A stretch of DNA of 64,000 nucleotides, taken from contig NZ_RYFW01000005.1 in the NCBI RefSeq assembly GCF_004138335.1, forward strand, positions 248,001 to 312,000, in the 5' to 3' direction. Source of the DNA: Peristeroidobacter agariperforans. Lineage in GTDB: Bacteria; Pseudomonadota; Gammaproteobacteria; Steroidobacterales; Steroidobacteraceae. Both the position numbers and the translations under genes were made by a program. The notes under the pieces are model-generated. The model had not been told where the DNA came from, ran no database searches, and saw nothing but the letters and a program-made list of their open reading frames with translations. This document shows positions 1 to 64,000 of the stretch, in pieces. Positions within the stretch are counted from its first letter, which is position 1. Each line of letters opens with the position of its first letter.

Positions 1-120
1 ATCCGCAGTGCCTCGCATCATCTGGAAATCGTCCGGGCGCTGGAGGCGCGCGATGGTGACTGGAGCTCGGCACTGATGCGCTCGCATATTCTCGGCGCAC
101 GCGGAACGCTAGTTGTCTGA
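1..120 (+). CDS. C-terminal end of a GntR/FCD-type transcriptional regulator (5' truncated)
   Basis: The first 39 codons of the window are open and end in TGA. The peptide has the pattern seen at the last helices of FCD ligand-binding domains in GntR-family repressors: a His-His-x-x-Ile-Val stretch, an Ala-Leu-x-Ala-Arg-Asp turn, then Met-x-x-His-Ile. In that family the second of these His residues belongs to the metal/ligand pocket. The gene begins outside the window, so its DNA-binding half and targets cannot be seen. The assignment rests on a short C-terminal motif only. Confidence 0.5.
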   Translation: MRSASHHLEIVRALEARDGDWSSALMRSHILGARGTLVV

Positions 121-153
121 TTCGGGCATCCTGCCACGACCCTCATGACGAGT

Positions 154-221
154 CGGCAAAAGGCGTGACTTTTGCCGCTCGTCCGCCGCTGAAGCGGCGG
201 GGTACTTCCCTGTACCCAGGG
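154..221. promoter_or_regulatory. Three tandem inverted repeats between the regulator and the peroxiredoxin gene
   Basis: Arms at 154-162/169-177 give a perfect 9-bp stem. Arms at 183-189/194-200 give a 7-bp GC stem with a TGAA loop. Arms at 200-205/212-217 give a 6-bp stem. The last stem competes with an alternative stem (208-212/217-221), so two folds are mutually exclusive. No T-run follows any stem on the plus strand, which argues against a simple intrinsic terminator. It may be an attenuator-like or processed leader; its function is unknown. A weak -10-like TACAAT lies at 236-241. Confidence 0.4.
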
Positions 222-280
222 CAGCGCTCGACGCATACAATGGTCCATTCCAGTTTCACGTCAGCAACGAGGGGATGGTC

Positions 281-760
281 ATGATCAAAGTCGGCGACAA
301 AATGCCCGCGGGCACATTCACGCAGATCACCAAGGATGGACCGCAGAAGATCAGCGCCGAAGACTTCTTCAAGGGCCGCAAAGTCGTGCTGTTCTCGGTG
401 CCGGGTGCGTTCACGCCTACCTGCGATGCCAAGCACCTGCCGGGGTTCGTGGAGAAGGCTGGTGACATCAAGGGCAAGGGCGTCGATGCCATCGCCTGCA
501 TGGCCGTGAACGACGCGTTCGTGATGAAGGCCTGGGGCAAATCCCAGAACACCGACGGCAAGGTGGAAATGCTGGCGGACGGCAACGCCGAGTACACCAA
601 GGCGCTGGGCCTGGACATGGACGCCACGGGCTTCGGCATGGGCATCCGTGGTCAGCGCTTCGCGCTGGTGGTGGATAACGGGGTGGTGAAGCAGGTGAAT
701 GTCGAGCAGAAGGGCGAGTTCAAGGTGTCGAGCGCGGATCACGTGCTCACGCAGCTGTAA
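281..760 (+). CDS. Prx5-type peroxiredoxin
   Basis: Thiol peroxidase of the AhpC/TSA superfamily, Prx5 subgroup. It reduces hydrogen peroxide and organic hydroperoxides in the cytoplasm, using glutathione/glutaredoxin or thioredoxin as electron donor. The motif PGAFTPTC carries the peroxidatic cysteine (Cys48 from this start), and the conserved Arg lies in the GIRGQRFAL segment. One further Cys (around residue 73) sits in the central ACMAVND strand. The length of 159 aa is normal for bacterial Prx5. An ATG also exists at 275, but the GAGGGG ribosome site at 269-274 is correctly spaced only for the ATG at 281. The gene appears monocistronic and converges on etfA across a shared terminator. Confidence 0.93.
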   Translation: MIKVGDKMPAGTFTQITKDGPQKISAEDFFKGRKVVLFSVPGAFTPTCDAKHLPGFVEKAGDIKGKGVDAIACMAVNDAFVMKAWGKSQNTDGKVEMLADGNAEYTKALGLDMDATGFGMGIRGQRFALVVDNGVVKQVNVEQKGEFKVSSADHVLTQL

Positions 761-784
761 CCGCTGCTCTACGTTCCTCAAAAC

Positions 785-821
785 AAAGGCCGCCGCATCT
801 CATGACGCGGCGGCCTTTTTA
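785..821. terminator. Bidirectional intrinsic terminator between the peroxiredoxin gene and etfA
   Basis: An 11-bp GC-rich inverted repeat (AAGGCCGCCGC at 786-796 against GCGGCGGCCTT at 807-817) is followed by a T-run on the plus strand and, on the minus strand, by TTTGTTTTG. It sits between two convergent stop codons, so it can end both transcripts. Confidence 0.85.
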
Positions 822-844
822 ATCGGCTCTATGGCGGAGTGGAC

Positions 845-1786
845 TTAGCCCAGCGCCTTCTCCAACTCCGGCACGAGCGTGAACAAATCACCGACCAGGC
901 CGATGTCCGCCACTTCGAAGATCGGCGCTTCAGCGTCCTTGTTGATGGCAACGATGGTGCGTGCGTCCTTGATGCCGGTCAGGTGCTGAATCGCGCCCGA
1001 GATGCCCACGGCGACGTACAGCTCCGGCGCAATGATCTTACCGGTCTGGCCGACCTGCAGATCGTTCGCCGCATAGCCGGCATCGACCGCCGCGCGCGAT
1101 GCACCCACCGCGGCGCCGAGCTTGTCGGCGAGGCTGAAGATGATCTTGAAGTTATCCGAGCTGCCAAGCGCACGACCGCCCGACACGACGCGCGGCGCGG
1201 TCTGCAGGTCCGGACGACCCGTGGCAGCCGCGGAACGCGAGACGAAACGAGTGTGAGAGGGCAGTGACGCAGAAACATTTGCAGCTTCCACACCCGCGCT
1301 GCCGCCTTGCGCAGCCGCCTGGAACGATGCGGTACGAACGGTCGCGACCAGCTTCTTATCCTGCGGCGCTTCGACGGTGATGATCGCGTTGCCCGCGTAC
1401 ACCGGCCGACGGAACTTATAAGCACCTTCGGCGGCCATGATGTCGCTCAGCTGGCCGACGCCGAGCAGCGCCGCCACTCGCGGCATCAAGTCTTTGCCGA
1501 ACGTGGTCGAGGGGCCGAACACGTGCGTGTAATTGGCAGCAACCGCGGCCACCTGCGGCGCGAGCACAGCAGCGAGCGGCTCGGCATTCGCCGCGTTGTT
1601 GACGGTCAGCACCGTCTTCACACCCTGGATCTTCGCGGCCTCGGCGGCGACAGCGGCGCCGTCAGTCGCGAACACGGCAACGTGAATTTCAGCACCGGAG
1701 ATCGTGCTGGCGCAGGAGACGCACTTGGCGGTGGAGGGATTGAGCTTGCCGCCGGCATGTTCGGCGACGATGAGAATCTTGGCCAT
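845..1786 (-). CDS. etfA: Electron transfer flavoprotein alpha subunit
   Basis: The 313-aa ETF alpha subunit binds FAD. With EtfB it accepts electrons from acyl-CoA and related dehydrogenases and passes them to ETF:ubiquinone oxidoreductase. The C-terminal FAD-binding segment is clear around residues 250-300 ([13 protein letters not shown], then [15 protein letters not shown]). The N-terminal half is the less conserved alpha/beta domain with an Ala/Val-rich core. Its ATG overlaps the etfB stop codon by one base (TGATG), so translation is coupled. Length and order etfB-etfA are normal for Proteobacteria. The FadJ-like protein at 28443-30479 belongs to the same general pathway. Confidence 0.96.
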
Positions 1787-2535
1787 CAGACGAGCCCCTT
1801 CTGCTTGAGGGCGGCAACCAGCTCGCCCACATCTTTCACCATCACGCCCTTGGAACGCGCCGCGGGCGGCTCGTACTTGGTCGTCTTGAACTGCGGCGCC
1901 GTGTCGACGCCGAGCGAGGCGATCGCAACGGTCTCGAGCGGCTTCTTCTTCGCCTTCATGATGTCCGGCAGCTTCACGTAGCGCGGCTCGTTCAGGCGCA
2001 GGTCGGTGGTGAGCACCGCCGGCAGGTCGACTTCGATCGTTTCCAGACCCGCGTCCACTTCACGCGTGACCTTGGCCTTGCCGCCCTCCAGCTCGACCTT
2101 CGAGGCGAACGTGGCCTGCGGACGATCCCACAGCGCGGCCAGCATCTGGCCGGTCTGGTTGTTGTCGTCGTCGATGCCTTGCTTGCCGAGCAACACGATC
2201 TGCGGGCTCTCTTTCTCGATGAGCTTCAAGAACACCTTGGCGGCGGCGAGGGGTTCTACGACCGAGTCGGCCTGCACGAGGATGGCGCGGTCGGCGCCCA
2301 TGGCGAGACCGGTGCGCAGCTGCTGCTGGGTGTCGGCGGGGCCGATGCTGACGACGATGACTTCCGTCGCGCCCCCTTTCTCCTTGATGCGCAGCGCCTC
2401 TTCCAGCGCGATCTCATCGAAGGGATTGATGCTCATTTTGACGCCGTCGGTCACGACACCCGTGCCGTCGGGTTTGACGCGGACGCGGACGTTGTAGTCC
2501 ACCACGCGCTTGAGGCCCACCAGAATCTTGCTCAA
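1786..2535 (-). CDS. etfB: Electron transfer flavoprotein beta subunit
   Basis: The 249-aa ETF beta subunit binds AMP structurally and docks dehydrogenases. The family signature is visible: the start KILVGLKRVVDYN, the segment ISINPFDEIALEEAL, and the recognition-loop region with DLPAVLTTDLRLNEPRY. The start is a TTG at 2535-2533, preceded by a GGAG ribosome site seven bases upstream. An in-frame ATG at 2625 would add 30 residues (Arg/Ser/Cys-rich) that are foreign to the family, so I reject it. The gene is first in the etfBA pair. Confidence 0.95.
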   Translation of the reverse strand: MSKILVGLKRVVDYNVRVRVKPDGTGVVTDGVKMSINPFDEIALEEALRIKEKGGATEVIVVSIGPADTQQQLRTGLAMGADRAILVQADSVVEPLAAAKVFLKLIEKESPQIVLLGKQGIDDDNNQTGQMLAALWDRPQATFASKVELEGGKAKVTREVDAGLETIEVDLPAVLTTDLRLNEPRYVKLPDIMKAKKKPLETVAIASLGVDTAPQFKTTKYEPPAARSKGVMVKDVGELVAALKQKGLV

Positions 2536-2774
2536 CTTTCGGCTCCGATAAATACCGCAGAAAAACGAGGGCTGCAGGCCGCCGCAGCGGCCGGGCACGC
2601 TACTGGAACGTAGCGCGCGAGTCAATCGACAACGTGTCGCGTACTGCCATGTTCCGCAGGGGAAAAATGCCGAAACTGACGGTGTATTTCGGGAAGTGGA
2701 ATCCGGTCACCGGTGGCAGCGGTCGACAACCGGCTAAACTCGCCGGCCTCAACCAGAACCACTGTCGCACCGTC

Positions 2775-3521
2775 ATGCCAGATGCACTTGCTCCCCGCCT
2801 GAAATACGGTGTGATCGCCCCCGCGACCAACACCATCGTGCAGCCGGAATTCGACGCCATGCGCCCGCGCGGCGTGACCAACCAGATGGCCCGGGTGGTC
2901 ATTCCCGACTCGCCGGTCGGCACCGAGAGCGAGTTCGTCGCCATGATGGGACAGGTCCGCAGCAACATCGAAGCGGCGCTGGACGCAGTCATGGCTTGTT
3001 CGCCATCCGCCGTCGTCTGCGGCATGAACGCCGAGACCTTCTGGGAAGGCGTGATGGACGCCAACGCGGTCCAGGCCCATCTGGAGGCCCGCGCCGGCGT
3101 GAAGGTGATCCTCGGAGTGCAGGCCTGCCTGGCCGCGATTCAGCGCTACGGCGGGATTCGACGCATCAGCGTCATCACCCCGTACATGCCCTCGGGCGAC
3201 GCCCAGGTGCGGCGTTTATTCACGGACAGCGGCTTCGAGGTGGTGAATTTGCTGGGCTTGAAGAGCAACAGCCCGCTATTGATGGCCCACGAGGCGCCCG
3301 AGCGCCTGCGCCGGGCGGTACGCGAGGTGGACGACAGCAGCGTCGAGCTGATTCTCCAGGTGGGCACGAACCTGGCGTTCGCCTCGATCGCCGCCGAAGC
3401 CGAGCGCTGGCTCGGCAAGCCGGTGCTGGCGGTGAACACCTGCACCTACTGGCACGCGCTACGGAGCACGGGCATCGAGGACAAGATCGAGGGCTTCGGC
3501 TCGCTGCTGACCGAGCATTGA
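2775..3521 (+). CDS. Asp/Glu racemase superfamily protein (maleate isomerase/arylmalonate decarboxylase-like)
   Basis: The 248-aa cytosolic enzyme fold resembles maleate cis-trans isomerase and arylmalonate decarboxylase, which act on small dicarboxylates without cofactor. The N-terminal half begins with KYGVIAPATNTIVQPEF, and Cys82 lies in VVCGMNAETFW at the usual position of the first catalytic Cys. At the usual position of the second Cys the sequence reads QVGTNLAF, with Gly197 where many relatives have Cys. The real substrate is unknown. The start at 2775 matches the family; the open frame extends upstream to 2634, but that stretch lacks family features. The gene is divergent from etfBA and probably has its own promoter. 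Confidence 0.75.
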   Translation: MPDALAPRLKYGVIAPATNTIVQPEFDAMRPRGVTNQMARVVIPDSPVGTESEFVAMMGQVRSNIEAALDAVMACSPSAVVCGMNAETFWEGVMDANAVQAHLEARAGVKVILGVQACLAAIQRYGGIRRISVITPYMPSGDAQVRRLFTDSGFEVVNLLGLKSNSPLLMAHEAPERLRRAVREVDDSSVELILQVGTNLAFASIAAEAERWLGKPVLAVNTCTYWHALRSTGIEDKIEGFGSLLTEH

Positions 3522-3661
3522 GCTGGGGTTAGCGGCGGGAGACCGGGGGCTGGTCGGAGGCTGTAATGGCGCACGGCCTTTGAACCTGTACGCACTTCGT
3601 CGAGCAGGATTCTGTTATCTTCCGGGCCAGTCTCCAACCCCTGGTCACCAGCGACTTTCCT

Positions 3662-4933
3662 ATGCGTTCCATCCGCCCCAGTGCCGGCCTCGCCAACGTG
3701 AAGTATGAAATTCGCGGCGACCTGGCGCGGCGCGCCCATGAAATGGAGCGGCGGGGCTACGACATCATTCCGCTGAACATCGGCAATCCCGGGGTGTTCG
3801 GATTTCGCACGCCCGAGACCATGCGGCTGGCGATGATCGAGAACTTGAAGGCGAGCGAAGCCTACAGCCACCAGAAGGGCATCTTCCCGGCCCGCGAGGC
3901 GGTGGTCATGCAGCAGCAGAGCCGCGGCGTGCGCGGTGTGAGCGCCGATGAAGTGTTTATGGGCAATGGCGTGAGCGAGCTCATCGACCTGGTGCTGCGC
4001 GCCTTGCTGTCGACCGATGATGAAGTCCTCGTGCCGATGCCCAACTATCCGCTGTGGACGGCGGCGGTGAATTTGAATCGCGGCCGCGCCGTGCACTATC
4101 CGTGTCACGCCGCCAACGGCTTCGAGCCTGATCCGAAAGAGATCGAGGCGTTGATCACCAGCCGGACACGCGCCATTGTCGTGATCAATCCAAACAATCC
4201 GACCGGCGCCGTGTATTCGCGCGCCACGCTCGAAGCGATCGCGCGCATCGCCGAGCGGCATCACCTGGTCGTGTTCTCGGACGAGATCTATGACCAGATC
4301 GTTTATGACGATGCGAAGTTCGTGCCGATGGCGACGCTGGTGCAGAACACGTTGTGCGCCACTATGTCGGGACTGTCGAAGGTCTATCGTGCCTGCGGCT
4401 ATCGCGTCGGCTGGGTGTCGTTCTCCGGCGATGTCGAGTCGGCCCGCGAGTATCTGAGCGCGCTCGACAAGCTGTCGTCGCTGCGTTTGTGCAGCAACGT
4501 GCCGGGGCAGTGGGCCGTGCAGACCGCGCTCGGCGGCTACCAGAGTATTCTGGAGCTGACGCGTCCGGGCGGCCGTTTGTATGAATCGCGGCAGGCCATT
4601 CTCAATGGCGTCGCGAACAGCAAGTATCTGCAGGTGCACGCACCGCGCGGTGCGATCTACGCGTTCATCGGCGTCAAGGACGGCGTACTGCCGGGCTTCG
4701 ACGATCAGCGCTTCGCCATGGATCTGCTCGAGCACAAGCATGTGCTGCTCGCGCCGGGCACGAGCTTCAACACGCCTTACAAGACGCACTTCCGCATCAC
4801 GCTTCTGCCCCGGGCCGAAGTGCTGGCCGACGTGTTCCGCCGCATCGAGGAGCTGTTGGACAGCTACGGCGATGGGGCCGAGCCTGTGTCACGCGCGGCG
4901 CCGGATTTGAAGGTCGTCCGCAACCAGTCATGA
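3662..4933 (+). CDS. alaA: AlaA-type pyridoxal-phosphate aminotransferase
   Basis: The 423-aa class I/II aminotransferase closely resembles E. coli AlaA, which converts pyruvate and glutamate to alanine and 2-oxoglutarate. Key motifs are LNIGNPGVFGF near the N-terminus, the PNNPTGAVYS loop, DEIYDQIVYDD, and GLSKVYRACGYR with the Schiff-base lysine at Lys240. PGGRLYE and PRGAIYAF follow in the C-terminal part. The length is slightly above E. coli AlaA because of a short C-terminal tail. It is followed 11 bases later by the nuclease gene, so it may be co-transcribed with the DNA-repair pair. Confidence 0.9.
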   Translation: MRSIRPSAGLANVKYEIRGDLARRAHEMERRGYDIIPLNIGNPGVFGFRTPETMRLAMIENLKASEAYSHQKGIFPAREAVVMQQQSRGVRGVSADEVFMGNGVSELIDLVLRALLSTDDEVLVPMPNYPLWTAAVNLNRGRAVHYPCHAANGFEPDPKEIEALITSRTRAIVVINPNNPTGAVYSRATLEAIARIAERHHLVVFSDEIYDQIVYDDAKFVPMATLVQNTLCATMSGLSKVYRACGYRVGWVSFSGDVESAREYLSALDKLSSLRLCSNVPGQWAVQTALGGYQSILELTRPGGRLYESRQAILNGVANSKYLQVHAPRGAIYAFIGVKDGVLPGFDDQRFAMDLLEHKHVLLAPGTSFNTPYKTHFRITLLPRAEVLADVFRRIEELLDSYGDGAEPVSRAAPDLKVVRNQS

Positions 4934-4944
4934 GTTAAGGGGCA

Positions 4945-7614
4945 TTGCGGCTCCATTCGCTTCTAGATCAGGGCGTCACGGTGCTCACCGCGAGCCGCAG
5001 GCTCGCGCATGCGCTGCGGCTGGGCTACGCCCGGCACGCGCAGAGTCAGGGGCAATCCGTCTGGCGCACGCCACGCGTTCTGCCGTGGTCCACGTGGCTC
5101 GCTCAGCAATGGCTCGAAGCACGAGCCATCGGCACGCACGCTCATCACGCCCGTTTGTTGACCAACGCCCAGGCGCGAATCCTTTGGGACAGTCTGGTCA
5201 ACGCAAGCGAGTGGGGCGAGAACCTGCTCAATCCCTCCAACGCCGCCCGGCTCGCCGCACGCAGCTGGCGCCGGATGCAGGAATATTTGATCCCGCTTGC
5301 AGCGCTGAACGATAGCGATAGCTCCGAAGGCCGCGCCTTGTACGCCTGGTGCACCGAGTTCCTGCGTCGCTGCGAAAAACTGCAAGCCATCGATGAAACG
5401 CGTCTGGCGCATTGGGCCCACGATGCGAACTTCGTGCCCGAGGAAACATTGGCGCTCGCGGGCTTCGACAGCATCCCGCCGTCAGTCGCTCGATTGATCG
5501 AGCGCTGGCGTGCGCGGGGCAAGATTGCTGACATCGAAGCGGACGAGCAAACATCGCGCTCGGTCGTGGTCGTCACTGCGCGCGATGCCGACGATGAGCT
5601 CGAGTTGGCTGCGCGTTGGGCGCGTGCGCAGATCGCAACCGGCAAGAGCACGGTCGGCGTGGTCGTCGCCGATCTGCAATCGCGGCGCGCCGAAGTGCAG
5701 CGAGTCTTCGAGGATGTGTTCGCGCCCGGGCAGCGAAGCATTCAGGCCGAGTCGGCGAAGATTCCCGTCGTGATCGCCGCGCCTGCGCCGCTTGCATCCT
5801 ATCCCGTCGTGGATGCCGCGCTCCTGGTCCTGCAGTTCGCTTTGCACGATCGACCGGCGACACACGCAGGCCGGTTGTTACGTTCGCCGTTCATTGCGGG
5901 CGGCGAAGCGGAGAAAGATCGGCGCGCCATGGCGGACTTCCGGCTGCGTGAGGATCAGCGAGATCGCTGGGATTGGTTTGAGCTCGAGCGCTGGGCGAGC
6001 ACGACGGGCTGCGATCAGCTGGCGCTCGCTGCACGGAACATTGGCGGAGAGATTCGCGGCAAGACCTCATCCACCGGCGCAAGCGCCTGGGCCGAACGTT
6101 TTCACGCCTGGCTGCGCGCGGTCGGCTGGCCCGGCGAGCGTTCGTTGAGCAGCGTCGAACATCAAACGGTGCTCAAGTTTCACGCGGCGCTCGCGGAGTT
6201 TGGTACGTTGGATGCGGTGACGGCGTCGCTGTCTGCAGCGGCGGCCTTGTCTCGTTTGCAGGAGCTGTTGCGAGACACTCCGTTCGAGCCGGAGACGCAG
6301 GCTACGTCGATCACGGTGATCGATCCTGCGACCGTTGCGGGCATGACCTTCGATGCCACCTGGGTGACCGGGCTCGATGCCGCGCGCCTGCCCGAGCCCG
6401 TGAATCCCGATCCTTTGTTGCCGGTCGCCCTGCAGCGCGCTGCGAAGATTCCCGAAGCGACGGCGGAAGGCGTCATGCAGTTGTCGCGAGCGAGACTCGC
6501 ACGCTGGACCGGCAGCGCACCGCAGGTCGTGTTGAGCTGGCCGCGCCAGGAAGGCGAGGCCGAGCTGCAGCCCAGTCCGATGTTGGCGTCGTGGCCGACG
6601 GTCAAAGGCAATGATATGGCGATCGCCTCGGTGCGACCGCTACGGCGAACTCTGTTCGATCAGCGACCGCTGCTCGAACAGATGCGTGATGAGCTCGCGC
6701 CCCGGCTGACCGTGAGAAGCGCGCGAGGCGGTGCGATGACGCTGGAGCTGCAATCTCGCTGTCCCTTCCGAGCGCAGGCGCAGATTCGCCTCGGGGCGGA
6801 GGACATGCCGACGGTGAGCGTCGGCGTCGAGCCGATCGATCGCGGCATCATTCTGCACCGAGTGCTGGAAGAGATCTGGGGCTCGCTGCGAAGTCACGCG
6901 GGACTGCTCGCGATCGACGAAGAAACATTGGCGCAACGGGTACGGGCGAGCGCCGAGCGTCACACGATGCAGGCGCTGCAACCGACGGTTCGCTACCGGC
7001 AGCGTCTTGCAGCGCTGGAAGCGAGCAATGTCACGAAGCAAGTGCTGCAGTTGTTGGCCGTGGAGAAAGAGCGGCCGTCGTTTGCATTGAGATTGACCGA
7101 GAAGTCCGAGCCGTACGCCATTGGTGGACTGTCGATCACGCTGCAGCCGGACCGCATCGACGAGCTCGGTAACGGCGGCAATCTGCTGATCGATTACAAA
7201 CTCGGCGACTCGCACTCGCCGCGGCAATGGCTCGATACGCGACCGGGTCGGCCGTTGCGGCCGCAGCTGCCTTTGTATGGACTGGCGCACGGAGAGTCGT
7301 TGCGCGGACTCGCGTATGTCGTTTTGGCCGCCGGCGCGGTGGAATACCGTGGCTGGAGCGACGGGGCGTTCATCGGCGAGGGCGTGGCCGCGTATCCAGG
7401 GCATGTGCGACTCAAGCCCGATCATCCACCGGATTGGCCGTCGCTCGTAGCTCATTGGCGCAAGTCACTTACGCAACTTGCGGAGCATTTCGTCGAAGGC
7501 CAGGCCGCGGTGGATCCACTGCTGCCGCAAGAATGCACGTACTGTCATTTGAGCGCGTTCTGCCGGATCAGCGAACGGGTGCAGGAAGACGAGGCGGAGC
7601 ACCACGATGAGTAG
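4945..7614 (+). CDS. AddB-like PD-(D/E)XK nuclease, probable DNA repair protein
   Basis: This 889-aa protein is of the divergent AddB-like group found beside AddA-like helicases in many Gammaproteobacteria. The N-terminus is a degenerate UvrD-like helicase region. The C-terminal PD-(D/E)XK nuclease has its core at about residue 745 (LLIDYKLGD). One Cys near residue 603 (QSRCPFR) plus the cluster ECTYCHLSAFC near 863-875 match the four-cysteine iron-sulfur clasp of AddB nucleases. The start is TTG at 4945, with AAGGGG close upstream at 4937-4942; the spacing is short, so GTG at 4981 is an alternative. It overlaps the next gene by eight bases. I infer a role in processing double-strand breaks. 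Confidence 0.82.
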   Translation: MRLHSLLDQGVTVLTASRRLAHALRLGYARHAQSQGQSVWRTPRVLPWSTWLAQQWLEARAIGTHAHHARLLTNAQARILWDSLVNASEWGENLLNPSNAARLAARSWRRMQEYLIPLAALNDSDSSEGRALYAWCTEFLRRCEKLQAIDETRLAHWAHDANFVPEETLALAGFDSIPPSVARLIERWRARGKIADIEADEQTSRSVVVVTARDADDELELAARWARAQIATGKSTVGVVVADLQSRRAEVQRVFEDVFAPGQRSIQAESAKIPVVIAAPAPLASYPVVDAALLVLQFALHDRPATHAGRLLRSPFIAGGEAEKDRRAMADFRLREDQRDRWDWFELERWASTTGCDQLALAARNIGGEIRGKTSSTGASAWAERFHAWLRAVGWPGERSLSSVEHQTVLKFHAALAEFGTLDAVTASLSAAAALSRLQELLRDTPFEPETQATSITVIDPATVAGMTFDATWVTGLDAARLPEPVNPDPLLPVALQRAAKIPEATAEGVMQLSRARLARWTGSAPQVVLSWPRQEGEAELQPSPMLASWPTVKGNDMAIASVRPLRRTLFDQRPLLEQMRDELAPRLTVRSARGGAMTLELQSRCPFRAQAQIRLGAEDMPTVSVGVEPIDRGIILHRVLEEIWGSLRSHAGLLAIDEETLAQRVRASAERHTMQALQPTVRYRQRLAALEASNVTKQVLQLLAVEKERPSFALRLTEKSEPYAIGGLSITLQPDRIDELGNGGNLLIDYKLGDSHSPRQWLDTRPGRPLRPQLPLYGLAHGESLRGLAYVVLAAGAVEYRGWSDGAFIGEGVAAYPGHVRLKPDHPPDWPSLVAHWRKSLTQLAEHFVEGQAAVDPLLPQECTYCHLSAFCRISERVQEDEAEHHDE

Positions 7615-10600
7615 CGACGCTGCAGCCCGCAAGCGCGCGCTCGATCCGACGCGCTCGTTCATCGTGCAGGCGCCGGCAGGCTCCGGCAAGACCGAGCTGC
7701 TCACGCAGCGCTATCTGCGATTGCTCGCCACCGTCGAGCATCCGGAACAGATCCTTGCGATCACGTTCACGCGCAAGGCCGCCGCGGAAATGCGCAATCG
7801 TATCTTGCTTTCCATCGAAGCCGCCGGCGGTCCGCAGCCTGAGTCGGCGCACAAGCTCGCAACCTGGGAATTGGCGCGCGCGGTGCGTGCTGCCGATATC
7901 GAGCGCAATTGGAAACTCGCTGAGCATCCGTCGCGACTGCGCATTCAAACGATCGATGCGCTCAACTCAACGCTCGCGCGGCGCTTGCCGATTCTCGCCG
8001 GCACGGGTTCGGCGCTGGAGCCGGCCGAAGATCCGTGGCCTTTGTATGAAACGGCGGCGCGACGACTGATCGAACGGCTCGGCGAAGGCTCAGCGGTCGC
8101 GGACCATCTTGAATCGTTGATCGTGCACCTCGGCAATCGCACCGATCTGCTCGCGGACCTGCTGTGCGAGCTGATGGCGAAACGCGATCAATGGCTGCAC
8201 CAGATCGTGAGTGCCGGTGCGCACGACGACTTGCGCGCCGTGCTCGAGCAAACCTTGCAGAACGTGATCAAGCGACATCTCACGACGCTGTGCGGGTTGC
8301 TGAACGATGTGCGCCGTCGTGAGTATTGGGACCTCGCTGTGTTCGCCGCGTCCAACTTGCGCGATGTGGCCGGGGTCAACGAGGAAAAACGGCTGCTGCT
8401 CGATGCGTGCTCGAATGCGCACGCATGTCCGAATGCGCAGAGCGACACCATCGATGCCTGGCTGGCCCTGGCGAGCGTGTTCCTGAAGCGTGATGGTTCG
8501 CCTTATCAGACCGTCACGAAGAAGAGCGGCTTTCCGACGACGCATCCTCAGCAGAAGGAGCAGATGCTCGGTGTGCTCGCAGAACTCGCGCAGGATGCCG
8601 AGCTGATCGCGCAGTTGGGGGCACTTCGCAATCTGCCGCGACCGACCTACTCGCCGGAGCAGTGGACAATCCTCGAGGCGCTACTTGCCGTGCTGCCCGT
8701 GGCCGTCGCGGAACTGCAGATCGTGTTTCAGTCGCAAGGACAGGCAGATTACATCGAAGCGGCGTTGCGAGCGCTGCAGGCGTTGGGCTCGAGCGAAGAG
8801 CCCACGGATCTGGCCCTGGCGTTCGACTATCGCTTGCAACACCTACTGGTCGATGAGTTCCAGGACACGTCCTTCGGCCAGCTCGATCTGCTCGAGCGGC
8901 TGACCGCGGGCTGGACGGAAGGCGACGGTCGCACGCTGTTCTGCGTCGGCGATCCGATGCAATCCATTTATCGCTTCCGTCAAGCCGAGGTGGGTTTGTT
9001 CCTGCAGCTGCAGCGGCAGGGACTGCGCAACGTTCGGCTCGAGCCGTTGCAGCTCACATCGAACTTCCGTTCGACGCGTCCCATCATCGAGTGGGTGAAC
9101 CGTGTGTTCCCGGGCGTGCTGTCGCCGACCGACAATGCGGAGCAGGGCGCGGTGCGCTACAGCCCGAGTGTCGCAGCGCTGCCGAGCACGCGAGGCGGTG
9201 TGAAGGTTCATCCGTCGTTCGACAAGGATGAGCTCGCCGAGGCGCGCCAGGTCGTCAAGCTGGTTCGCAAGAGCCTCGCCGAGGATCCGGAAACGACGGT
9301 CGCTGTGCTCGTCACGGCACGCACGCACGTGGGCTTGATCGCAAGCCAGCTGCACGCGGCGTCAATTGATTTCCAGGCGATCGAGATCGAAGCGCTGCTC
9401 GATCGACCTGTCGTGCAGGATCTGACCGCGCTGACGCGCGCGCTCGTCCATCTCGCCGATAGAACTTCGTGGCTTGCGGTGCTGCGTGCGCCGTGGTGTG
9501 GCCTTACGTTGAATGACCTGCACGCGATCGTCGGCAACAATCGATCGTCGACGGTCAACGAGCTGCTGAGTCGCGCGCTCGAGTCGAGCGACACGCTGAG
9601 CAGCGAGGGCCGCGAACGCGTCACTCGCGTGCATTCGATTCTTCAAGCTGCGTTAGCGCAGCGAGGGCGACTTTCGTTGCGCGACTGGGTGGAGCGCACC
9701 TGGAATGCGTTGGGCGGCCCGGCGACCTTGCACCGGCCTCAAGATCTCGATGATGCCGATGCCTACCTGCGCCGGCTCGACAACATCGAGATTGCCGGCG
9801 ATCTCGACGATGCCGCGCGGCTCGAAGAACAGCTGGATCGATTGTTTGCTCGCCCGCGGCCGGAGAATCGAGCGCGCGTGGAAGTGATGACGATCCACAA
9901 ATCCAAGGGCCTGGAATATGACGTGGTCATCCTGCCGGCATTGGATCGGTTGTTGCGAGGCGAGAGTCGTGAGTTGATGCGCTGGACGCGGATTCCCGGC
10001 CGCGAAGGCGGCATCGTGTTCGCGCCGATCAAGGCCGCCGGGACCGATTCCGATCCGATGTATCGTTGGATCGAACTGCTGGAACGCGAGCGCAGCGCCC
10101 GGGAGCGCGGCCGACTGTTGTACGTGGCGGCAACTCGCGCCAAGCGCGTCCTGCACCTGCTCGGCCGGGTGCGAGTGAAAGAAACGGAGGAGGGCGCGGA
10201 ACTGCGCGAGCCCCTGACCGGATCGATGCTTCGTTTGCTATGGCCTGAAGTGAAATCTCACTTCGAATCCAGCGTGCAGACGAAACCACAACAGGATCTG
10301 TTCGCCTCCGCGCCGACGCCTTCCCTTCGAGTGCGTCGCCTGCCGCTGCAATGGCAGCCGCCGACCGCGGACGCATCCGTAACAGCGAAGGTGGTGAACC
10401 TCAGCGATCTCGAGGCGCAGATCGAGTTTGACTGGGCCTCTCAAACTGCCCGTCACATCGGGACGCTCGTTCACCGTGAACTGGATCGGCTGGTCCGTGC
10501 GGGCGTTGAGCGTGCGACGCCATCGCCCAATCGAGCGCGGCTCTGTGCTGAGCTTGCTGAGCTTGGCGTACCGCCGGATCGATGTGATGCGGCCGCCGAA

Positions 10601-10969
10601 CGAGTCGTCGCCGCCATGGCGCAGACTCTTGCCGACGAGCGCGGTCGCTGGCTGCTGGGCTTATCGTCCTCGTTGAGCGAAGCGGAGTCTGAGCTGGCAT
10701 TGAGCGGCGTGTTCGACGGCGAAATCGTCTCCGGCGTGATCGACCGGACGTTCGTCGACCAGCACGGCGTGCGCTGGATCGTCGATTTCAAAACCGGCTC
10801 CCACGAAGGCGGCGGCCTGGAGCAGTTCCTTGCCGATGAAGTCCGCCGCTATCGCGATCAGCTGCAACGTTACGCCCGTCTGATGAAACTGTTTCGACCC
10901 GATCAGCCGGTGCGGGCGGCGCTGTATTTCCCGTTGATGAAGCAGTGGCGAGAAGTGCCGGTCGGATAA
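7607..10969 (+). CDS. AddA-like UvrD-family helicase/nuclease
   Basis: 1120-aa superfamily 1A helicase fused to a C-terminal PD-(D/E)XK nuclease. The Walker A motif APAGSGKT is at residues 22-29, motif II LLVDEFQDTS near 415, a motif IV-like region QSIYRFRQAEVG follows, and IHKSKGLEYD lies near 762. The nuclease core WIVDFKTGS is near residue 1057. With the upstream AddB-like protein it should form a heterodimeric end-resection enzyme analogous to RecBCD/AddAB. No recD or recC is present in this window. The start ATG lies inside the end of the upstream gene, a sign of translational coupling. Confidence 0.88.
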   Translation: MSSDAAARKRALDPTRSFIVQAPAGSGKTELLTQRYLRLLATVEHPEQILAITFTRKAAAEMRNRILLSIEAAGGPQPESAHKLATWELARAVRAADIERNWKLAEHPSRLRIQTIDALNSTLARRLPILAGTGSALEPAEDPWPLYETAARRLIERLGEGSAVADHLESLIVHLGNRTDLLADLLCELMAKRDQWLHQIVSAGAHDDLRAVLEQTLQNVIKRHLTTLCGLLNDVRRREYWDLAVFAASNLRDVAGVNEEKRLLLDACSNAHACPNAQSDTIDAWLALASVFLKRDGSPYQTVTKKSGFPTTHPQQKEQMLGVLAELAQDAELIAQLGALRNLPRPTYSPEQWTILEALLAVLPVAVAELQIVFQSQGQADYIEAALRALQALGSSEEPTDLALAFDYRLQHLLVDEFQDTSFGQLDLLERLTAGWTEGDGRTLFCVGDPMQSIYRFRQAEVGLFLQLQRQGLRNVRLEPLQLTSNFRSTRPIIEWVNRVFPGVLSPTDNAEQGAVRYSPSVAALPSTRGGVKVHPSFDKDELAEARQVVKLVRKSLAEDPETTVAVLVTARTHVGLIASQLHAASIDFQAIEIEALLDRPVVQDLTALTRALVHLADRTSWLAVLRAPWCGLTLNDLHAIVGNNRSSTVNELLSRALESSDTLSSEGRERVTRVHSILQAALAQRGRLSLRDWVERTWNALGGPATLHRPQDLDDADAYLRRLDNIEIAGDLDDAARLEEQLDRLFARPRPENRARVEVMTIHKSKGLEYDVVILPALDRLLRGESRELMRWTRIPGREGGIVFAPIKAAGTDSDPMYRWIELLERERSARERGRLLYVAATRAKRVLHLLGRVRVKETEEGAELREPLTGSMLRLLWPEVKSHFESSVQTKPQQDLFASAPTPSLRVRRLPLQWQPPTADASVTAKVVNLSDLEAQIEFDWASQTARHIGTLVHRELDRLVRAGVERATPSPNRARLCAELAELGVPPDRCDAAAERVVAAMAQTLADERGRWLLGLSSSLSEAESELALSGVFDGEIVSGVIDRTFVDQHGVRWIVDFKTGSHEGGGLEQFLADEVRRYRDQLQRYARLMKLFRPDQPVRAALYFPLMKQWREVPVG

Positions 10970-11005
10970 CCGGGCTCGGCATCCATCACGACCGGCGGGT
11001 GGGCA

Positions 11006-11449
11006 ATGGTTGATAGTGAAATCGTAGCTGAGCTGGATGCAGCGTCTCGCCGAGTTGGGGGTATCACCCGAATGCCGGCTGACGCTGCGGACACTTACTT
11101 GCGGGGACTTGCTGAAACCTATGTTGCCGACCCGTCGAGTCTGCGCTGGTGGGAGTCCCTGAAATGCAGTGCGGTCCGCATGCCGTACGCAGATACTGAT
11201 GGCCTTGCGAAGATTGCAACTCTGGTCGGTCAGCGTACCAACGCAAGGTTGATCGTCACGGACGATGAGAGCCCACCGTGGCCTGTCTACTCGGGGGACG
11301 CGCAGAAAATCATTGCGATGCTGCGGGAGTGCCGATTTTTCGAGTACATCCTGGCTGCGCACGACCGAAGCTGGATCCTCTTCGACACTCATATGAATGA
11401 ATTGGTGAGTGCGGGGCTGGAGGTCCGAACCAGCGTTACTGAAGAGTAG
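11006..11449 (+). CDS. Hypothetical acidic protein, 147 aa
   Basis: I do not recognise the family with confidence. The protein is soluble and acidic, with no signal peptide or membrane segment. It has a Trp-rich centre (LRWWESL) and a C-terminal half with FFEYILAAHD and WILFDTHMNEL. This size, composition and late Trp/Phe-Asp motif recall small immunity-type or YxiJ/DUF-type proteins, but that is only an impression. No toxin gene is adjacent. The ribosome site is weak (GGGTGGG). The gene follows the helicase gene by 36 bases on the same strand. Confidence 0.6.
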   Translation: MVDSEIVAELDAASRRVGGITRMPADAADTYLRGLAETYVADPSSLRWWESLKCSAVRMPYADTDGLAKIATLVGQRTNARLIVTDDESPPWPVYSGDAQKIIAMLRECRFFEYILAAHDRSWILFDTHMNELVSAGLEVRTSVTEE

Positions 11450-11567
11450 CTCCCGGCACAAAAGAGACCCAGCTCACACTCGGCTCCGAGAAACATCGCC
11501 GCCGCGCCGCACCGCTGGCTAAACTAGCGCCCATCCCAGCTCAAGGTTTGCACCGGCAGGAGCTTTC

Positions 11568-12107
11568 GTGCACGTCATCATCGCCGCGATCACCGCGCTC
11601 GCTGGCTTGTTGTGGGCGATCAATTCGCTGCAGCGTTCGGGATTCAGTCTGAGCTCCATCAATCCGTTCCTGGCGTATCGGCGCTGGAAATGGAGCCGCA
11701 CCTATGGCGCCAAGCCCATCTATCGACTGGAACGACCGATGGACGTGGCCGCGGTGCTGCTGCTGGGCATCGCCAAGGCCGATGGCGAGATCACCTCGGA
11801 CCAGAAGCGCGAGTTGCAGAATCTGTTCCAGAACGAATTCGAGATTTCACGGGATGAAGCCGCCGACCTGCTGCTGGCGAGCTCACATCTGATTCGCGAC
11901 GAGATTTATATCGTCGATCATCTCGACAAGATCCTGGAGCTGAGCGCGGCGAAGTTCGAACCCTCCGCCGTGATCTCGTTGCTCGGCATGATGCGTCGGA
12001 TTGCGGCGCTCGACGGATCGATCAATGGCGAGCAGCAAAAGCTGATCGAGGCGACCGAACGTTACTTCGCGAGCCGGCAGAAGGCCGCCGGCGGCAAGTG
12101 GAGCTAG
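11568..12107 (+). CDS. Membrane-anchored TerB-like protein
   Basis: The 179-aa protein has one N-terminal hydrophobic helix (about residues 2-18, IIAAITALAGLLWAI) and a short basic linker. The rest is an all-helical domain with repeated acidic motifs (AKADGEITSDQKRE and, later, AALDGSINGEQQKL), as in the tellurite-resistance TerB/DjlA-type fold. Such domains are thought to bind metal or act as scaffolds at the inner membrane; the exact function is unknown. The start is GTG at 11568, with an AGGAG site five bases upstream. It converges on gspN. Confidence 0.7.
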   Translation: MHVIIAAITALAGLLWAINSLQRSGFSLSSINPFLAYRRWKWSRTYGAKPIYRLERPMDVAAVLLLGIAKADGEITSDQKRELQNLFQNEFEISRDEAADLLLASSHLIRDEIYIVDHLDKILELSAAKFEPSAVISLLGMMRRIAALDGSINGEQQKLIEATERYFASRQKAAGGKWS

Positions 12108-12123
12108 CCGCCGCAACTGAAAG

Positions 12124-12873
12124 TTACAGCGTGCCTTCGGTATTGAATTGTCGGCGGCCCTGCGCATCCGGCGGGCCAAGGAATTCCAGCGCCTGCACCA
12201 GATTGCGAGGCGCATCGGGGCGCGCGGCGATCAAAGCTTCGAGGGCATAGCTGCGATCAGGCTTGAGTTGGAGGGTGCCGTTGAGCTGCAGCGGGCCATC
12301 GCCGGCATCCGAGATCGCGCCCTTCAAAACGTCCGCAGTCGAGGCGGCGGGATCGAACACGATCAGATAGGTGCCCGCCTTCGCAGGCTTGCGCGCCGGA
12401 CCGTTCAGATCCTTCACTTCCAGCGAGCCATTCACCTGGGTGGGCCAGCCGTTTTCCAGCGTGAGCTGCTGGAAGCGGCCGTTGAGCGTGCCGGCCCAGC
12501 CGCCAGGGATCGCATTGGCCGGCAAAGCACTCAGCGGCAGCGATGCGCTCAGCGCTTTGAAACTCATCGTGCCGGTGGGCCCGACACTGAGCTGCGTCTG
12601 GGCGAAGCCATCGATGCGCGTCACCTTCACGTCGGCATTGGCGTGCGCGGTGAATAGCGGCAGGGCGTGCAGCTTCCATTCGACACTGCCAACGTTCACG
12701 CCTTCAACCTGCAGCACCTGCGCGCGGCCATTCCAGATCGTGCCGGAGACGCCGCCGGCATAAACACCGGAGGAGCCGAGCCAGGACAACACGAGGCTCG
12801 CGGGCAACGTGACCACCGCGAAGATGAGGAATGCGCCCACGCCGAGCGCGACCAACGGCCAGAGTCGCTTCAT
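12124..12873 (-). CDS. gspN: Type II secretion system protein N
   Basis: The 249-aa bitopic inner-membrane protein belongs to the type II secretion (T2SS) GspN family. It has an N-terminal membrane helix (residues 7-30), then a periplasmic beta-rich domain. VSGTIWNGRA and the repeated GTLNGRFQQL/LNGTLQLKPD strands are typical. GspN is a non-essential accessory subunit linked to the GspC/GspD region. It is the last gene of the gspHIJKLMN operon, seven bases after gspM, and converges on the TerB-like gene. Confidence 0.88.
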   Translation of the reverse strand: MKRLWPLVALGVGAFLIFAVVTLPASLVLSWLGSSGVYAGGVSGTIWNGRAQVLQVEGVNVGSVEWKLHALPLFTAHANADVKVTRIDGFAQTQLSVGPTGTMSFKALSASLPLSALPANAIPGGWAGTLNGRFQQLTLENGWPTQVNGSLEVKDLNGPARKPAKAGTYLIVFDPAASTADVLKGAISDAGDGPLQLNGTLQLKPDRSYALEALIAARPDAPRNLVQALEFLGPPDAQGRRQFNTEGTL

Positions 12874-12880
12874 AGAGTTG

Positions 12881-13381
12881 TTATGCGCCGACGCGGGTCA
12901 GGACCAGGTTGGCATTGACGAGACCGGGCTGTGCTGCGCGATCGATGCTGGCGGATTCGACATCCACCGCGTGCACCTGCTGGAGCGTGCCAAGGCACAC
13001 CATCAACTTGTCGAACTCCGCGCCTTCGAGTCGCACGCGAATGCCGCGCTCGCCATTAGGAGTCTGGCCCGTCAGGGAGGCGCCCAAGCCGCACTCACGC
13101 GCGGTACGGTCGATCAGCACGACCATGGATTCGTTACTCGGGCCCGGACGGCTCGGTGCATTGGCGCTGAGCACGGCAACTTCCCCGGACACGCTGCGCA
13201 TCCACGCAAGATCGCCTTCCTTCTGCGCGACGCGCTTGGCCTGCGCATTGACGGCGCTGTACAACGGTGCGAGCGCCAGCACATACACCGCAACGACCAG
13301 CACCAGGATGGCGCCAGCGATGACGATGACGCGCTCGCGAGGCTGCAGCGAATCGAACTTGTCTTTGAGCTGTTGCATCAC
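12881..13381 (-). CDS. gspM: Type II secretion system protein M
   Basis: The 166-aa inner-membrane platform protein has a short cytoplasmic start (MMQQLKDKFDSLQPRERV), one membrane helix (about residues 18-38) and a periplasmic ferredoxin-like domain. It partners GspL in the T2SS assembly platform. Its start overlaps the gspL stop by four bases (ATGA). Length and placement are normal for the family. Confidence 0.9.
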   Translation of the reverse strand: MMQQLKDKFDSLQPRERVIVIAGAILVLVVAVYVLALAPLYSAVNAQAKRVAQKEGDLAWMRSVSGEVAVLSANAPSRPGPSNESMVVLIDRTARECGLGASLTGQTPNGERGIRVRLEGAEFDKLMVCLGTLQQVHAVDVESASIDRAAQPGLVNANLVLTRVGA

Positions 13382-14649
13382 GCGCCTGCCTTCTGGAACC
13401 GCAGCCGTCCCTCGATCTTCTGGTCGCGCGGATTGGTCGACTTGATCTCGCCCCGGATGCCTCGTTCGTTGGCCACCTGCAGGATGCGATCGAGCACCGC
13501 CGTTTCATCCTTGGGCGCGAGCACGCGCAAATCGGTGCCGTCCTGCTGGTAGTACAGCGCTTCCACATCGATATTCGGCGCCTGCGCCATTGCCTCGCTC
13601 AGCATGGCGAGCGTCGTGAGCATGCCGCTGGTCGGACCCGTGCCACGCAACTGCCCGAGCACCGCTTCGACCTGACGGCGCGCTTCGAGCGGATCAGGCA
13701 CCGGTGCGCCCGGAATGGCCTGTTGGAATACCTCGGCGATCTGCGCATCGAGCTGGCTTTCCACGTTCTTGAAATGGAAGTACTGCCAGGTCTTCATGCC
13801 AACGTGCGCGGCGACGAATACAGCGGCGAGAATGGCCGCGTAGCGCCAGGGCGCGAAAGAAATATTGAGCTTGGTCTTGGCGGCGTACGGACCCTGCAGC
13901 AGGTTCACCGCACCCGCCTTGGGAATGTTCGAGGCCAATAGCGGCAGGGGACCATCCGGCAGCAGCTTCAACTGCAGGCTGGCCGTGAATTCGCGCAGAC
14001 CCTCGAGCAGTTCGCGCTCGCGTTCGTAGTCTTCTTCAGAAACAAAGATGGTGACGTGCTCGCGGGCCTCTTCGCCGCTTGCCAGCGCCATCTGCAGCGC
14101 TTCGATGAGGGGCTCGACTTCGATGACCGTGCCGGGCTGATTCTCGCGACGGACATACAAGCGTTTGCCATCGATGAGCACGGCGACCGCGCCGGTTACC
14201 GTCGGCAACACGCTCGTTTCGGCGTGGATCGTGTCGGTGGACAAGCCGGCTGCTTGCAGCGTCGCGACCCACTCATCCATGCGAGCTCGCGAGACGGCAG
14301 CGACCGGCGTGCCCGGACGCGACTCGCGCTTGCCGACGGCGAAGTGCATGTCCTCGACGTCCGCGGCCAGTTGTTCTTCGAGCGCGAAGGGCACGACTTG
14401 CGCAAGCTTCGCGCCGCTCTTCAGCGGCAACACCGGTTCGGCCAGCAGCACATCGGTGCCGGGCACGAGCACGACGGTCTTGCGAGTCTGGGACAGCGCG
14501 GCGGCATCGCTGAGCGAGCCCCACGAGACATTGCCGCGCCGGGCGCCGGCGCCGTCGACGACCAACCATTCGGCTTGTGGCGCCGCCTGCGAGCCGCCCG
14601 GTTGGGCGGCCGCGATGGGATGCAAGCGGACAACTAGGAGTTCCGGCAT
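13378..14649 (-). CDS. gspL: Type II secretion system protein L
   Basis: The 423-aa T2SS platform protein has an actin-like cytoplasmic domain (about residues 1-250) that binds the GspE ATPase, one membrane helix (about residues 268-288, YAAILAAVFVAAHVG) and a periplasmic ferredoxin-like domain. The segment VLVPGTDVLLAEPVLPLKSG is characteristic of the N-terminal domain. Its ATG overlaps the gspK stop by one base, and its stop overlaps gspM, so the operon is tightly coupled. Confidence 0.93.
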   Translation of the reverse strand: MPELLVVRLHPIAAAQPGGSQAAPQAEWLVVDGAGARRGNVSWGSLSDAAALSQTRKTVVLVPGTDVLLAEPVLPLKSGAKLAQVVPFALEEQLAADVEDMHFAVGKRESRPGTPVAAVSRARMDEWVATLQAAGLSTDTIHAETSVLPTVTGAVAVLIDGKRLYVRRENQPGTVIEVEPLIEALQMALASGEEAREHVTIFVSEEDYERERELLEGLREFTASLQLKLLPDGPLPLLASNIPKAGAVNLLQGPYAAKTKLNISFAPWRYAAILAAVFVAAHVGMKTWQYFHFKNVESQLDAQIAEVFQQAIPGAPVPDPLEARRQVEAVLGQLRGTGPTSGMLTTLAMLSEAMAQAPNIDVEALYYQQDGTDLRVLAPKDETAVLDRILQVANERGIRGEIKSTNPRDQKIEGRLRFQKAGA

Positions 14650-15611
14650 CAGAGCGTTCCGTAGCTTCTTAGGATGGGACGGACCTGGTTGGCGCCGCCG
14701 CTTCGATACAACAAACTGTACAGGGTGAACCTTTGAGTGCCAAGGGTGACCCAGATCGTCGCCAGGAAGTAATCGCTGGTTTCACCGATCATGTCGTCCA
14801 GCTCTTGCTTGCGATCGTTCGACAAGCTCGCCTGGAATTCGCTCACCGTCGGAAAGCAACGCTGTTGGCGCGTTTGCTGGCCGGCCTCGCGGCCAAGCGT
14901 GAATTCGCGGTTGTCGCCAATCATCGCATCGAGCAACTCGGGTGAAGCCGTACACAGGTTGATGGGCTGACCGGCTGGCAAGGCGGTGACGAACGGTGCG
15001 AGCTTTCGATAGCGCTCCGCGCCGAACTCCGGCAACGCCAACAACTCGCTCGCGCGGGTGATGGGCATGTTCGCGGTGCGATAGGGCGGCGACAAGTTCG
15101 TGTACACCGGATCCTCGGCGCCGTCGGGGAAGCCGGCGTTGTTGTCCGCGTCGATCCAGTCGGCGATGTAGCCGGCCCATTTCGGCTCGATCTCGAGCAG
15201 CGTCAGCAGACGCTCGAAGCGTTTTACCGCAGGCTCGTTCTGCGTGCTCTGACCTGCCTGGTCGAAGGTCACCAGATCGTTGAGATTGAAGCGGCCCTGC
15301 AGGTCTTCGAGCTGGCCTTCGAATTCACCGCCGACATCTTCCAGCGGAATCGGCGGAATGGGCGTGGCCCACTCTTCGGTGAAGTCATCGGTCTTGCTCG
15401 ATTGCATCTTGTCCCGGCGCAGCGCGTCCGAGGCCCAGGCTTCACCGCCCATCGCGATCTCGAACGATTGATCGAGCGAGAAGGTGTTCACTGTGCGGCG
15501 CTGATCGAGATAGCCGCGGAAACCCACTTCCGCCGCCAGAATGGTCGCGAGCGCCACGATCAGCACGGCCATGACGAGCGCGACACCTCGTTGATGACGG
15601 CGGCTCTTCAT
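14649..15611 (-). CDS. gspK: Type II secretion minor pseudopilin K
   Basis: The 320-aa large minor pseudopilin caps the pseudopilus tip with GspI and GspJ. A prepilin-like N-terminus (HQRGVALVMAVLIVALA) follows a short basic leader. Unlike the other pseudopilins it has no Glu at position 5, as expected for GspK. DLQGRFNLNDL and WIDADNNAGFPDGAED match the GspK calcium-binding/SAM-like domains. The start at 15611 gives an ATGA overlap with gspJ; the open frame continues upstream to 15728, but that part lies inside gspJ and lacks a leader. Confidence 0.92.
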   Translation of the reverse strand: MKSRRHQRGVALVMAVLIVALATILAAEVGFRGYLDQRRTVNTFSLDQSFEIAMGGEAWASDALRRDKMQSSKTDDFTEEWATPIPPIPLEDVGGEFEGQLEDLQGRFNLNDLVTFDQAGQSTQNEPAVKRFERLLTLLEIEPKWAGYIADWIDADNNAGFPDGAEDPVYTNLSPPYRTANMPITRASELLALPEFGAERYRKLAPFVTALPAGQPINLCTASPELLDAMIGDNREFTLGREAGQQTRQQRCFPTVSEFQASLSNDRKQELDDMIGETSDYFLATIWVTLGTQRFTLYSLLYRSGGANQVRPILRSYGTL

Positions 15612-16282
15612 CCCGAGACCTCGACCAATCGCTTCAGCTCGCCCCAGTCTTCGAGCTCGAGCGTGAATTCGACCGCGATTGGACGCACCCAGGGTGCCTC
15701 GGCGGGCGAGTAACCGAGCGGTGGCCATTGCTCGTGCCAGGTGCGGTTCGGATCCATGAAACGGAACTTCAGGCTCTTGACGCCGTCGACCAGCACCGCG
15801 CTTTCCGGCTCGCTGCTCATCGTGCGATCGAGAGCGAGCCAGTAGTCACGAATGAGCTTGTTGTCTTCGACGCGATAGGCCACGCGCTGCAAAGTGGAGC
15901 GGGGCACACCGGCGGGATTGCTCCAGCCCGAATGCGTGAACTCGACGAGCGATTCGCCGCCACCTTTCTCATCGGCGCGCAGCGCTGGGACCAGGCCGTC
16001 GCCCAAGGGCTGACGCACGGGACGTGGCTCGAGCGATGTAAAGTCCAGGTTCAAACGTTGCATGGTCGCTTGAATGGCGCGCGTGCGTGCGGCGCCGGCA
16101 TTGACGACGTCGCTTTGTTTGACCAGCTCGTTATAGCCGCCCATCGCAATGGCGCTGACGATGGCGAAAATAAATATCGCCACCAGCACTTCGACGAGCG
16201 TAAAGCCTGACTCGCGGCCGCTGCCGCGTATCGCTTCGTTGAGCGGGCCACGTGAACGCGCTGGCGCACTTACCCTGCTCAT
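15608..16282 (-). CDS. gspJ: Type II secretion minor pseudopilin J
   Basis: 224-aa minor pseudopilin. The prepilin peptidase site is SGFTLVEVLVAI, after a leader of about 26 residues, with Glu at position 5 of the mature protein. A beta-rich globular domain follows. It forms the tip complex with GspI and GspK. The gene overlaps gspI and gspK by four bases each (ATGA), consistent with strict co-translation of the tip proteins. Confidence 0.93.
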   Translation of the reverse strand: MSRVSAPARSRGPLNEAIRGSGRESGFTLVEVLVAIFIFAIVSAIAMGGYNELVKQSDVVNAGAARTRAIQATMQRLNLDFTSLEPRPVRQPLGDGLVPALRADEKGGGESLVEFTHSGWSNPAGVPRSTLQRVAYRVEDNKLIRDYWLALDRTMSSEPESAVLVDGVKSLKFRFMDPNRTWHEQWPPLGYSPAEAPWVRPIAVEFTLELEDWGELKRLVEVSG

Positions 16283-16878
16283 GAGCTGGGATCCTCGCCC
16301 GGCTGCTCGGGCTCCGGATTCACCGGTTCGCCCGGCTCGGGCTGCGGCTGCTGCGGCGGCGGCTCGGTTTCGGAATCGCGACGTCGCTCGCCCGGCGGGC
16401 CGCCACCTTGTTGTTGCGAGCCTCGCCAGGAAATCTGCGTGACGCCCGGCGGTGCGATGGCGGTGCCGTAGAAGCCGGTGACGTAGGCAAGCGAGCTTTT
16501 TTCCGGCGCCTCCGAAGGACGCACGCTCACTTCGATGCGACGGATCGACTCGACCGGCGTTTGTTTCACTTCCATGGTCCAGCGCCAGTCGCGCCCGGCC
16601 ATTTCCACTTCATCCGAGGATTTATCGACGGCTGGTGCGTTGGGCTCCAGGCGCACCTTGGTGAGCTGATTCATCGCAATCCAATGCGCGATGGTTTTGT
16701 CCCGGATGTACGAGGTGTTGTTCGCGGTCTGGCTCACGGTCTGAATGACGGCCAGCATGCCCAGACCGACGACGATCAGCGCCACCAGCACTTCGATCAG
16801 CGTGAAGCCGGACGTGCTGCGTTTGAGCTTGCAGAGATCAGCGCGCACTGGACACCCGTGTCGGCTGTCGTTTGTCAT
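16279..16878 (-). CDS. gspI: Type II secretion minor pseudopilin I with proline-rich tail
   Basis: 199-aa minor pseudopilin with the prepilin site SGFTLIEVLVAL and the conserved NQLTKVRLEPNAP region. It is longer than the usual GspI (about 120-130 aa) because of a C-terminal tail of roughly 50 residues rich in Pro, Glu, Gln and Gly. Such a disordered tail on a tip subunit is unusual. The ATG at 16878 overlaps gspH by 41 bases; an in-frame GTG at 16848 would shorten the leader and reduce the overlap to 11 bases, so the start is uncertain. Confidence 0.9.
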   Translation of the reverse strand: MTNDSRHGCPVRADLCKLKRSTSGFTLIEVLVALIVVGLGMLAVIQTVSQTANNTSYIRDKTIAHWIAMNQLTKVRLEPNAPAVDKSSDEVEMAGRDWRWTMEVKQTPVESIRRIEVSVRPSEAPEKSSLAYVTGFYGTAIAPPGVTQISWRGSQQQGGGPPGERRRDSETEPPPQQPQPEPGEPVNPEPEQPGEDPSS

Positions 16879-17461
16879 TCTTGTTGTCTTCGGGCGGCTT
16901 GGTTTCCAGCAGCGCTGCCCATTGGTTGCGGTCGTCGCGAACCTCGACGCGCAGGTTGTTGTCGGCGTGCGCGGTCACGCGCCACAACGCTGGCTGGCCC
17001 TCACGCTCGATCTCCAGTTCGAACGGGCTGACATCGCCGCTGGAGAGCACCATGATGTGCGGCGGGTGTTTCTTGTTCTCGTCCTTGTCGCCACGCTGGG
17101 GCAGGTTGGGCTTGAGCACCACCTCGCGCGATTCCAGTCGCAGCCGGAAGCGCAGGCCCTCGGGCAACGCGCGCTGTTGGAACAATTCGTCGCCGTCGAT
17201 GGGTTGCCACTCATCCTTGCGGGAATCGAAGCGCAAATATTCGTAGGCGCCGCTCGACACGAAGATGCCGAGATCCTCGACCTGCATTTCGCCTTCCTCG
17301 CGGGCCTGTTGCAGCACCGTCCAGAAACGCCGGGATTCATCTTCGGCCTGACTATCGCGTCCGAGCACACCGAACGACAGCGCCGCCATCGCCACCATGA
17401 TGCCGACGATCACCAGCACCACGAGCAACTCCAGCAGCGTGAAGCCGCCGTGCCGCTCCAT
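16838..17461 (-). CDS. gspH: Type II secretion minor pseudopilin H
   Basis: The 207-aa minor pseudopilin has a very short leader (MERHGG) before FTLLELLVVLVIVGIM. It is the first gene of the gspHIJKLMN unit here; gspC, D, E, F and G are not in the window. The open frame continues upstream to 17527, but only the start at 17461 gives a normal prepilin leader. The C-terminus is charged (a KPPEDNKNDKRQP-like tail), which is somewhat longer than usual. An AT-rich TATTAT lies about 30 bases upstream and may be part of the operon promoter. Confidence 0.9.
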   Translation of the reverse strand: MERHGGFTLLELLVVLVIVGIMVAMAALSFGVLGRDSQAEDESRRFWTVLQQAREEGEMQVEDLGIFVSSGAYEYLRFDSRKDEWQPIDGDELFQQRALPEGLRFRLRLESREVVLKPNLPQRGDKDENKKHPPHIMVLSSGDVSPFELEIEREGQPALWRVTAHADNNLRVEVRDDRNQWAALLETKPPEDNKNDKRQPTRVSSAR

Positions 17462-17546
17462 CCAACGAGGCCGGGTGCAGGTGTGGATAATATGAGCTCT
17501 ACCGTGGTGCGTAAGGCGCCGGATCATAACAAAGCAGATCGTATCA

Positions 17547-18191
17547 ATGAGTGACGGCTTGTCCCGGCCCGCCCTGTCGTTTTCGCAGCGCTTGCGGCAA
17601 TGGATGCCCGACAGGCAGGAGCGGCGGGTGATTGGACTGCTCTGGCTGGGGCTGGTTCTGTTGTCGCTACTCGGCGAAGACGGGCGGCAGTGGCTGCGCT
17701 ATGAGCGCGAGGCCGTTCTGCAGGGAGAATACTGGCGGCTCTTTACAGCTCACCTGGTCCACCTGAACACCTGGCACATGCTGCTGAACGCCGGCGGGGT
17801 CGCGCTGATCGCCGCACTTTTCAAGGGCGACTATTCCTGGCGGGGCTGGCTGCTGATTGCGCTGTTCGGTGCGCTGGCCATCGACCTCGCATTTGTGTGT
17901 TGGGAGCCACACATCCTCTGGTACGTCGGTTTATCGGGGGTTCTGCACGGCGCGCTCGCGGCAGGGGCGGTGTCGTGGTGGCAGTACCAGCCCAAGCGGC
18001 TGTCGCTGGCCTTGACCGCGATTCTGGTCGGCAAATTGGCCTGGGAATACCAGCACGGCGGGCTGCTGTTGATGGGCGATCTGCCGGTCGTTGTGGAAGC
18101 GCATCGGTATGGCGCCCTGGGCGGGCTCGCGGCCGGGCTCATCCTGTGGTTGCACGCCCACAGGCAAGTGGCCGTAAAGTCAAGGATCTAG
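17547..18191 (+). CDS. rrtA: Rhombosortase (rhomboid-family intramembrane protease)
   Basis: The 214-aa polytopic membrane protease is of the rhombosortase type, which cleaves and releases proteins bearing a GlyGly-CTERM tail after export by the T2SS. Visible family features are GEYWRLFTAHLVHLNTWHM in the first conserved loop, the catalytic Ser in YVGLSGVLHG (about residue 130), and the catalytic His in EAHRYGALGG (about residue 190). About six membrane helices are predicted by eye. It is divergent from the gsp operon (85 bases between starts), which fits a shared pathway. I saw no GlyGly-CTERM substrate in the window. Confidence 0.88.
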   Translation: MSDGLSRPALSFSQRLRQWMPDRQERRVIGLLWLGLVLLSLLGEDGRQWLRYEREAVLQGEYWRLFTAHLVHLNTWHMLLNAGGVALIAALFKGDYSWRGWLLIALFGALAIDLAFVCWEPHILWYVGLSGVLHGALAAGAVSWWQYQPKRLSLALTAILVGKLAWEYQHGGLLLMGDLPVVVEAHRYGALGGLAAGLILWLHAHRQVAVKSRI

Positions 18192-18210
18192 CCACCCGGA
18201 GGCGGATCGT

Positions 18211-18216
18211 TATAAT
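18211..18216 (+). promoter_or_regulatory. Probable -10 box upstream of fabD
   Basis: A perfect TATAAT lies in the 93-base gap between rrtA and fabD. I cannot identify a convincing -35 hexamer 16-18 bases upstream, so strength and sigma factor are uncertain. It would make fabD the first gene of the following transcription unit, since plsX and fabH, the usual upstream neighbours, are absent here. Confidence 0.5.
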
Positions 18217-18284
18217 CGCGCGCCGCATGCGGTTGGTCATGCACGGTCGGGTCACGAAAGTGGCCGAAGACCCACAGGAGCTCA

Positions 18285-19244
18285 ATGAGTTTTGCCTTTG
18301 TATTCCCCGGGCAGGGATCGCAGTCGGTCGGCATGATGGCCGCGCTGGCGAGTGCCGAACCGCTGGTGCAGGAAACCTTTGCCGAAGCGTCGTCGGTGCT
18401 CGGCTACGACCTGTGGCAGCTGTGCCAGCAAGGTCCCGAGGATCAACTCGGCGCCACCGAGCGCACTCAGCCGGCGATGCTCACAGCGGGTGTCGCGACC
18501 TGGCGGGTCTGGCGCAAGCACGGCGGTCCGCTGCCTGCGGCGATGGCCGGCCATAGCCTCGGCGAATATTCGGCATTGGTCTGCTCGGGCGCGCTGGATT
18601 TCAAAACCGCGGTCGCACTGGTGCAGTTTCGTGGCCGGGCCATGCAAGAAGCCGTGCCCGCCGGGCAGGGTGCGATGGCCGCGATTCTCGGTGTCGAGGA
18701 TGCCGAAGTGGAAGCGGCCTGCGCCGCAGCCACCCAGAGTGGCGCCGCTGGCGAAATCGTGCAGGCTGCGAATTTCAATTCTCCAGGTCAGGTCGTGATC
18801 GCCGGCAATGCCATCGCGGTCGATCGCGCCATCGAAGTGCTGAAGTCCAAGGGCGCGAAGCGCGCGATGAAGCTACCGGTGAGCGTGCCCTCGCACACGG
18901 CGTTGATGCAGCCAGCGGCCGATCGAATGGCCGAGAAGTTACAAAGCGTGTCGTTCGCGCAGCCCGAAGTGCGCGACATCTATACGGTCGATGTGAAAAC
19001 GCATCAGGGACCGGACAGCATTCGCCAGGCGTTGGTGCAACAGCTGGTGAAGCCGGTGCGCTGGACCGAAACCGTGCGCGCCATGCTCGGCGGCGGCGCC
19101 AAGGCGATCATCGAGTGTGGGCCGAAAGGCGTGCTGACCGGGCTCAATCGCCGCATCGAGAAGAACAAGGACATCGCGATGCTCTCGATCGAGGATCCCG
19201 AGAGCTTGCAACAGGCGCTCGCGGCCTGCCGGAGTCAGTCATGA
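18285..19244 (+). CDS. fabD: Malonyl-CoA:ACP transacylase
   Basis: The 319-aa enzyme loads malonyl groups from CoA onto acyl carrier protein for fatty-acid elongation. It starts with the family opening FVFPGQGSQSVGM, and GHSLGEYSAL holds the nucleophilic Ser near residue 91. The catalytic His lies in the VPSHTALM region. Its stop overlaps the fabG start by four bases (ATGA). It sits in the classic fabD-fabG-acpP-fabF order. Confidence 0.97.
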   Translation: MSFAFVFPGQGSQSVGMMAALASAEPLVQETFAEASSVLGYDLWQLCQQGPEDQLGATERTQPAMLTAGVATWRVWRKHGGPLPAAMAGHSLGEYSALVCSGALDFKTAVALVQFRGRAMQEAVPAGQGAMAAILGVEDAEVEAACAAATQSGAAGEIVQAANFNSPGQVVIAGNAIAVDRAIEVLKSKGAKRAMKLPVSVPSHTALMQPAADRMAEKLQSVSFAQPEVRDIYTVDVKTHQGPDSIRQALVQQLVKPVRWTETVRAMLGGGAKAIIECGPKGVLTGLNRRIEKNKDIAMLSIEDPESLQQALAACRSQS

Positions 19245-19993
19245 GCGAGCAAGTGCTGTCGCAGGACATCGCGCTGGTCACCGGCGCTTCGCGTGGCATC
19301 GGCCGCGCCATTGCCGAGCAATTGGCGCGCAATGGTGCAACGGTCATCGGCACGGCGACCTCCGAAGCCGGCGCTCAAGGCATCACTGACTGGCTTGCCG
19401 CCGGCAACTTCAAGGGCCGCGGCCTCGTGCTGAATGTCGCCGATGCGGCCTCGAGCGAGAACGCGCTCAAGGACATCGAAGGCAAGGAAGGCGCGCTCAC
19501 CATTCTGGTGAACAATGCAGGAATTACCCGCGACAACCTGCTCCTGCGCATGAAGCAGGAGGAGTGGGACGACATCATGAACACCAATCTCGCGTCGGTA
19601 TTCCGGCTGTCGAAAGCGGTCCTGCGCGGCATGATGAAGGCCCGCCGGGGACGCATCATCAGCATCGCCTCGGTGGTCGGGGTGATGGGTAATGCCGGGC
19701 AAACCAATTACGCCGCGGCCAAGGCCGGCATCATCGGCTTCTCCAAATCTCTGGCACGCGAAGTGGGCTCGCGCGGCATCACGGTGAACGTGGTGGCGCC
19801 CGGCTTCATCGCGACCGACATGACCGCCAAGCTGCCGGCCGAGCAACAACAGCAGCTGAGCGCACAAGTTGCGTTGGGACGACTGGGTTCTGTCGAGGAT
19901 ATTGCCCATGCTGTGGCGTTTCTTGCGTCGCCACAGGCCGGCTATATCACCGGTGAAACGCTGCACGTCAACGGCGGCATGTACATGGTCTGA
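19241..19993 (+). CDS. fabG: 3-oxoacyl-ACP reductase
   Basis: The 250-aa short-chain dehydrogenase uses NADPH to reduce 3-oxoacyl-ACP. The cofactor motif TGASRGIGRAIAE is near the N-terminus, NNAGITRDN follows, and the Ser-Tyr-Lys triad ends in NYAAAKAGI near residue 155-162. The ATG at 19241 overlaps the fabD stop and is preferred over the upstream ATG at 19115, which lies within fabD. Length is typical. Confidence 0.97.
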   Translation: MSEQVLSQDIALVTGASRGIGRAIAEQLARNGATVIGTATSEAGAQGITDWLAAGNFKGRGLVLNVADAASSENALKDIEGKEGALTILVNNAGITRDNLLLRMKQEEWDDIMNTNLASVFRLSKAVLRGMMKARRGRIISIASVVGVMGNAGQTNYAAAKAGIIGFSKSLAREVGSRGITVNVVAPGFIATDMTAKLPAEQQQQLSAQVALGRLGSVEDIAHAVAFLASPQAGYITGETLHVNGGMYMV

Positions 19994-20036
19994 TCGACGC
20001 CAAGTCAGGCCCAGACACCGATAAGTTTCGCAAATG

Positions 20037-20065
20037 TTGGCCCTTTAGGGCTCTTAACTTAGAAT
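20037..20065 (+). promoter_or_regulatory. Sigma-70-type promoter for acpP
   Basis: TTGGCC at 20037-20042 and TAGAAT at 20060-20065 are separated by exactly 17 bases, matching four and five of six consensus positions. They lie in the 158-base fabG-acpP gap, which fits the well-known need for strong separate expression of acyl carrier protein. Confidence 0.7.
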
Positions 20066-20151
20066 ACGCCCCCCGTGCGACCCCACCCATGAACAAAAAG
20101 GGTCGGTCTCGAGCGAAGGGTTTAAGCACCTCATAGAGGACTCGTACACAA

Positions 20152-20394
20152 ATGAGCAGTATTGAACAGCAGGTCAAAGCCATCGTCGCCGAACAACTGG
20201 GGGTGAAAGAGGAAGAAGTCACCAACGACGCTTCCTTCGTCGACGACCTGGGCGCCGACTCGCTCGACACGGTCGAGTTGGTCATGGCGCTGGAAGAGGA
20301 GTTCGAGACCGAGATCCCGGACGAGGACGCGGAGAAGATCACGACCGTGCAGCAGGCGATCGATTACATCACCGAGCGCCGCAACCAGGCCTAA
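20152..20394 (+). CDS. acpP: Acyl carrier protein
   Basis: The 80-aa acidic four-helix carrier protein takes its phosphopantetheine arm at Ser37 in [18 protein letters not shown]. The DSL motif and acidic helix II are exactly as in E. coli AcpP. It has its own promoter and a GAGGA-type ribosome site. It is followed 151 bases later by fabF. Confidence 0.98.
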
Positions 20395-20545
20395 AGGCCT
20401 CGCACACGAGCTGTCGGCGCCCACGTCGACATCTCGGCAGCGCCACGCTGAAGCATCAAGGAAGGCCGCAATCACCACGGTCTTCCGCCAGTCGCCCTCC
20501 ATGTATTCTCCACGTCTTCCGTAGTTACGCTTCTGAGGTAACCGT

Positions 20546-21790
<1,245 letters not shown>

Positions 21791-21806
21791 TCGGCCGAGG
21801 GGCTTC

Positions 21807-23273
21807 ATGAGCGGCCCGGAGTCGCCCACGTCCCTGTCGATCGAGCGAGCGCCATTGATCCAACCCGTCAGCGCACATGCCTCGGCGCTGTTGGCGTTGC
21901 ACGCCGCTTTTCCCGACCGCTATCCCGCGCTCTTCGAAAGTGCCGCTGCCGGCAACGCGCGCACACGCTTCGATATCCTGTTCGCATATCCGCAGGGGCA
22001 CCTGTCGCTGCGGCGTGATGGCACGCTGAGCGGTCGAACCGGCGCGGTCGAGGGTGCTGGGCAGGACGCCCGAATGTCGTCCGCGCAGGGATCCGCAGGA
22101 CCGGCCAAATTCCTTCCCGCGCTGGATCATTGGTGGCAAGCCGAGCGCGTTCGAGCTCGTGCAGACAACGAGCTGCCGTTCAGCGGGGGCTGGTTGCTTT
22201 ATCTCGGCTATGAGCTCGCTGGCGAAATCGAGCCGCGATTGCATCTTCCATTGCCGGCCGCAGGCCCGATTGCCTCCGCGATTCGAGTGCCCGCAGCAAT
22301 TGTTCACGAGCGGAACAGCGGCAAATCCTGGCTGGTCGCCGAAGCGGCGTTCGAGTCCTTGTTGGCGCGCATGGCAAATGATCTCGTGCACGCGCCCGCG
22401 ATGATTTCGCCTCAGGCGCCATTGGTCGCGGGCGATGTGACTGAAGATGCGCCGGACAAGTTCTTGCTGAGTGTGGAGCGCGCGCTGGAATACATCGCCG
22501 CCGGCGACATCTATCAAGCGAACCTCTCGCGCAGCTGGCAAGCGAAACTGACCGCAGGCGTCACGCCTCAGCATCTGTATCGACGACTGCGCGAAACCAA
22601 TCCGGCGCCCTTCAGCGGCATCGTGCGCCTCGAAGGGATCACAGTCGTCAGTTCTTCGCCGGAGCGATTGGTATCGGTGCGCGAGCGCCATGTGTCCACG
22701 CGGCCCATTGCGGGTACGCGTCCACGAGGCCAGACTGCTGCCGCCGATGTCGATCTCGCGCGCGAGCTGCACGCTCATCCCAAAGAGCGGGCCGAGCACG
22801 TGATGCTGATCGATCTGGAACGCAATGACCTGGGGCGAATCTGCGAAGCGGGCACCGTGAAGGTCGACGAGCTCATGACCATCGAGTCGTATGCGCACGT
22901 CCATCACATCGTTTCCAATGTGAGCGGCACACTGCGCCCCGAGGCGACGCCCGGCGATGTACTGCGTGCGGTGTTTCCGGGCGGCACGATCACCGGCTGT
23001 CCCAAGGTCCGCTGCATGGAGATCATCGCGGAGCTCGAAGGGGTGGCGCGTGGTGCGTACACCGGCTCGCTCGGTTATCTCAACCGGGACGGCAGCATGG
23101 ACACGAACATCCTGATTCGCACGCTCGAAGTGGCGGGCGAGCGACTCACTCTGAGGGCGGGGGCCGGCATCGTTGCCGACTCCGTGCCCGAGCGCGAGTT
23201 GGCCGAGACGCGTGCGAAAGCTCGCGGCGTGCTGCGAGCGTTGGGTTCGGATACCGACGGTGTCGTGTCATGA
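21807..23273 (+). CDS. pabB: Aminodeoxychorismate synthase component I
   Basis: The 488-aa chorismate-utilising enzyme turns chorismate and ammonia into 4-amino-4-deoxychorismate for folate synthesis. The core motifs are RPIAGTRPRG, HPKERAEHVMLIDLERND, SYAHVHHIVSNVSG and PGGTITGCPKVRCMEI. E. coli PabB has Lys in the PIKGT motif, whereas here it is PIAGT, as in anthranilate synthase TrpE. Position next to pabC, with a four-base overlap, supports the PabB role. A TrpE-like activity cannot be excluded from sequence alone. Confidence 0.85.
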   Translation: MSGPESPTSLSIERAPLIQPVSAHASALLALHAAFPDRYPALFESAAAGNARTRFDILFAYPQGHLSLRRDGTLSGRTGAVEGAGQDARMSSAQGSAGPAKFLPALDHWWQAERVRARADNELPFSGGWLLYLGYELAGEIEPRLHLPLPAAGPIASAIRVPAAIVHERNSGKSWLVAEAAFESLLARMANDLVHAPAMISPQAPLVAGDVTEDAPDKFLLSVERALEYIAAGDIYQANLSRSWQAKLTAGVTPQHLYRRLRETNPAPFSGIVRLEGITVVSSSPERLVSVRERHVSTRPIAGTRPRGQTAAADVDLARELHAHPKERAEHVMLIDLERNDLGRICEAGTVKVDELMTIESYAHVHHIVSNVSGTLRPEATPGDVLRAVFPGGTITGCPKVRCMEIIAELEGVARGAYTGSLGYLNRDGSMDTNILIRTLEVAGERLTLRAGAGIVADSVPERELAETRAKARGVLRALGSDTDGVVS

Positions 23274-24076
23274 CGCTCGCCATGCTCGTCAACGGCGAAG
23301 CATCGGCGCACATTCCCGCCGACGATCGTGGTTTTCAATACGGCGACGGATTGTTCGAGACGGCGTTGCTGGTCAACGGCCGCGTGCGCTTTCTCGACGA
23401 TCATTGCCAGCGTTTGTTTGCCGGGTGCGCCCGCTTGGGCATCGCCCCGCCGGATCGACAGACATTGCTGCGTGAGATCGCGCAGATTACGGCCGAGGCG
23501 GATCGCGGCGTCTTGAAAATCATCGTGACCCGTGGAGCGGGTGGACGCGGCTATCGGCCGAGCGATGCGATGTCGAGCACTCGGGTCGTGGCGCTGCATC
23601 CCTTCAATCCAGTGCCGCACGGGGCGTTACGTCTGCGGTGGTGTGACATCCGACTCGGACGCAACGCTCGGCTCGCGGGTATCAAGCATCTGAATCGACT
23701 CGAACAGGTGCTGGCGCAGAGCGAGTGGCGCGAAGGCGAGGTCGATGAGGGCTTGATGCTCGACACCGAAGGCGAAGTCGTGTGTGCGACCTCGGCCAAT
23801 GTGTTCATCGTTCGTGACAATGTGCTGGTGACGCCCGATCTGCGCTTCTGCGGCGTGCAGGGCGTGATGCGCGCGCAAGTGATCAAAGCGGCCGCGAAAC
23901 TGAAACTGGCGGTCAGCGAAGAGCCGCTGTGGCCGCACGATCTGGCAACGGCGAGCGAAGTCTTCATCACCAACGCGGTGCGTGGCATCCGTTCGGTGGC
24001 CTCGCTCGAGTCGTGGCAATGGACAACGTCCGACGTAGCGACACGTCTGGCGAATGCGTTATCGCTGAGCGAGTGA
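23270..24076 (+). CDS. pabC: 4-amino-4-deoxychorismate lyase
   Basis: The 268-aa PLP fold-type IV enzyme releases pyruvate from aminodeoxychorismate to give p-aminobenzoate. It shows DDRGFQYGDGLFET near the start, AGIKHLNRLEQVLAQ with the PLP lysine, and ATSANVFIV plus FITNAVRGI in the C-terminal half. It overlaps pabB by four bases and lies 9 bases before mltG, the usual gammaproteobacterial order. Confidence 0.94.
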   Translation: MTLAMLVNGEASAHIPADDRGFQYGDGLFETALLVNGRVRFLDDHCQRLFAGCARLGIAPPDRQTLLREIAQITAEADRGVLKIIVTRGAGGRGYRPSDAMSSTRVVALHPFNPVPHGALRLRWCDIRLGRNARLAGIKHLNRLEQVLAQSEWREGEVDEGLMLDTEGEVVCATSANVFIVRDNVLVTPDLRFCGVQGVMRAQVIKAAAKLKLAVSEEPLWPHDLATASEVFITNAVRGIRSVASLESWQWTTSDVATRLANALSLSE

Positions 24077-24085
24077 AGGATCGGA

Positions 24086-25108
24086 ATGCGAACCCTGTTG
24101 CGTCTGTTCGGTGTGTTGGTTCCGTTGGGCATCGTGGCGGCAGGCGCGCTGGCATGGTGGAGCCATCAGTGGCTGCAGACGCCGATCGCGACGCTCACCG
24201 AGCCGACGGTGTTCGAAGTGCCAAGGGGTGCATCGCTACGTACCGTCGCGAGCGCGCTCAACGATCAGAGCCTGCTCGATCAGCCGTTGGTCTTCACGGC
24301 GTGGGCGCGCATCACCAGGCGCGATCACTCGTTGAAGGCAGGCGAATATCAGCTCACGCCGGGGCTGACGCCGAGCGGGTTGCTCGAGCTGCTCAACTCA
24401 GGCGAGGTTCTGCTCCATAGCATCACCTTCATCGAAGGCTCGACCTTCGCCGACATTCGCAAAGCGCTTGCGCAGTCGCCATCGATCCGCGGCGACTATG
24501 CCGCGCGTTCGCCGGAAGACATCATGCGCGCGCTCGGCCAGCCCGATCTGCATCCGGAAGGGCAGTTCTTTCCGGACACCTATCGCTTCGCCCGCAACAC
24601 CACCGACATCGAATTGCTCGGCATGGCGTTCAGACGCATGCAGCAGGAAGTGAAGACGGTCTGGGAATCGCGAGCTAAGGATTTGCCGCTGGCCGGCCCG
24701 TACGAAGCGCTGATTCTGGCCTCCATCGTCGAGAAGGAAACGGCCTTGGATTCCGAGCGGCCGCAGATCGCGGGCGTGTTCGTCGAGCGCCTGCGGCGGG
24801 GCATGCGACTGCAGACCGATCCGACGGTCATCTATGGCATGATGAGCGCGTACGACGGCAACATCCGCCGCACGGATCTGTTGCGCGATACCCCGTACAA
24901 CACGTACACGCGCTCGGGCTTGCCGCCGACACCCATCGCACTGCCCGGACTGGATTCCCTGCGGGCAGCGGTGAATCCCGAGAGCAACGGCGCATTGTTC
25001 TTCGTAGCGACGGGTAATGGCGATGGCAGTCATTACTTCTCGCGGACGCTGGCCGAGCACAACGCCGCTGTAAAACGTTATCTGCAGAAGTTGCGCAGTA
25101 AGAGATGA
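24086..25108 (+). CDS. mltG: Endolytic murein transglycosylase
   Basis: The 340-aa inner-membrane enzyme cuts nascent glycan strands and so sets their length. One N-terminal membrane helix (about residues 5-25) is followed by a LysM-like region and the YceG domain. [15 protein letters not shown] carries the catalytic Glu, and [11 protein letters not shown] completes the signature. [15 protein letters not shown] near the end is also typical. It overlaps tmk by four bases. Confidence 0.95.
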
Positions 25109-25764
25109 TGCACGGTAAGTTCATCACTATCGAAGGCGGCGAGGGCGTGGGCAAATCCACGCAGATCGGTCGTCTCAAGGATTTCGTCGCCGAGCAGGGC
25201 GTCGAGGTGGTGGTGACGCGTGAGCCCGGCGGCACGCACCGCGCCGAGCGCATTCGTGAGTTGCTGTTGGAAACGAACGACGAGCCAATGCCGAGCACGT
25301 GCGAGTTGCTGCTCATGTTCGCGGCGCGTTCGACGCACATCGAGAATGTCATTCGACCGGCGTTGGCGCGTGGCGCATGTGTGATTTGCGACCGGTTCAC
25401 GGATGCGACCTACGCCTACCAGGGCGGCGGCCGGCACTTGCCGACCGAGAACATCGCGACACTGGAACGGATGGTGCAAGGAACGTTGCGTCCCGATCTG
25501 ACGCTGTTGCTCGATGCACCGCTCGAGGTCAGTGCGGCGCGCGCCAGCGCGAGAAATGCAGCTGCAGGAACGAGCGATCGTTTCGAACAGGAGCGGCAGG
25601 AATTTTTCGAGCGGGTCCGTGCGGCTTATCTCGATCGTGCACGCCAGGAGCCGAAGCGCTTCGCCATCATCGATGCCACCGAGAGTCTGGAAGCGGTGAC
25701 TGTCGCCATTCAGCAGGTCATCGCCGAGCGCCTGTTGAAGTTGTCCCCGGCGCAGCGTTCATAA
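25105..25764 (+). CDS. tmk: Thymidylate kinase
   Basis: The 219-aa kinase phosphorylates dTMP to dTDP. The P-loop GGEGVGKST lies at the N-terminus, the TREPGGT and [15 protein letters not shown] motifs bind substrate, and a LID region rich in Ala and Arg follows. It lies between mltG and holB as in many Gammaproteobacteria. Confidence 0.96.
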
Positions 25765-25785
25765 CCCACAGTTACAATTCAAGTC

Positions 25786-26841
25786 ATGGCCAAGAAAGAG
25801 GAACAAGCCGAGCCGCAACCCTTGCCGAGCCCCCGCTTGTTGCCGTGGCACTCGGCGGCGATCGGACAGCTGCGTCAGGCGTGGACGGCGAACCGTTTGC
25901 CGCACGCGATTCTCGTGCAGGGCGCCGAAGGGCTCGGCACCGAATCGTTTGCAGCGTGGCTCGCGGCGGCGGTGCTTTGTGAGAAGTCGGTCGATGGCGC
26001 GCTCGAAGTTTGTGGCGCGTGCGCGAGCTGTGCGCTCATCAAAGCGGGCTCGCATCCGGACCTGTACTGGGTCGCGCCCGAAGCAGACAAGACGCAGCTC
26101 TCGGTCGATCAGGTGCGCGCGGCCTGCGAGGAGTTGTCGAAGACCAGCTTCCGACAAGGCTATAAGGTCGCCATCATCGAGCCGGCCCATCAGATGACGC
26201 CGGGCGCGGCGAACAGCGTGCTGAAGACCTTGGAAGAGCCTTCGAAGGGCAGCTTGCTCGTGTTGCTCACATCGCGGCCGTCGGGCCTGTTGCCGACCGT
26301 GCGCAGTCGCTGTCAGAAGCTCACTATCACGCGTCCATCGACGGCCGATGCGATGGCCTGGCTGCAGCAGGAGTCGGGCAAGGCAGTCTCGCCGGCGCTG
26401 CTGGAGTTCAGCGGCGGGGCCCCGCTCAAAGCGCTGGCCTACGCCGATGGCGCCTTCGATGCGCTCAACCAGCACATGCAGAAATCCCTACGCGATTTGC
26501 TCAGCGGCGACGCCGATGTGACCCAGGTCGCGGCGGAGTGGGAAAAAGACGCGCTCATCGACCGGCTGATCTGGCTCGACTTGTGGCTGTCGGCGCTCGC
26601 GCGCACAGGGATTGCCGGAAGTGACGATCGGGTCACGTTCCCAGGGGGACCTGCGCACTTGCCAAGCCCGTCGCGGCCGTTGAACATAAGCGCGCTGTAC
26701 AGCATGGTGGACCGCACCCGGGCCTTGAAAGCGCAACTGGCCCGTACCGCGCTCCAACGCGAGCTGGCCGTGGAATCCTGGCTGATCGCTCTGCTGGAAG
26801 TGCTGGCGCCTGGGAAGGCGCCGGTGGCGCGCGCGAGCTGA
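25786..26841 (+). CDS. holB: DNA polymerase III delta' subunit
   Basis: The 351-aa clamp-loader subunit has a zinc-binding cysteine cluster around residues 65-85 (CEK then CGACASC) and a sensor region with AANSVLKTLEEPS. HAILVQGAEGLGTES replaces the Walker A motif, consistent with the non-ATPase role of delta' in this group. KLTITRPSTADAMAWL matches the domain boundary. It is followed 28 bases later by pilZ, the usual neighbour. Confidence 0.93.
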   Translation: MAKKEEQAEPQPLPSPRLLPWHSAAIGQLRQAWTANRLPHAILVQGAEGLGTESFAAWLAAAVLCEKSVDGALEVCGACASCALIKAGSHPDLYWVAPEADKTQLSVDQVRAACEELSKTSFRQGYKVAIIEPAHQMTPGAANSVLKTLEEPSKGSLLVLLTSRPSGLLPTVRSRCQKLTITRPSTADAMAWLQQESGKAVSPALLEFSGGAPLKALAYADGAFDALNQHMQKSLRDLLSGDADVTQVAAEWEKDALIDRLIWLDLWLSALARTGIAGSDDRVTFPGGPAHLPSPSRPLNISALYSMVDRTRALKAQLARTALQRELAVESWLIALLEVLAPGKAPVARAS

Positions 26842-26869
26842 GTCTTTTTCTCAAGGTCGGAAAGATCGC

Positions 26870-27226
26870 ATGGTGATGCGTCAACCCAGCAGCAAGCCCG
26901 GTTTGCTGACTCTGACAATCAAGGACAAGAGCGCCTTGTACCTGGCCTATATGCCGTTCGTGAAGAACGGCGGCCTGTTCATTCCGACCAACAGCAATTA
27001 CCGGCTCGGCGATGAAGTATTCATGCTGCTGAACCTGATGGGCGAGGACGAAAAGCTACCGGTCGCCGGCCGTGTGATCTGGATGACGCCGAAGGGCGCG
27101 CAGGGCAAACGCACCGCCGGCATCGGCGTGCAGTTCAGCGAACAGGATCGGGGCAATACTCAGCGCAAGATCGAGAGCTATCTGGCGGGCGCCCTCGGCG
27201 GCGATAAGCCGACGCACACGATGTGA
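26870..27226 (+). CDS. pilZ: PilZ-domain protein
   Basis: The 118-aa single PilZ domain belongs to the type IV pilus PilZ group. Its start, LTLTIKDKSALYLAYMPFVKN, lacks the RxxxR element that canonical PilZ domains use to bind c-di-GMP; P. aeruginosa PilZ, which supports pilus assembly, also lacks it. The GGLFIPT and VIWMTP strands are clear. Position after holB is conserved in the class. Despite the c-di-GMP theme elsewhere in this window, I would not call this protein a c-di-GMP receptor. Confidence 0.9.
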   Translation: MVMRQPSSKPGLLTLTIKDKSALYLAYMPFVKNGGLFIPTNSNYRLGDEVFMLLNLMGEDEKLPVAGRVIWMTPKGAQGKRTAGIGVQFSEQDRGNTQRKIESYLAGALGGDKPTHTM

Positions 27227-27241
27227 GCAGCTCCGGCGGCG

Positions 27242-28303
27242 CTATTTCTTCAAATTCGCCGCGTTCATCCCGCCTTTCAGTACCGACGCATTCAAATCCC
27301 GCTCGGCCAGAATGTAGGCTGCGGCGGAGCTGCGTCGGCCAGTATCGCAGACCACGACGTAGTGAACCTTCGGGTCGAGCGTTCTCAATTTCAGCCGGAT
27401 GAAGTACAGCGGCAGGTTGAGCGCATCTTCGATGTGAAAGTTGTCGAACTCGCTGGGCAACCGCACGTCGAGCCACTTGCCGCCCTTGGCGACGATGTCC
27501 TTGGCTTGATCGAACGTCACCCAGTGCAGCATCGGCTCGTTCAGCAGCTTGCGGAAATCGTCCTTGGCCAGGCGCATCAGCGCGCCGTCGGTGAGCATGG
27601 TGATATTGGCGTTGCGCTTGGCATCGGCGATCAAGGCTTCTTCGCCGAAGGTGTCGCCCATGCTGAGCTCGGCGAGCTTGATGCCGGCCTTGTTCAGCGG
27701 CGTCTCGCGCGTCACCACGCATCGGCCTTTGACGATCACATAGAAATAATCGCCGTCGTCGCCTTGTTTGATGATGACGTCGCCGGCCTTGGCTTCCTGG
27801 CGTTGCATGCGCATGAAGATCGCCTGGATGTTCGCCGGCGGAATGCGATGGAACGCCTTGGTCTGCAACAGTGTCGTCATCCAGTCGTCGCTCGCGGGCG
27901 TCTGCTCGTTCGCACTGCTCAACTCGCCGACTTCGTAGGAGCCGGTTTGATCCCAGGTGAGCATCATGTCGAGCATGTCGCTGTCCATGACCATGAACTC
28001 GACGCGATCGGATACGGCGCGCGCGGTGTAACGTCGCGGTGTGAATGGTGCGATGGGGTTGCGAGCTTCCGGAGAACCGCCACGCAACACGGTGACGGCT
28101 CGATCGTCACGCAGCAACTCGAGGACACCGCTCACCAGGTAATACGTGCGCTTGTCGCTGTCGCCCTCCTTGAACAACAAGCGCCCCGCAGAGAGTTCGC
28201 GGAGCACGGTTTTGCGCGCCAGCGTCTGCAGATTCTCGGGCTTTAATCCGTCGAGCGGGGAAAATGACCGAAGCAGGCCAAGATCGAGCGGCTTGCTCTC
28301 CAT
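27242..28303 (-). CDS. Cyclic nucleotide-binding domains fused to a rhodanese domain
   Basis: This 353-aa cytoplasmic protein has two cNMP-binding-like domains (about residues 15-115 and 145-255) followed by a rhodanese domain (about 258-350). The first domain is degenerate. The second has GDVIIKQGDDGDYFYVI and GDTFGEEALI, with the E in the phosphate-binding cassette. The rhodanese loop CDTGRRSSAAA retains the catalytic Cys. No DNA-binding motif is visible, so it is probably a sensor or regulator by protein contact. The start is ATG at 28303; the 34 upstream in-frame codons have no family match. Confidence 0.83.
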   Translation of the reverse strand: MESKPLDLGLLRSFSPLDGLKPENLQTLARKTVLRELSAGRLLFKEGDSDKRTYYLVSGVLELLRDDRAVTVLRGGSPEARNPIAPFTPRRYTARAVSDRVEFMVMDSDMLDMMLTWDQTGSYEVGELSSANEQTPASDDWMTTLLQTKAFHRIPPANIQAIFMRMQRQEAKAGDVIIKQGDDGDYFYVIVKGRCVVTRETPLNKAGIKLAELSMGDTFGEEALIADAKRNANITMLTDGALMRLAKDDFRKLLNEPMLHWVTFDQAKDIVAKGGKWLDVRLPSEFDNFHIEDALNLPLYFIRLKLRTLDPKVHYVVVCDTGRRSSAAAYILAERDLNASVLKGGMNAANLKK

Positions 28304-28442
28304 GTGTCTCCAGTATCGAAGGGCCGGTTGCCCGAGCAACGCGACGGACGGCGCCGCGGATCCAGGGCAGATCTGGGCTGACAGATCCGTCGGGGATGGT
28401 AGCACAGCCCCTTTGCCGGTAAGACCGCGCTACCGGCCTCGA

Positions 28443-30479
28443 TCAACGCAGTAAATCCCACCCTTCGTCCGGCGCAAATCTGTCACCGTGGGAATTTTGT
28501 AACTCTTGTAATCGGGCGACGACGGCATCGACACCGCGCGCACGCGCGTATTGCAAAGGACCGCCTCGGAACGGCGCAAAGCCCGCACCGAAGATCACGC
28601 CAGCGTCGATGAGATCCGCATCCTCCACGATGCGTTGCCGCAGCACCGCGACCGCTTCGTTGACCAAAGGCAGCAGCAGGCGATCCTGCAGATCATCGGG
28701 CGCGCTCTGACCGGTATAGGGCGGTTTCACCGGCTTGTCGTTCTGCCACACATAGAAGCCTTCACCCGTTTTCTTGCCAAATTTCTTGGCCGAGAAGCGC
28801 GTCGCCAGCACCGGCGGCACTTCGGCACCGGTCTCGAAGAAAACTTTGCCCACGCTCATGACCACGTCCAGACCGACCACGTCGGCCAGTTCGATGGGTC
28901 CCATCGGCATGCCGAACTCCTCCGCGGCCCGATCGATCAGCGCGAGTGGAATGCCTTCCTGAGCGGCGCGCACCGCTTCGCTCAAGTACGGCATCAACAC
29001 TCGATTGACGAGAAATCCCGGCGCGCTGTGACAAGGGATGGCGAGCTTGTCGATCTGCCGTGCGAAGGCGAGGCCCGCCTGGATTTCTTTGGGATCCGTG
29101 TCCGCCGCGTGAATCACTTCGACCAGCGGCATGCGCGCCACGGGATTGAAAAAATGCAGACCGATGAGTCGCTGGGGTTGCGTAAGTTTTTCGGCGAGTT
29201 GCTCGAGCACGATGCTCGAGGTGTTGGTGGCGAGCACGGCATTCGGCTTCATCTGCGGCTCGAGACGGGCGTACAACTCTTGCTTCGCCTGCAGGTTCTC
29301 GAAGATCGCTTCGATCACAAGATCCGCCTGCGGCACGCCGGCCCCGGGAACGTCGGCCTGCAGCCGAGCGAGCACTTCATTGCGCTTGGCTGGATCGGGG
29401 TAACGCTTCTCGAAGAATTTTCTTGCGCGCTCCATGGCGGGCGCGACGTATTTTTCCTCGCGATCCTGCAGCGTGACGGTGAGACCGCGCGCTGCGCACC
29501 AGGCAGCAATGTCGCCGCCCATCACGCCGGCACCGACGACGTGTACATGCTTCAGCGGCTCGCCGCTCTTGCCTGCGGATTTCAGCCGCTCTTGCAGGAA
29601 GAACACACGCACGAGATTGCGTGACGTCGGCGTACACAACAGGTTGCCCATCGAGCGGGCTTCGGCCTCGTAGGCGCGCTCGCCCGAGGCGCCATATTCC
29701 TGCCACAACTCGATCAGCTTGTAGGGAGCAGGGTAGTGCTCGGGGCGTGCGCGCTTCGCGACCTGCGAGCGCATTTGCCCGGCGAGAATGGGCCGTACCA
29801 GCCCCAGATTCAGCAGCCGATGCTTCAGCGACATCGTCTTTACGGGCGGCGGACTGAGCGCCATCGAGCGGGCGACGTCACGCAGCTGGGCGGCCGGGGC
29901 GAGCTTGTCGACCAGGCCCATCTGCAGCGCCTGCTTGGGCCGGATGTGTCGGCCCGTGAGCATCAGATCCATCGCGGCAATCGGCCCGGCCAGTTGGACG
30001 GCGCGCACTGTGCCGCCCAGGCCCGGATGCACACCCAGCTGCACTTCCGGAAATCCGAGCGTGACCGAGGCATCGTCGGCGGCTACGCGGTAACGACAGG
30101 CCAGGGCGACTTCCAGGCCGCCGCCGAGTGCGAACCCATTGATCGCGGCGACGGTGACACAACGCAGGTTGGCCAGCTTGTCGACCACCTGCTGACCCTG
30201 CCGGATCATCTGATAAGCGGCCTCGGGCGAGTCGATGCCGACGAATCCCTTGATGTCGGCGCCGGCGATGAATCCGGGTTTGGCCGAGGTAACGATCAAT
30301 GCTTTGGGCGGCGTGCGAGCCAGCGCCGTGAGAATGGCGTCGAGCTCTTCCATCACCTCTCGCGACAGGCTGTTCACCGCCGCATTGGCCTTGTCGACGA
30401 TCAGCCAGGCAATGCCGTTCGCTTCGGTTTCCAAACGCCAATGAGCGGCGCCGCTGGCAGCGGCCGTAGCTTCGGTCAT
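28443..30479 (-). CDS. FadJ/FadB-like enoyl-CoA hydratase/3-hydroxyacyl-CoA dehydrogenase
   Basis: The 678-aa bifunctional beta-oxidation protein begins with a crotonase domain, including the oxyanion-hole segments SAKPGFIAGADIKGF and GFALGGGLEVALACRY. An NAD-binding domain follows (VHVVGAGVMGGDIAAW, near residue 310) and then HFFNPVARMPLVEVI and the C-terminal dimer domains. In E. coli FadJ/FadB it would act with a thiolase, which is not in this window. The etfBA genes at 845-2535 could serve the acyl-CoA dehydrogenase step of the same pathway. It lies 19 bases downstream of the phosphatase-family gene on the same strand. Confidence 0.92.
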   Translation of the reverse strand: MTEATAAASGAAHWRLETEANGIAWLIVDKANAAVNSLSREVMEELDAILTALARTPPKALIVTSAKPGFIAGADIKGFVGIDSPEAAYQMIRQGQQVVDKLANLRCVTVAAINGFALGGGLEVALACRYRVAADDASVTLGFPEVQLGVHPGLGGTVRAVQLAGPIAAMDLMLTGRHIRPKQALQMGLVDKLAPAAQLRDVARSMALSPPPVKTMSLKHRLLNLGLVRPILAGQMRSQVAKRARPEHYPAPYKLIELWQEYGASGERAYEAEARSMGNLLCTPTSRNLVRVFFLQERLKSAGKSGEPLKHVHVVGAGVMGGDIAAWCAARGLTVTLQDREEKYVAPAMERARKFFEKRYPDPAKRNEVLARLQADVPGAGVPQADLVIEAIFENLQAKQELYARLEPQMKPNAVLATNTSSIVLEQLAEKLTQPQRLIGLHFFNPVARMPLVEVIHAADTDPKEIQAGLAFARQIDKLAIPCHSAPGFLVNRVLMPYLSEAVRAAQEGIPLALIDRAAEEFGMPMGPIELADVVGLDVVMSVGKVFFETGAEVPPVLATRFSAKKFGKKTGEGFYVWQNDKPVKPPYTGQSAPDDLQDRLLLPLVNEAVAVLRQRIVEDADLIDAGVIFGAGFAPFRGGPLQYARARGVDAVVARLQELQNSHGDRFAPDEGWDLLR

Positions 30480-30498
30480 GATCGACTCCGCTTGTTGT

Positions 30499-31242
30499 TC
30501 AGGTTCTGGGCCGGATGTTGAAATCGCAGATCAAGGGCCGGTGGTCGGAGAACCGCACGTCCGGCACATCGAATTGAGTGACCTCGATGCCGTTGGAATA
30601 CAGCACGAAGTCCAGCTCCTTGCGGGGCTTGTTGCTGGGGTAGGAGGGCAGGCCGAGCCGATTGGCGCTCTTCAGGCCCGAGGCCTCCATGAACAGATAG
30701 ATCTCGTGATCGCCCCAGAAGGTATTGAAGTCGCCGGCCACGATCACCGGCTTGCTGGCGCGCTTCACCAGCTCGTGCAGGTGACGCAGCTGGTCGTGGC
30801 GATGGCGGAACTTCAGCGACAGGTGCACGAGAAAGATCGCGCACTCCTCGAGTTCCAGCTCGATGATCAGGCGCTTGATGCCGGTTTCGAAATAATGGAA
30901 GCGCTCGCCCTCGACGCGCGGCGCGGCCAGAAACGCGTTGCCCTGTTTGCGTACGATGGGCATCAGCTGGTTGATGGAGGCGGTGCCGTATTTGCACTGG
31001 TAGGTCGAGTAATGGCCGAGCGAATCGGCGATCTGCTTGGCCTGGTTGACCAGCCCGGAGCGGATCGAGCCGGTGTCGATCTCGATCAACCCCACCAGGT
31101 CCGGATCCAGGGACTTGAGCCACTCGGTAATGCCATTCAGGACGCGCGGATTGCTGCGGAGGTAGCCTGCGCCCGGCACCGGCAGGTGGAAGGCCGGGCC
31201 GAAACCGGTGGCGTACCGGATGTTGTACAGGACGAAGCGCAT
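30499..31242 (-). CDS. Endonuclease/exonuclease/phosphatase family protein
   Basis: The 247-aa DNase I-like fold protein has metal and catalytic motifs in the expected order: LYNIRYATG at the start, VGLIEID, LVHLSLKFRH, VAGDFNTFWGD and LDFVLYS, with SDHRPLICDF at the end. Substrate (nucleic acid, phosphoinositide-like or other phosphodiester) cannot be told from sequence. No signal peptide is seen, so it should be cytoplasmic. It precedes the FadJ-like gene and may be co-transcribed with it. Confidence 0.85.
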   Translation of the reverse strand: MRFVLYNIRYATGFGPAFHLPVPGAGYLRSNPRVLNGITEWLKSLDPDLVGLIEIDTGSIRSGLVNQAKQIADSLGHYSTYQCKYGTASINQLMPIVRKQGNAFLAAPRVEGERFHYFETGIKRLIIELELEECAIFLVHLSLKFRHRHDQLRHLHELVKRASKPVIVAGDFNTFWGDHEIYLFMEASGLKSANRLGLPSYPSNKPRKELDFVLYSNGIEVTQFDVPDVRFSDHRPLICDFNIRPRT

Positions 31243-31348
31243 CTGTGGCGTGAGCTCAAACCATCGGCGTGGGACCGCGGGCGGGGCCGCATTCTACAGC
31301 AGCATTATGGATTAGAATGGGGCCATCATCGCGGCGGGAGCCAGCCAA

Positions 31349-31807
31349 GTGGGCAGCGTTTCTCAACAAAATCCGGTGCGGGTGTTCGTCAGCCATGCGT
31401 TCGAGCCCTCGGACGATTATCACCGCGTGTTCGAGTATCTGGAGAGTTCGCACAATTTCTACTACCGCAACTGTAGCAACCCGGAGTTCGCCACCAGTTC
31501 GCGCGAGGCGATGAAGGACGAATTACGCAAGCAGATCAACCTGGCCGAGGTGGTGATCGTGCCGGCGGCGCTGTACCAGCGGCATCGGGAGTTGATCGAC
31601 TTCCAGTTGAACTGCGCCAAGGGCTTCGAAAAGCCGGTGATCGTGCTGGAGAAATTCGGCGTCAGGGAGAAGGTGCCGGTGCAGCTGGAGGCGCTCGGCG
31701 ATGAGATCGTCGAGTGGAACGAGCGCTCGATCGCGGACGCGATCCGCCGGCAGGCCCGTCACGAGGACACGGCCCGCTGGGACACGATCGAGTTCAAGCT
31801 GGACTAG
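31349..31807 (+). CDS. Stand-alone TIR-like (DUF1863/ThsB-type) protein
   Basis: This 152-aa single domain resembles the MTH538 TIR-like group, to which the ThsB subunit of Thoeris anti-phage systems belongs. The motif RVFVSHAFEPSDDYHRVF forms the first strand and loop, LRKQINLAEVVIVPAALYQ the next, and GFEKPVIVLEKFG the third. TIR domains of this group often make signalling nucleotides from NAD+. No ThsA or other Sir2/SLOG effector is adjacent, so a defence role is unproven. The start is GTG at 31349, with GGGAG eight bases before it. Confidence 0.82.
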   Translation: MGSVSQQNPVRVFVSHAFEPSDDYHRVFEYLESSHNFYYRNCSNPEFATSSREAMKDELRKQINLAEVVIVPAALYQRHRELIDFQLNCAKGFEKPVIVLEKFGVREKVPVQLEALGDEIVEWNERSIADAIRRQARHEDTARWDTIEFKLD

Positions 31808-31818
31808 TCGAAAGGGAC

Positions 31819-32157
31819 TCAGTCTTCGCCCACGGCGCGCAGCTTCGGCGCTCGCTGCGCCGCCTGCAGGCGGGCCAGGACACCAAGCATGCCAACGATC
31901 CGAACGGCGAAGCCGCCGGCCTCCAGGTCGGACATCTTGCGGACGGTCGCCTGAATCGCATTCTCGCCCTTCATCGGGCGCACGCAGCACATGGCGGAGC
32001 TCAATGAGCTGAATTCGTCGCGGATCTCCCGCGGCAGTTCGTCTTCTTCCAGATCGGCAAGGTGCTCGCGATAGGCTTCGACGAGGCGATGCTTGATCGG
32101 CCCGGCCGAGGCAAGCACGACCGTCGCGGCGAAAAAATTCTCCCAGGCGCTGCTCAT
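31819..32157 (-). CDS. Hypothetical protein, 112 aa
   Basis: I do not recognise the family. The protein is soluble, with helical N-terminus (ENFFAATVVLASAGPIKHRL), an acidic centre (LEEDELPREIRDEF) and a conserved-looking pair of cysteines in SAMCCVRPMKGE. A good GGGAG ribosome site lies eight bases before the ATG. It is convergent with the TIR-like gene, with 11 bases between the stops. GC and codon use look native, which suggests a real gene. Confidence 0.65.
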   Translation of the reverse strand: MSSAWENFFAATVVLASAGPIKHRLVEAYREHLADLEEDELPREIRDEFSSLSSAMCCVRPMKGENAIQATVRKMSDLEAGGFAVRIVGMLGVLARLQAAQRAPKLRAVGED

Positions 32158-32533
32158 TCAACTGACTCCCGGATGGGTTAGCCGCTGATGGCGCCAAGGA
32201 TCACACGATCATTCCAGCAACAACAACGGCGAGCGATAGCTGAGAAGTTACTCAGTCGCCCGGCGGCATTTTTTCCATCCGCTCAAGCGTCTATGGCCGG
32301 AATATACTCCAGCGACTTCGAAAGGCAACGGCCCTGAGAGAGTTTTTTGGCAGTGCGATCCGGAGGACGCCCCGATGTGGTCGCTTTGCTTAGGTAGTGC
32401 TCTCCGGCAGGTCAGCATAGAAGCGTAATCGTCTCAATATGATGCCGGTGCGGGATGCGCCCGAGACCTTGCACGCGCTTACACTCGCCCTCATCTATGG
32501 CCGTTCGGAACGGCATCAGGCGGCGAGGTGACA
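32158..32533. other. Gap of 376 bases without a clear gene
   Basis: I see no open frame with a good start in this gap. It holds a 6-bp inverted repeat (32360-32365 with 32402-32407), AT-rich stretches (ATTTTTTCC, GTTTTTTGG), and a CGTTCGGAACG palindrome just before the next gene. It could contain a small structured RNA and the promoters of the two flanking genes. I found no tRNA-like TTCGA arm or 6S-type signature that I would defend. Confidence 0.4.
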
Positions 32534-32800
32534 ATGGCCACAGGTTGGGCCGGTGACGGCGCAGTTCAGGATCAGATCGACGCGACCGTGAAGGACGCCG
32601 TCGAGCGCGCCAAGAGTCTGCTGCCCAGCGGTCCGGGCCTGACCCACTGTGCCGACTGCGGCGCCGAGATTCCCGAGGCCCGCCGCAAAGCCATCGCGGG
32701 CGTGCGCCTGTGCATCCTCTGCCAGGAAGCTGAAGATAAAGAGCAGGCTGCGTTCAGCGGCTACAACCGGCGCGGCAGTAAAGACAGCCAGCTGCGCTGA
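32534..32800 (+). CDS. TraR/DksA-type C4 zinc-finger protein
   Basis: 88-aa member of the small DksA/TraR group (YbiI-like). The zinc finger is Cys39-x2-Cys42 and Cys60-x2-Cys63 within LTHCADCGAEIPE and VRLCILCQEAED. Proteins of this type can enter the RNA polymerase secondary channel like DksA, but the short ones lack the long coiled coil, so the role is uncertain. I prefer the ATG at 32534 to the GTG at 32528, because a GAGG site at 32525-32528 fits only the ATG. Confidence 0.85.
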   Translation: MATGWAGDGAVQDQIDATVKDAVERAKSLLPSGPGLTHCADCGAEIPEARRKAIAGVRLCILCQEAEDKEQAAFSGYNRRGSKDSQLR

Positions 32801-32826
32801 CGAAGAACATTTAGAAACATCTCCAA

Positions 32827-32851
32827 GCTCGCGAGCTCATGACTCGCGAGC
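32827..32851. terminator. Perfect stem-loop after the zinc-finger gene
   Basis: A 9-bp perfect inverted repeat GCTCGCGAG/CTCGCGAGC with a 7-base loop follows the stop by 26 bases. No T-run follows, so it may be a Rho-assisted or mRNA-stabilising end rather than an intrinsic terminator. Confidence 0.45.
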
Positions 32852-32891
32852 AGTTTGCCGTTGAGTTTCTGCAACGTGGATTTGAAAACGA

Positions 32892-32985
32892 GAGAGTTTC
32901 CTCTCAGATCTGATCAACGGGCAACAACTAAGATGGGACGTCCGCTCACGGATCGAGCCGCGACTCGACAGCCGTGACGACGTCC
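32892..32985 (+). promoter_or_regulatory. Structured 5' leader of the beta-helix gene
   Basis: A small stem GAGAG/CTCTC (32892-32905) is followed by a large compound hairpin. Its arms are 32936-32941 with 32980-32985, 32946-32951 with 32972-32977, and 32953-32957 with 32964-32968. The structure ends 55 bases before the ATG at 33041. It contains GGGCAA and GGGACG blocks that recall a c-di-GMP-I riboswitch, but the CAAAG and tetraloop-receptor elements are missing, so I do not call it one. Function unknown. Confidence 0.4.
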
Positions 32986-33040
32986 GCGCCGGAGCACAAC
33001 TGCTTCGTGCACATCAATAAAAACCCGATAGGAAGTCATC

Positions 33041-34141
33041 ATGAGAGACATCGATCGTCACAACGGCTTGCGCACAGTACTGGGCGTATGTGTAGCGACA
33101 GCCTTGTTGAGTGTGAGTACGTTTTCTGTGGCGCAGGAGGAGGAGGCCGATGCCACGACGTTGCCGCAGGTCGAACAGAAGCTGAAGAAGCTGAGAAAGC
33201 ACGTGAAGCAGCTCGAGATGCAAGTCGGTGAGCTGCAGGCGAGAGACAGGTATGTGGATGCTGAGGTCGACTGCGCAGCGGGCGGCAGCATCAACGACGT
33301 ATTGCAGTTGCATGCGAACGGCTTGGGACTGCTGACTATCTACATCAAAGGGACCTGCACTGAAGCTGTCGTGATCGAGCGCAGTAACGTCACCCTGAAC
33401 GGCGTTGTGGAGGCAGCGACTATACAGGCGCCCTCGGCGCCGCTGTTCTCGGTGAACGTGACCAACGGTGCTCACGATGTCCGAATCGAAAATCTGACGC
33501 TGCGAGGGCCGCAGGGAGGTGCAGCGGTCAACAAGAACTCCCACGCCGTGTTCAGGAACATCATCGCCGAGCAGACCAACCTCGCGATGGTGGCGTCCGA
33601 CAATGGCACGATGGAAATCACCCAGGCGACGATCCGCTCGAGCAACGTCGGTGTCTATGCATCCCGCGGCGGCGTGGCACTGGTCAGCAACAGCACGATC
33701 GAGCAGAACGTCACAGGCTTGCTCGCGTTCAAGGGCGGCACGGTCAATGCCACCAGCCTGACGCCGGACGGCATCGGGCCCGACATCGTCCTGGTACGCA
33801 ACAATACAACCGGCGGCGTCGCGCGCTCCGGTGGCGTGCTCGAGCTATCCGACACCACGGTGGTGAACAACACCGGCGTCGGCCTGCTCGCGGACAGCGG
33901 GTCGTCCATTCATTTCTTCAATTCGGTGAATGGCAACAAGAACTTTGTCAGCAACAACGTCGGCACCGGAGTTCACGTGGCGAAGACTGCCTCCGTGGTG
34001 TTCAGCGATGCGAGCGGAACCATCGTGGGCAACAGCATCGGAATCTTTTGCGCGCCCAACAGCAGCGGCTATGTCGCACCGTCGGGCCCCGGCACCGTGA
34101 CTGCCAACAGGGCCGTTGACATCTTGAACTGCGCTCCGTAA
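33041..34141 (+). CDS. Secreted protein with coiled coil and right-handed beta-helix
   Basis: The 366-aa exported protein has a signal peptide ending near residue 31 (LLSVSTFSVAQ), a charged coiled-coil segment (about residues 40-70, LPQVEQKLKKLRKHVKQLE) and a long parallel beta-helix. The helix shows pectate-lyase/NosD-type rungs of Asn- and Val-rich strands (for example VRIENLTLRGP, MEITQATIRSSNVGVYAS). Four Cys frame the helix. No catalytic residues of pectate lyases are evident, so a surface or binding role is more likely. It has its own structured leader and no co-directional close neighbour. Confidence 0.75.
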   Translation: MRDIDRHNGLRTVLGVCVATALLSVSTFSVAQEEEADATTLPQVEQKLKKLRKHVKQLEMQVGELQARDRYVDAEVDCAAGGSINDVLQLHANGLGLLTIYIKGTCTEAVVIERSNVTLNGVVEAATIQAPSAPLFSVNVTNGAHDVRIENLTLRGPQGGAAVNKNSHAVFRNIIAEQTNLAMVASDNGTMEITQATIRSSNVGVYASRGGVALVSNSTIEQNVTGLLAFKGGTVNATSLTPDGIGPDIVLVRNNTTGGVARSGGVLELSDTTVVNNTGVGLLADSGSSIHFFNSVNGNKNFVSNNVGTGVHVAKTASVVFSDASGTIVGNSIGIFCAPNSSGYVAPSGPGTVTANRAVDILNCAP

Positions 34142-34344
34142 CGAGACTCGCGACAGTGCAGCTCAGCCGGGCCAGCGCAACGTGGCCCGGCTTCTGACAG
34201 GTGAGACGTCGTTCGGCGCTGGCAATCGGCGAATTATCTGGCTCCTTCGACCGATGGCGGGCGCAGCGCCGATCCACACAATGTCTTCATTGCCTAACCC
34301 GCCAGAGCGCGATCACCGCGGTCAAGTTTGCAAGGAGTCCAGAC

Positions 34345-34668
34345 ATGAAACTGATTCTCTCGGCCCTATCGTTGGCACTCGCATTGACCGCCACTGCCCA
34401 CGCCGAGTTGCCCCTTACGAGTGGTGGGGTGATTCGCATCACCTCGAAATCAATCGAGGGCGGTTGGCATAGCGGCCGTCTGCATCAAGACGCGCGGAAG
34501 TGCTGGATGGTCAAGCTCGACAAACCCACCAAGGACCATTACACGATGCTTTCCTTGCTGGTCGTCGAACGACTTCAGCTCGCGAATGGCTCCGCCTGGA
34601 ACGAGGTGGCTGTGCAGCCGATTCTGCAGGGGTCTCCAGCCGTGTGCCGTGAGTACGGCAGTGACTGA
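34345..34668 (+). CDS. Small exported protein, 107 aa
   Basis: A clear signal peptide (MKLILSALSLALALTATAHA) is followed by an 87-residue mature part with two Cys, one in RKCWMVKLDKP and one in PAVCREYGS, which may form a disulfide. I do not recognise a family. The ATG at 34345 has an AAGGAG site seven bases upstream and starts the signal peptide, so the longer open frame from 34201 is rejected. Confidence 0.75.
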   Translation: MKLILSALSLALALTATAHAELPLTSGGVIRITSKSIEGGWHSGRLHQDARKCWMVKLDKPTKDHYTMLSLLVVERLQLANGSAWNEVAVQPILQGSPAVCREYGSD

Positions 34669-34704
34669 AGTTGGTGGATACGAGAGGCATCGGATGGTCA
34701 TACG

Positions 34705-34744
34705 AGGCGCATCCTTGAGATGACATAATATGCATTATGCGCCT
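34705..34744. repeat. Inverted repeat in a convergent gap
   Basis: AGGCGCAT at 34705-34712 pairs with ATGCGCCT at 34737-34744. The pairing can extend outward to CATA/TATG with a two-base bulge. The loop contains a near-palindrome, CATAATATGCATTATG. It lies between two convergent small genes and could end or protect either mRNA. It lacks a T-run. Confidence 0.45.
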
Positions 34745-34856
34745 TATGGAGATCCCTATCCGGGGTCCAATCCAAAGCGCTCGGCAGCTTCCGCCCAGGC
34801 TTTGGCTGGCGCGCCGAAATCCTTTAACGCCCTCGCTGAGTGCGAGCTTCGAGCTC

Positions 34857-35033
34857 TCAGCAGTTGCCTTTCTTCGCTTGACCCGGTGGGCAATGCGCCT
34901 GGCCGCCGACGACGACCGGAACCGGCACGACGACCTTCGCACCTGGCAACCTCGGTCGATGATGATCGTGAACGACGCATCCAGACACAGTCACACAGCA
35001 CAGGGCCACGCCAATCAGATAAAGCCTCTTCAT
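34857..35033 (-). CDS. Small lipoprotein, 58 aa
   Basis: The N-terminus MKRLYLIGVALCCVTVSGC is a lipoprotein signal with the lipidated Cys at residue 19. The mature part is 40 residues, with HDHH, a Pro/Val-rich stretch (VVVPVPVVVGG) and a C-terminal pair of Cys in AHCPPGQAKKGNC. A GAGG ribosome site lies eight bases before the ATG. It lies 41 bases downstream of the beta-barrel gene on the same strand, so it may be the last gene of that unit. Family not recognised. Confidence 0.7.
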   Translation of the reverse strand: MKRLYLIGVALCCVTVSGCVVHDHHRPRLPGAKVVVPVPVVVGGQAHCPPGQAKKGNC

Positions 35034-35066
35034 GAACTTACCTCGCGATGACACAAAGAATTCAGT

Positions 35067-35086
35067 GGAGCGGCTCACAGCGCTCC
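35067..35086 (-). terminator. Possible weak terminator at the end of the OmpA/barrel gene
   Basis: A 6-bp stem GGAGCG/CGCTCC with an 8-base loop overlaps the stop codon. On the minus strand the following bases include only short T groups (ATTCTTTG), so termination may be partial. Confidence 0.3.
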
Positions 35087-38000
35087 GACGATGTTGAAGA
35101 ACGCACCCTGGTGCTCGAAGCTCAGATCCGTGAGGTCTTCGGAGAAGTCCGTAAAGTTGTAACCGACGCCGACCTTTACGTGATTGCCGACGTGGCGGTA
35201 CACAGCGACCAGCGCGCCGCTGCGTTGCTCGTTCAGATCCGTCATGTCGAGCATGCGGCCTTCGATCAACCCTTCCCATTGCTCGGCGAATGTGAGATCC
35301 GTTCGGAGGATGTACAGCTGCGCGCAGTTATCGAAGAACTCGCGGGCCTCCCGATCCAGGCTGATCTGACCGAGCCGGTAAGCATACTTGCCGCCAACCG
35401 ACCAGCGATCCGTGAGGTCGTAGGTCAAGTCGAGCGCGCCAATGTGACTCTTCTGAATGAATTGCGCGGCGACGTACTGAGGAGTCACCTGTTCCGTCGT
35501 CGGCACATTGTAGAAGTAGGTGTACTTCGCCAGTGCGTTCAAACGGTCGTGCTCGACGGGCCGGAAGCCATAGCCCACGACGGCTTCGGTGTAGCCGCCG
35601 TCGTAGAACTGTCCGAGCGAGCTCTTGCTGTCGGCATGATTGAACTTGCCGAGCAAACGCCAGTCGGGCGTGAGTTGATACTTGAAGCTGTTTCGATACA
35701 GCCAAGTGGTGCGCTCGGCGAGCGCCTGATCCGGCTGGCGCGTCTTGTCCACACGATACTCGACGGCGCTGGAAAACTGCACTGACTCGAACCCGTAGCC
35801 CATGCGCACACCGCCTGCCTCGCGATCGATTTTTGCACCGGTACGGGAGTCGACCAGCGTGCCGATGTCGGTGTTCGTGCCGAAGTTCCAGCGCTCATTC
35901 GGCGCAAGCGACATGCCGGTGGAATGCGTCAGGCCCGAAGCTGACTCGGTGTCCTGATAACGTTCTTCCACATACATGCTGCTTGAATCGGACAAGCGGC
36001 GCTTCATGCCGGAGATCAGATTGCCGCGACGGCCCTGCAGACCGTTGTCGGTCCGCTCGTTCTCCAGCGCGTAATTCAGATAAAGACTGGTGCGCTCGGA
36101 ATACAGGAAATTCGTGCCGACTTTGCCGCCAGGGCCCAGATCTCCATCGGAGACTTCCGCGTCAGCGCGGAATCGATCTGTGAACCGATACGAGCCGCCC
36201 AGTCCGACGCGGCCATTGGCCTCACGTTCGGCCGAGCGGGATAACGTGTTCTGTGCGAAGCCATACGCGCGCCACGTCGAACGCGAATCGAAGCCGACCT
36301 GCAGTACGCCATCGGTGCGCTCGCCCTGCTGCAGGCTCACCGGAACAATCGCGCCTTCGTACTCGCGTTCATCTTTGCGCACACCAGTGCTCACGTTCCA
36401 GCGTTCGGTGAGCTGGTAGCCGACGTTGAGCTCCTGTGCATTGATGCTGTACCCCTGCTCCTGCGCCTTCTTGTCGGCCTTCGCGCGCACCTGGAGTTGC
36501 TCCGTCACCTGTACCCGCAAGGTGCCGCCGTTGTGTTGCGTATCGGTGGGCGTCGTCAAACCCGGCGCGGAGTAGCCCTCGCCCAGCGTCTGGGTGTACA
36601 GCGTGATGCGCCCAGGAATGGCGTCGACGAAGTCATCGAACCCGACGCTCAAGTCGGCACGATAGGCGCTGGCGCCCGCTTCGTTGAGGATGGTCGCGCC
36701 GTCGCTCACGAATCCGAAACCTCCGTCATCGGAATACATCGAGCTGGAGACCAGGCCTTCGCTCTTCGCGCCTTGCAGCTTCAGCCAGGAGTCCGAGCTC
36801 ATTCGCAATGTCACGTCTGCGCCGTTGAGCGAGCTGTCCGCATCGCCCTCCTCGCTCGCGCTCGCGGTCAAGCCGACCCTCACATGGTCGTTGATCCAGT
36901 AGTGGCCCTGTCCGCCGGTCGCCAGCGCGTCGATATCGCTGAAGCCCGGCGTGTACTCGTAGCGAACCACCAGGTGCGCCTCATCGCCGCTCAGGCCGCC
37001 GCTGCGAATGAGCAGATTGTCGTCGGCGGTCGAACTGAGCGGTTCAGTGAGCAGGACGCGGCCTTGCAGATAATCGATGTCGTAGTCGAGCACGGGCTGC
37101 AGGTTCTTCACGCCCGTCACCAGCCCCGAATCCTTGTCGCGCAGCTCGATGCGGACGCGCTCGGAGCCCACCAGGATGTCCTGATTGCGCAGAAAGTAGA
37201 GTGAGCCGCCAGTGCCGCGGAATTCCTCGCGACTTGCGAGCGTGCCTGGTTCTGCGGCAAAGCCATCCAGCGCCAGACGCTGTTCGCCGAAGCTCGTGGT
37301 CCCTTCGGACTGGAAGTGCAGATTGCCGCCATACAGGCCGCGATCGACATGGGCGAGCTCGTTGCCGAGATAGTTGATTTTAAAATTGCCCCACAGTGCG
37401 TGATTCTGATCCCGATTCACCTTCACATAGAACTTGCCGAGCGTGGGGGCGACGTCTTCGATGATCGAATCGTCACCGAATGTCGGGTAGTGATAGTCAG
37501 GGTCGATGCGGCGGAACAGCGACTCGGGCGTCTTGTCGAGGAAGTTGCTGAAGAGATCCTCGACGGGGCCTTCACGAGTGTCGGCGCTCGCGGTCACTCC
37601 CCAATGCTCGCTGAACTTGCCGTTGATGTAGAACGCCAGGCGACCATCGAAGCTCGAGTCGTAGTCGTACGGTGCATTCTCACCCTGCAGCAGGTCGGCT
37701 GGGCCCGATGTTCGATTCTCCGAGACGGTGAGATCGGCGACGCCGACGTAGAACCAGTCGTTGCGCTCGAACTCCAGATCGCGCAGATACAGCGAGCCGC
37801 TGCCTGTTTCATCCAGCACCGCAACTTCCATGGTGTGCAGACCGGACGGCAGGACTTCCTCGGCAACGAAATTGCCGCCGGCATCGACCGGCACCTGCTT
37901 GCCCGCAACCCACACCGTGTGATGTGCGGGAATGGCACTGCCGCGTACTTTCACAGTGCCGCTGCCCAGACGAATGTTGCTCACCGAGAGTGCGCTCTCC

Positions 38001-40285
38001 CCGTAGCCGGCGAGCAGTGCTTCATCGTGCCTGGGCTCAGCATCGGGATCGGGGTCGCTCACCGCCTCGGTCCCGTGCACGAGCCACAGTGGCTGCGGAC
38101 TGGTCTCGTCAAAGTTGCCTGTCTTGTCGTACGCACGTAGCACGTACTTCAACTCGCGCGAAGGCGCTTCGACGCCATCGGCGGTGGCCTGCCATTCCGC
38201 GAAGCCGTTGGCATCGATCACCGCGATTGCGACGGGCGTCGCTTGCAGCGACTGATCGGCGGCAAAGATGCGTACTTCGGCACGATCGAGGAAAGCCGAA
38301 TAGTTCGCGTACATGCGGAACCGCACGGGCGGGCCGATAAACCGCGGCAGTTGCTCGTCAGGTGCGTCGCTTGCCTCCGGCTCTTCACGGTCGTCCGTGA
38401 TCCAGTCTGTTTCGTCGCTTGGCGCGGACTCTTCAGGCAGCGACTCCACCGATTGCTCGTGGTCTGACTCCAATGCGGCGAAATCCACCGGCGCATCGTG
38501 CAGGACTACCGTCGTCGGCGAGGCGGCCACACTCAAGCGCCGGTTCGATTGCAGATTGTCGAACTGAAACTGGATATCGGCACGATCCATTGCCACGTCG
38601 GTACAGCGCTGAATGTCAGCGGAGCTGCGGTTCTTGTCGTCGACCGGCTGGCCATCGACGGTAATGCGCATCAGGTTCAAGCCGAATGGGTTCTTCGGAG
38701 ACAACTCGCGCGTGAGCTTGGTGATATCCACGCCATCGTAGTCGTCGACGATTGCGGCCTCGTCGTACACCACTTGCACGACGATGTACGAAGTCTCGTC
38801 TTGCGTAAAGCCGACATTCACGACATCGCCTGAGTGCACGAAGCCGCGTCCCTCGTGCTCTACCTGCGATGGGGAAAGCTGCATCTGCTCGCGAATCGCG
38901 TCCATCGCCCGACGGGCGCGTGCGGCGGACAAACCCACGTCATCGCCGTAGACGCTCGCGGTTCGGCGATCCAGCCGCTCGTTCTTCGTGTACCCAACGA
39001 AACGTAGCCGGACATTCGTTCGGTCGGCGATATCGTTCATCGCCCGACGCAGTCGATCGGTGTAGCCGGCGGGGATGATGGCGCGTCCGCCCTCGAGCTG
39101 TAATGGCTCGATGCGCCCCCAGGAGGGCTCGTAGACTTTGGTGACGATCTCCTCACCACCTTCGCTTGGACACAGCTGTGGCTCCTCGGGCATCTCTTGC
39201 AGCGGATCGTCGTGCCAGAACTCGACCTCCACGCGCCGATTCAGCGCGCGGCCCTGGTCGGTGTCATTGGACGCGAGCGGCAAGGTTGCGCCCCGTCCGT
39301 CACTCGACACTCCTGCCGAGGACAGCAGCAGCCGTTCTTGAATGGCAAGCGCCACGCGATGCGCCCGAGCCTTGGACAGAACGACATGCGTACCGTAGAT
39401 GCGCTCATCGCGTCCGACCAGCGGAACGTCGTCGGTGTAGCCGATGAACTTGACCGTCACGTTCTGCTTGCCCTGCAGGTTGTGCAGGCTCTTGCGGATG
39501 TGTTCGACGAAAGCATCCGGCACTTCGGTGGTTTCGTCTTTGAAACGCAGCGGCGGTACGAGATTCCTGATGCGAGCCCGGCGCGAGTGCCCTTCCATGA
39601 AGCGCATTTTGCATACCGTCTCCATGCGGCACACCTTGATGCGCCGGAAGTTCTCCTTGAGGAGCACGTCCTCCCGAGCGGCGCGCTCGCGCATCTCGTC
39701 GTACCACACCTCGACTTCCACCCGACGATTCCGCGCCCGTCCTTCGGCCGTTGCGTTCGTCGCGATCGGTTTGGTATCGCCAGCCCATTCGTACGAGATG
39801 GATTCCGGCCGCAGGTTCAATCGTTCTTGCAGGAACTCCGCCACTTCGCCAGCGCGCTCGCGCGACAGGCCCGCATTGTCGCCGTATTGGCGAGCGAGTG
39901 CGTCCGACAGCGGTTGATCGTCGGCGTGTCCCACGAGGTGCAGTCGCACGTTGCGACGCTCGCGCATACTGTCGAGCACTTTGCGCAGCGATTCGATGTA
40001 TCCGGGCGGAATGTCGGCCACGCCGGACTCGAACCGGATCGGCGGAATCACGTTCTGCAGCTTGACCGTCTCGAGCTCCTCTTTGGTCACTTGCGTCTGA
40101 ACGATCATGTCGCCGGCTTCAGTGTTGATCCGTTGCGCGTCATGCGTCCATTGCGAGATCGCCTCATCGCTCGACAAATGCCGCTCGACAGCGCTGCCGG
40201 GCGACGTTTCGGTGACAGGCTCGGCGCCCGCGGCGATTGCAAGCAATGTTCCGCACAAGAGCGATAGATACTTGTGATGCATCAT
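35075..40285 (-). CDS. Triple OmpA-like domain protein fused to a large outer-membrane beta-barrel
   Basis: 1736 aa. A signal peptide (residues 1-21) is followed by three OmpA C-terminal-like domains at about 80-195, 242-358 and 392-505. The first two end in ARNRRVEVEVWYD and ALNRRVEVEFWHD, as in peptidoglycan-binding domains; the third has lost the NRRVE motif. A linker of Ser/Glu/Asp-rich sequence and Ig-like strands leads to a barrel of roughly 900 residues of alternating amphipathic strands from about residue 835 to the end. It likely spans the outer membrane and holds the cell wall. It starts four bases after the DUF11 gene stops and so shares its riboswitch. Catalytic motifs are absent. 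Confidence 0.85.
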   Translation of the reverse strand: MMHHKYLSLLCGTLLAIAAGAEPVTETSPGSAVERHLSSDEAISQWTHDAQRINTEAGDMIVQTQVTKEELETVKLQNVIPPIRFESGVADIPPGYIESLRKVLDSMRERRNVRLHLVGHADDQPLSDALARQYGDNAGLSRERAGEVAEFLQERLNLRPESISYEWAGDTKPIATNATAEGRARNRRVEVEVWYDEMRERAAREDVLLKENFRRIKVCRMETVCKMRFMEGHSRRARIRNLVPPLRFKDETTEVPDAFVEHIRKSLHNLQGKQNVTVKFIGYTDDVPLVGRDERIYGTHVVLSKARAHRVALAIQERLLLSSAGVSSDGRGATLPLASNDTDQGRALNRRVEVEFWHDDPLQEMPEEPQLCPSEGGEEIVTKVYEPSWGRIEPLQLEGGRAIIPAGYTDRLRRAMNDIADRTNVRLRFVGYTKNERLDRRTASVYGDDVGLSAARARRAMDAIREQMQLSPSQVEHEGRGFVHSGDVVNVGFTQDETSYIVVQVVYDEAAIVDDYDGVDITKLTRELSPKNPFGLNLMRITVDGQPVDDKNRSSADIQRCTDVAMDRADIQFQFDNLQSNRRLSVAASPTTVVLHDAPVDFAALESDHEQSVESLPEESAPSDETDWITDDREEPEASDAPDEQLPRFIGPPVRFRMYANYSAFLDRAEVRIFAADQSLQATPVAIAVIDANGFAEWQATADGVEAPSRELKYVLRAYDKTGNFDETSPQPLWLVHGTEAVSDPDPDAEPRHDEALLAGYGESALSVSNIRLGSGTVKVRGSAIPAHHTVWVAGKQVPVDAGGNFVAEEVLPSGLHTMEVAVLDETGSGSLYLRDLEFERNDWFYVGVADLTVSENRTSGPADLLQGENAPYDYDSSFDGRLAFYINGKFSEHWGVTASADTREGPVEDLFSNFLDKTPESLFRRIDPDYHYPTFGDDSIIEDVAPTLGKFYVKVNRDQNHALWGNFKINYLGNELAHVDRGLYGGNLHFQSEGTTSFGEQRLALDGFAAEPGTLASREEFRGTGGSLYFLRNQDILVGSERVRIELRDKDSGLVTGVKNLQPVLDYDIDYLQGRVLLTEPLSSTADDNLLIRSGGLSGDEAHLVVRYEYTPGFSDIDALATGGQGHYWINDHVRVGLTASASEEGDADSSLNGADVTLRMSSDSWLKLQGAKSEGLVSSSMYSDDGGFGFVSDGATILNEAGASAYRADLSVGFDDFVDAIPGRITLYTQTLGEGYSAPGLTTPTDTQHNGGTLRVQVTEQLQVRAKADKKAQEQGYSINAQELNVGYQLTERWNVSTGVRKDEREYEGAIVPVSLQQGERTDGVLQVGFDSRSTWRAYGFAQNTLSRSAEREANGRVGLGGSYRFTDRFRADAEVSDGDLGPGGKVGTNFLYSERTSLYLNYALENERTDNGLQGRRGNLISGMKRRLSDSSSMYVEERYQDTESASGLTHSTGMSLAPNERWNFGTNTDIGTLVDSRTGAKIDREAGGVRMGYGFESVQFSSAVEYRVDKTRQPDQALAERTTWLYRNSFKYQLTPDWRLLGKFNHADSKSSLGQFYDGGYTEAVVGYGFRPVEHDRLNALAKYTYFYNVPTTEQVTPQYVAAQFIQKSHIGALDLTYDLTDRWSVGGKYAYRLGQISLDREAREFFDNCAQLYILRTDLTFAEQWEGLIEGRMLDMTDLNEQRSGALVAVYRHVGNHVKVGVGYNFTDFSEDLTDLSFEHQGAFFNIVGAL

Positions 40286-40289
40286 CCGT

Positions 40290-43200
40290 TCACCTGCTGG
40301 TTGCTTGCACGGCTGCTTGCTTCGGAGAGCCGCCGCGTCGCCAGAACACTTCAGGCTCGATGGTCAGCCGATAGCAGCAGTTCAATGCCTGCCACGACTG
40401 CATGATTTGCTGTTTCATCGTAGCCATGCGCTGCTCGACCAGGCGCTCATCCTCCACGTCCGCGAGATAGGAGAGGCGCAACACAGCCGGCCCCTTCTGC
40501 AGTTCTTCCATGAGCAGGTTCAAGCGCGGCTTCCATTGCGTACGCATCTCGGTCGTACCCGGTTCGAACACCGCATCCGCGATGTCCAGGCCGATGACGC
40601 GATGGATCGACGCCCCGAAGTTGAACCTGAGTGCTTTACCGCGAGTGGCGCGCTGAATTCGGATCTGATCGCTGGAAGAGCGATAGCCGCTGGGCAAGGT
40701 GCGGTCGTCGAGCTTGAGCACGAAGTTGCTGCCGCGTCCTTCGCGCGGGGTGATCGCACAAGTGATATGGAATCGACCGAAGCTGTCGGTGGTCACAGTG
40801 AGGCCCCGTGCGCTCACCACGCGCACACCGGACAAGCCGCGTTCACCGCTGTCCTGAATGCCGTTGCGGTTCGAGTCATCGAACACCTTGCCGGTCACGT
40901 CCGTGCAATCGAAGGTCGCATCCGGAATGACGCGCACGGTCGCGGACCCTTCGTTCGATATCGCGCTGTTCGTGAACGATTGGATGGCCTGAGCGCGATT
41001 GACGAACTCGCCTTCGCTCACACCGGCGCCGACGGCCAGCAACAGCACGATCGAGTGCCGCGCGTTGCCGTCGACCGAAAGGTCGTTCCACCTGATCTCT
41101 CGGCCCACCACCGCAGGCTCGACAGGCACACCATCGATGCGCGCGGACCCTTCGACGTAGCGGAAGCCTGCCGGGAAGCGATCGACGAGCGTGATGTCGA
41201 ACAGCGGCACCGGCGTCACATTCGTATAGGTGATCGTGTACGGCACGAGCTGACCGCGCGTGACGTTGAGCATCGGCGTGACCTTCGACAGCGACAGCAC
41301 GCCCTGCAGGTCGGGATCGACCGGAATGTGATTGTTGAAGATCTGGGTCGAGCCCGGCACCAGACTGTCATCGAACCGGAAGTGCTTGTGATATCGCGTG
41401 CCGGCGGTGCGTGCACGAACCGACGGCGGCGGCGCAAACTCCGAGGTCTGCACTTCGCAGTGCTGAGCAGTCGCGGCAATCGCGTCGTCGATGCTGCTCG
41501 GGCAAGTCGGCACCGAGAGCGCCGCCGTCGAGGCATCCGATGTGGGTGGGATGATCTGCGAGGGTCCCGCGATGTAGCCCACGGCCGGCGCGGTCACTTC
41601 GATCAGATAGTTTCCGCCACTCGCGCACGTGGGCTCCGAGAAGTTGAGATCGAAGCGGTAATAGCCGTACGCCAAGGTGACCTGATTCTGTTGTGCCGGG
41701 TCGTAGAAACAGGTCTCCGGCAACGGCGATTGGGTTGCCGCGCTGAGCATGGTCACGACCGCGCCGGGCACCGGTGTTCGCGCTATGGTGTTGTACACCA
41801 CGCCATTCGGCTCGATCGGCAGGTTGACGTTCTGAATATTGCTGCCGGGCTGCAGAACGATCTCTGTGACTCGTTGCAGATCGTTGCTGAACTCCGAGTA
41901 CGCGCGACCCAGCTTCGCAGTACTGGCTCCCGCGCCCGGCGCGACGAAGCGCAGCTCGTAGCGGTCACCGTTGATGTAATTCGGCGCGATACCGCTGATT
42001 CGATAAGCACCGCTCGCATCGGTAATGGCTGAGTGCACGAGCCGATCGTTTCGATACAGATCGACGCTCCAGCCTTCGAGCAATCGCTCATTCGCGTCAT
42101 TCGTGCGGTTGAAGTTCGCGTCGTGCCACACCCTGCCGTTGAGTGTGCCGACGCCCACGATCCCGCCGACATCGATGGATACGCTGGCTCGTGCTGTGCG
42201 CGGCGGGTTGTTCCAGGTGACGACGCCGGTATTCGTGATGCGAGTGCCGATCGGCAGATTGGGATTGATCACCGCCCGGAAGCGCAGGACTGCAACCTGA
42301 CCCGGTTGCAGCGGACCGTACGCAGTCGAGTAGTCCGCGGTGATCAGTGAATTCGCAACCGTGATGGCGTTGCTCACACCGTTCAGCGTGGCCGACTGAT
42401 CCACGTACGCCAGATAACCCGGCATCGGAGCGTTGAGGTCGTCCGTGATCACCACGTACTGAGCCGGCACGCTCGCAATGTTGGTTACACGCACCACGTA
42501 CTCGAGCGTGGCGCCTGCCACAGCGGAGCCACCGCCGACCACCGCCACCTGCTTCACGATAGCCAGCTGCTGGCCGACTCCCACCACGACAACAGTCGGT
42601 TCCGGACCGGTCGCGGGATTGCCGTCGCCATCGGTCAACTGATCAGGCAACTCGTTGGTGAGCACGCGTGCCTGGTTGGTGATGAGCGTGCCGGCAGCCA
42701 CCGCGGCATTCACACGCAGATCGAACTGAATGACGGCGGAGTTGCCGGCGGTGAGTGTGCCCTGCCCCACGCCGGGCAACGGTGGAGTCTGATCTGCGGA
42801 GCTGATGTTGATTCCGGCGATCAGCGGTGAAACTCCGCCGTCGGGTTGACCCACGGGGAGGCTGTTCAAGTACAGCGAATCGGCGACATAGGTTGTGTTC
42901 GCCGGCACGCCGTCGCGGAGCATGACGCCGGTCGCTGGCACGTTGCCGTTGTTGTGAACGGTGATCGTATAGCGCAGCACATCGCCGGGATCGACGACAC
43001 CTGGTGAGCCGAGATCGACCTGCAGCGTCGCGCGCTTATCGGCAAAGAGTAGGGGAACGGCGCCAACGACATCGCGCGTCGGGTCATTCGGAATCGATGT
43101 CGTCGGATCGTCGGAAGGATAGTCGGCGATGTTATTGGCGACCGCGCTCACGAACCCCTGGTTCGAGATGATCGTGCCATCCACGACATCGGGGTTGACG

Positions 43201-45890
43201 CGAACGTCGAACGTAATCGTCGCCACGTTACTCGTCGTAGCTGCGGCATCTGCTCCCAGCGCACCAGGGGTCGCGTTCTCTGGCGCATGAATCGACATGC
43301 CATTCACGAGCGGCGAGAGGCCGGAGACGTCGCCGACTGCAGCGCCATTCAGCGTCGTGCTGCCGGCAACGTAGGTCGTGTTGACCGGAACCTGGTCGCG
43401 CAGCACCGCGTCGGTTGCATCGGCGTTGCCGATGTTCTTGACGGTAATCGTGTATCGCAGGGTTTCGCCGGCGAGCAGCAGATTCGGATCGTTCGTCACG
43501 TCCTGCGAGATCTTCTGCACACGAAACACCGGCGCAGACTCGATCGCGATGCCCGTCGGATCCTGAGTCCCGCCGACCGCCGGATCGTCGCTGCGCTGAA
43601 GTTCGGCGCCGGCGATGAACAGCTGACCCTGGTTCAACACGATGGTCCCGTTGGCAATGACGGGAACCAGCTGCGCCGTGAATTCGAGTGTCACCGACTC
43701 GGTTGCCGAGCCGGCCACGCCGAGCGTCAAGTTACGAACGTCGAGCACCCCCGTGCCCTTGCTGCCGCCATTGGCGTTGCTGTTGCTCGATGCACCTGCC
43801 GGCAACGCTGTCGCCAGGGTCAACGTGCCCGGCACGAACATCGCAGAGGCGTTCAGCATGTCGAGCTCATCGAGGATCGAGAAGCCGAAGGCCGGCACGT
43901 TACTGAGGTTGGTGATCTGCAGGCGGTACCGCACGACATCGGCCGGATGAGCCGTTGCGCCGGAGATCGCAGTCTTGTGGAACAACAGGGTCGGGACGGC
44001 GATTGCGACGCGCGTGGGGTCTTCATCTCCCGCCACGAGCGGGTCGGACTGACCATTGACGTACGGATCGTCGCTGACCATGAGCGGCGTCCCGTTCACG
44101 CTCAATTGCGCTTGGTTTGAAACTATGCTTCCGGCGGCAACACCCGCCGCGACCCGCACTTCGAATTGAATGCTGATCTGACTGCCGGCCGGCACATTGA
44201 CGTTGCTGATGTCGATGACCCCCGTGCCCTTTGCGCCGGCGTTCGGATTGGTATTGTTCACGGCGCCCGCGGGCAGCGGACTGATGATCGACAGCGATCC
44301 AGGAACAATGGCCGCAGGCGTGTTGAGCGCGTCGATTTCGTCGTAGATCCTCGCATTGCTCAGTGCGCTCGTCGTGGTCTGCAAACGCAACGTGTAGCGC
44401 AGGATGTCGCCTGGCGCGGCCACCGTCGCCGGGTTCTGACCGGTGCGCAGATTCGTGACTGTCTTCTCGAAGAAGTTGCCAGTGAGCGCGACGCTGACGG
44501 TGTGAGAGTCCTCATGATCGAGCGTGCCCTCGGTGCCGTTCGTCAGTGTTCGATTGAAAACCGTGCGATTCGAATTGGTCGTGCCGTCGGTCGACCACTG
44601 CGTCGCGGCGGCAACGTTCGTCAGCGTTGCGCCGTTCTGGGTATTGGTATCGAGCTGCGCCCGATAGGTGACGATGAGATGTTGACCAGGCGCCGCGGGA
44701 CCTGCAGCGTCGAGCAGCGAGAGTGTCAACTCGCACGTCGGCGCGCCAGCGTAACTCAACGCATAGTGAGTGCCTTGCACGAGCGGCGTGCCGCCCAGCG
44801 TCACATTCACTTGTGCTGGCGGAACTTCGCACATGCCACCTGTCGGGCCCGTTGGCAGCCGATCGACGATGGTGACGTTCCACGCGGCGCTGGTGCCGTT
44901 GTTGGTAGCGTCCAGCGTGAATTGTGCGCCCGGCCCGAGATTCATCGTCGCGGGTCCGGATTTGGTCAGCGTCAGGCTGGGCGCGCCGATGGTCATCGGC
45001 TGCGAGATGCCATTTTCGCCCGGCAACGGCGAGAAGAACTCGTCCGGATCGATGACGCCGTTCTCGTTGACATCGACCGCCCGACCGAACGACCACCGCG
45101 CGATATTGACGAAGGTCCGCCCCAGAAAATTGGTCGGCGTGTCCTCCAGCACCAGGGGAATATCGATCGCGATCTGCGTATCGGCGGGAATGATCGGTGT
45201 GACGTTGAACGTCAGCACCTCGCCCACCTCCGTGTAGGTGTGCGGCACCGGCGTGCCGCTACTCAGCCAGGTGACAGTCGGTGTGCCCGCGAGCGCCACA
45301 TCGACGCCCATTTCATTCAAGTTGTCGACCACACGAATCGTGTGCAGATCGTTCACGGATCCGCTGTTACGAATGACCGTGCCGGTCGCCGGATCGAACA
45401 GCACCGGAATCGTGAGGCGGTAGGTGAACGGCACGCCAACGGCTGCGTACGGCGCGGGACTGCGCTTGTCGATCTTCTCGACAGGTATCAAATAGTTCTG
45501 ACAGCCGTCCTGAATGGTCGTCGAGGAGCCGTTGGTGAACCAGATCTTGTGCTGAGCGACGGCGTTGCACGACATGTTGCCGGTGTGCACGACGTTGTCG
45601 AACACGACCAGATAAGGGGTGGGGTCGTTGTTGTCGAATGTGAAGTTGGTGCTCATGCCTCCCGGGTAGTTGAGGATGGTGCAATGGGTGTCGAGCTTCA
45701 CGTTCGTCGGCGGCACCGGACGCACGTTGCCATCGATGACGCCGTTGTAGGGTGGCGCCGAACAATCGACCTGGGTTTGCGCCTGCGCACCGGAAGCGAC
45801 TGCCATCAACAGGGCAAAGAGCAGCAACGGCAGCACTGTGGCGATGCCACTGCGGCCTGCTCTCACGTCGATGTTTACCCTGAAGCTCAT
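40290..45890 (-). CDS. Giant secreted DUF11/SdrD-B repeat protein
   Basis: 1866 aa with a signal peptide (about residues 1-37, ending GAQAQ). About seven DUF11-type (conserved-repeat, Ig-like) domains lie near residues 300, 467, 632, 787, 947, 1107 and 1530, each carrying a TNxG-type strand and a closing SNQ/TNQ motif. SdrD-B-like (Cna B) domains start near 1248 (GRVWHDANFNRTNDANE) and 1662 (GKVFDDSNRNGIQDSGE). The C-terminal 150 residues are different and Arg/Glu-rich (LNLLMEELQKGPAVLRLSY), perhaps docking to the OmpA/barrel protein. An adhesin, fibre or exported-polymer role is inferred. The ATG at 45890 has GAGG inside a hairpin, so expression is probably riboswitch-controlled. Confidence 0.85.
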   Translation of the reverse strand: MSFRVNIDVRAGRSGIATVLPLLLFALLMAVASGAQAQTQVDCSAPPYNGVIDGNVRPVPPTNVKLDTHCTILNYPGGMSTNFTFDNNDPTPYLVVFDNVVHTGNMSCNAVAQHKIWFTNGSSTTIQDGCQNYLIPVEKIDKRSPAPYAAVGVPFTYRLTIPVLFDPATGTVIRNSGSVNDLHTIRVVDNLNEMGVDVALAGTPTVTWLSSGTPVPHTYTEVGEVLTFNVTPIIPADTQIAIDIPLVLEDTPTNFLGRTFVNIARWSFGRAVDVNENGVIDPDEFFSPLPGENGISQPMTIGAPSLTLTKSGPATMNLGPGAQFTLDATNNGTSAAWNVTIVDRLPTGPTGGMCEVPPAQVNVTLGGTPLVQGTHYALSYAGAPTCELTLSLLDAAGPAAPGQHLIVTYRAQLDTNTQNGATLTNVAAATQWSTDGTTNSNRTVFNRTLTNGTEGTLDHEDSHTVSVALTGNFFEKTVTNLRTGQNPATVAAPGDILRYTLRLQTTTSALSNARIYDEIDALNTPAAIVPGSLSIISPLPAGAVNNTNPNAGAKGTGVIDISNVNVPAGSQISIQFEVRVAAGVAAGSIVSNQAQLSVNGTPLMVSDDPYVNGQSDPLVAGDEDPTRVAIAVPTLLFHKTAISGATAHPADVVRYRLQITNLSNVPAFGFSILDELDMLNASAMFVPGTLTLATALPAGASSNSNANGGSKGTGVLDVRNLTLGVAGSATESVTLEFTAQLVPVIANGTIVLNQGQLFIAGAELQRSDDPAVGGTQDPTGIAIESAPVFRVQKISQDVTNDPNLLLAGETLRYTITVKNIGNADATDAVLRDQVPVNTTYVAGSTTLNGAAVGDVSGLSPLVNGMSIHAPENATPGALGADAAATTSNVATITFDVRVNPDVVDGTIISNQGFVSAVANNIADYPSDDPTTSIPNDPTRDVVGAVPLLFADKRATLQVDLGSPGVVDPGDVLRYTITVHNNGNVPATGVMLRDGVPANTTYVADSLYLNSLPVGQPDGGVSPLIAGINISSADQTPPLPGVGQGTLTAGNSAVIQFDLRVNAAVAAGTLITNQARVLTNELPDQLTDGDGNPATGPEPTVVVVGVGQQLAIVKQVAVVGGGSAVAGATLEYVVRVTNIASVPAQYVVITDDLNAPMPGYLAYVDQSATLNGVSNAITVANSLITADYSTAYGPLQPGQVAVLRFRAVINPNLPIGTRITNTGVVTWNNPPRTARASVSIDVGGIVGVGTLNGRVWHDANFNRTNDANERLLEGWSVDLYRNDRLVHSAITDASGAYRISGIAPNYINGDRYELRFVAPGAGASTAKLGRAYSEFSNDLQRVTEIVLQPGSNIQNVNLPIEPNGVVYNTIARTPVPGAVVTMLSAATQSPLPETCFYDPAQQNQVTLAYGYYRFDLNFSEPTCASGGNYLIEVTAPAVGYIAGPSQIIPPTSDASTAALSVPTCPSSIDDAIAATAQHCEVQTSEFAPPPSVRARTAGTRYHKHFRFDDSLVPGSTQIFNNHIPVDPDLQGVLSLSKVTPMLNVTRGQLVPYTITYTNVTPVPLFDITLVDRFPAGFRYVEGSARIDGVPVEPAVVGREIRWNDLSVDGNARHSIVLLLAVGAGVSEGEFVNRAQAIQSFTNSAISNEGSATVRVIPDATFDCTDVTGKVFDDSNRNGIQDSGERGLSGVRVVSARGLTVTTDSFGRFHITCAITPREGRGSNFVLKLDDRTLPSGYRSSSDQIRIQRATRGKALRFNFGASIHRVIGLDIADAVFEPGTTEMRTQWKPRLNLLMEELQKGPAVLRLSYLADVEDERLVEQRMATMKQQIMQSWQALNCCYRLTIEPEVFWRRGGSPKQAAVQATSR

Positions 45891-45895
45891 GCGCA

Positions 45896-45939
45896 CCCTC
45901 GTTCCATTCGCTGGACGCGAGTCACGAATGGACCGAGGG
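45896..45939 (-). promoter_or_regulatory. Expression platform: hairpin covering the DUF11 ribosome site
   Basis: Arms 45896-45910 and 45925-45939 pair over 14 of 15 positions around a 14-base loop. On the mRNA the 3' arm ends in CGAGGG, the Shine-Dalgarno sequence, five bases before the ATG at 45890. The 5' arm also contains CGGTCC, complementary to GGACCG near the 3' end of the aptamer, so the aptamer and the hairpin can compete. This fits translational control; the direction (on or off) is not certain. Confidence 0.75.
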
Positions 45940-45964
45940 AGTGCCCGCACGCAGCGAGCTGGAT

Positions 45965-46060
45965 TCCGGCGGTCCCGCTGTCGTGGAGCGCCGCCGAAGC
46001 GGCGCTCTTTAGACCGGTGACTTTGCGTCGCCACCTTTCGGTGGCTTTGCCTTTGTCGGA
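45965..46060 (-). promoter_or_regulatory. c-di-GMP-I (GEMM-I) riboswitch aptamer, intercistronic
   Basis: On the minus strand the conserved core appears in order: AAAGGCAAAG, then a perfect 6-bp hairpin with a GAAA tetraloop (46030-46045), the joining GACGCAAAG (46021-46029), CACCGGTCTAAAG (tetraloop receptor), a perfect 9-bp hairpin (45986-46007), then ACAGCGGGACCGCCGG. The outer helix pairs 46055-46060 with 45965-45970. The base equivalent to G20 of the Vibrio Vc2 aptamer is G, and the base equivalent to C92 is C, which predicts c-di-GMP over 3',3'-cGAMP. It lies 37 bases after the transducer stop, and no strong promoter is visible, so it probably acts within the polycistronic mRNA. Confidence 0.92.
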
Positions 46061-46097
46061 CTTACTTTTGATGAATACTCGCGACTTCGTACGACCC

Positions 46098-47597
46098 TCA
46101 GGCCGCTGGCAGGAAGTCGATCGGATACAGAATCGTGATCGCCGGCACGCCTTGCTTGGGGCCGAAGTTGATCGTCTTGACGCGCTCGACCACCTGCGCC
46201 GAAAGCTCTGGAGCATTCATGTCCGAGGCTTGCAACGCGCACATCGACACGCTGCCGTCCGGCTCGATGGTCAGATTCAGCACCATCTGCCCGCGCAGCG
46301 TCGGATCCTTGCGCAGCTCCTTGTTATAAAGCCGATAGAGCGCCGCTTTATAACGATCGAACACGATCTGGATCTCTTCATCCGTGCGTGAGGGGCCGAC
46401 GCCATCGCCACTGAGCGGTCGATCCGCTCCGGGCTTGCCGATGCCGCCGATACCGCTGGTGACGCGTGTGGTCTGCACACTCGCCATGCCGCCGTTACCG
46501 CCCGTGCCGCCGACGCCTCGACTGAGCGAAGCGAGGTTGATGCCGCCGCTCGAGCCAGGCGCGTTCGTCGTCAACATGGCACGTTGAACCGGACCGGAGT
46601 CGCTCGCATTGTTGATCTGCGCCTGCGAGCCGAGCCGTGCGAGCGCTTGATCCTGCTGCATGCCTGCGAATTTCTCGCGGAACGCGAGAATGCCCTGCTC
46701 CGCAACCTTGGGACCTTCACCTGCCGCAGGCTCGGGCACTTCCTGGTCGGGCTTGGCCGCGAGCTTCGGTGCTTCCTTGATCGGCTTTTGCTCGACGGGC
46801 TTTTCCTGTGGCTTCAGCTTCGGCTGCTCGCGCGCCTGCACCGGTGGCTTCGGACGCGATTCGATCAGCAGGCGCACGATGCGTTCGGGCACCTGCACCT
46901 CGGGCTCGAGAATGCGCGTCGGTAAAGGAATGTGCGGGACGATCAGCGCGAAGATCAAACACAGCAACAGCGTGGTCGCGGCGGATTTGCGAAAGCGCTT
47001 GTCCTCCTCGCCGCCGCGCGTCCAAGGCATCGACGCCTGGTACGCCGGCAGCCTGCTGATCTCACGCTCGATGATCCATTCCTGCCTGCGCTTCTCCTCC
47101 TCTTCGAGCGCTTCGAAGAGGACGTCTTCCATGAGTGCGGCATGGCTCTCGTGCTGCTTGATTCGATCGACGACAGCCGCGCGGCGATCTTCGATCTCCT
47201 TGACCCGCTCATCGAACTGAGCGACGCGACCTCGAACGCCGCGAACGTAGTTGGCGCTGGCGCCCCGATCGGCGCTCTCGCCCCAGAACAACGCCGCGCC
47301 GCCCATCTTGTCGAGCCTGTCCAGCGCGTTGCAGGCGTCCAGGAGCAAACCGTACTGCGTGCGCTCGGTCGCAAGATCTTCGAGCTCCAGCTCGACGGCG
47401 CGCAGATCGATCGCGAGCTCATCGACAGCAGCTCGCGCCTGCGCCAGCTCGGATGCCAGCGCCTGCTGGTTCTGTTCATCCGTGCGCAGATCCGCACTCG
47501 GCGGATCTGAATAGGGTGCATCGGCGCCATCCGCACCGACGGCCTCGGACAAGACCGGAATCTCGTCCGCCCCGAGTCGTGCTTCAGCTGGCCGCAT
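46098..47597 (-). CDS. TonB/AgmX-like energy transducer with cytoplasmic coiled coil
   Basis: 499 aa. Residues 1-205 are cytoplasmic, charged and largely coiled coil (for example LASELAQARAAVDELAIDL, VKEIEDRRAAVVDRIKQHE). One membrane helix follows at about 208-229 (ATTLLLCLIFALIVPHI), then a periplasmic Pro/Lys/Glu-rich arm, a Gly-rich segment and a C-terminal TonB/AgmX-PglI-like domain (about 400-499) with VFDRYKAALYRLYNKELRK and GQMVLNLTIEPDGSV. Ordinary TonB has no large cytoplasmic domain, whereas Myxococcus GltG and GltJ (AgmX) do. The ATG overlaps the second ExbD gene by 14 bases. Confidence 0.85.
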   Translation of the reverse strand: MRPAEARLGADEIPVLSEAVGADGADAPYSDPPSADLRTDEQNQQALASELAQARAAVDELAIDLRAVELELEDLATERTQYGLLLDACNALDRLDKMGGAALFWGESADRGASANYVRGVRGRVAQFDERVKEIEDRRAAVVDRIKQHESHAALMEDVLFEALEEEEKRRQEWIIEREISRLPAYQASMPWTRGGEEDKRFRKSAATTLLLCLIFALIVPHIPLPTRILEPEVQVPERIVRLLIESRPKPPVQAREQPKLKPQEKPVEQKPIKEAPKLAAKPDQEVPEPAAGEGPKVAEQGILAFREKFAGMQQDQALARLGSQAQINNASDSGPVQRAMLTTNAPGSSGGINLASLSRGVGGTGGNGGMASVQTTRVTSGIGGIGKPGADRPLSGDGVGPSRTDEEIQIVFDRYKAALYRLYNKELRKDPTLRGQMVLNLTIEPDGSVSMCALQASDMNAPELSAQVVERVKTINFGPKQGVPAITILYPIDFLPAA

Positions 47598-48072
47598 TGG
47601 CTGCCTTCTCCTTCTGCAAGACGGCCAGCGAAATCTTCCCGTAAGAGGAAGCGCTGCAGGTCGCCATGACTCGTTTCACGATATCGAACGGCAAGCTCTT
47701 GTCGGCGATCACCGTGACCTCGCTCGCCGCAACCGTGTCGGCATCGCTCTTCTTGCCAGTCAGCATGGGCCGCTCGAGCACCTCACGAAGCGGTTCGACC
47801 AGCGGTGTCTGCGTGCCCTGCACTTCCGCGATAGTGGCCACCGCTTCGCCTTGCACGAACACGTGTTCCTTCGTGATCATCACCACGACCGTGTTCTGCG
47901 GCTTCACCTCCGCGGTGGACTGAGGAATCTCGATGCCCTTGGAGTTCTGCACGACTTCCACTTCGGTGGAGTAGATGAGCAGGAACGCCACCATGACCGA
48001 CATGATGTCGATCAGCGGGATCAAGTTGAGCTCCGCGTCCGAACGGGGCTGCGAGCGATTCAATAGACTCAT
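47584..48072 (-). CDS. ExbD/TolR-family protein, second copy
   Basis: The 162-aa single-span protein has the proton-relay Asp22 in LNLIPLIDIMSVMVAFLL. A periplasmic ExbD-like domain follows with the strand VVVMITKEHVFVQGE and a TVIADKSLPFDIVKRVM segment. It pairs with the ExbB-type protein to harvest the proton motive force. It differs markedly from the adjacent first copy, so the motor may contain a mixed ExbD dimer, as reported for AglS/AglV in Myxococcus. Confidence 0.93.
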   Translation of the reverse strand: MSLLNRSQPRSDAELNLIPLIDIMSVMVAFLLIYSTEVEVVQNSKGIEIPQSTAEVKPQNTVVVMITKEHVFVQGEAVATIAEVQGTQTPLVEPLREVLERPMLTGKKSDADTVAASEVTVIADKSLPFDIVKRVMATCSASSYGKISLAVLQKEKAANAAS

Positions 48073-48106
48073 ATGTCGGCTCCTGGGGTCGGCGCTGCCG
48101 CGTCGC

Positions 48107-48634
48107 TCACGGCGCTTCGCCGACCGCGATGTTGGCGAACAGCTCGAGCTTCGTCGTCGTAGCGTCAGGCTGTGTGACTTCAGCAGAACGAATCGCGTCC
48201 ATCGCCTGGATCAAGTAGTCGTACTGCACGTCGCGCTCCAACAACACCGATGCATCGTTCGCCTGCGGGTACTCCTGTTTCAGCGACGTCGCCATCTGGG
48301 TCAGCGTGCCGAAGTCGTACTGATCGTTGAGCTTCGGGACGGTCGCGATCAGCTTCGTGCCGTTGGTGAGCTCGAAGCCCTGATGACGAACGATCACCTC
48401 CAGCCGGAATGCCGGAGGCGTGCCCGCGCTTGCCGAATCCGAGCTGGGCAGATCCAGCTGCAGAATCGTGATGCGGGAGAACACCGCCGTCATCAGCAGG
48501 AACGTGACCAGCACCGTGAAGATGTCGATCATCGGCACCAGCATCAGCTCGACCGGCTTGCGCATCCGAGTCGTGTAACTCGACTGCATCAGCGGGCCGT
48601 CGTAAGCGAACGAACGCGTGTAGTTGGATGGCAT
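48107..48634 (-). CDS. ExbD/TolR-family protein, first copy
   Basis: 175 aa. A longer cytoplasmic start (about 28 residues) precedes VELMLVPMIDIFTVLVTFLL with the proton-relay Asp37. The periplasmic part has FRLEVIVRHQGFELTNG and a C-terminal LLERDVQYDYLIQAMDAIR, typical of ExbD. It lies nine bases after the ExbB gene and 34 bases before the second ExbD gene. Confidence 0.93.
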   Translation of the reverse strand: MPSNYTRSFAYDGPLMQSSYTTRMRKPVELMLVPMIDIFTVLVTFLLMTAVFSRITILQLDLPSSDSASAGTPPAFRLEVIVRHQGFELTNGTKLIATVPKLNDQYDFGTLTQMATSLKQEYPQANDASVLLERDVQYDYLIQAMDAIRSAEVTQPDATTTKLELFANIAVGEAP

Positions 48635-48643
48635 GACGAATCC

Positions 48644-49339
48644 TCAGGCGGCCTTGGAGTGATCCTTCGGCAATTGCGCGAGCTCCAGGCGGTTCTGCAT
48701 CCGAGCAGACTGGCGATCGCCGACCAACGTGAGGAACTTCATCGCCGCCGTTTCCAGGCTGCCGATCAGCTCGCCGGTCTTGGTCTGCAGGAACGCATGG
48801 ATGAACAGCACCGGCACGGCGACCATCAAACCGAACGCCGTACAGTTCATGGCCTCGGAGATGCTGGCTGCGAGCAGGTTTGCCTTCTCCGCCGGGTTGG
48901 CGGTCGCAACCGCCGTGAAGGCGTGAATCAAACCGCTGACCGTGCCGAGCAGGCCGAGCAACGTGGCGAGGTTTGCGAACGTGCCGAGATAGTGGGTGCG
49001 CTTCTCGAGTCTCGGAATCAACTCCATCAGATTCGTGCGCATGGCCTTCTCAACATCGTCCACGCGACGCACGGCGCCCTGACGCGCAAGGCCCACTGCC
49101 AGCAGTTGCGACACTGCTGTTTCATCCTTCGCGGTCGCTTCACGCGCCTTGTCGAAGTCGCCTTCCGTCAGCACCGGTTCCAGGCGATTCCAGGCGGCGC
49201 GGTTCTTGATGGAAAGCCGGCTCAGCGTGACGTAGCGCTCGATCGCGATCGCGGCGGCGGCCGCGGCGACGAACAGGATCGGATACATGAATGCGCCGCC
49301 GCGATTAAAGAAGTTCACGATTGAGTAGAAGATATCCAC
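48644..49339 (-). CDS. ExbB/TolQ/MotA-family proton channel protein
   Basis: The 231-aa polytopic protein has three membrane helices: about residues 15-35, 120-142 and 165-187. The long cytoplasmic loop lies between helices one and two. The conserved Gly/Thr-rich helices LGTFANLATLLGLLGTVSGL and ISEAMNCTAFGLMVAVPV form the proton path with the ExbD Asp. Only one ExbB is present for two ExbD proteins. The genes around it lack tolA, tolB and pal, so this is not the Tol system. Confidence 0.95.
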   Translation of the reverse strand: MDIFYSIVNFFNRGGAFMYPILFVAAAAAAIAIERYVTLSRLSIKNRAAWNRLEPVLTEGDFDKAREATAKDETAVSQLLAVGLARQGAVRRVDDVEKAMRTNLMELIPRLEKRTHYLGTFANLATLLGLLGTVSGLIHAFTAVATANPAEKANLLAASISEAMNCTAFGLMVAVPVLFIHAFLQTKTGELIGSLETAAMKFLTLVGDRQSARMQNRLELAQLPKDHSKAA

Positions 49340-49380
49340 GGTGTTGCCTCTTCAGCTGCAGTTACAAAGGGTCGAAAGAT

Positions 49381-49740
49381 TTACTTCGCGTTGGCCCTGA
49401 TCTCGTAGTAGCTCAGCTGCCGCATGAACACTTCTTTGTCCACGGGCTGCCGACCGTCGTCGAGGGTCTTGCCGATGCCCAACGTGTCGCCGAGCTGGGA
49501 GCTCTTCCACGGCACGATCACCAGCGCCTTGGGCGCTTCCTGATTTCCCAGGATCGACATGCCCGAGAGCGCCTTGGGTCCCGCATCCGCTTTTGGTGTG
49601 CTTTGCGCAGGCTCGGGTTGGGTCTGGTTCGAGTTCGCTGCTGCCACCGCGGCGACCGACGCGGCCGCGGTCGGCTGATCCGCGGCGAACGTCGTCGTCG
49701 CTAGCAACGAGCATGCGGTGATGAAGAGTCTGCGCATCAT
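49381..49740 (-). CDS. Small periplasmic protein of the envelope machine, 119 aa
   Basis: A signal peptide (MMRRLFITACSLLATTTFA) is followed by an Ala/Gln/Pro-rich stretch of about 35 residues and a compact tail with VIVPWKSSQLGDTLGIGKTL and a C-terminal RQLSYYEIRANAK. I do not recognise the family. An AGGAG site lies six bases before the first ATG; a second ATG is directly after it. It lies between the TPR lipoprotein and the ExbB gene, nine bases after the former. Confidence 0.75.
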   Translation of the reverse strand: MMRRLFITACSLLATTTFAADQPTAAASVAAVAAANSNQTQPEPAQSTPKADAGPKALSGMSILGNQEAPKALVIVPWKSSQLGDTLGIGKTLDDGRQPVDKEVFMRQLSYYEIRANAK

Positions 49741-49749
49741 GTCTGTCTC

Positions 49750-50412
49750 CTAGCGCTTGGCTCTGACACTCAAATCGGCCAGCCACTTCGCAGTGTCGGC
49801 ATCATCCGGCGCCGCCTGTTGGTAGGCCGTGTAGTGCTGGAGCGCGCAGGCAAGGTCGCCGAGGTACACATCGCAGAGAATCGCGAGGTTGCGTTGTGCG
49901 AAATGGAAGGTTGGAAAGATCTCGAGCGCCTTCTCGTAGCTGGCACGCGCCTCGGTGAACTGCCCCTTGCGTCGATACACCATGCCGAGCTCGTTGTAGG
50001 CGATGGGATGCCGAGGGTTGAGTTGCAACGCCTTCTTCAGGCTTTCCTCGGCTTTCTCGAGATCTCCCGAGCGCGCGTAAGCCATGCCTAGATCGATATG
50101 AACGGCAGTAACATTTGCCGCGCTCTCGACGATCTTGAGCAACGCAGCGATTCCCTGCTCGTACTGCTGCAACTCCAGCATGCGAACAGCGCTTTCGTAC
50201 TCCGCTCGAAGGTCCGCGCTGACTTGCACATCTTCGAGAATCGTGAAGCCGGTCGCGTCCTGTTGAATATCGACGCGGGCCGACGGCGCCACTTTCGCCG
50301 CGGCTTTCTGCACGGGCTTGTCGTGTTTGGCGGACGTCGAGCACGCGGCCACGAACAACGCCGCCAACAACACGGCATGACGCACAGAGCTCATGTCACT
50401 GGCCAATGGCAT
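49750..50412 (-). CDS. TPR lipoprotein, 220 aa
   Basis: The lipoprotein signal has its lipidated Cys at residue 24 (LLAALFVAAC). About four TPR units follow a central linker (for example AVHIDLGMAYARSGDLEKAEE, HPIAYNELGMVYRRKGQF). The start at 50412 has an AGGAG site and overlaps the preceding gene by 17 bases; ATG at 50394 is possible but lacks a good site. It resembles the outer-membrane TPR partners of Agl/Glt-type machines (AglT/GltE-like), by architecture only. Confidence 0.83.
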   Translation of the reverse strand: MPLASDMSSVRHAVLLAALFVAACSTSAKHDKPVQKAAAKVAPSARVDIQQDATGFTILEDVQVSADLRAEYESAVRMLELQQYEQGIAALLKIVESAANVTAVHIDLGMAYARSGDLEKAEESLKKALQLNPRHPIAYNELGMVYRRKGQFTEARASYEKALEIFPTFHFAQRNLAILCDVYLGDLACALQHYTAYQQAAPDDADTAKWLADLSVRAKR

Positions 50413-53400
50413 TGGGAGCTCCTGCGTTGGCTGCGATTGCCGGCTCAGGCGGCGGGGCGGACGGTGTCCGATAGGCATAGCGATCCAGCGATCCCAGAAA
50501 GCCGCTGCTCAGCTCCGCTTTCGCGTAACGCGCAGGCATGAGCTGGGCGAGCTTGGCCAGGCTCTTCTCGATCCACTCGTTGTAGATGCCGGAGCGGATC
50601 AGCTCCAGATTCTTCTCGTGCACGCCAATGGCTTTTTCTTCGAACGGGAACGCATTCTCTTCGAGCGCCAGTTCGTAGTCCTGCAACTGGCCCGCTTGCA
50701 GATCCTTCGGCCGCTCCGATTCCACCAGCGACCGGTTGAAGCCGAAGTACACTTCGGCCATGTAGTAAGTCGCCGCCGCGGTCACGTCACCCACCTGGTA
50801 GTCGACCAGCGCACCCAGCGATTTCATCGCGGCGTCCATGCGCTGTTGCTTCAATTGCAGGCTGCGCTCGAACGGTTGCACGAGCTTTACGGAAGCGAAC
50901 TGCGCATACAGCTGTTCGCCGAGCACGAGCGCCGAGCGCGCCGCCAGGGTTCGCGTCCGATTCGTTCTCTCCACCCCTGCGGCTGCATCGATACTCACGA
51001 TCTGCTGCAGCTGCTCGTGATAGCGCGTCAGGTCCTGCGCGCCTTTGTAGAGTTCCGCGATCTTGGAACGCGTCTCCACGCCAAGGTCGAGCGGCTGCGG
51101 GAACTCGTTGACGTACGCCAGGTAGACCGCGAGCGCACGTTCGTTGTTCTTTCCTTGCTCATGCAGATCGCCGGCGAGCAGCAGCGCCTCGCCGCGCAGC
51201 TCCGGTTTGTCGGCCTCCGCAGCGATGCGCTCGTATTCGCTGGCGGCACGCGCGACCTGCCCGCTCTGGCGGTACACGAACGCGATCTGTTTGGTCGCTT
51301 CGCGATTCAGCTCGTGTTCCGGGTAAGTCCGCCGGAATGCATCGAGAACGTCGGCTGCGGCAGTCCAGTCCTCCAATCGGATCAGTGCAGCGCCCGCATC
51401 GTATTCGGCGGCTGCGCGGATCTTCGAAGTCGGCGCCGCCTGCTTGATGCGCAGGAAGTGATTTGCCGCTGCCCGGTAGTCCTGTCCGCTGTTCGCTGCC
51501 TCGCCCTGCTTGTAGATCGAAGCCGCCAGGTTATCCACGAGCGGCGCACGCTTCTCATCCGTTTCCGGCGTCAGCTCGAGGACTCGCGTATAGGCAAGCT
51601 CAGCGTGCGGATATTCCGCAAGATCGAATGATGAGTGAGCAGCCACCGTCCACGCGGAGCGCAGCACGGTCAGATCGGCGGTTGGATAGCGCTCGATCAG
51701 CTTCTGCGCGGCGCTCAGCGCCGGCTTGAAGTCCTTCAGCTGATAGAGATCGTCGGCCGCCGCACCGAGCACCTTGGGCGCATGCTCGTGTTGTGGGAAC
51801 GTATCGGAGAACTTCAGCGAGCTGGCGATCGTGTCGCGCTTGATCGTGGGTTGCTGACCCTCGTCAGCCCCCTGCAGATGCTCGCGATGCGCGAAGATCG
51901 CGGCATAGCCGGCCGCCGCGGCCTTCTCATGTGTCGGATAGTCGTAGGCAGTCCGCTCGTACTCTCTTGCTGCTTCGCCGAAGTTCTTTTCCTCAAGCAG
52001 CAAGTCGGCCAATTGATAGTTGGTTGGCGGCGAGTCCGCGTCCGTCGGGAAGGAGCTGAGGAACTCCCGGTACCATTGCAGGGCTTCGCGGTAGTTCGCG
52101 GGCTTCTCCTCAGCGAGGTCCGCACGCTGATACTGCGCGTGATAGTGGTTGGCGAGGTCCTTGAGATTGCTCTTCAGATAGCTGACCACCTCGGGGGACT
52201 CATCCATTGCGAAGTGACGCCAGTACTCGGCATGCACCCCATAGGTCTTCGCAAACTCCTTCTTCGAATCCAACACCAGCTTCTGGAAACCGCCTTTGGT
52301 GTAGATCTCGACCACGCGCATGCTGAAATGCGGAGAGGTCCGGTGCAACGGATACAAGCCGATGAATGCTTTGTATGCCGCAGCCGCATCGTGATAGCGC
52401 AGCTTCGTCAGGTAGAACTCGCCGAGGTTGCTGTAGATGCGATCCTCGTAGGTGCGGCTGCCCTTGGCTGCGAAGTACTCGTTGACCACTTCGGGGCCGC
52501 CCAAGTTCGAGAAACTCAGGCTGATGACCCGGAACGTATCGGCCACGCGCCGCTCGTCACCCTCTTCGTGTCGCGCGTTGAAGTCGTAGCCGATCGATAC
52601 TTTGTGATCGAGCAGCGCGATGTATCGGTGCAAGGCTTCATCGTAGAAATCCTGCTTGTAGAGCGTCCAGCCGAGCTTGTAGAGCGCGAGCTCGTAGTAC
52701 TCGGAGCGAGCCCCGAGGGCGATGATCGCCTCGTAGGCGCGCTCTGCGTCGCGGAACTTTCTGCGTGTGAAGAAGTACTCCGCGCGGCGAAATTGAACTT
52801 CGTCGATGTATCTCGACTCGGGATGCGAGTCGATCAGACGCTCCATCGTCTGCATCGCTTCCTCGGTGCGTCCCAGCTCGTCGTACGCGCGGGACTTCTG
52901 ATACAGCACTTTGTCGTTATGCTCGTAAGTCGGATACTCGGCCAGCAACTGATCGTAGAGTGCGATCGCTTCCAGCGGTCCCGAAGCCGCCGGTTGGTTG
53001 GATGTTTCGACGGCGTGCCCGCCCGAAGCGAGCTGCGCCTGGCCGGTCGCGCGACGCTCGAAATCCTGTTGCGATTCGGAGAGGTCGGCAATACCGACGG
53101 CCTTCGGACGCTCGGCGCCCGTCGCAGCGAGCGCCATGCGTTCCGGCGCCGGCTCGGGCGCCTCCAGCTCCACCATTTTTCCATCGCCCAGGATGCCGAA
53201 CTGCTTCTCGACCTTCAGGTCGGCCAGACGCCGCATCGCTTCGGGCGTCATTGCGGTCTTCGGCGTTTCCTCGAGATAACGCCGATAACTTTCCATGGCT
53301 CGGTCGAGGCCCTGATCGACGTGCACATCCGCCGTGTCGGCCGGCACATTGCGCAGCTCCGCCAGGGTCTGTTTGTCAGGGGTGGGCGTGCAGCCCGTAA

Positions 53401-53446
53401 CGAGCACTGGAGAGAGAATGAGGACCAGGCGAAGGGGACGCATCAC
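50396..53446 (-). CDS. Large TPR lipoprotein, 1016 aa
   Basis: The signal MMRPLRLVLILSPVLVTGC ends in a lipobox with the Cys at residue 19. The remainder consists of many TPR-like repeats, with typical blocks such as YEHNDKVLYQKSRAYDELGR, DDLYQLKDFKPALSAAQKLI and ALLLAGDLHEQGKNNERALAV. It is probably attached to the outer membrane and acts as a scaffold in the periplasm. Its ATG overlaps the upstream gene stop by four bases (ATGA). Confidence 0.85.
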   Translation of the reverse strand: MMRPLRLVLILSPVLVTGCTPTPDKQTLAELRNVPADTADVHVDQGLDRAMESYRRYLEETPKTAMTPEAMRRLADLKVEKQFGILGDGKMVELEAPEPAPERMALAATGAERPKAVGIADLSESQQDFERRATGQAQLASGGHAVETSNQPAASGPLEAIALYDQLLAEYPTYEHNDKVLYQKSRAYDELGRTEEAMQTMERLIDSHPESRYIDEVQFRRAEYFFTRRKFRDAERAYEAIIALGARSEYYELALYKLGWTLYKQDFYDEALHRYIALLDHKVSIGYDFNARHEEGDERRVADTFRVISLSFSNLGGPEVVNEYFAAKGSRTYEDRIYSNLGEFYLTKLRYHDAAAAYKAFIGLYPLHRTSPHFSMRVVEIYTKGGFQKLVLDSKKEFAKTYGVHAEYWRHFAMDESPEVVSYLKSNLKDLANHYHAQYQRADLAEEKPANYREALQWYREFLSSFPTDADSPPTNYQLADLLLEEKNFGEAAREYERTAYDYPTHEKAAAAGYAAIFAHREHLQGADEGQQPTIKRDTIASSLKFSDTFPQHEHAPKVLGAAADDLYQLKDFKPALSAAQKLIERYPTADLTVLRSAWTVAAHSSFDLAEYPHAELAYTRVLELTPETDEKRAPLVDNLAASIYKQGEAANSGQDYRAAANHFLRIKQAAPTSKIRAAAEYDAGAALIRLEDWTAAADVLDAFRRTYPEHELNREATKQIAFVYRQSGQVARAASEYERIAAEADKPELRGEALLLAGDLHEQGKNNERALAVYLAYVNEFPQPLDLGVETRSKIAELYKGAQDLTRYHEQLQQIVSIDAAAGVERTNRTRTLAARSALVLGEQLYAQFASVKLVQPFERSLQLKQQRMDAAMKSLGALVDYQVGDVTAAATYYMAEVYFGFNRSLVESERPKDLQAGQLQDYELALEENAFPFEEKAIGVHEKNLELIRSGIYNEWIEKSLAKLAQLMPARYAKAELSSGFLGSLDRYAYRTPSAPPPEPAIAANAGAPNAIGQ

Positions 53447-55338
53447 TGCTGCCCTCCTGCATTGGCCTGCGCGCGAGTTGCACGATCGTAGCTATCGGCG
53501 ACCGCGTAGCGAGCCTGGCTTTCGTAGGATTCCAAGCGATCGCGACGGATGCCGAGCTCATTGATAGCGACCATCTCCAGCACCCGGCCCTGCCGCGCCA
53601 TGACCAGCGTGACCTGCTGAAGCGACTCGCCGACGCGTCGTCGCAAGCGTGTGATCGGGGCGCTGTAACCGACATAGCTGTGCATCGCCGCCTGCCGAGC
53701 ACGAACGAACGCCTGATACTGCGACCGCATCTTTGCGATGTCCGCATTGAGTTGTTCCAGGTGCTCGTAGGCTTCGGTCAGTCGCTCGTGGTATTGCGTG
53801 TTGAGCTGCCAGGTCAGCACGCCCTGCAAGCGCTCGAGGCGGCGTCGCTCGTGCTCAATGCTGGCCTCGGGCATGCTCTCGAGCGCTCGCTCGATCTCGT
53901 TCAGACGCTCGCGAACGATGCGCTCGTCCGCGGTCGCGAGATGGTCGGGTCTGGGCGCCGTCAACATGCCGTGCAGCCGCTTCTCGATGTTGTTGCGTTG
54001 TTCCTGACGCAAGCGGATCTGCGAGTCGAGCTCACGAAACTTCGCATCGACCTCCGGCAACAGCGGCTCGTAGTTCTTACGGCGCCGCTCGATGATGTCT
54101 TCGAAAGCGGCAAAGCTGCGCTGCCAGGTTTCCAGCTTCTTGCGCACGTCCTCCAGGTCCAGATAGTTCTGCAGCGCCGTCTGGAAATCGTGTGAAGCCA
54201 TCAGCGTTGCGAGGTAATAAGTTTCGGGGGATTCCGGCAGGCTGCGCAGACGAATGACCCAATCTTTGTCCTGGCGAATTTCCTCGCGCACCAGGGCCTT
54301 CAGGAACTTCCCTTCCCGAATGCTCCTGATCGAAGCATCGACACGCGCGCCTTCTGCGCTGAAAGTTTCCAGCGCGCGGCCATACATGAGCGCGGCCCGG
54401 CCGTTGACGTTCAATTTTCCGTACGCGTATGGCAGCGCCAGCAATGCTTCTTGTACGGCGCCATCGGTCACGTCGCGCTCGACGAGCGCAGTCCACGGCA
54501 CGATCGCTCTGTCGTACTGCTCGGCAGACATGGCCGCCCATCCCGAACGCAGCAGCGCCTGATTCGAGAACGGCCCTTCGAGTCGCACGCGATCGAAGGA
54601 GAGTTGCGCCCGCTCGAAGCGGTTCGACTCGAACAGCAGGTCGCCGAGAATCAGGTTCGACTTGTCCTTGATCGCTTTGACAGCGTCGTCCTGGGCCTGG
54701 ATCTTGCCGGCCTTGTCCAGCTGTTCGAGCGCCGCGTCCGCGCGCTGATCGTGTAACAACGCGATGCCGAGGTTGTACTCGGCGAAGCCTGTCAGCCCGT
54801 CGGCACCTTGCAGCCGTTGCAGTACGTTGGCAGCATCGGCGGGACGGCCGCTGGCGAGATAAACGTTCGCGCGCAGGAACTCGACTTCATCCCGAATGCT
54901 CTCGGGAATACGACCCTGGATGCGATCGAGCGCGTGCAACGCTTCCTCCAGTTGGTCTTTCTGGAAGTGGATGCGCGCCAGACGGAACGCCGCTTCATTG
55001 CGGACTGCTTCATCGACGGCGCCTTCGAGCACGGCCTTGATGGCGCGGCCGGCCCGATGGTGCATCCGATAGTTGAGCTCGAAATCTCCGACCGAGAACT
55101 GCGCCTCGCCGACGTGAAAGTGCAATGAGTCGAGCTGCGGCTCGTCGAGATCACGGTACTGGCCGAGCTCGGCATCGAGTCGTTCGAGCGCCTCCAGGTA
55201 CTGACCCTGGTGGGCGTAATACAGCGCCTCGCCAAAGTGCAGATCCTGGAGATCGCCGCCGGAACACGGCTGCACGGCGAGCAATGCCGTCAGACCGAGG
55301 CCGAGCGTGCTGTGGACTGCGCGAGTCATGACTCTCAC
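53443..55338 (-). CDS. Exported TPR/coiled-coil protein, 631 aa
   Basis: A signal peptide (about residues 1-27, LGLGLTALLAVQPCSG) is followed by TPR-like repeats to about residue 330 (LHFGEALYYAHQGQYLEALE, AEYNLGIALLHDQRADAALE). Beyond that, the protein becomes a long coiled coil rich in Arg, Glu and Leu (IRLRQEQRNNIEKRLHGML, RLNEIERALESMPEASIEH). It has a Cys in the signal region, but the lipobox is not convincing. It overlaps both neighbours by four bases. Role inferred: periplasmic scaffold of the machine. Confidence 0.82.
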   Translation of the reverse strand: MRVMTRAVHSTLGLGLTALLAVQPCSGGDLQDLHFGEALYYAHQGQYLEALERLDAELGQYRDLDEPQLDSLHFHVGEAQFSVGDFELNYRMHHRAGRAIKAVLEGAVDEAVRNEAAFRLARIHFQKDQLEEALHALDRIQGRIPESIRDEVEFLRANVYLASGRPADAANVLQRLQGADGLTGFAEYNLGIALLHDQRADAALEQLDKAGKIQAQDDAVKAIKDKSNLILGDLLFESNRFERAQLSFDRVRLEGPFSNQALLRSGWAAMSAEQYDRAIVPWTALVERDVTDGAVQEALLALPYAYGKLNVNGRAALMYGRALETFSAEGARVDASIRSIREGKFLKALVREEIRQDKDWVIRLRSLPESPETYYLATLMASHDFQTALQNYLDLEDVRKKLETWQRSFAAFEDIIERRRKNYEPLLPEVDAKFRELDSQIRLRQEQRNNIEKRLHGMLTAPRPDHLATADERIVRERLNEIERALESMPEASIEHERRRLERLQGVLTWQLNTQYHERLTEAYEHLEQLNADIAKMRSQYQAFVRARQAAMHSYVGYSAPITRLRRRVGESLQQVTLVMARQGRVLEMVAINELGIRRDRLESYESQARYAVADSYDRATRAQANAGGQQ

Positions 55339-55853
55339 CAGTCCCCTACTTGGATGGCCTCGCCGCCGGCCACCGTGATGCCGACCAGCTTCGGCTCGAC
55401 ACCTTTGTCGAGCGTGAAGCTGTCGCTGCGCGCATAGTCCCTACCGCCATCGAGCTTGCCCATCACGGACACCTCGAGCTGATGCGCGCCGGTCGGAATG
55501 TTGCCCGTATAGATCCGCTGCACACCGCCCTTCTGCAGCGCCTCGAGCTCTTTGTAGCTGTAGATGTAGTGCGCGACGAGCTTGCCGTCGAGCTGGATCT
55601 GTACCGAATCGAGTCGCATCGTTTCGCCCTTGGCGAGCGCCACGAACAGCGCGACATGTGTGTTCGACGGATACAGCAGCCTTTCCTCGAGACGGCGTAG
55701 CTCGGCGTCGATGCTCAGCACGTCGGATTTGATCTCTTGCACCTGCTCATCGAGGCCCTTCATTTGCGCTCGATAGCTGTCGTCGGCGGCGCCAATCGCG
55801 GCCCAGAGGCAGCAGCAAGCGCTGAACGTCGCGGTCCAGAAAGTCTTTTGCAT
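55335..55853 (-). CDS. Periplasmic accessory protein, 172 aa
   Basis: A signal peptide (about residues 1-23, ending AIGAAD) is followed by a short coiled coil (DEQVQEIKSDVLSIDAELRRL) and a beta-rich domain with LALFVAL-like and VQIQLDGKLVAHYIYS strands. TGNIPTGAHQLEVSVMGKLD resembles a carbohydrate-binding or PEGA-like fold. It is the first confident gene of the operon and overlaps the next gene by four bases. Its own ribosome site is weak. Family not recognised. Confidence 0.78.
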   Translation of the reverse strand: MQKTFWTATFSACCCLWAAIGAADDSYRAQMKGLDEQVQEIKSDVLSIDAELRRLEERLLYPSNTHVALFVALAKGETMRLDSVQIQLDGKLVAHYIYSYKELEALQKGGVQRIYTGNIPTGAHQLEVSVMGKLDGGRDYARSDSFTLDKGVEPKLVGITVAGGEAIQVGDW

Positions 55854-55906
55854 GGGGTTTCGCCTGATAGGGGCGGATTAAGTCAATGAACCAGGACGGT
55901 CCGGCT

Positions 55907-56116
55907 CTAGTGAGACACGCGAGCCCGCATGGTGCTCAGGCACGCGCGAGAGCGTGGCGCGGAAGCGCTCGCTGGGCACGAGGCAGGCGAGACAGCCGCT
56001 TTGGAAAAGCTCAGCGAAGAGAGAATGGTGCAAGTGAACGCAGACAGGGCGCCGCGCATATCGCGCGAGGACGGCAAGGCCGCACCCGCGTTCGCGATCG
56101 ATATCCATCGAGTCAT
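55907..56116 (-). CDS. Candidate small leader ORF after the head riboswitch, 69 aa
   Basis: The ATG at 56116 has a strong GGAGGTGG site six bases upstream and starts 65 bases after the aptamer. The product is Ser/Ala-rich with a mildly hydrophobic centre (ALSAFTCTILSSLSFS) and no family match. Another frame (55878-56129) is also open here, so coding is uncertain. It may be a leader peptide whose translation sets expression of the downstream operon. Confidence 0.35.
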   Translation of the reverse strand: MTRWISIANAGAALPSSRDMRGALSAFTCTILSSLSFSKAAVSPASCPASASAPRSRACLSTMRARVSH

Positions 56117-56180
56117 GAGCCACCTCCATTCAACCTTGGGCACGCACACGCGTGGGTTCGAGGCAGCCCGATTGCATCGG
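56117..56180 (-). promoter_or_regulatory. Candidate expression platform of the head riboswitch
   Basis: After a small CCGAT/ATCGG stem, nested pairings are possible: CCTC with the GAGG of the ribosome site (56160-56163 with 56123-56126), AACC with GGTT, and a CACGC/GCGTG stem inside. The ribosome site of the small ORF could therefore be hidden. No T-run is present, so translational or Rho-linked control is more likely than intrinsic termination. Confidence 0.5.
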
Positions 56181-56280
56181 ACGTCGACTCCGGCGGTCCC
56201 GCTGTCATGGAGCGCGCGAGGCGCTCTTTAGACCGGTGACTTTGCGTCGCCATCTTTCGATGGCTTTGCCCTTGACGTAA
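56181..56280 (-). promoter_or_regulatory. c-di-GMP-I (GEMM-I) riboswitch aptamer at the operon head
   Basis: The minus strand carries the same core as the element at 45965-46060: CAAGGGCAAAGCC, a perfect 6-bp hairpin with a GAAA tetraloop (56249-56264), GACGCAAAG (56240-56248), CACCGGTCTAAAG and a GAGCGC/GCGCTC hairpin. Then ACAGCGGGACCGCCGG follows. ACGTC/GACGT (56274-56278 with 56181-56185) can close the outer helix. The G20-equivalent is again G. The region upstream (56281-56530) is AT-richer and must hold the operon promoter; I can point only to a weak TAGACT -10 candidate. The leader to the first confident gene is 327 bases. Confidence 0.92.
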
Positions 56281-56530
56281 TTCGCCGGCGAACTTTGCTT
56301 GCCGAGGGAACGAATGGATGTGACACGAGTCTAACAATGCGAGAAAAATGTGACGCACTTCTCACTTTTCCGTGGGCACATTTAGTTCAACACGAACGGC
56401 CTTCTTGGAAGGTTTCATCTCACGACGATCTTTTGTTGACTCGGCAACCCGAGGACCGAGTCGCGAAGCAGCGGCTTTAACAATAATGATGGAAGGCTCT
56501 TGGAACGCGCTCACGATGGCGCGCTCGCCC

Positions 56531-58261
56531 TCATCGCCGCGCGAGCAGCACTATGATGATGACGATCAGGATCGCCGTGATCGTCTTCCAGAACATCACC
56601 GGGTGACGCTCCAGCAGCGGCGGCCGGGTTCTTCGCAGATGGGCGTCGTTGGGATGGCTCAGGTCGTACACGAACTCGGACAGCTCTTGATAGCGCCTGT
56701 CCGGATCCGGATGCGTGGCTCTCTTCAGGGTCTCGTCGATCCACGCCGGAAGGTCGCGCTCGTCATCCAGCAGCGATCGGTACACCAGGCGTCGTTGCGC
56801 GGCCTTGGTGGTTGCCTTGGCAACCTCAGTGCCGAATGGCAAGCGTCCCGTCAGCATTTGATAAGTGATGACGCCCAGCGAAAACAAATCCGAGCGTGAC
56901 GTGCCGGCGTCTCCTAGAAAATATTCCGGCGCCGTGTATTGAGCGGTGCCCGCCGGCAGATTCTGCACCGACGCGGCACTCTCGACGATTCCAGCAACGC
57001 GGGTGGATCCAAAGTCCATGATCTTCACGGTGCCAGTGGCATCGATCATGATATTTTCCGGCCGCAGGTCCTGATGCAGCATTTCCAGCCGATGGAACGC
57101 CTGCAAACCCCTGGCGATCTGCTCGACGATGCCTCGCACCGTGCTCAGCTGAGGCTTCGGATTGTCGATCATCCATTGCGTCAGCGTCTGACCATCGATG
57201 AACTCGGTGACCGTGTAGAGATAGTTGCGCTTGCGCGTTGGCGCGCAGGCCCGGACGACGTGTGGGCTGTCGATTCGACGTGCGATCCAGTCCTCGAGAA
57301 GAAATCGTTCCAAATAGGTTGGATCGCCGCTTAGATCCACCGATGGCGTCTTGATGACCACGGCCGGTGCCTCAGGCTCGGTAACATCCGTCGCAAGGTA
57401 CACGTGACTGCGGCTGCTGATCCGGATATCGCGGATGATTCTATAACCGTCGAACTCCATCCTCGGCGCAAGCTCCGGCGGTAGCGGCAACTCGCTGAGC
57501 TGGTGATGAAGTTCGCCCGCTTCAGCCTGCGGGACTGCATCGATGCGCACCAGTTGAATGGTCAGATTGTCATCGCTGCCCTGCTCCAGCGCCTCGCTGA
57601 CAATGGATTTCGCCACTATCTCGAGGTCCGCAGCGGGCTCGCACAGAGCATCGATGATGAATTTCGGATCGACGTGCTCGTGAATGCCATCCGTGGCCAG
57701 AATGAAAACGTCGCCCCGCTCCGCGTTCGCCGCCGAATAGTCGATCTCGAGCTGTGGATTCACACCCAAGGCGCGCCCGAGATAGCTCTTCTCGCGAGAG
57801 ATCCAGAGACGATGATCCTGGGTGAGCTGCTCGAGCGATCGATCCCGCAGTCGATAGATTCTGGAATCGCCGACGTGAAAGATGTGGGCCGTCGTGGACT
57901 TGATGACCAGTGCGCTCAGTGTGCAAACGTAGCCGCGGTCCTGGTCGTAACGATACTGGCTCTGACGCGTCTGCGCGTAGAGCCAGGAATTGATCGCCAT
58001 CAACACGCGCTGCGCGGACTGACGGACCGACCAGGCCGGTGAGGTGCAGTAGTAATCCTCCAGGAAGCCTTTCACGGTCGCCTCGCTGGCGATCTGACTG
58101 ACATTGCTGCTGCTGACGCCGTCGGCTAATGCGACGGCGATGCCTTTGGCGGTCAGTTGCGGCTCGTCGGGAATGCACGCGCCGTGAAAGTCCTGGTTGA
58201 TCTCCTTTCGGCCCGAGTCGGAATGCTGCCCTAAAGAGATCTGCAATCGAGCGGGCAGCAT
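56531..58261 (-). CDS. PP2C phosphatase/Ser-Thr kinase fusion protein
   Basis: 576 aa. The N-terminal PP2C domain (about residues 5-240) has GRKEINQDFHGA, VALADGVSSS and VGDSRIYRL, and later ATDGIHEHV and GSDDNLTIQLV, keeping the metal-binding Asp residues. A Hanks-type kinase follows (about 272-530), with VVIKTP near 302, HQDLRPENIMI near 393 (HRD replaced by HQD) and IMDFGSTRVAG near 413. One membrane helix ends the protein (ITAILIVIIIVLLARR). The kinase glycine loop is poorly conserved. It lies nine bases after the transporter gene, as in known nitrite-uptake loci, so it may control transport or nitrogen assimilation. Confidence 0.88.
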   Translation of the reverse strand: MLPARLQISLGQHSDSGRKEINQDFHGACIPDEPQLTAKGIAVALADGVSSSNVSQIASEATVKGFLEDYYCTSPAWSVRQSAQRVLMAINSWLYAQTRQSQYRYDQDRGYVCTLSALVIKSTTAHIFHVGDSRIYRLRDRSLEQLTQDHRLWISREKSYLGRALGVNPQLEIDYSAANAERGDVFILATDGIHEHVDPKFIIDALCEPAADLEIVAKSIVSEALEQGSDDNLTIQLVRIDAVPQAEAGELHHQLSELPLPPELAPRMEFDGYRIIRDIRISSRSHVYLATDVTEPEAPAVVIKTPSVDLSGDPTYLERFLLEDWIARRIDSPHVVRACAPTRKRNYLYTVTEFIDGQTLTQWMIDNPKPQLSTVRGIVEQIARGLQAFHRLEMLHQDLRPENIMIDATGTVKIMDFGSTRVAGIVESAASVQNLPAGTAQYTAPEYFLGDAGTSRSDLFSLGVITYQMLTGRLPFGTEVAKATTKAAQRRLVYRSLLDDERDLPAWIDETLKRATHPDPDRRYQELSEFVYDLSHPNDAHLRRTRPPLLERHPVMFWKTITAILIVIIIVLLARR

Positions 58262-58270
58262 CAGGTCCGA

Positions 58271-59095
58271 TTACGCGGCACGCGGGAACGCCTGCTTCTT
58301 CGGCGCCGTGCGCAAGTGCGTCGAATACAGCGTCAGTCCAGTGAACGACAAGCCGCCGACGAGGTTGCCGATGACCGTCGGGATCTCATTCCAGATGATG
58401 TAATCCATCACCGAGAAATTGCCGCCCATGATCAGCGCGGACGGGAACAGAAACATGTTCACCACGGAATGCTCGAATGTCATGGCGAAGAACACCATGA
58501 TGGGCATCCACATGGCGATCACCTTGCCGCCGACCGAGGTTGAAATCATGGCGCCCACCACACCGGTGGAGACCATCCAGTTGCACAGCACGCCACGAAC
58601 GAACAGCGTGAGCATGCCCGCCGCGCCATATTCCTTATAACCGAGCGTGCGCGACTCGCCGATGCCGGCGATGACCTTGCCAACTGCATTCGGCTCGGTA
58701 GAGAAGCCGAAGGTAAAAACGATCGCCATCATGATCGCGACCGTGACCGCGCCGGCCAGGTTGCCGGTGAATACCAATCCCCAGTTCTTGAGCACGCCGA
58801 CCAGCGTTACGCCCGGACGCTTGTCGATCAATGCAAGTGGCGACAGCACGAACACGCCTGTCAGCAGATCGAAGCCGAGCAGGTAAAGCATGCAGAAGCC
58901 GACAGGAAACAAAATCGCACCGATGATCGGGTAGCCGGTCTGCTGAGTGACCGCCACTGCGAACACCGCTGCCAATGCGAGAATGGCGCCGGCCATATAG
59001 GCGCGGATCAAGGTATCTCGCGTGGACATGAATACTTTCGATTCGCCCGCATCGACCATCTTGGTCACGAATTCCGACGGTGCCAGATAAGACAT
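58271..59095 (-). CDS. Formate/nitrite transporter family protein (NirC/FocA-type)
   Basis: The 274-aa protein has six membrane helices and the family segments VGFCMLYLLGFDLLTGVF, LKNWGLVFTGNLAGA and MWMPIMVFFAMTFEHSVVNM. The central His of the FEHSVVNM motif, in the channel of FocA/NirC, is present. Nitrite is favoured over formate because of the kinase/phosphatase neighbour, but nirB/nirD are not in this window. An AGAGG site precedes the ATG. Confidence 0.9.
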   Translation of the reverse strand: MSYLAPSEFVTKMVDAGESKVFMSTRDTLIRAYMAGAILALAAVFAVAVTQQTGYPIIGAILFPVGFCMLYLLGFDLLTGVFVLSPLALIDKRPGVTLVGVLKNWGLVFTGNLAGAVTVAIMMAIVFTFGFSTEPNAVGKVIAGIGESRTLGYKEYGAAGMLTLFVRGVLCNWMVSTGVVGAMISTSVGGKVIAMWMPIMVFFAMTFEHSVVNMFLFPSALIMGGNFSVMDYIIWNEIPTVIGNLVGGLSFTGLTLYSTHLRTAPKKQAFPRAA

Positions 59096-59759
59096 TGTTC
59101 TATTGCCTCTTGAATGTGAGCACTACCCGCTCGGAACCGGGCCGATTCGGGCATGAAGCTTCAATGGAATCTCGAGCGCGTAGTGGACCGCGCGAGTGTT
59201 CAGCGGGAAGGAGAGTTGCCCGCTATGGCAGCAGTGCCTTGCCGACCCGTCGTTGGATCAACAAGCCTGTGCAGCAAGAGCTATGCCAGGGACTGGAGGC
59301 GGTTTTGCGGGCAAAAGCAGGGGGACGATGCGCCGTTACGGTGCAGCGGATGCAGGCATCTGCCCTCTTGGAGAGCCTGAGATTTCGCAAAAGGGTTGCC
59401 GCGGTCTTAGAGCGCCGCCGCCGCGACCACCCTACTCCCGTGCTCAGCGGACGCAGGGTCCGGAGTGGCGAGGTTCATCACGGCTCCGGCGACGATGGCC
59501 GTCGCCGTGAGGGCACGGAAACCGGAACGGAGCGGATGCTTGGCGAACATGTGCAATCCAAATAGATCCGACGAGACGTGAGCCAAGACTAACCGGGTGG
59601 CGAGCGAGGCTCTAATCGATTCTGTCCCCGGCAACGATTGATACCTCCTATGTGGGAGCACAGTGAGACGCCCGCTGATGCGATACAGCTCGCGAATTCG
59701 CGTGCAGCTCTCGGGTCATCGTAAGATGCCGGTCATTCTCCGGCTCGAAGGACTCGCCG
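59096..59759. other. Gap of 664 bases with little evidence of genes
   Basis: Several open frames cross this stretch on the plus strand (from 59080, 59153 and 59196), but they are Cys/Arg/Pro-rich, have no family features and overlap each other in different frames. I reject them. It must contain the promoter of the transporter operon on the minus strand. A small minus-strand ORF at 59407-59550 is listed separately. Confidence 0.4.
59407..59550 (-). CDS. Candidate small exported peptide, 47 aa
   Basis: The peptide starts MFAKHPLRSGFRALTATAIV, with two Lys/Arg residues followed by a hydrophobic run (ALTATAIVAGAVMNLA) and an Ala-Ser-Ala-like cleavage site. This looks like a signal peptide with only about ten mature residues. 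The ribosome site is weak. It could be a short secreted or membrane peptide, or chance. Confidence 0.3.
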   Translation of the reverse strand: MFAKHPLRSGFRALTATAIVAGAVMNLATPDPASAEHGSRVVAAAAL

Positions 59760-60392
59760 ATGCCCACGCTGACCAATCATCTCCAGTTCGCGCTCGTTGC
59801 GCTCGCCATGGTGCTCACACCGGGTCCGAACATGATTTATCTGGTCTCACGCGCGATTTGTCAGGGACGGATGGCGGGACTGATCTCGTTGGGTGGCATC
59901 GCGCTGGGCTTCATGGTTTATCTGCTCTGCGCTGCGGCAGGCATTACTGCGATCTTCCTATCGGTGCCGCTTGCGTACGATGCGCTTCGCATCGCCGGCG
60001 CGATCTATTTGCTCCATCTGGCGTGGCAAGCCGTGAAGCCGGGCGGTCGGTCGCCGTTTCAGGTGCGGGATCTGCCGGAAGACAGCCCGCGTCGCTTGTT
60101 CGGTATGGGCCTCTTCACCAGTCTGCTGAACCCGAAGATCGCAATCCTGTATGTTTCCTTGCTGCCCCAGTTCATCCAGCCCGAACATGGCAGCGTGTGG
60201 GTTCAGTCGCTGGTGCTCGGGCTGACGCAGATCACGATCAGTGTGAGCGTCAACGCACTGATCGTTTTCATGGCGGGCAGCGTCGCCCTGTTCCTTGCTT
60301 CGCGGCCGTCATGGCAGGTGATCCAGCGGTGGCTGATGGGCACGGTGCTGGCCGGGCTCGCCGTGAGAATGGCCGTCGAATCGCGACGCTAG
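59760..60392 (+). CDS. LysE/RhtB-family exporter
   Basis: The 210-aa inner-membrane protein has about six helices. VLTPGPNMIYLVSRAICQGR near the N-terminus is the family signature, and FTSLLNPKIAILYVSLLPQF follows in the centre. Members export amino acids such as homoserine lactone, threonine or lysine; the substrate here is unknown. The stop overlaps the convergent HTTM gene by four bases. Confidence 0.92.
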   Translation: MPTLTNHLQFALVALAMVLTPGPNMIYLVSRAICQGRMAGLISLGGIALGFMVYLLCAAAGITAIFLSVPLAYDALRIAGAIYLLHLAWQAVKPGGRSPFQVRDLPEDSPRRLFGMGLFTSLLNPKIAILYVSLLPQFIQPEHGSVWVQSLVLGLTQITISVSVNALIVFMAGSVALFLASRPSWQVIQRWLMGTVLAGLAVRMAVESRR

Positions 60393-61894
60393 TGCGTGCA
60401 CACCTTCGGGCGCGCAAAGTCCACGTGCTTGAAGATGAGTAGCTTGCGCTCCCAGAGGTTCGCGTGAGTGAAGGCGCCCAGTGACTGAGCGGTCGCTCTC
60501 TCGTAGCGAACGCCGTTCAGTTCGTAAGTGACCCAGTGCTGGGGCTTCTTTCTGAGGCGTTCCTTGAGCGAGAACATTACCAGGCCCTGGTTGCGGTCGG
60601 CGAAATGTTGAAGGTCGGGGTCCGAGGACGCCTTGATCATCGCGACCTCGCTCTGATACGGAAACAGCGCCAGCGGCTGCGTGATCACCAGATGATTCGA
60701 CACACCCGCTTCCGTGTGCAGATTGCTGAACATGGCGATGGACGCCTCGGTGCGCAGCCCAAGGTAAGGCGCCGTGCACACGATGAATAGCGTTGCCGGC
60801 ACCGCATACAGCCACATCGGCCGCCGCGGCCCGACCGTTCCACGCCATGGCAGGTGATTGATCGCCGCATCCGCCAGCAGCAGCATCGTGACGCCGCCGT
60901 AGACGACCCACATCAGCACCCACACAGACTGGTAAACGTGCGAGAGCGGAATGCTCGCCTGACGGCTGAACACCGAAAGAACACCGACCAGCGCCACTGC
61001 CCCGCCGATCACGATTCCAAACGGCAACGCCTGGCCCAACATGCCGAAGCGCTCGCGCAATAGCCGGAACAATCGCGCGCAGTTGTCGTAGAACCGTTCG
61101 CTGACCTCTCGCGGCACCGACAGGATATACAGCGCCAGCACGAGGCTCGAGAAATCCATGTACCACGAGTACACGGAGATCGGGATCACGAAATGAAACA
61201 TCAGCGCCAGCAACAGGCCGACTGCGAACCAACGTTTCCAATACAGCGAGACGATGGCGATTGCCTCGACGATGAACGTGCTCCAGATCGCGAGATGCTT
61301 GCCCGCGAGGCTGTTCTGCAAGCCGAAGCCATCGGCCAGCGGCATATACAACGCCACGGCGCAGCTGACCCGTGGGTCGAGAAAGTCCGTGTTGATCTTG
61401 TGGAAGATGCCGTAGAAGTACATGACGGCCAGCAGCGCCCGCGCCACCACCCGCATGTTCTCGTAAATGTTCTCTCGCATCTGCGCAGAGTTGCCGTAGC
61501 GCAGGACGGCGTGTGCACAGATCGCGAGAATGCCTGCGTTCATGAACGCGGCGATCATTTTGTTGTTGCCCGCGACGGGCATGGCCATGGCGTAGCGCGT
61601 TGCCATCACGCCCGCCAGCAGCACCAGCAGCGGAGTCCAGCGCGGACGCCAGATCAACAGGAGTGCGACGGAGATTGCTGCCCAGCTCATCAGCCCAAGC
61701 AACGGGCCGTCGCGGAACAGCAGCATGGTGCGATCGCCGGCCAGGCTGAAAATAGCTGCGGCGGCCCACACGGGCGAAAACGCAATCAGGCCATCGGCAG
61801 AGACCCGTTCTGTCGCTCGACTCATCGATGGGCGCAAAAGGCGCCAGACGCTGTACCAGAACCGGTCAACGGAACGATCCGCGTGAGCGCTCAT
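60389..61894 (-). CDS. HTTM-type multi-pass membrane protein
   Basis: 501 aa with about nine membrane helices by eye. The central region with VMYFYGIFHKINTDFLDP and FALMFHFVIPISVYSW-like helices resembles the HTTM domain related to vitamin K gamma-carboxylase. The C-terminal soluble part has VTYELNGVRYERATAQSL. HTTM proteins are often found beside DCC-family proteins, and one lies divergently at 62296-62697. The true substrate is unknown. Confidence 0.75.
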   Translation of the reverse strand: MSAHADRSVDRFWYSVWRLLRPSMSRATERVSADGLIAFSPVWAAAAIFSLAGDRTMLLFRDGPLLGLMSWAAISVALLLIWRPRWTPLLVLLAGVMATRYAMAMPVAGNNKMIAAFMNAGILAICAHAVLRYGNSAQMRENIYENMRVVARALLAVMYFYGIFHKINTDFLDPRVSCAVALYMPLADGFGLQNSLAGKHLAIWSTFIVEAIAIVSLYWKRWFAVGLLLALMFHFVIPISVYSWYMDFSSLVLALYILSVPREVSERFYDNCARLFRLLRERFGMLGQALPFGIVIGGAVALVGVLSVFSRQASIPLSHVYQSVWVLMWVVYGGVTMLLLADAAINHLPWRGTVGPRRPMWLYAVPATLFIVCTAPYLGLRTEASIAMFSNLHTEAGVSNHLVITQPLALFPYQSEVAMIKASSDPDLQHFADRNQGLVMFSLKERLRKKPQHWVTYELNGVRYERATAQSLGAFTHANLWERKLLIFKHVDFARPKVCTH

Positions 61895-62140
61895 GCTCCT
61901 TGGTCCCCTCCCCTAAACTTATGTTTGTATCTGAAGTTCGAGCGCCGTTTTGAAGTCGGCCGAGTGTGCCAGCGGAGATCGCCCGGCGCCACCTGTCACC
62001 AACCAGCGCCACCGCGCCGCCTGCAGATGGAAGGCTGAAGCGAAAATCGTGCCGTCGTGTAAATACGGCATAGGTGAGCGCTGATGAATGTCACATGCTG
62101 TTGAAGTACTATCGCTGCAAGCTCAAAAGGTATCGAATGC

Positions 62141-62296
62141 ATGCTCACACGCCGCAAACTGGCGCTTTACTTTCTTGCCGCCCTGGCGCTCGCCGGTGCA
62201 TACGATGCTTTGCGCAACCTGCCCGTGCTGAGCGGTTGTAATTTCTACTCTGAGTGCCCGGACAATTCTTCCCCCGTTGCCGGCCGCAGCGACTGA
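62141..62296 (+). CDS. Small membrane/exported protein coupled to the DCC gene, 51 aa
   Basis: MLTRRKLALYFLAALALAGA is a basic start plus a hydrophobic run of about 14 residues. A short tail follows with two Cys (SGCNFYSECPDNSS). The stop TGA overlaps the ATG of the next gene by one base (TGATG), so translation is coupled. An AAAAGG site lies ten bases upstream. The two Cys could be a substrate for, or partner of, the thiol protein encoded next. Confidence 0.6.
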   Translation: MLTRRKLALYFLAALALAGAYDALRNLPVLSGCNFYSECPDNSSPVAGRSD

Positions 62297-62697
62297 TGGA
62301 AACGTCGGCCAACTGGCTGCTCTACGACGGCGAGTGCCCCTTCTGCTCGCGTTACGTCGTTCATGTTCGTCTGCGTGAGGCGATCGGGCCCGTGATGCTG
62401 GCCAATGCGCGTGAGCATCCGGCACTGGTCGAGGAAGTGGCGCGGCTCGGTTATGACGTGGATGAAGGCATGGTGTTGAAGCTGAACGGTCGCTACTACC
62501 ACGGCGCCGATTGCATCCATGCGCTGGCGCTGCTGACGACGTCGGCCGGCTGGTTCAACCGGATCAACTCGGCTGCGTTTCGCTCGCGAGCCGTTTCGCG
62601 CTTCGCATATCCCATCCTGCGCGCGGGCCGCAATTTCACATTGAAGCTGCTGGGCCGGTCGCGACTGGATCCCTCGCCTGCCTCCAGCGACGGCTGA
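62296..62697 (+). CDS. DCC-family thiol-disulfide oxidoreductase-like protein
   Basis: 133-aa DUF393 protein. The defining motif LLYDGECPFCSRYV holds the Cys14-x2-Cys17 pair in a thioredoxin-like position. YYHGADCIHALALLT and the C-terminal FAYPILRAGRN are also typical of the family. No signal peptide is present. The start is ATG at 62296, not the upstream in-frame ATG at 62254, since the one-base overlap with the small ORF and the family start both favour it. Confidence 0.88.
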   Translation: METSANWLLYDGECPFCSRYVVHVRLREAIGPVMLANAREHPALVEEVARLGYDVDEGMVLKLNGRYYHGADCIHALALLTTSAGWFNRINSAAFRSRAVSRFAYPILRAGRNFTLKLLGRSRLDPSPASSDG

Positions 62698-62698
62698 T

Positions 62699-63628
62699 TC
62701 AGCGGATCGCCGCCGACAACTCCAGGCCCGGCACATTGTGGAGCTTGCCGATCTCCAGATTGGTGATCGCCACGAACTCTCGCGCGGCCGGCGAGAGGTG
62801 GTGCCAGTGCCGGAACGCCCAACCAATCGAGACTGATGGCAGATCGGTGATGGGCACCGCCTTCACCGAGCCGCTGCGCTCGAAGTTGTAGGCGTGCACG
62901 GCCGGTACGATGGCCTGTCCCAGGCCGAGCTCGACGAACAGCTTCGCGGTGTCGAAATCATCGAAGACAACTTCAGCCTTCAGCTCCACGCCGCGTTGCG
63001 CCGCGGCCTGTTCGATGGCGCTGTGATGGGTCGTGCCGCCAGCCAGACCCAAGTAACGAATGCTCTTGAGGTCCTGCAAACGTAACTTGCGCCGGCGCGA
63101 CAACTCATCGTCCTTGGTCGTCAACAGAAACATACGCTGCCTGGCGATGGTTTTCTCGTTGATGCCGCGCGCCGGCTCGCCGGTCGTGACAAAGCCCAGC
63201 TCCGCCTGATTGAGCCGCAGGATCTCGAAACAGCGCCGGGTCGAGCTGGCTGGCAGAAATCGCAGGTTGACGCCGGGGTGTTCTTTTCTGAATCTCACTA
63301 CCGCATGACGCATGAAGTGACGCACGGTCGTGCCGCCGGTGGTGATGGTCAGCGTATCGGACTCGCCGTGCTGTAACGCGCGCACCCGTTGCAGCCCGAC
63401 TTCGATTGCATCCAGTCCTTCCAGCGCGAAGTCCTTGAGGATCTTGCCGGCGGCGGTCGGTTGCACGCCGCGGGCGTGCCGTTCGAACAATCGAATGCCG
63501 AGCTCGGCTTCCAGCCGTGCGATGTGCTGACTGATGGAGGATTGCGTTCGCTGCAGCTCGCGAGCCAGCGAGCTCATGCTGCCGGCCTCGCAGGCCGCGA
63601 CCAGGATGCGGAGATCTTCGAGCGTCAT
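62699..63628 (-). CDS. LysR-family transcriptional regulator
   Basis: The 309-aa regulator has a winged-helix DNA-binding domain at residues 1-60 (GSMSSLARELQRTQSSISQH, then RLFERHARGVQPTAAG). The effector domain of about 220 residues follows, with FVELGLGQAIVPAVHAYNFE near the end. Its target is probably the divergent or nearby genes; panB starts 103 bases away on the other strand, but a link is unproven. The start is ATG at 63628; the 104 upstream in-frame codons lie mostly antisense to panB. Confidence 0.92.
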   Translation of the reverse strand: MTLEDLRILVAACEAGSMSSLARELQRTQSSISQHIARLEAELGIRLFERHARGVQPTAAGKILKDFALEGLDAIEVGLQRVRALQHGESDTLTITTGGTTVRHFMRHAVVRFRKEHPGVNLRFLPASSTRRCFEILRLNQAELGFVTTGEPARGINEKTIARQRMFLLTTKDDELSRRRKLRLQDLKSIRYLGLAGGTTHHSAIEQAAAQRGVELKAEVVFDDFDTAKLFVELGLGQAIVPAVHAYNFERSGSVKAVPITDLPSVSIGWAFRHWHHLSPAAREFVAITNLEIGKLHNVPGLELSAAIR

Positions 63629-63730
63629 GAGGGCATATAAGCATTTCCTTGGATCGATGCAAAGAACCTTAGCGTTGACTAATGTCCGGGCAAATGGAAT
63701 CGTGACCGCGCCGAGACTGGGGAGCACGCT

Positions 63731-64000
63731 GTGAAAGGCCAAAGACTGTCGACCATCGATATCGTCGCGATGAAGCGCCGTGGCGAGCGTATTGCCATGC
63801 TGACCGCGTACGACTACACCTCGGCGCAGATGGTCGATGCCGCCGGGGTCCACACGATCCTGGTCGGCGACACCGTCGGCATGGTCGTGCAGGGCCAGGA
63901 CACGACGCTGCCGGTCACGCTGGACCAGATCATCTATCACTCGCAGATGGTCGCTCGCGGCGCGCAGCGGGCGCTGCTGGTGGGCGATATGCCCTTCATG
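63731..64000 (+). CDS. panB: 3-methyl-2-oxobutanoate hydroxymethyltransferase (3' truncated)
   Basis: The first 90 codons of PanB are present. The enzyme transfers a hydroxymethyl group from methylene-tetrahydrofolate to 2-oxoisovalerate, the first step to pantothenate. RGERIAMLTAYDYTSAQMVD and TILVGDTVGMVVQGQDTTLP show the metal-binding Asp and substrate residues. The start is GTG at 63731, with a GGGGAG site seven bases before it. The gene runs off the right edge. Confidence 0.95.
   Translation, partial: MKGQRLSTIDIVAMKRRGERIAMLTAYDYTSAQMVDAAGVHTILVGDTVGMVVQGQDTTLPVTLDQIIYHSQMVARGAQRALLVGDMPFM

Follow-up and report, generated by a model that had tools for sequence, protein, structure and literature searches.

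A "core complex" consisting of AglRQS together with GltC, GltD, GltE and GltG was described in 2011, and the gliding and spore-coat machines were proposed to descend from it (Luciano et al, PMC3169522). According to that paper, the core complex is present in Gammaproteobacteria and Geobacter, has Fibrobacter succinogenes among its listed carriers and forms gene clusters without an assigned function in bacteria that do not glide; the core alone is held not to drive motility, being present without documented gliding, and the Group A genes are confined to Myxococcales and Bdellovibrionales. Agl-Nfs, as described in the available portion of PMC3858216, acts on a carbohydrate polymer. In F. succinogenes, FSU_2396-2403 (OmpA, two TPR, ExbB, two ExbD and TonB) were raised on cellulose alongside a c-di-GMP level approximately 2.5 times higher, and the accessible text reads the ExbBD/TonB genes (FSU_2400-2403) as serving cellodextrin uptake (PMC6851124).

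An eleven-gene set on one strand is accompanied by two c-di-GMP-I riboswitches

The window, that is, the whole stretch of 64,000 nucleotides from Peristeroidobacter agariperforans analysed here, carries an eleven-gene set on the minus strand at 35075..56280, in the 5' to 3' order acc, TPRa, TPRb, TPRc, small protein, ExbB, ExbD1, ExbD2, AgmX, DUF11 and OmpA-barrel. Rfam, Pfam and NCBIfam matches agree with the parts list and coordinates of a first-pass annotation made from the sequence alone. The features are as follows.

56189..56280, minus strand: c-di-GMP-I riboswitch aptamer 1, upstream of the core cassette (RF01051, 78.4 bits versus a gathering score of 35)
55907..56116, minus strand: possible 69-codon leader ORF (putative; GGAGG precedes the ATG)
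55335..55853, minus strand: acc (P0001, 172 aa), accessory exported protein, the first gene of the cassette in relatives too
53443..55338, minus strand: TPRa (P0002, 631 aa), TPR protein (Pfam TPR), place conserved
50396..53446, minus strand: TPRb (P0003, 1016 aa), GltD-like TPR lipoprotein with a lipobox
49750..50412, minus strand: TPRc (P0004), GltE-like TPR lipoprotein (Pfam TPR, lipobox)
49381..49740, minus strand: small periplasmic protein (P0015, 119 aa), from ORF translation
48644..49339, minus strand: ExbB/AglR-like proton channel subunit (P0006; PF01618, MotA_ExbB, 92.9 bits)
48107..48634, minus strand: ExbD1 (P0007; PF02472, 58.7 bits; transmembrane Asp present)
47584..48072, minus strand: ExbD2 (P0008; PF02472, 65.0 bits)
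46098..47597, minus strand: AgmX/PglI-type force transducer, GltG-like (P0009; AgmX/PglI C-terminal domain NF033768, 59.3 bits versus a cut-off of 40)
45964..46060, minus strand: c-di-GMP-I riboswitch aptamer 2, upstream of the DUF11 gene (RF03167, 66.8 bits versus a gathering score of 59)
45895..45941, minus strand: hairpin, possible translational expression platform, in which the probable DUF11 Shine-Dalgarno, GAGGG, is paired
40290..45890, minus strand: giant DUF11/SdrD-B repeat protein (P0010; DUF11 110.6 bits, SdrD_B 53.5 bits; ATG at 45890)
35075..40285, minus strand: triple-OmpA/outer-membrane beta-barrel protein (P0011, 1736 aa; OmpA 86.4 bits)

The four-base overlaps pointed out earlier in the TPR part were found both at acc/TPRa and at TPRa/TPRb. 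As listed, the ORF of TPRc shares 83 bases with TPRb; a later start is likelier, either at 50412 or at 50394, the latter 1 nt beyond the TPRb stop. The ExbD2 and AgmX ORFs overlap by 14 bases, just 37 nt lie between the stop of AgmX and riboswitch 2, and the gap from the DUF11 gene to the OmpA gene is 4 bases. Possibly the genes form two units, one per riboswitch; promoter and terminator scans of the locus returned matches at chance level. Signal peptides were assessed by eye. A small lipoprotein ORF is present after the OmpA gene in the window; no counterpart turned up when the sequence following this gene in seven relatives was searched for a lipobox pattern.

Both aptamers are conserved and exceed their Rfam gathering scores, confirming the two GEMM-I riboswitches of the first-pass annotation, and both are predicted from sequence to bind c-di-GMP and to switch expression. 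Aptamer 1 has a G at the ligand-sensing position (position 20 of Vc2), so that c-di-GMP rather than cGAMP is its expected ligand. The 335 nt between riboswitch 1 and acc contain the 69-codon ORF, and Povalibacter (L001) has one of comparable length whose start context is identical. At riboswitch 2, the fold of 46065-45850 includes the hairpin of the DUF11 gene (z -4.1 for the whole stretch), and L001 and L004 have this hairpin too, with altered bases.

Kinship of the motor and scaffold with the Agl/Glt core complex

The channel gene and two ExbD/TolR-type genes, the candidate counterparts of AglR and of AglQ and AglS, are adjacent, with matches at the level of the Pfam family. ExbB T133 and T167 and ExbD2 D22, which would belong to the proton path, were at least 93% conserved among 27 rows. 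The transducer has one hydrophobic segment at residues 202-230, so that approximately 200 residues would be cytoplasmic, in line with the cytoplasmic part proposed in the first-pass annotation; the predicted layout is a cytoplasmic N-terminus, one transmembrane segment and a periplasmic C-terminal domain.

Two myxobacterial-type glt clusters were searched with profiles of the window's families. In L163, where GltE and GltG are above the NCBIfam cut-offs, the TPRb profile matched, over its positions 137-971, the ORF immediately preceding GltE (E 2.8e-45), the TPRc profile matched the GltE frame (E 5.6e-8, TPR repeats matching broadly) and the transducer profile matched the above-cut-off GltG (E 1.3e-10). 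GltD- and GltG-type relatives, and a candidate GltE-type one, were recovered in a bona fide glt cluster. The GltD name of the L163 ORF comes from its place in the published order, as the NCBIfam matches include no GltD model. In the second cluster, L164, the transducer profile matched a weaker GltG relative (E 3.5e-17) and the TPRb profile had no match. Against the models, TPRc scored 57.6 bits with GltE (cut-off 225), and the transducer scored 41 bits with the GltG equivalog NF033760 (cut-off 650), over its C-terminal part only.

TPRa may correspond to GltC, by elimination and size. Its only match in the two clusters was a TPR match of 14.3 bits, a weak test of GltC because M. xanthus gltC sits in another cluster (G2). 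For acc, no Pfam or NCBIfam family was found at E 0.1. The small protein has counterparts between TPRc and ExbB in loci of both core types described below (forms A and B), with no family at E 0.01 in Pfam or 1e-10 in NCBIfam. One of these two could correspond to the "additional gene" reported for the core complex.

Judged from these sequence relationships, the motor and scaffold genes appear to be homologous, and not merely analogous as first proposed, to the Agl/Glt core complex. Like that complex, the window has ExbB, two ExbD, an AgmX/PglI-type transducer and three TPR proteins in one region, and such clusters lie outside Deltaproteobacteria and in Geobacter. Unlike the complex as given in the available portions of PMC3169522, the window adds the DUF11 giant, the triple-OmpA/barrel and c-di-GMP riboswitches; its extra genes had no match in the two glt clusters searched. 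A related proton motor and GltD-, GltG- and putative GltE-type parts are shared with M. xanthus Agl-Glt and Agl-Nfs, from which the window differs in a transducer that passes the AgmX/PglI cut-off and misses that of the GltG equivalog. The idea of a proton-driven ExbBD-type machine related to Agl/Glt/Nfs, with riboswitches and a DUF11 giant, is upheld. Its designation as a candidate new system is not, since the core complex was described in 2011 (PMC3169522). The statement that the combination was undescribed holds for the pairing of DUF11 and OmpA-barrel with the core and for riboswitch control, of which no description was found in the open-access literature.

Tol-Pal and ExbBD-TonB share the motor families MotA/TolQ/ExbB and ExbD/TolR with the window, which differs from them in its two unlike ExbD proteins, AgmX-type transducer and TPR scaffolds. 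Neither TolB nor Pal was found among the cluster's genes, and the equivalog cut-offs were unreached for TolQ (67.9 versus 221 bits) and TolR (38.4 and 36 versus 127.3 bits).

The kinship with the M. xanthus gliding machine and the presence of a giant surface protein could point to a gliding or surface-motility machine. Lysobacter, one of the carriers, is described as moving on surfaces. We nevertheless regard this function as very unlikely, as the model of the Group A component GltJ scores only 17 bits in the window, and the core alone has been argued not to drive motility (PMC3169522).

The DUF11 giant precedes a putative peptidoglycan-binding OmpA-barrel

The C-terminal region of the DUF11 protein is conserved, with 52-78% identity in the 18 homologues aligned. 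Its interpretation as a degenerate OmpA domain was unsupported (profile comparison probability 1.1%, E 0.05), and the in-frame stops seen in DUF11 homologues from Geobacteraceae and Desulfuromonadaceae proved to be natural stop codons in the six examined. The OmpA-barrel protein has three OmpA stretches, with TIGR03350, which are predicted to bind peptidoglycan. Residues 745-1736 are modelled by AlphaFold as a barrel, at middling confidence (pLDDT 64.7), which would be very large, with some 30 or more strands. Membrane beta-barrels ranked first when the model was compared with PDB structures, the matches being generic barrels with rmsd 8-18 that include porins, AlgE and VDAC.

TonB-dependent receptors are also among the best structural rows, which together with the ExbB/ExbD/TonB-type components could suggest energised uptake with the barrel as a TonB-dependent receptor, a function that the Fibrobacter authors put forward for FSU_2400-2403 (PMC6851124, available text). 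That cluster resembles the window by gene description, with OmpA-TPR-TPR-ExbB-ExbD-ExbD-TonB-type genes at neighbouring locus tags; the available text describes neither a DUF11 giant nor a riboswitch. For the window, uptake is most improbable: at E 0.1, Pfam matched the OmpA-barrel to neither a receptor plug nor a TonB-dependent-receptor family, the TonB_C score was 16.6 (cut-off 24.6), the equivalog scores were 40 versus 206.2 for ExbB and 25.3 and 24.7 versus 123.45 for ExbD, and the receptor rows share their rmsd range with those of the porins, AlgE and VDAC.

Type IX secretion (SprA, PorW/SprE, GldLM) is alike in its working, with a proton motor, a TPR lipoprotein, a giant barrel and a large surface cargo. 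A route in which the proton motor drives the DUF11 giant out through the barrel would be in keeping with the modelled barrel size, with the conserved DUF11 C-terminal region and with a weak PorW/SprE match of a TPR lipoprotein. That match, at 46.3 bits, is far under the equivalog cut-off of 250, and the barrel, which has a SprA-like look, gave nothing relevant in a profile search of the PDB (no chain at E below 0.4) and only the generic structural matches above, a list from which the absence of a family is no disproof of it. With no supported sequence or fold link to type IX secretion, and none in sequence to its translocon or motor, such an export route is unlikely.

Form A of the core is linked with the DUF11 and OmpA-barrel pair across phyla

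Form A is one clade of the core, in most cases found together with the pair of DUF11 and OmpA-barrel genes; its TPRb forms one clade with support of 100/99 in a 38-row tree. Form A with the pair was found in the window's own taxonomic order, Lysobacter, Woeseiaceae and Geobacteraceae, and the gene set occurs in more than one bacterial phylum. The gene order recurs in other genomes, so that uniqueness to this genome, which the first-pass annotation had named as grounds for refutation, does not apply; the recurrence of the gene set in other genera and phyla indicates more than chance. Cultured carriers include Povalibacter uvarum, Lysobacter niastensis and Geomonas and Citrifermentans species.

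In a 60-genome sample, the nine genomes with form A TPRb were the same nine with the triple-OmpA/barrel at at least 58%, and the two were on one contig in 9/9. Likewise, the eight form A genomes in a class sample of 274 were the same eight with the barrel; core and barrel were on different contigs in 4/7 (window's own genome excluded). A DUF11 match was found in 14 of 16 form A genomes. In five Geobacteraceae genomes the pair lies upstream of the cassette and not downstream, suggesting that the linkage outlived rearrangement. In three Nevskia-type form B loci, too, a shorter OmpA-domain ORF (485-512 aa) comes after the cassette.

Several loci depart from this pattern. At E 1e-15, DUF11 was unmatched in two Nitrospirota form A genomes or bins (G065 and G066). 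Both of the form B copies that were fully annotated carry a riboswitch and had no adjoining DUF11-OmpA pair, suggesting that the core is able to stand alone. G011 has a divergent pair (43-52%) and G291 a 60% barrel at a contig end, each with core form B only; in L106 a fused DUF11-OmpA-barrel protein has no core beside it. The pair could accordingly be co-regulated with the core but mechanically separate from it, as a static adhesin and outer membrane-peptidoglycan anchor, with the core moving or assembling another cargo, for instance a polysaccharide, in the way that Nfs handles the spore coat. The pairless form A and form B cores, G011 and the fused protein of L106 all agree with such a separation, as does the carbohydrate polymer of Agl-Nfs (PMC3858216). 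We consider it somewhat unlikely, given that form A and the triple-OmpA/barrel share the same genomes, that linkage was retained after the pair switched sides and that the window carries no gene for polysaccharides between these parts.

Riboswitches accompany two branches of the core

Riboswitches were counted with Rfam, G039 excepted, because a regular-expression scan missed elements that Rfam found. Form A is accompanied by c-di-GMP-I riboswitches in 12/12 gammaproteobacterial and 5/5 Geobacteraceae genomes scanned, with up to four in a row. The form A contig L116, a Nitrosomonadales bin, had none by Rfam; a candidate from the looser regular-expression scan was unconfirmed. For form B, a paralogous core, a riboswitch was found with 20/42 copies and none in the stretches of 22/42; Nevskiaceae had none in 7/7 loci. 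In a set of 14 loci, seven had a riboswitch (L001, L003, L004, L005, L007, L008 and L011). The stretches scanned for L010, L012, L013, L016, L018, L019 and L020 had none. In the genomes of L010, L012, L013 and L019, riboswitches were found in the region upstream of the DUF11 gene; for L016 and L018 the result applies to the sequence outside that region.

Discussion

Two observations are new: the form A core is linked with the DUF11 and OmpA-barrel pair, and c-di-GMP-I riboswitches accompany the core. On balance, we lean slightly towards reading the locus as a riboswitch-linked form A variant of the Agl/Glt core that is dedicated to the DUF11 giant and its outer-membrane anchor. The F. succinogenes cluster, raised on cellulose alongside c-di-GMP, is an independent parallel. 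In the mechanism we infer, c-di-GMP would set, via the two riboswitches, the synthesis of both protein groups, namely the ExbB and ExbD1/ExbD2 proton motor with the GltG-like transducer and the GltC/D/E-like TPR scaffolds spanning the periplasm, and the DUF11 giant with the peptidoglycan-binding OmpA-barrel. Proton flow would power the transducer, whose periplasmic domain would push or pull the OmpA-barrel through the TPR lipoproteins, and the DUF11 protein would be deployed, assembled or repositioned at the surface. The roles first suggested (adhesion, motility or fibre assembly) are tentative; in our reading, the machine would serve attachment or matrix building and not gliding.

A bolder reading, which we hold only tentatively, is a horizontally spread, c-di-GMP-gated and proton-driven machine that exports or mechanically deploys a giant DUF11 fibre through or along a very large, peptidoglycan-anchored barrel. 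This would be a separate system for deploying surface proteins, with the ancestral kind of job behind the myxobacterial gliding and spore-coat machines.

The locus and its relatives offer two testable missing pieces for the core. One is a signal, the biofilm messenger c-di-GMP, whose riboswitches recur before two separate core branches, forms A and B; the other is the DUF11 giant, which together with the OmpA-barrel is a candidate partner at the surface. A possible function is thereby proposed for a motor to which none had been assigned outside myxobacteria, and as cultured carriers exist, what the core moves becomes a question of gene removal. If true, the proposal would add a proton-driven, c-di-GMP-controlled class of surface-protein deployment.

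Organization of the window cluster

ORF, domain, Rfam and coordinate analyses of the window (G000:C13:248001-312000 of the 7.65-Mb own genome, G000) showed that the parts list of the first-pass annotation was correct. The features of the cluster and its surroundings are as follows.

Features of the window cluster and neighboring ORFs
From 56280 down, minus strand: c-di-GMP-I riboswitch (1), accessory protein acc (2), three TPR proteins, TPRa to TPRc (3), small periplasmic protein (4)
Continuing, minus strand: ExbB (5), two different ExbD, ExbD1 and ExbD2 (6), transducer (7)
Ending at 35075, minus strand: second c-di-GMP-I riboswitch (8), DUF11/SdrD-B giant (9), triple-OmpA/beta-barrel protein (10)
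56116-55907, minus strand: putative leader ORF of 69 codons after GGAGG, between riboswitch 1 and acc
35033-34857, minus strand: lipobox ORF of 58 aa, starting 41 nt past the OmpA-barrel stop
33041-34141, plus strand: right-handed beta-helix protein (PF13229) of 366 aa, encoded convergently to the cluster
56531-59095, minus strand: PP2C-phosphatase/protein-kinase fusion and formate/nitrite transporter, directly upstream on the same strand

Lipoboxes were present in the second and third TPR proteins, and the transducer combined a single transmembrane segment with an AgmX/PglI C-terminal domain. The cluster ExbB was one of 11 MotA/ExbB-family matches in the own genome. An ORF of similar size to the putative leader ORF, with identical start context, was observed in Povalibacter (L001); a lipobox pattern search of seven relatives found no counterpart of the 58-aa ORF.

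Relation of the cluster to the Agl/Glt core

The cluster had been proposed as a candidate new system; it is real, but older in kind than claimed, being a form of the Agl/Glt core. According to Luciano et al. (2011; PMC3169522), the nearest homologues of GltC, GltD, GltE, GltG, AglR, AglQ and AglS of M. xanthus are encoded together at a single region in Geobacter, in several Gammaproteobacteria, and in a single betaproteobacterium and a single Fibrobacter, accompanied by one further gene that is absent from Myxococcales; in M. xanthus itself the motor genes occupy a cluster of their own. The authors named this set the core complex and described its function in those bacteria as unknown.

In the glt cluster of genome G357, GltG scored 756.6 bits against a cut-off of 650, and GltE 247.3 bits against 225. 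The large TPR ORF directly upstream of GltE matched the window TPRb-family profile (E 2.8e-45, positions 137-971 of 1018), and the window transducer profile matched GltG (E 1.3e-10). A second cluster, in G355, contained a GltG relative below cut-off (481 bits) that the transducer profile matched at E 3.5e-17; the TPRb-family profile had no match there. For acc, ExbB, the two ExbD and the small protein, profile searches of these two stretches gave no match. The GltE counterpart in the window is ambiguous, given how broadly TPR repeats match.

Two forms of the core

The ExbB query had 338 relatives, of which the best 80 loci were evaluated. The full core cassette occurred in identical order in Povalibacter, Steroidobacter, two Lysobacter, a Woeseiaceae locus (L007), Geomonas, Geotalea, Citrifermentans and one Nitrospirota bin. 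TPRb of the window's form (form A) was a single clade of 20 rows with support 100/99 in a 38-row tree, and the presence of Pseudomonadota, Thermodesulfobacteriota and Nitrospirota within it suggests transfer between phyla. The DUF11 protein was matched in 14 of the 16 form A genomes searched; the Nitrospirota bins G065 and G066 gave no match at E 1e-15.

A paralogous core with approximately 40% identity to form A (form B) was annotated in two copies, both in the own genome (L096 and L097). Both carry acc, TPRa to TPRc, the small protein, ExbB and both ExbD, and neither adjoins a DUF11-OmpA pair. Their transducers have 307 aa, compared with 456-520 aa in form A; other form B frames of 327-341 aa (L020, L021, L024, L027) and 524-530 aa (L025, L028) indicate that length does not cleanly split the two forms. 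OmpA-domain ORFs of 485-512 aa, a simpler OmpA partner, lie directly 3' of the form B cassette in Nevskia-type loci:
L054:12763-14217, plus strand
L055:12731-14203, plus strand
L057:12768-14303, plus strand

The cassette of L024, a "Pedobacter" MAG, clustered closely with L027 and L030, one of which is labelled Moraxellaceae, suggesting that its 17.6-kb contig may be mis-binned.

ExbB Thr residues and the ExbD2 Asp, which we take to matter for the proton motor, were conserved in 93% or more of the 27 rows. The ExbD1 transmembrane Asp, presumably proton-carrying likewise, was replaced by Asn in six form A relatives (L007, L098, L100, L102, L103, L105) and in L020, L024 and L027. By alignment the ExbD pair is unequal, with Asn at ExbD1 in nine rows whereas ExbD2 nearly always keeps its Asp, so that ExbD2 is likelier than ExbD1 to be the proton carrier.

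The DUF11-OmpA pair mostly accompanies form A

The DUF11 giant has a signal peptide (judged by eye) and DUF11 and SdrD_B repeats; its C-terminal region showed 52-78% identity across 18 aligned homologues, and open frames uncut by contig ends ranged from about 1,730 to 2,920 aa in relatives. The partner protein contains three OmpA-like domains. The Asp and Arg residues that we take to be peptidoglycan-binding are both present in domains one and two, and domain three lacks the Asp. The C-terminal 992 residues of the protein were predicted, at middling confidence (262 residues below pLDDT 50), to form a beta-barrel of about 30 or more strands, and generic membrane beta-barrels topped the PDB comparison. 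A related barrel was observed at G190:C2:460777-463986, within an 11,777-aa open frame.

At a threshold of E 1e-60, 17 of 60 relatives matched the following single-chain protein:
L106:9002-14881, minus strand: P0016, 1,959 aa, a related barrel joined to OmpA and DUF11 domains, both of which exceed Pfam cut-offs

This fusion supports the view that the DUF11 and OmpA-barrel proteins function together. The 20-kb L106 stretch that contains the P0016 gene carries no core cassette.

Some TPRb match was present in 44 of 60 genomes (own included) and form A TPRb (identity at least 56%) in 9; the identical 9 had the triple-OmpA/barrel protein with at least 58% identity, in every case (9/9) on the contig that carries the form A TPRb. 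Among 274 genomes drawn class-wide, TPRb was matched at E 1e-100 in 60 and form A (>840 bits) in 8, the identical 8 whose barrel match covers the OmpA N-terminal part. Taking no account of relatedness among genomes, P values for co-occurrence were 4.5e-10 in the 60-genome sample (Fisher's exact test, own genome excluded) and 1.4e-15 in the class sample (1.9e-12 after removal of two genomes counted before). In the seven class-sample form A genomes besides the own, core and barrel shared a contig three times (G042, G097, G215) and lay on different contigs four times. Exceptions were G011, with a divergent pair (43-52%), and G291, with a barrel at 60% truncated by the contig end, each with form B as its only core; weaker barrel matches without form A occurred in 14 more class genomes. 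In five Geobacteraceae (G060, G061, G062, G063, G071) the intact pair lies upstream of acc, indicating that the blocks remain linked despite changed order.

c-di-GMP-I riboswitches in the cluster

Riboswitches were counted at Rfam cut-offs, the G039 element being placed by its coordinates. All 12 gammaproteobacterial form A genomes scanned had at least one element within or before the cluster, and in 11 it lay between the transducer and DUF11 genes:
window, L001, L004, L005, L007/L115, L098, L100, L102, L103, L105, G039

L003 carried its element solely before acc, a position occupied in 4/12 (window, L001, L003 and, as a tandem of two, L098), with the contig ending there in some others. Two to four elements preceded DUF11 in 5/5 Geobacteraceae with the region scanned; single elements lay before acc in Nitrospirota L011 and after AgmX, the transducer gene, in Desulfuromonadaceae L008. 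The Nitrosomonadales form A contig L116 had no element by Rfam.

Gene-strand elements were found at 20 of 42 form B loci (12/20, 6/20 and 2/2; 1.4-20 kb scanned, stretches of L133, L150, L151 and L158 being shortened by contig ends), the element of L156 lying 9.3 kb from the TPRb gene. The background density of 285 elements in 238 Mb (60 genomes) gives an expectation of about 0.2 in 42 for 8 kb on the right strand. No element was present at any of 7 Nevskiaceae loci, indicating that not every core is under riboswitch control.

At the ligand-sensing position, G occurs in both window aptamers, and we take this base to mark preference for c-di-GMP, not cGAMP. A hairpin 3' of the second aptamer (stretch z -4.1) pairs the likely Shine-Dalgarno of the DUF11 gene and is kept with altered bases in L001 and L004, which points to this riboswitch acting on DUF11 translation. 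No comparable fold signal followed the first aptamer (z -0.3). Elsewhere in the own genome (L161:1-4204; C9:1217800-), three c-di-GMP-I riboswitches precede two Ig/fn3-repeat proteins; L159 holds another such pairing, both belonging to the own genome's nine-element set.

Proposed mechanism

ExbB and the two ExbD would build a proton motor, with the transducer extending into the periplasm and the TPR lipoproteins supplying the part of the scaffold at the outer membrane. The OmpA-barrel protein would grip peptidoglycan and membrane, and the DUF11 giant would be the likely cargo or fibre, so that force may be spent on deploying, assembling or moving it under c-di-GMP control.

A possible parallel, drawn here from locus tags, is FSU_2396-2403 of F. 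succinogenes. According to PMC6851124, these neighboring genes (OmpA, TPR, TPR, ExbB, ExbD, ExbD, TonB) are up on cellulose, as is c-di-GMP, the latter about 2.5-fold; OmpA and one TPR protein were found in one complex according to work cited there, and the TonB part was interpreted by the authors as uptake. In literature searches covering open-access papers, no description was found of riboswitch control of the core or of its pairing with DUF11-OmpA. The long-orphaned core complex would gain a signal, c-di-GMP, and a candidate partner, the DUF11-OmpA pair.
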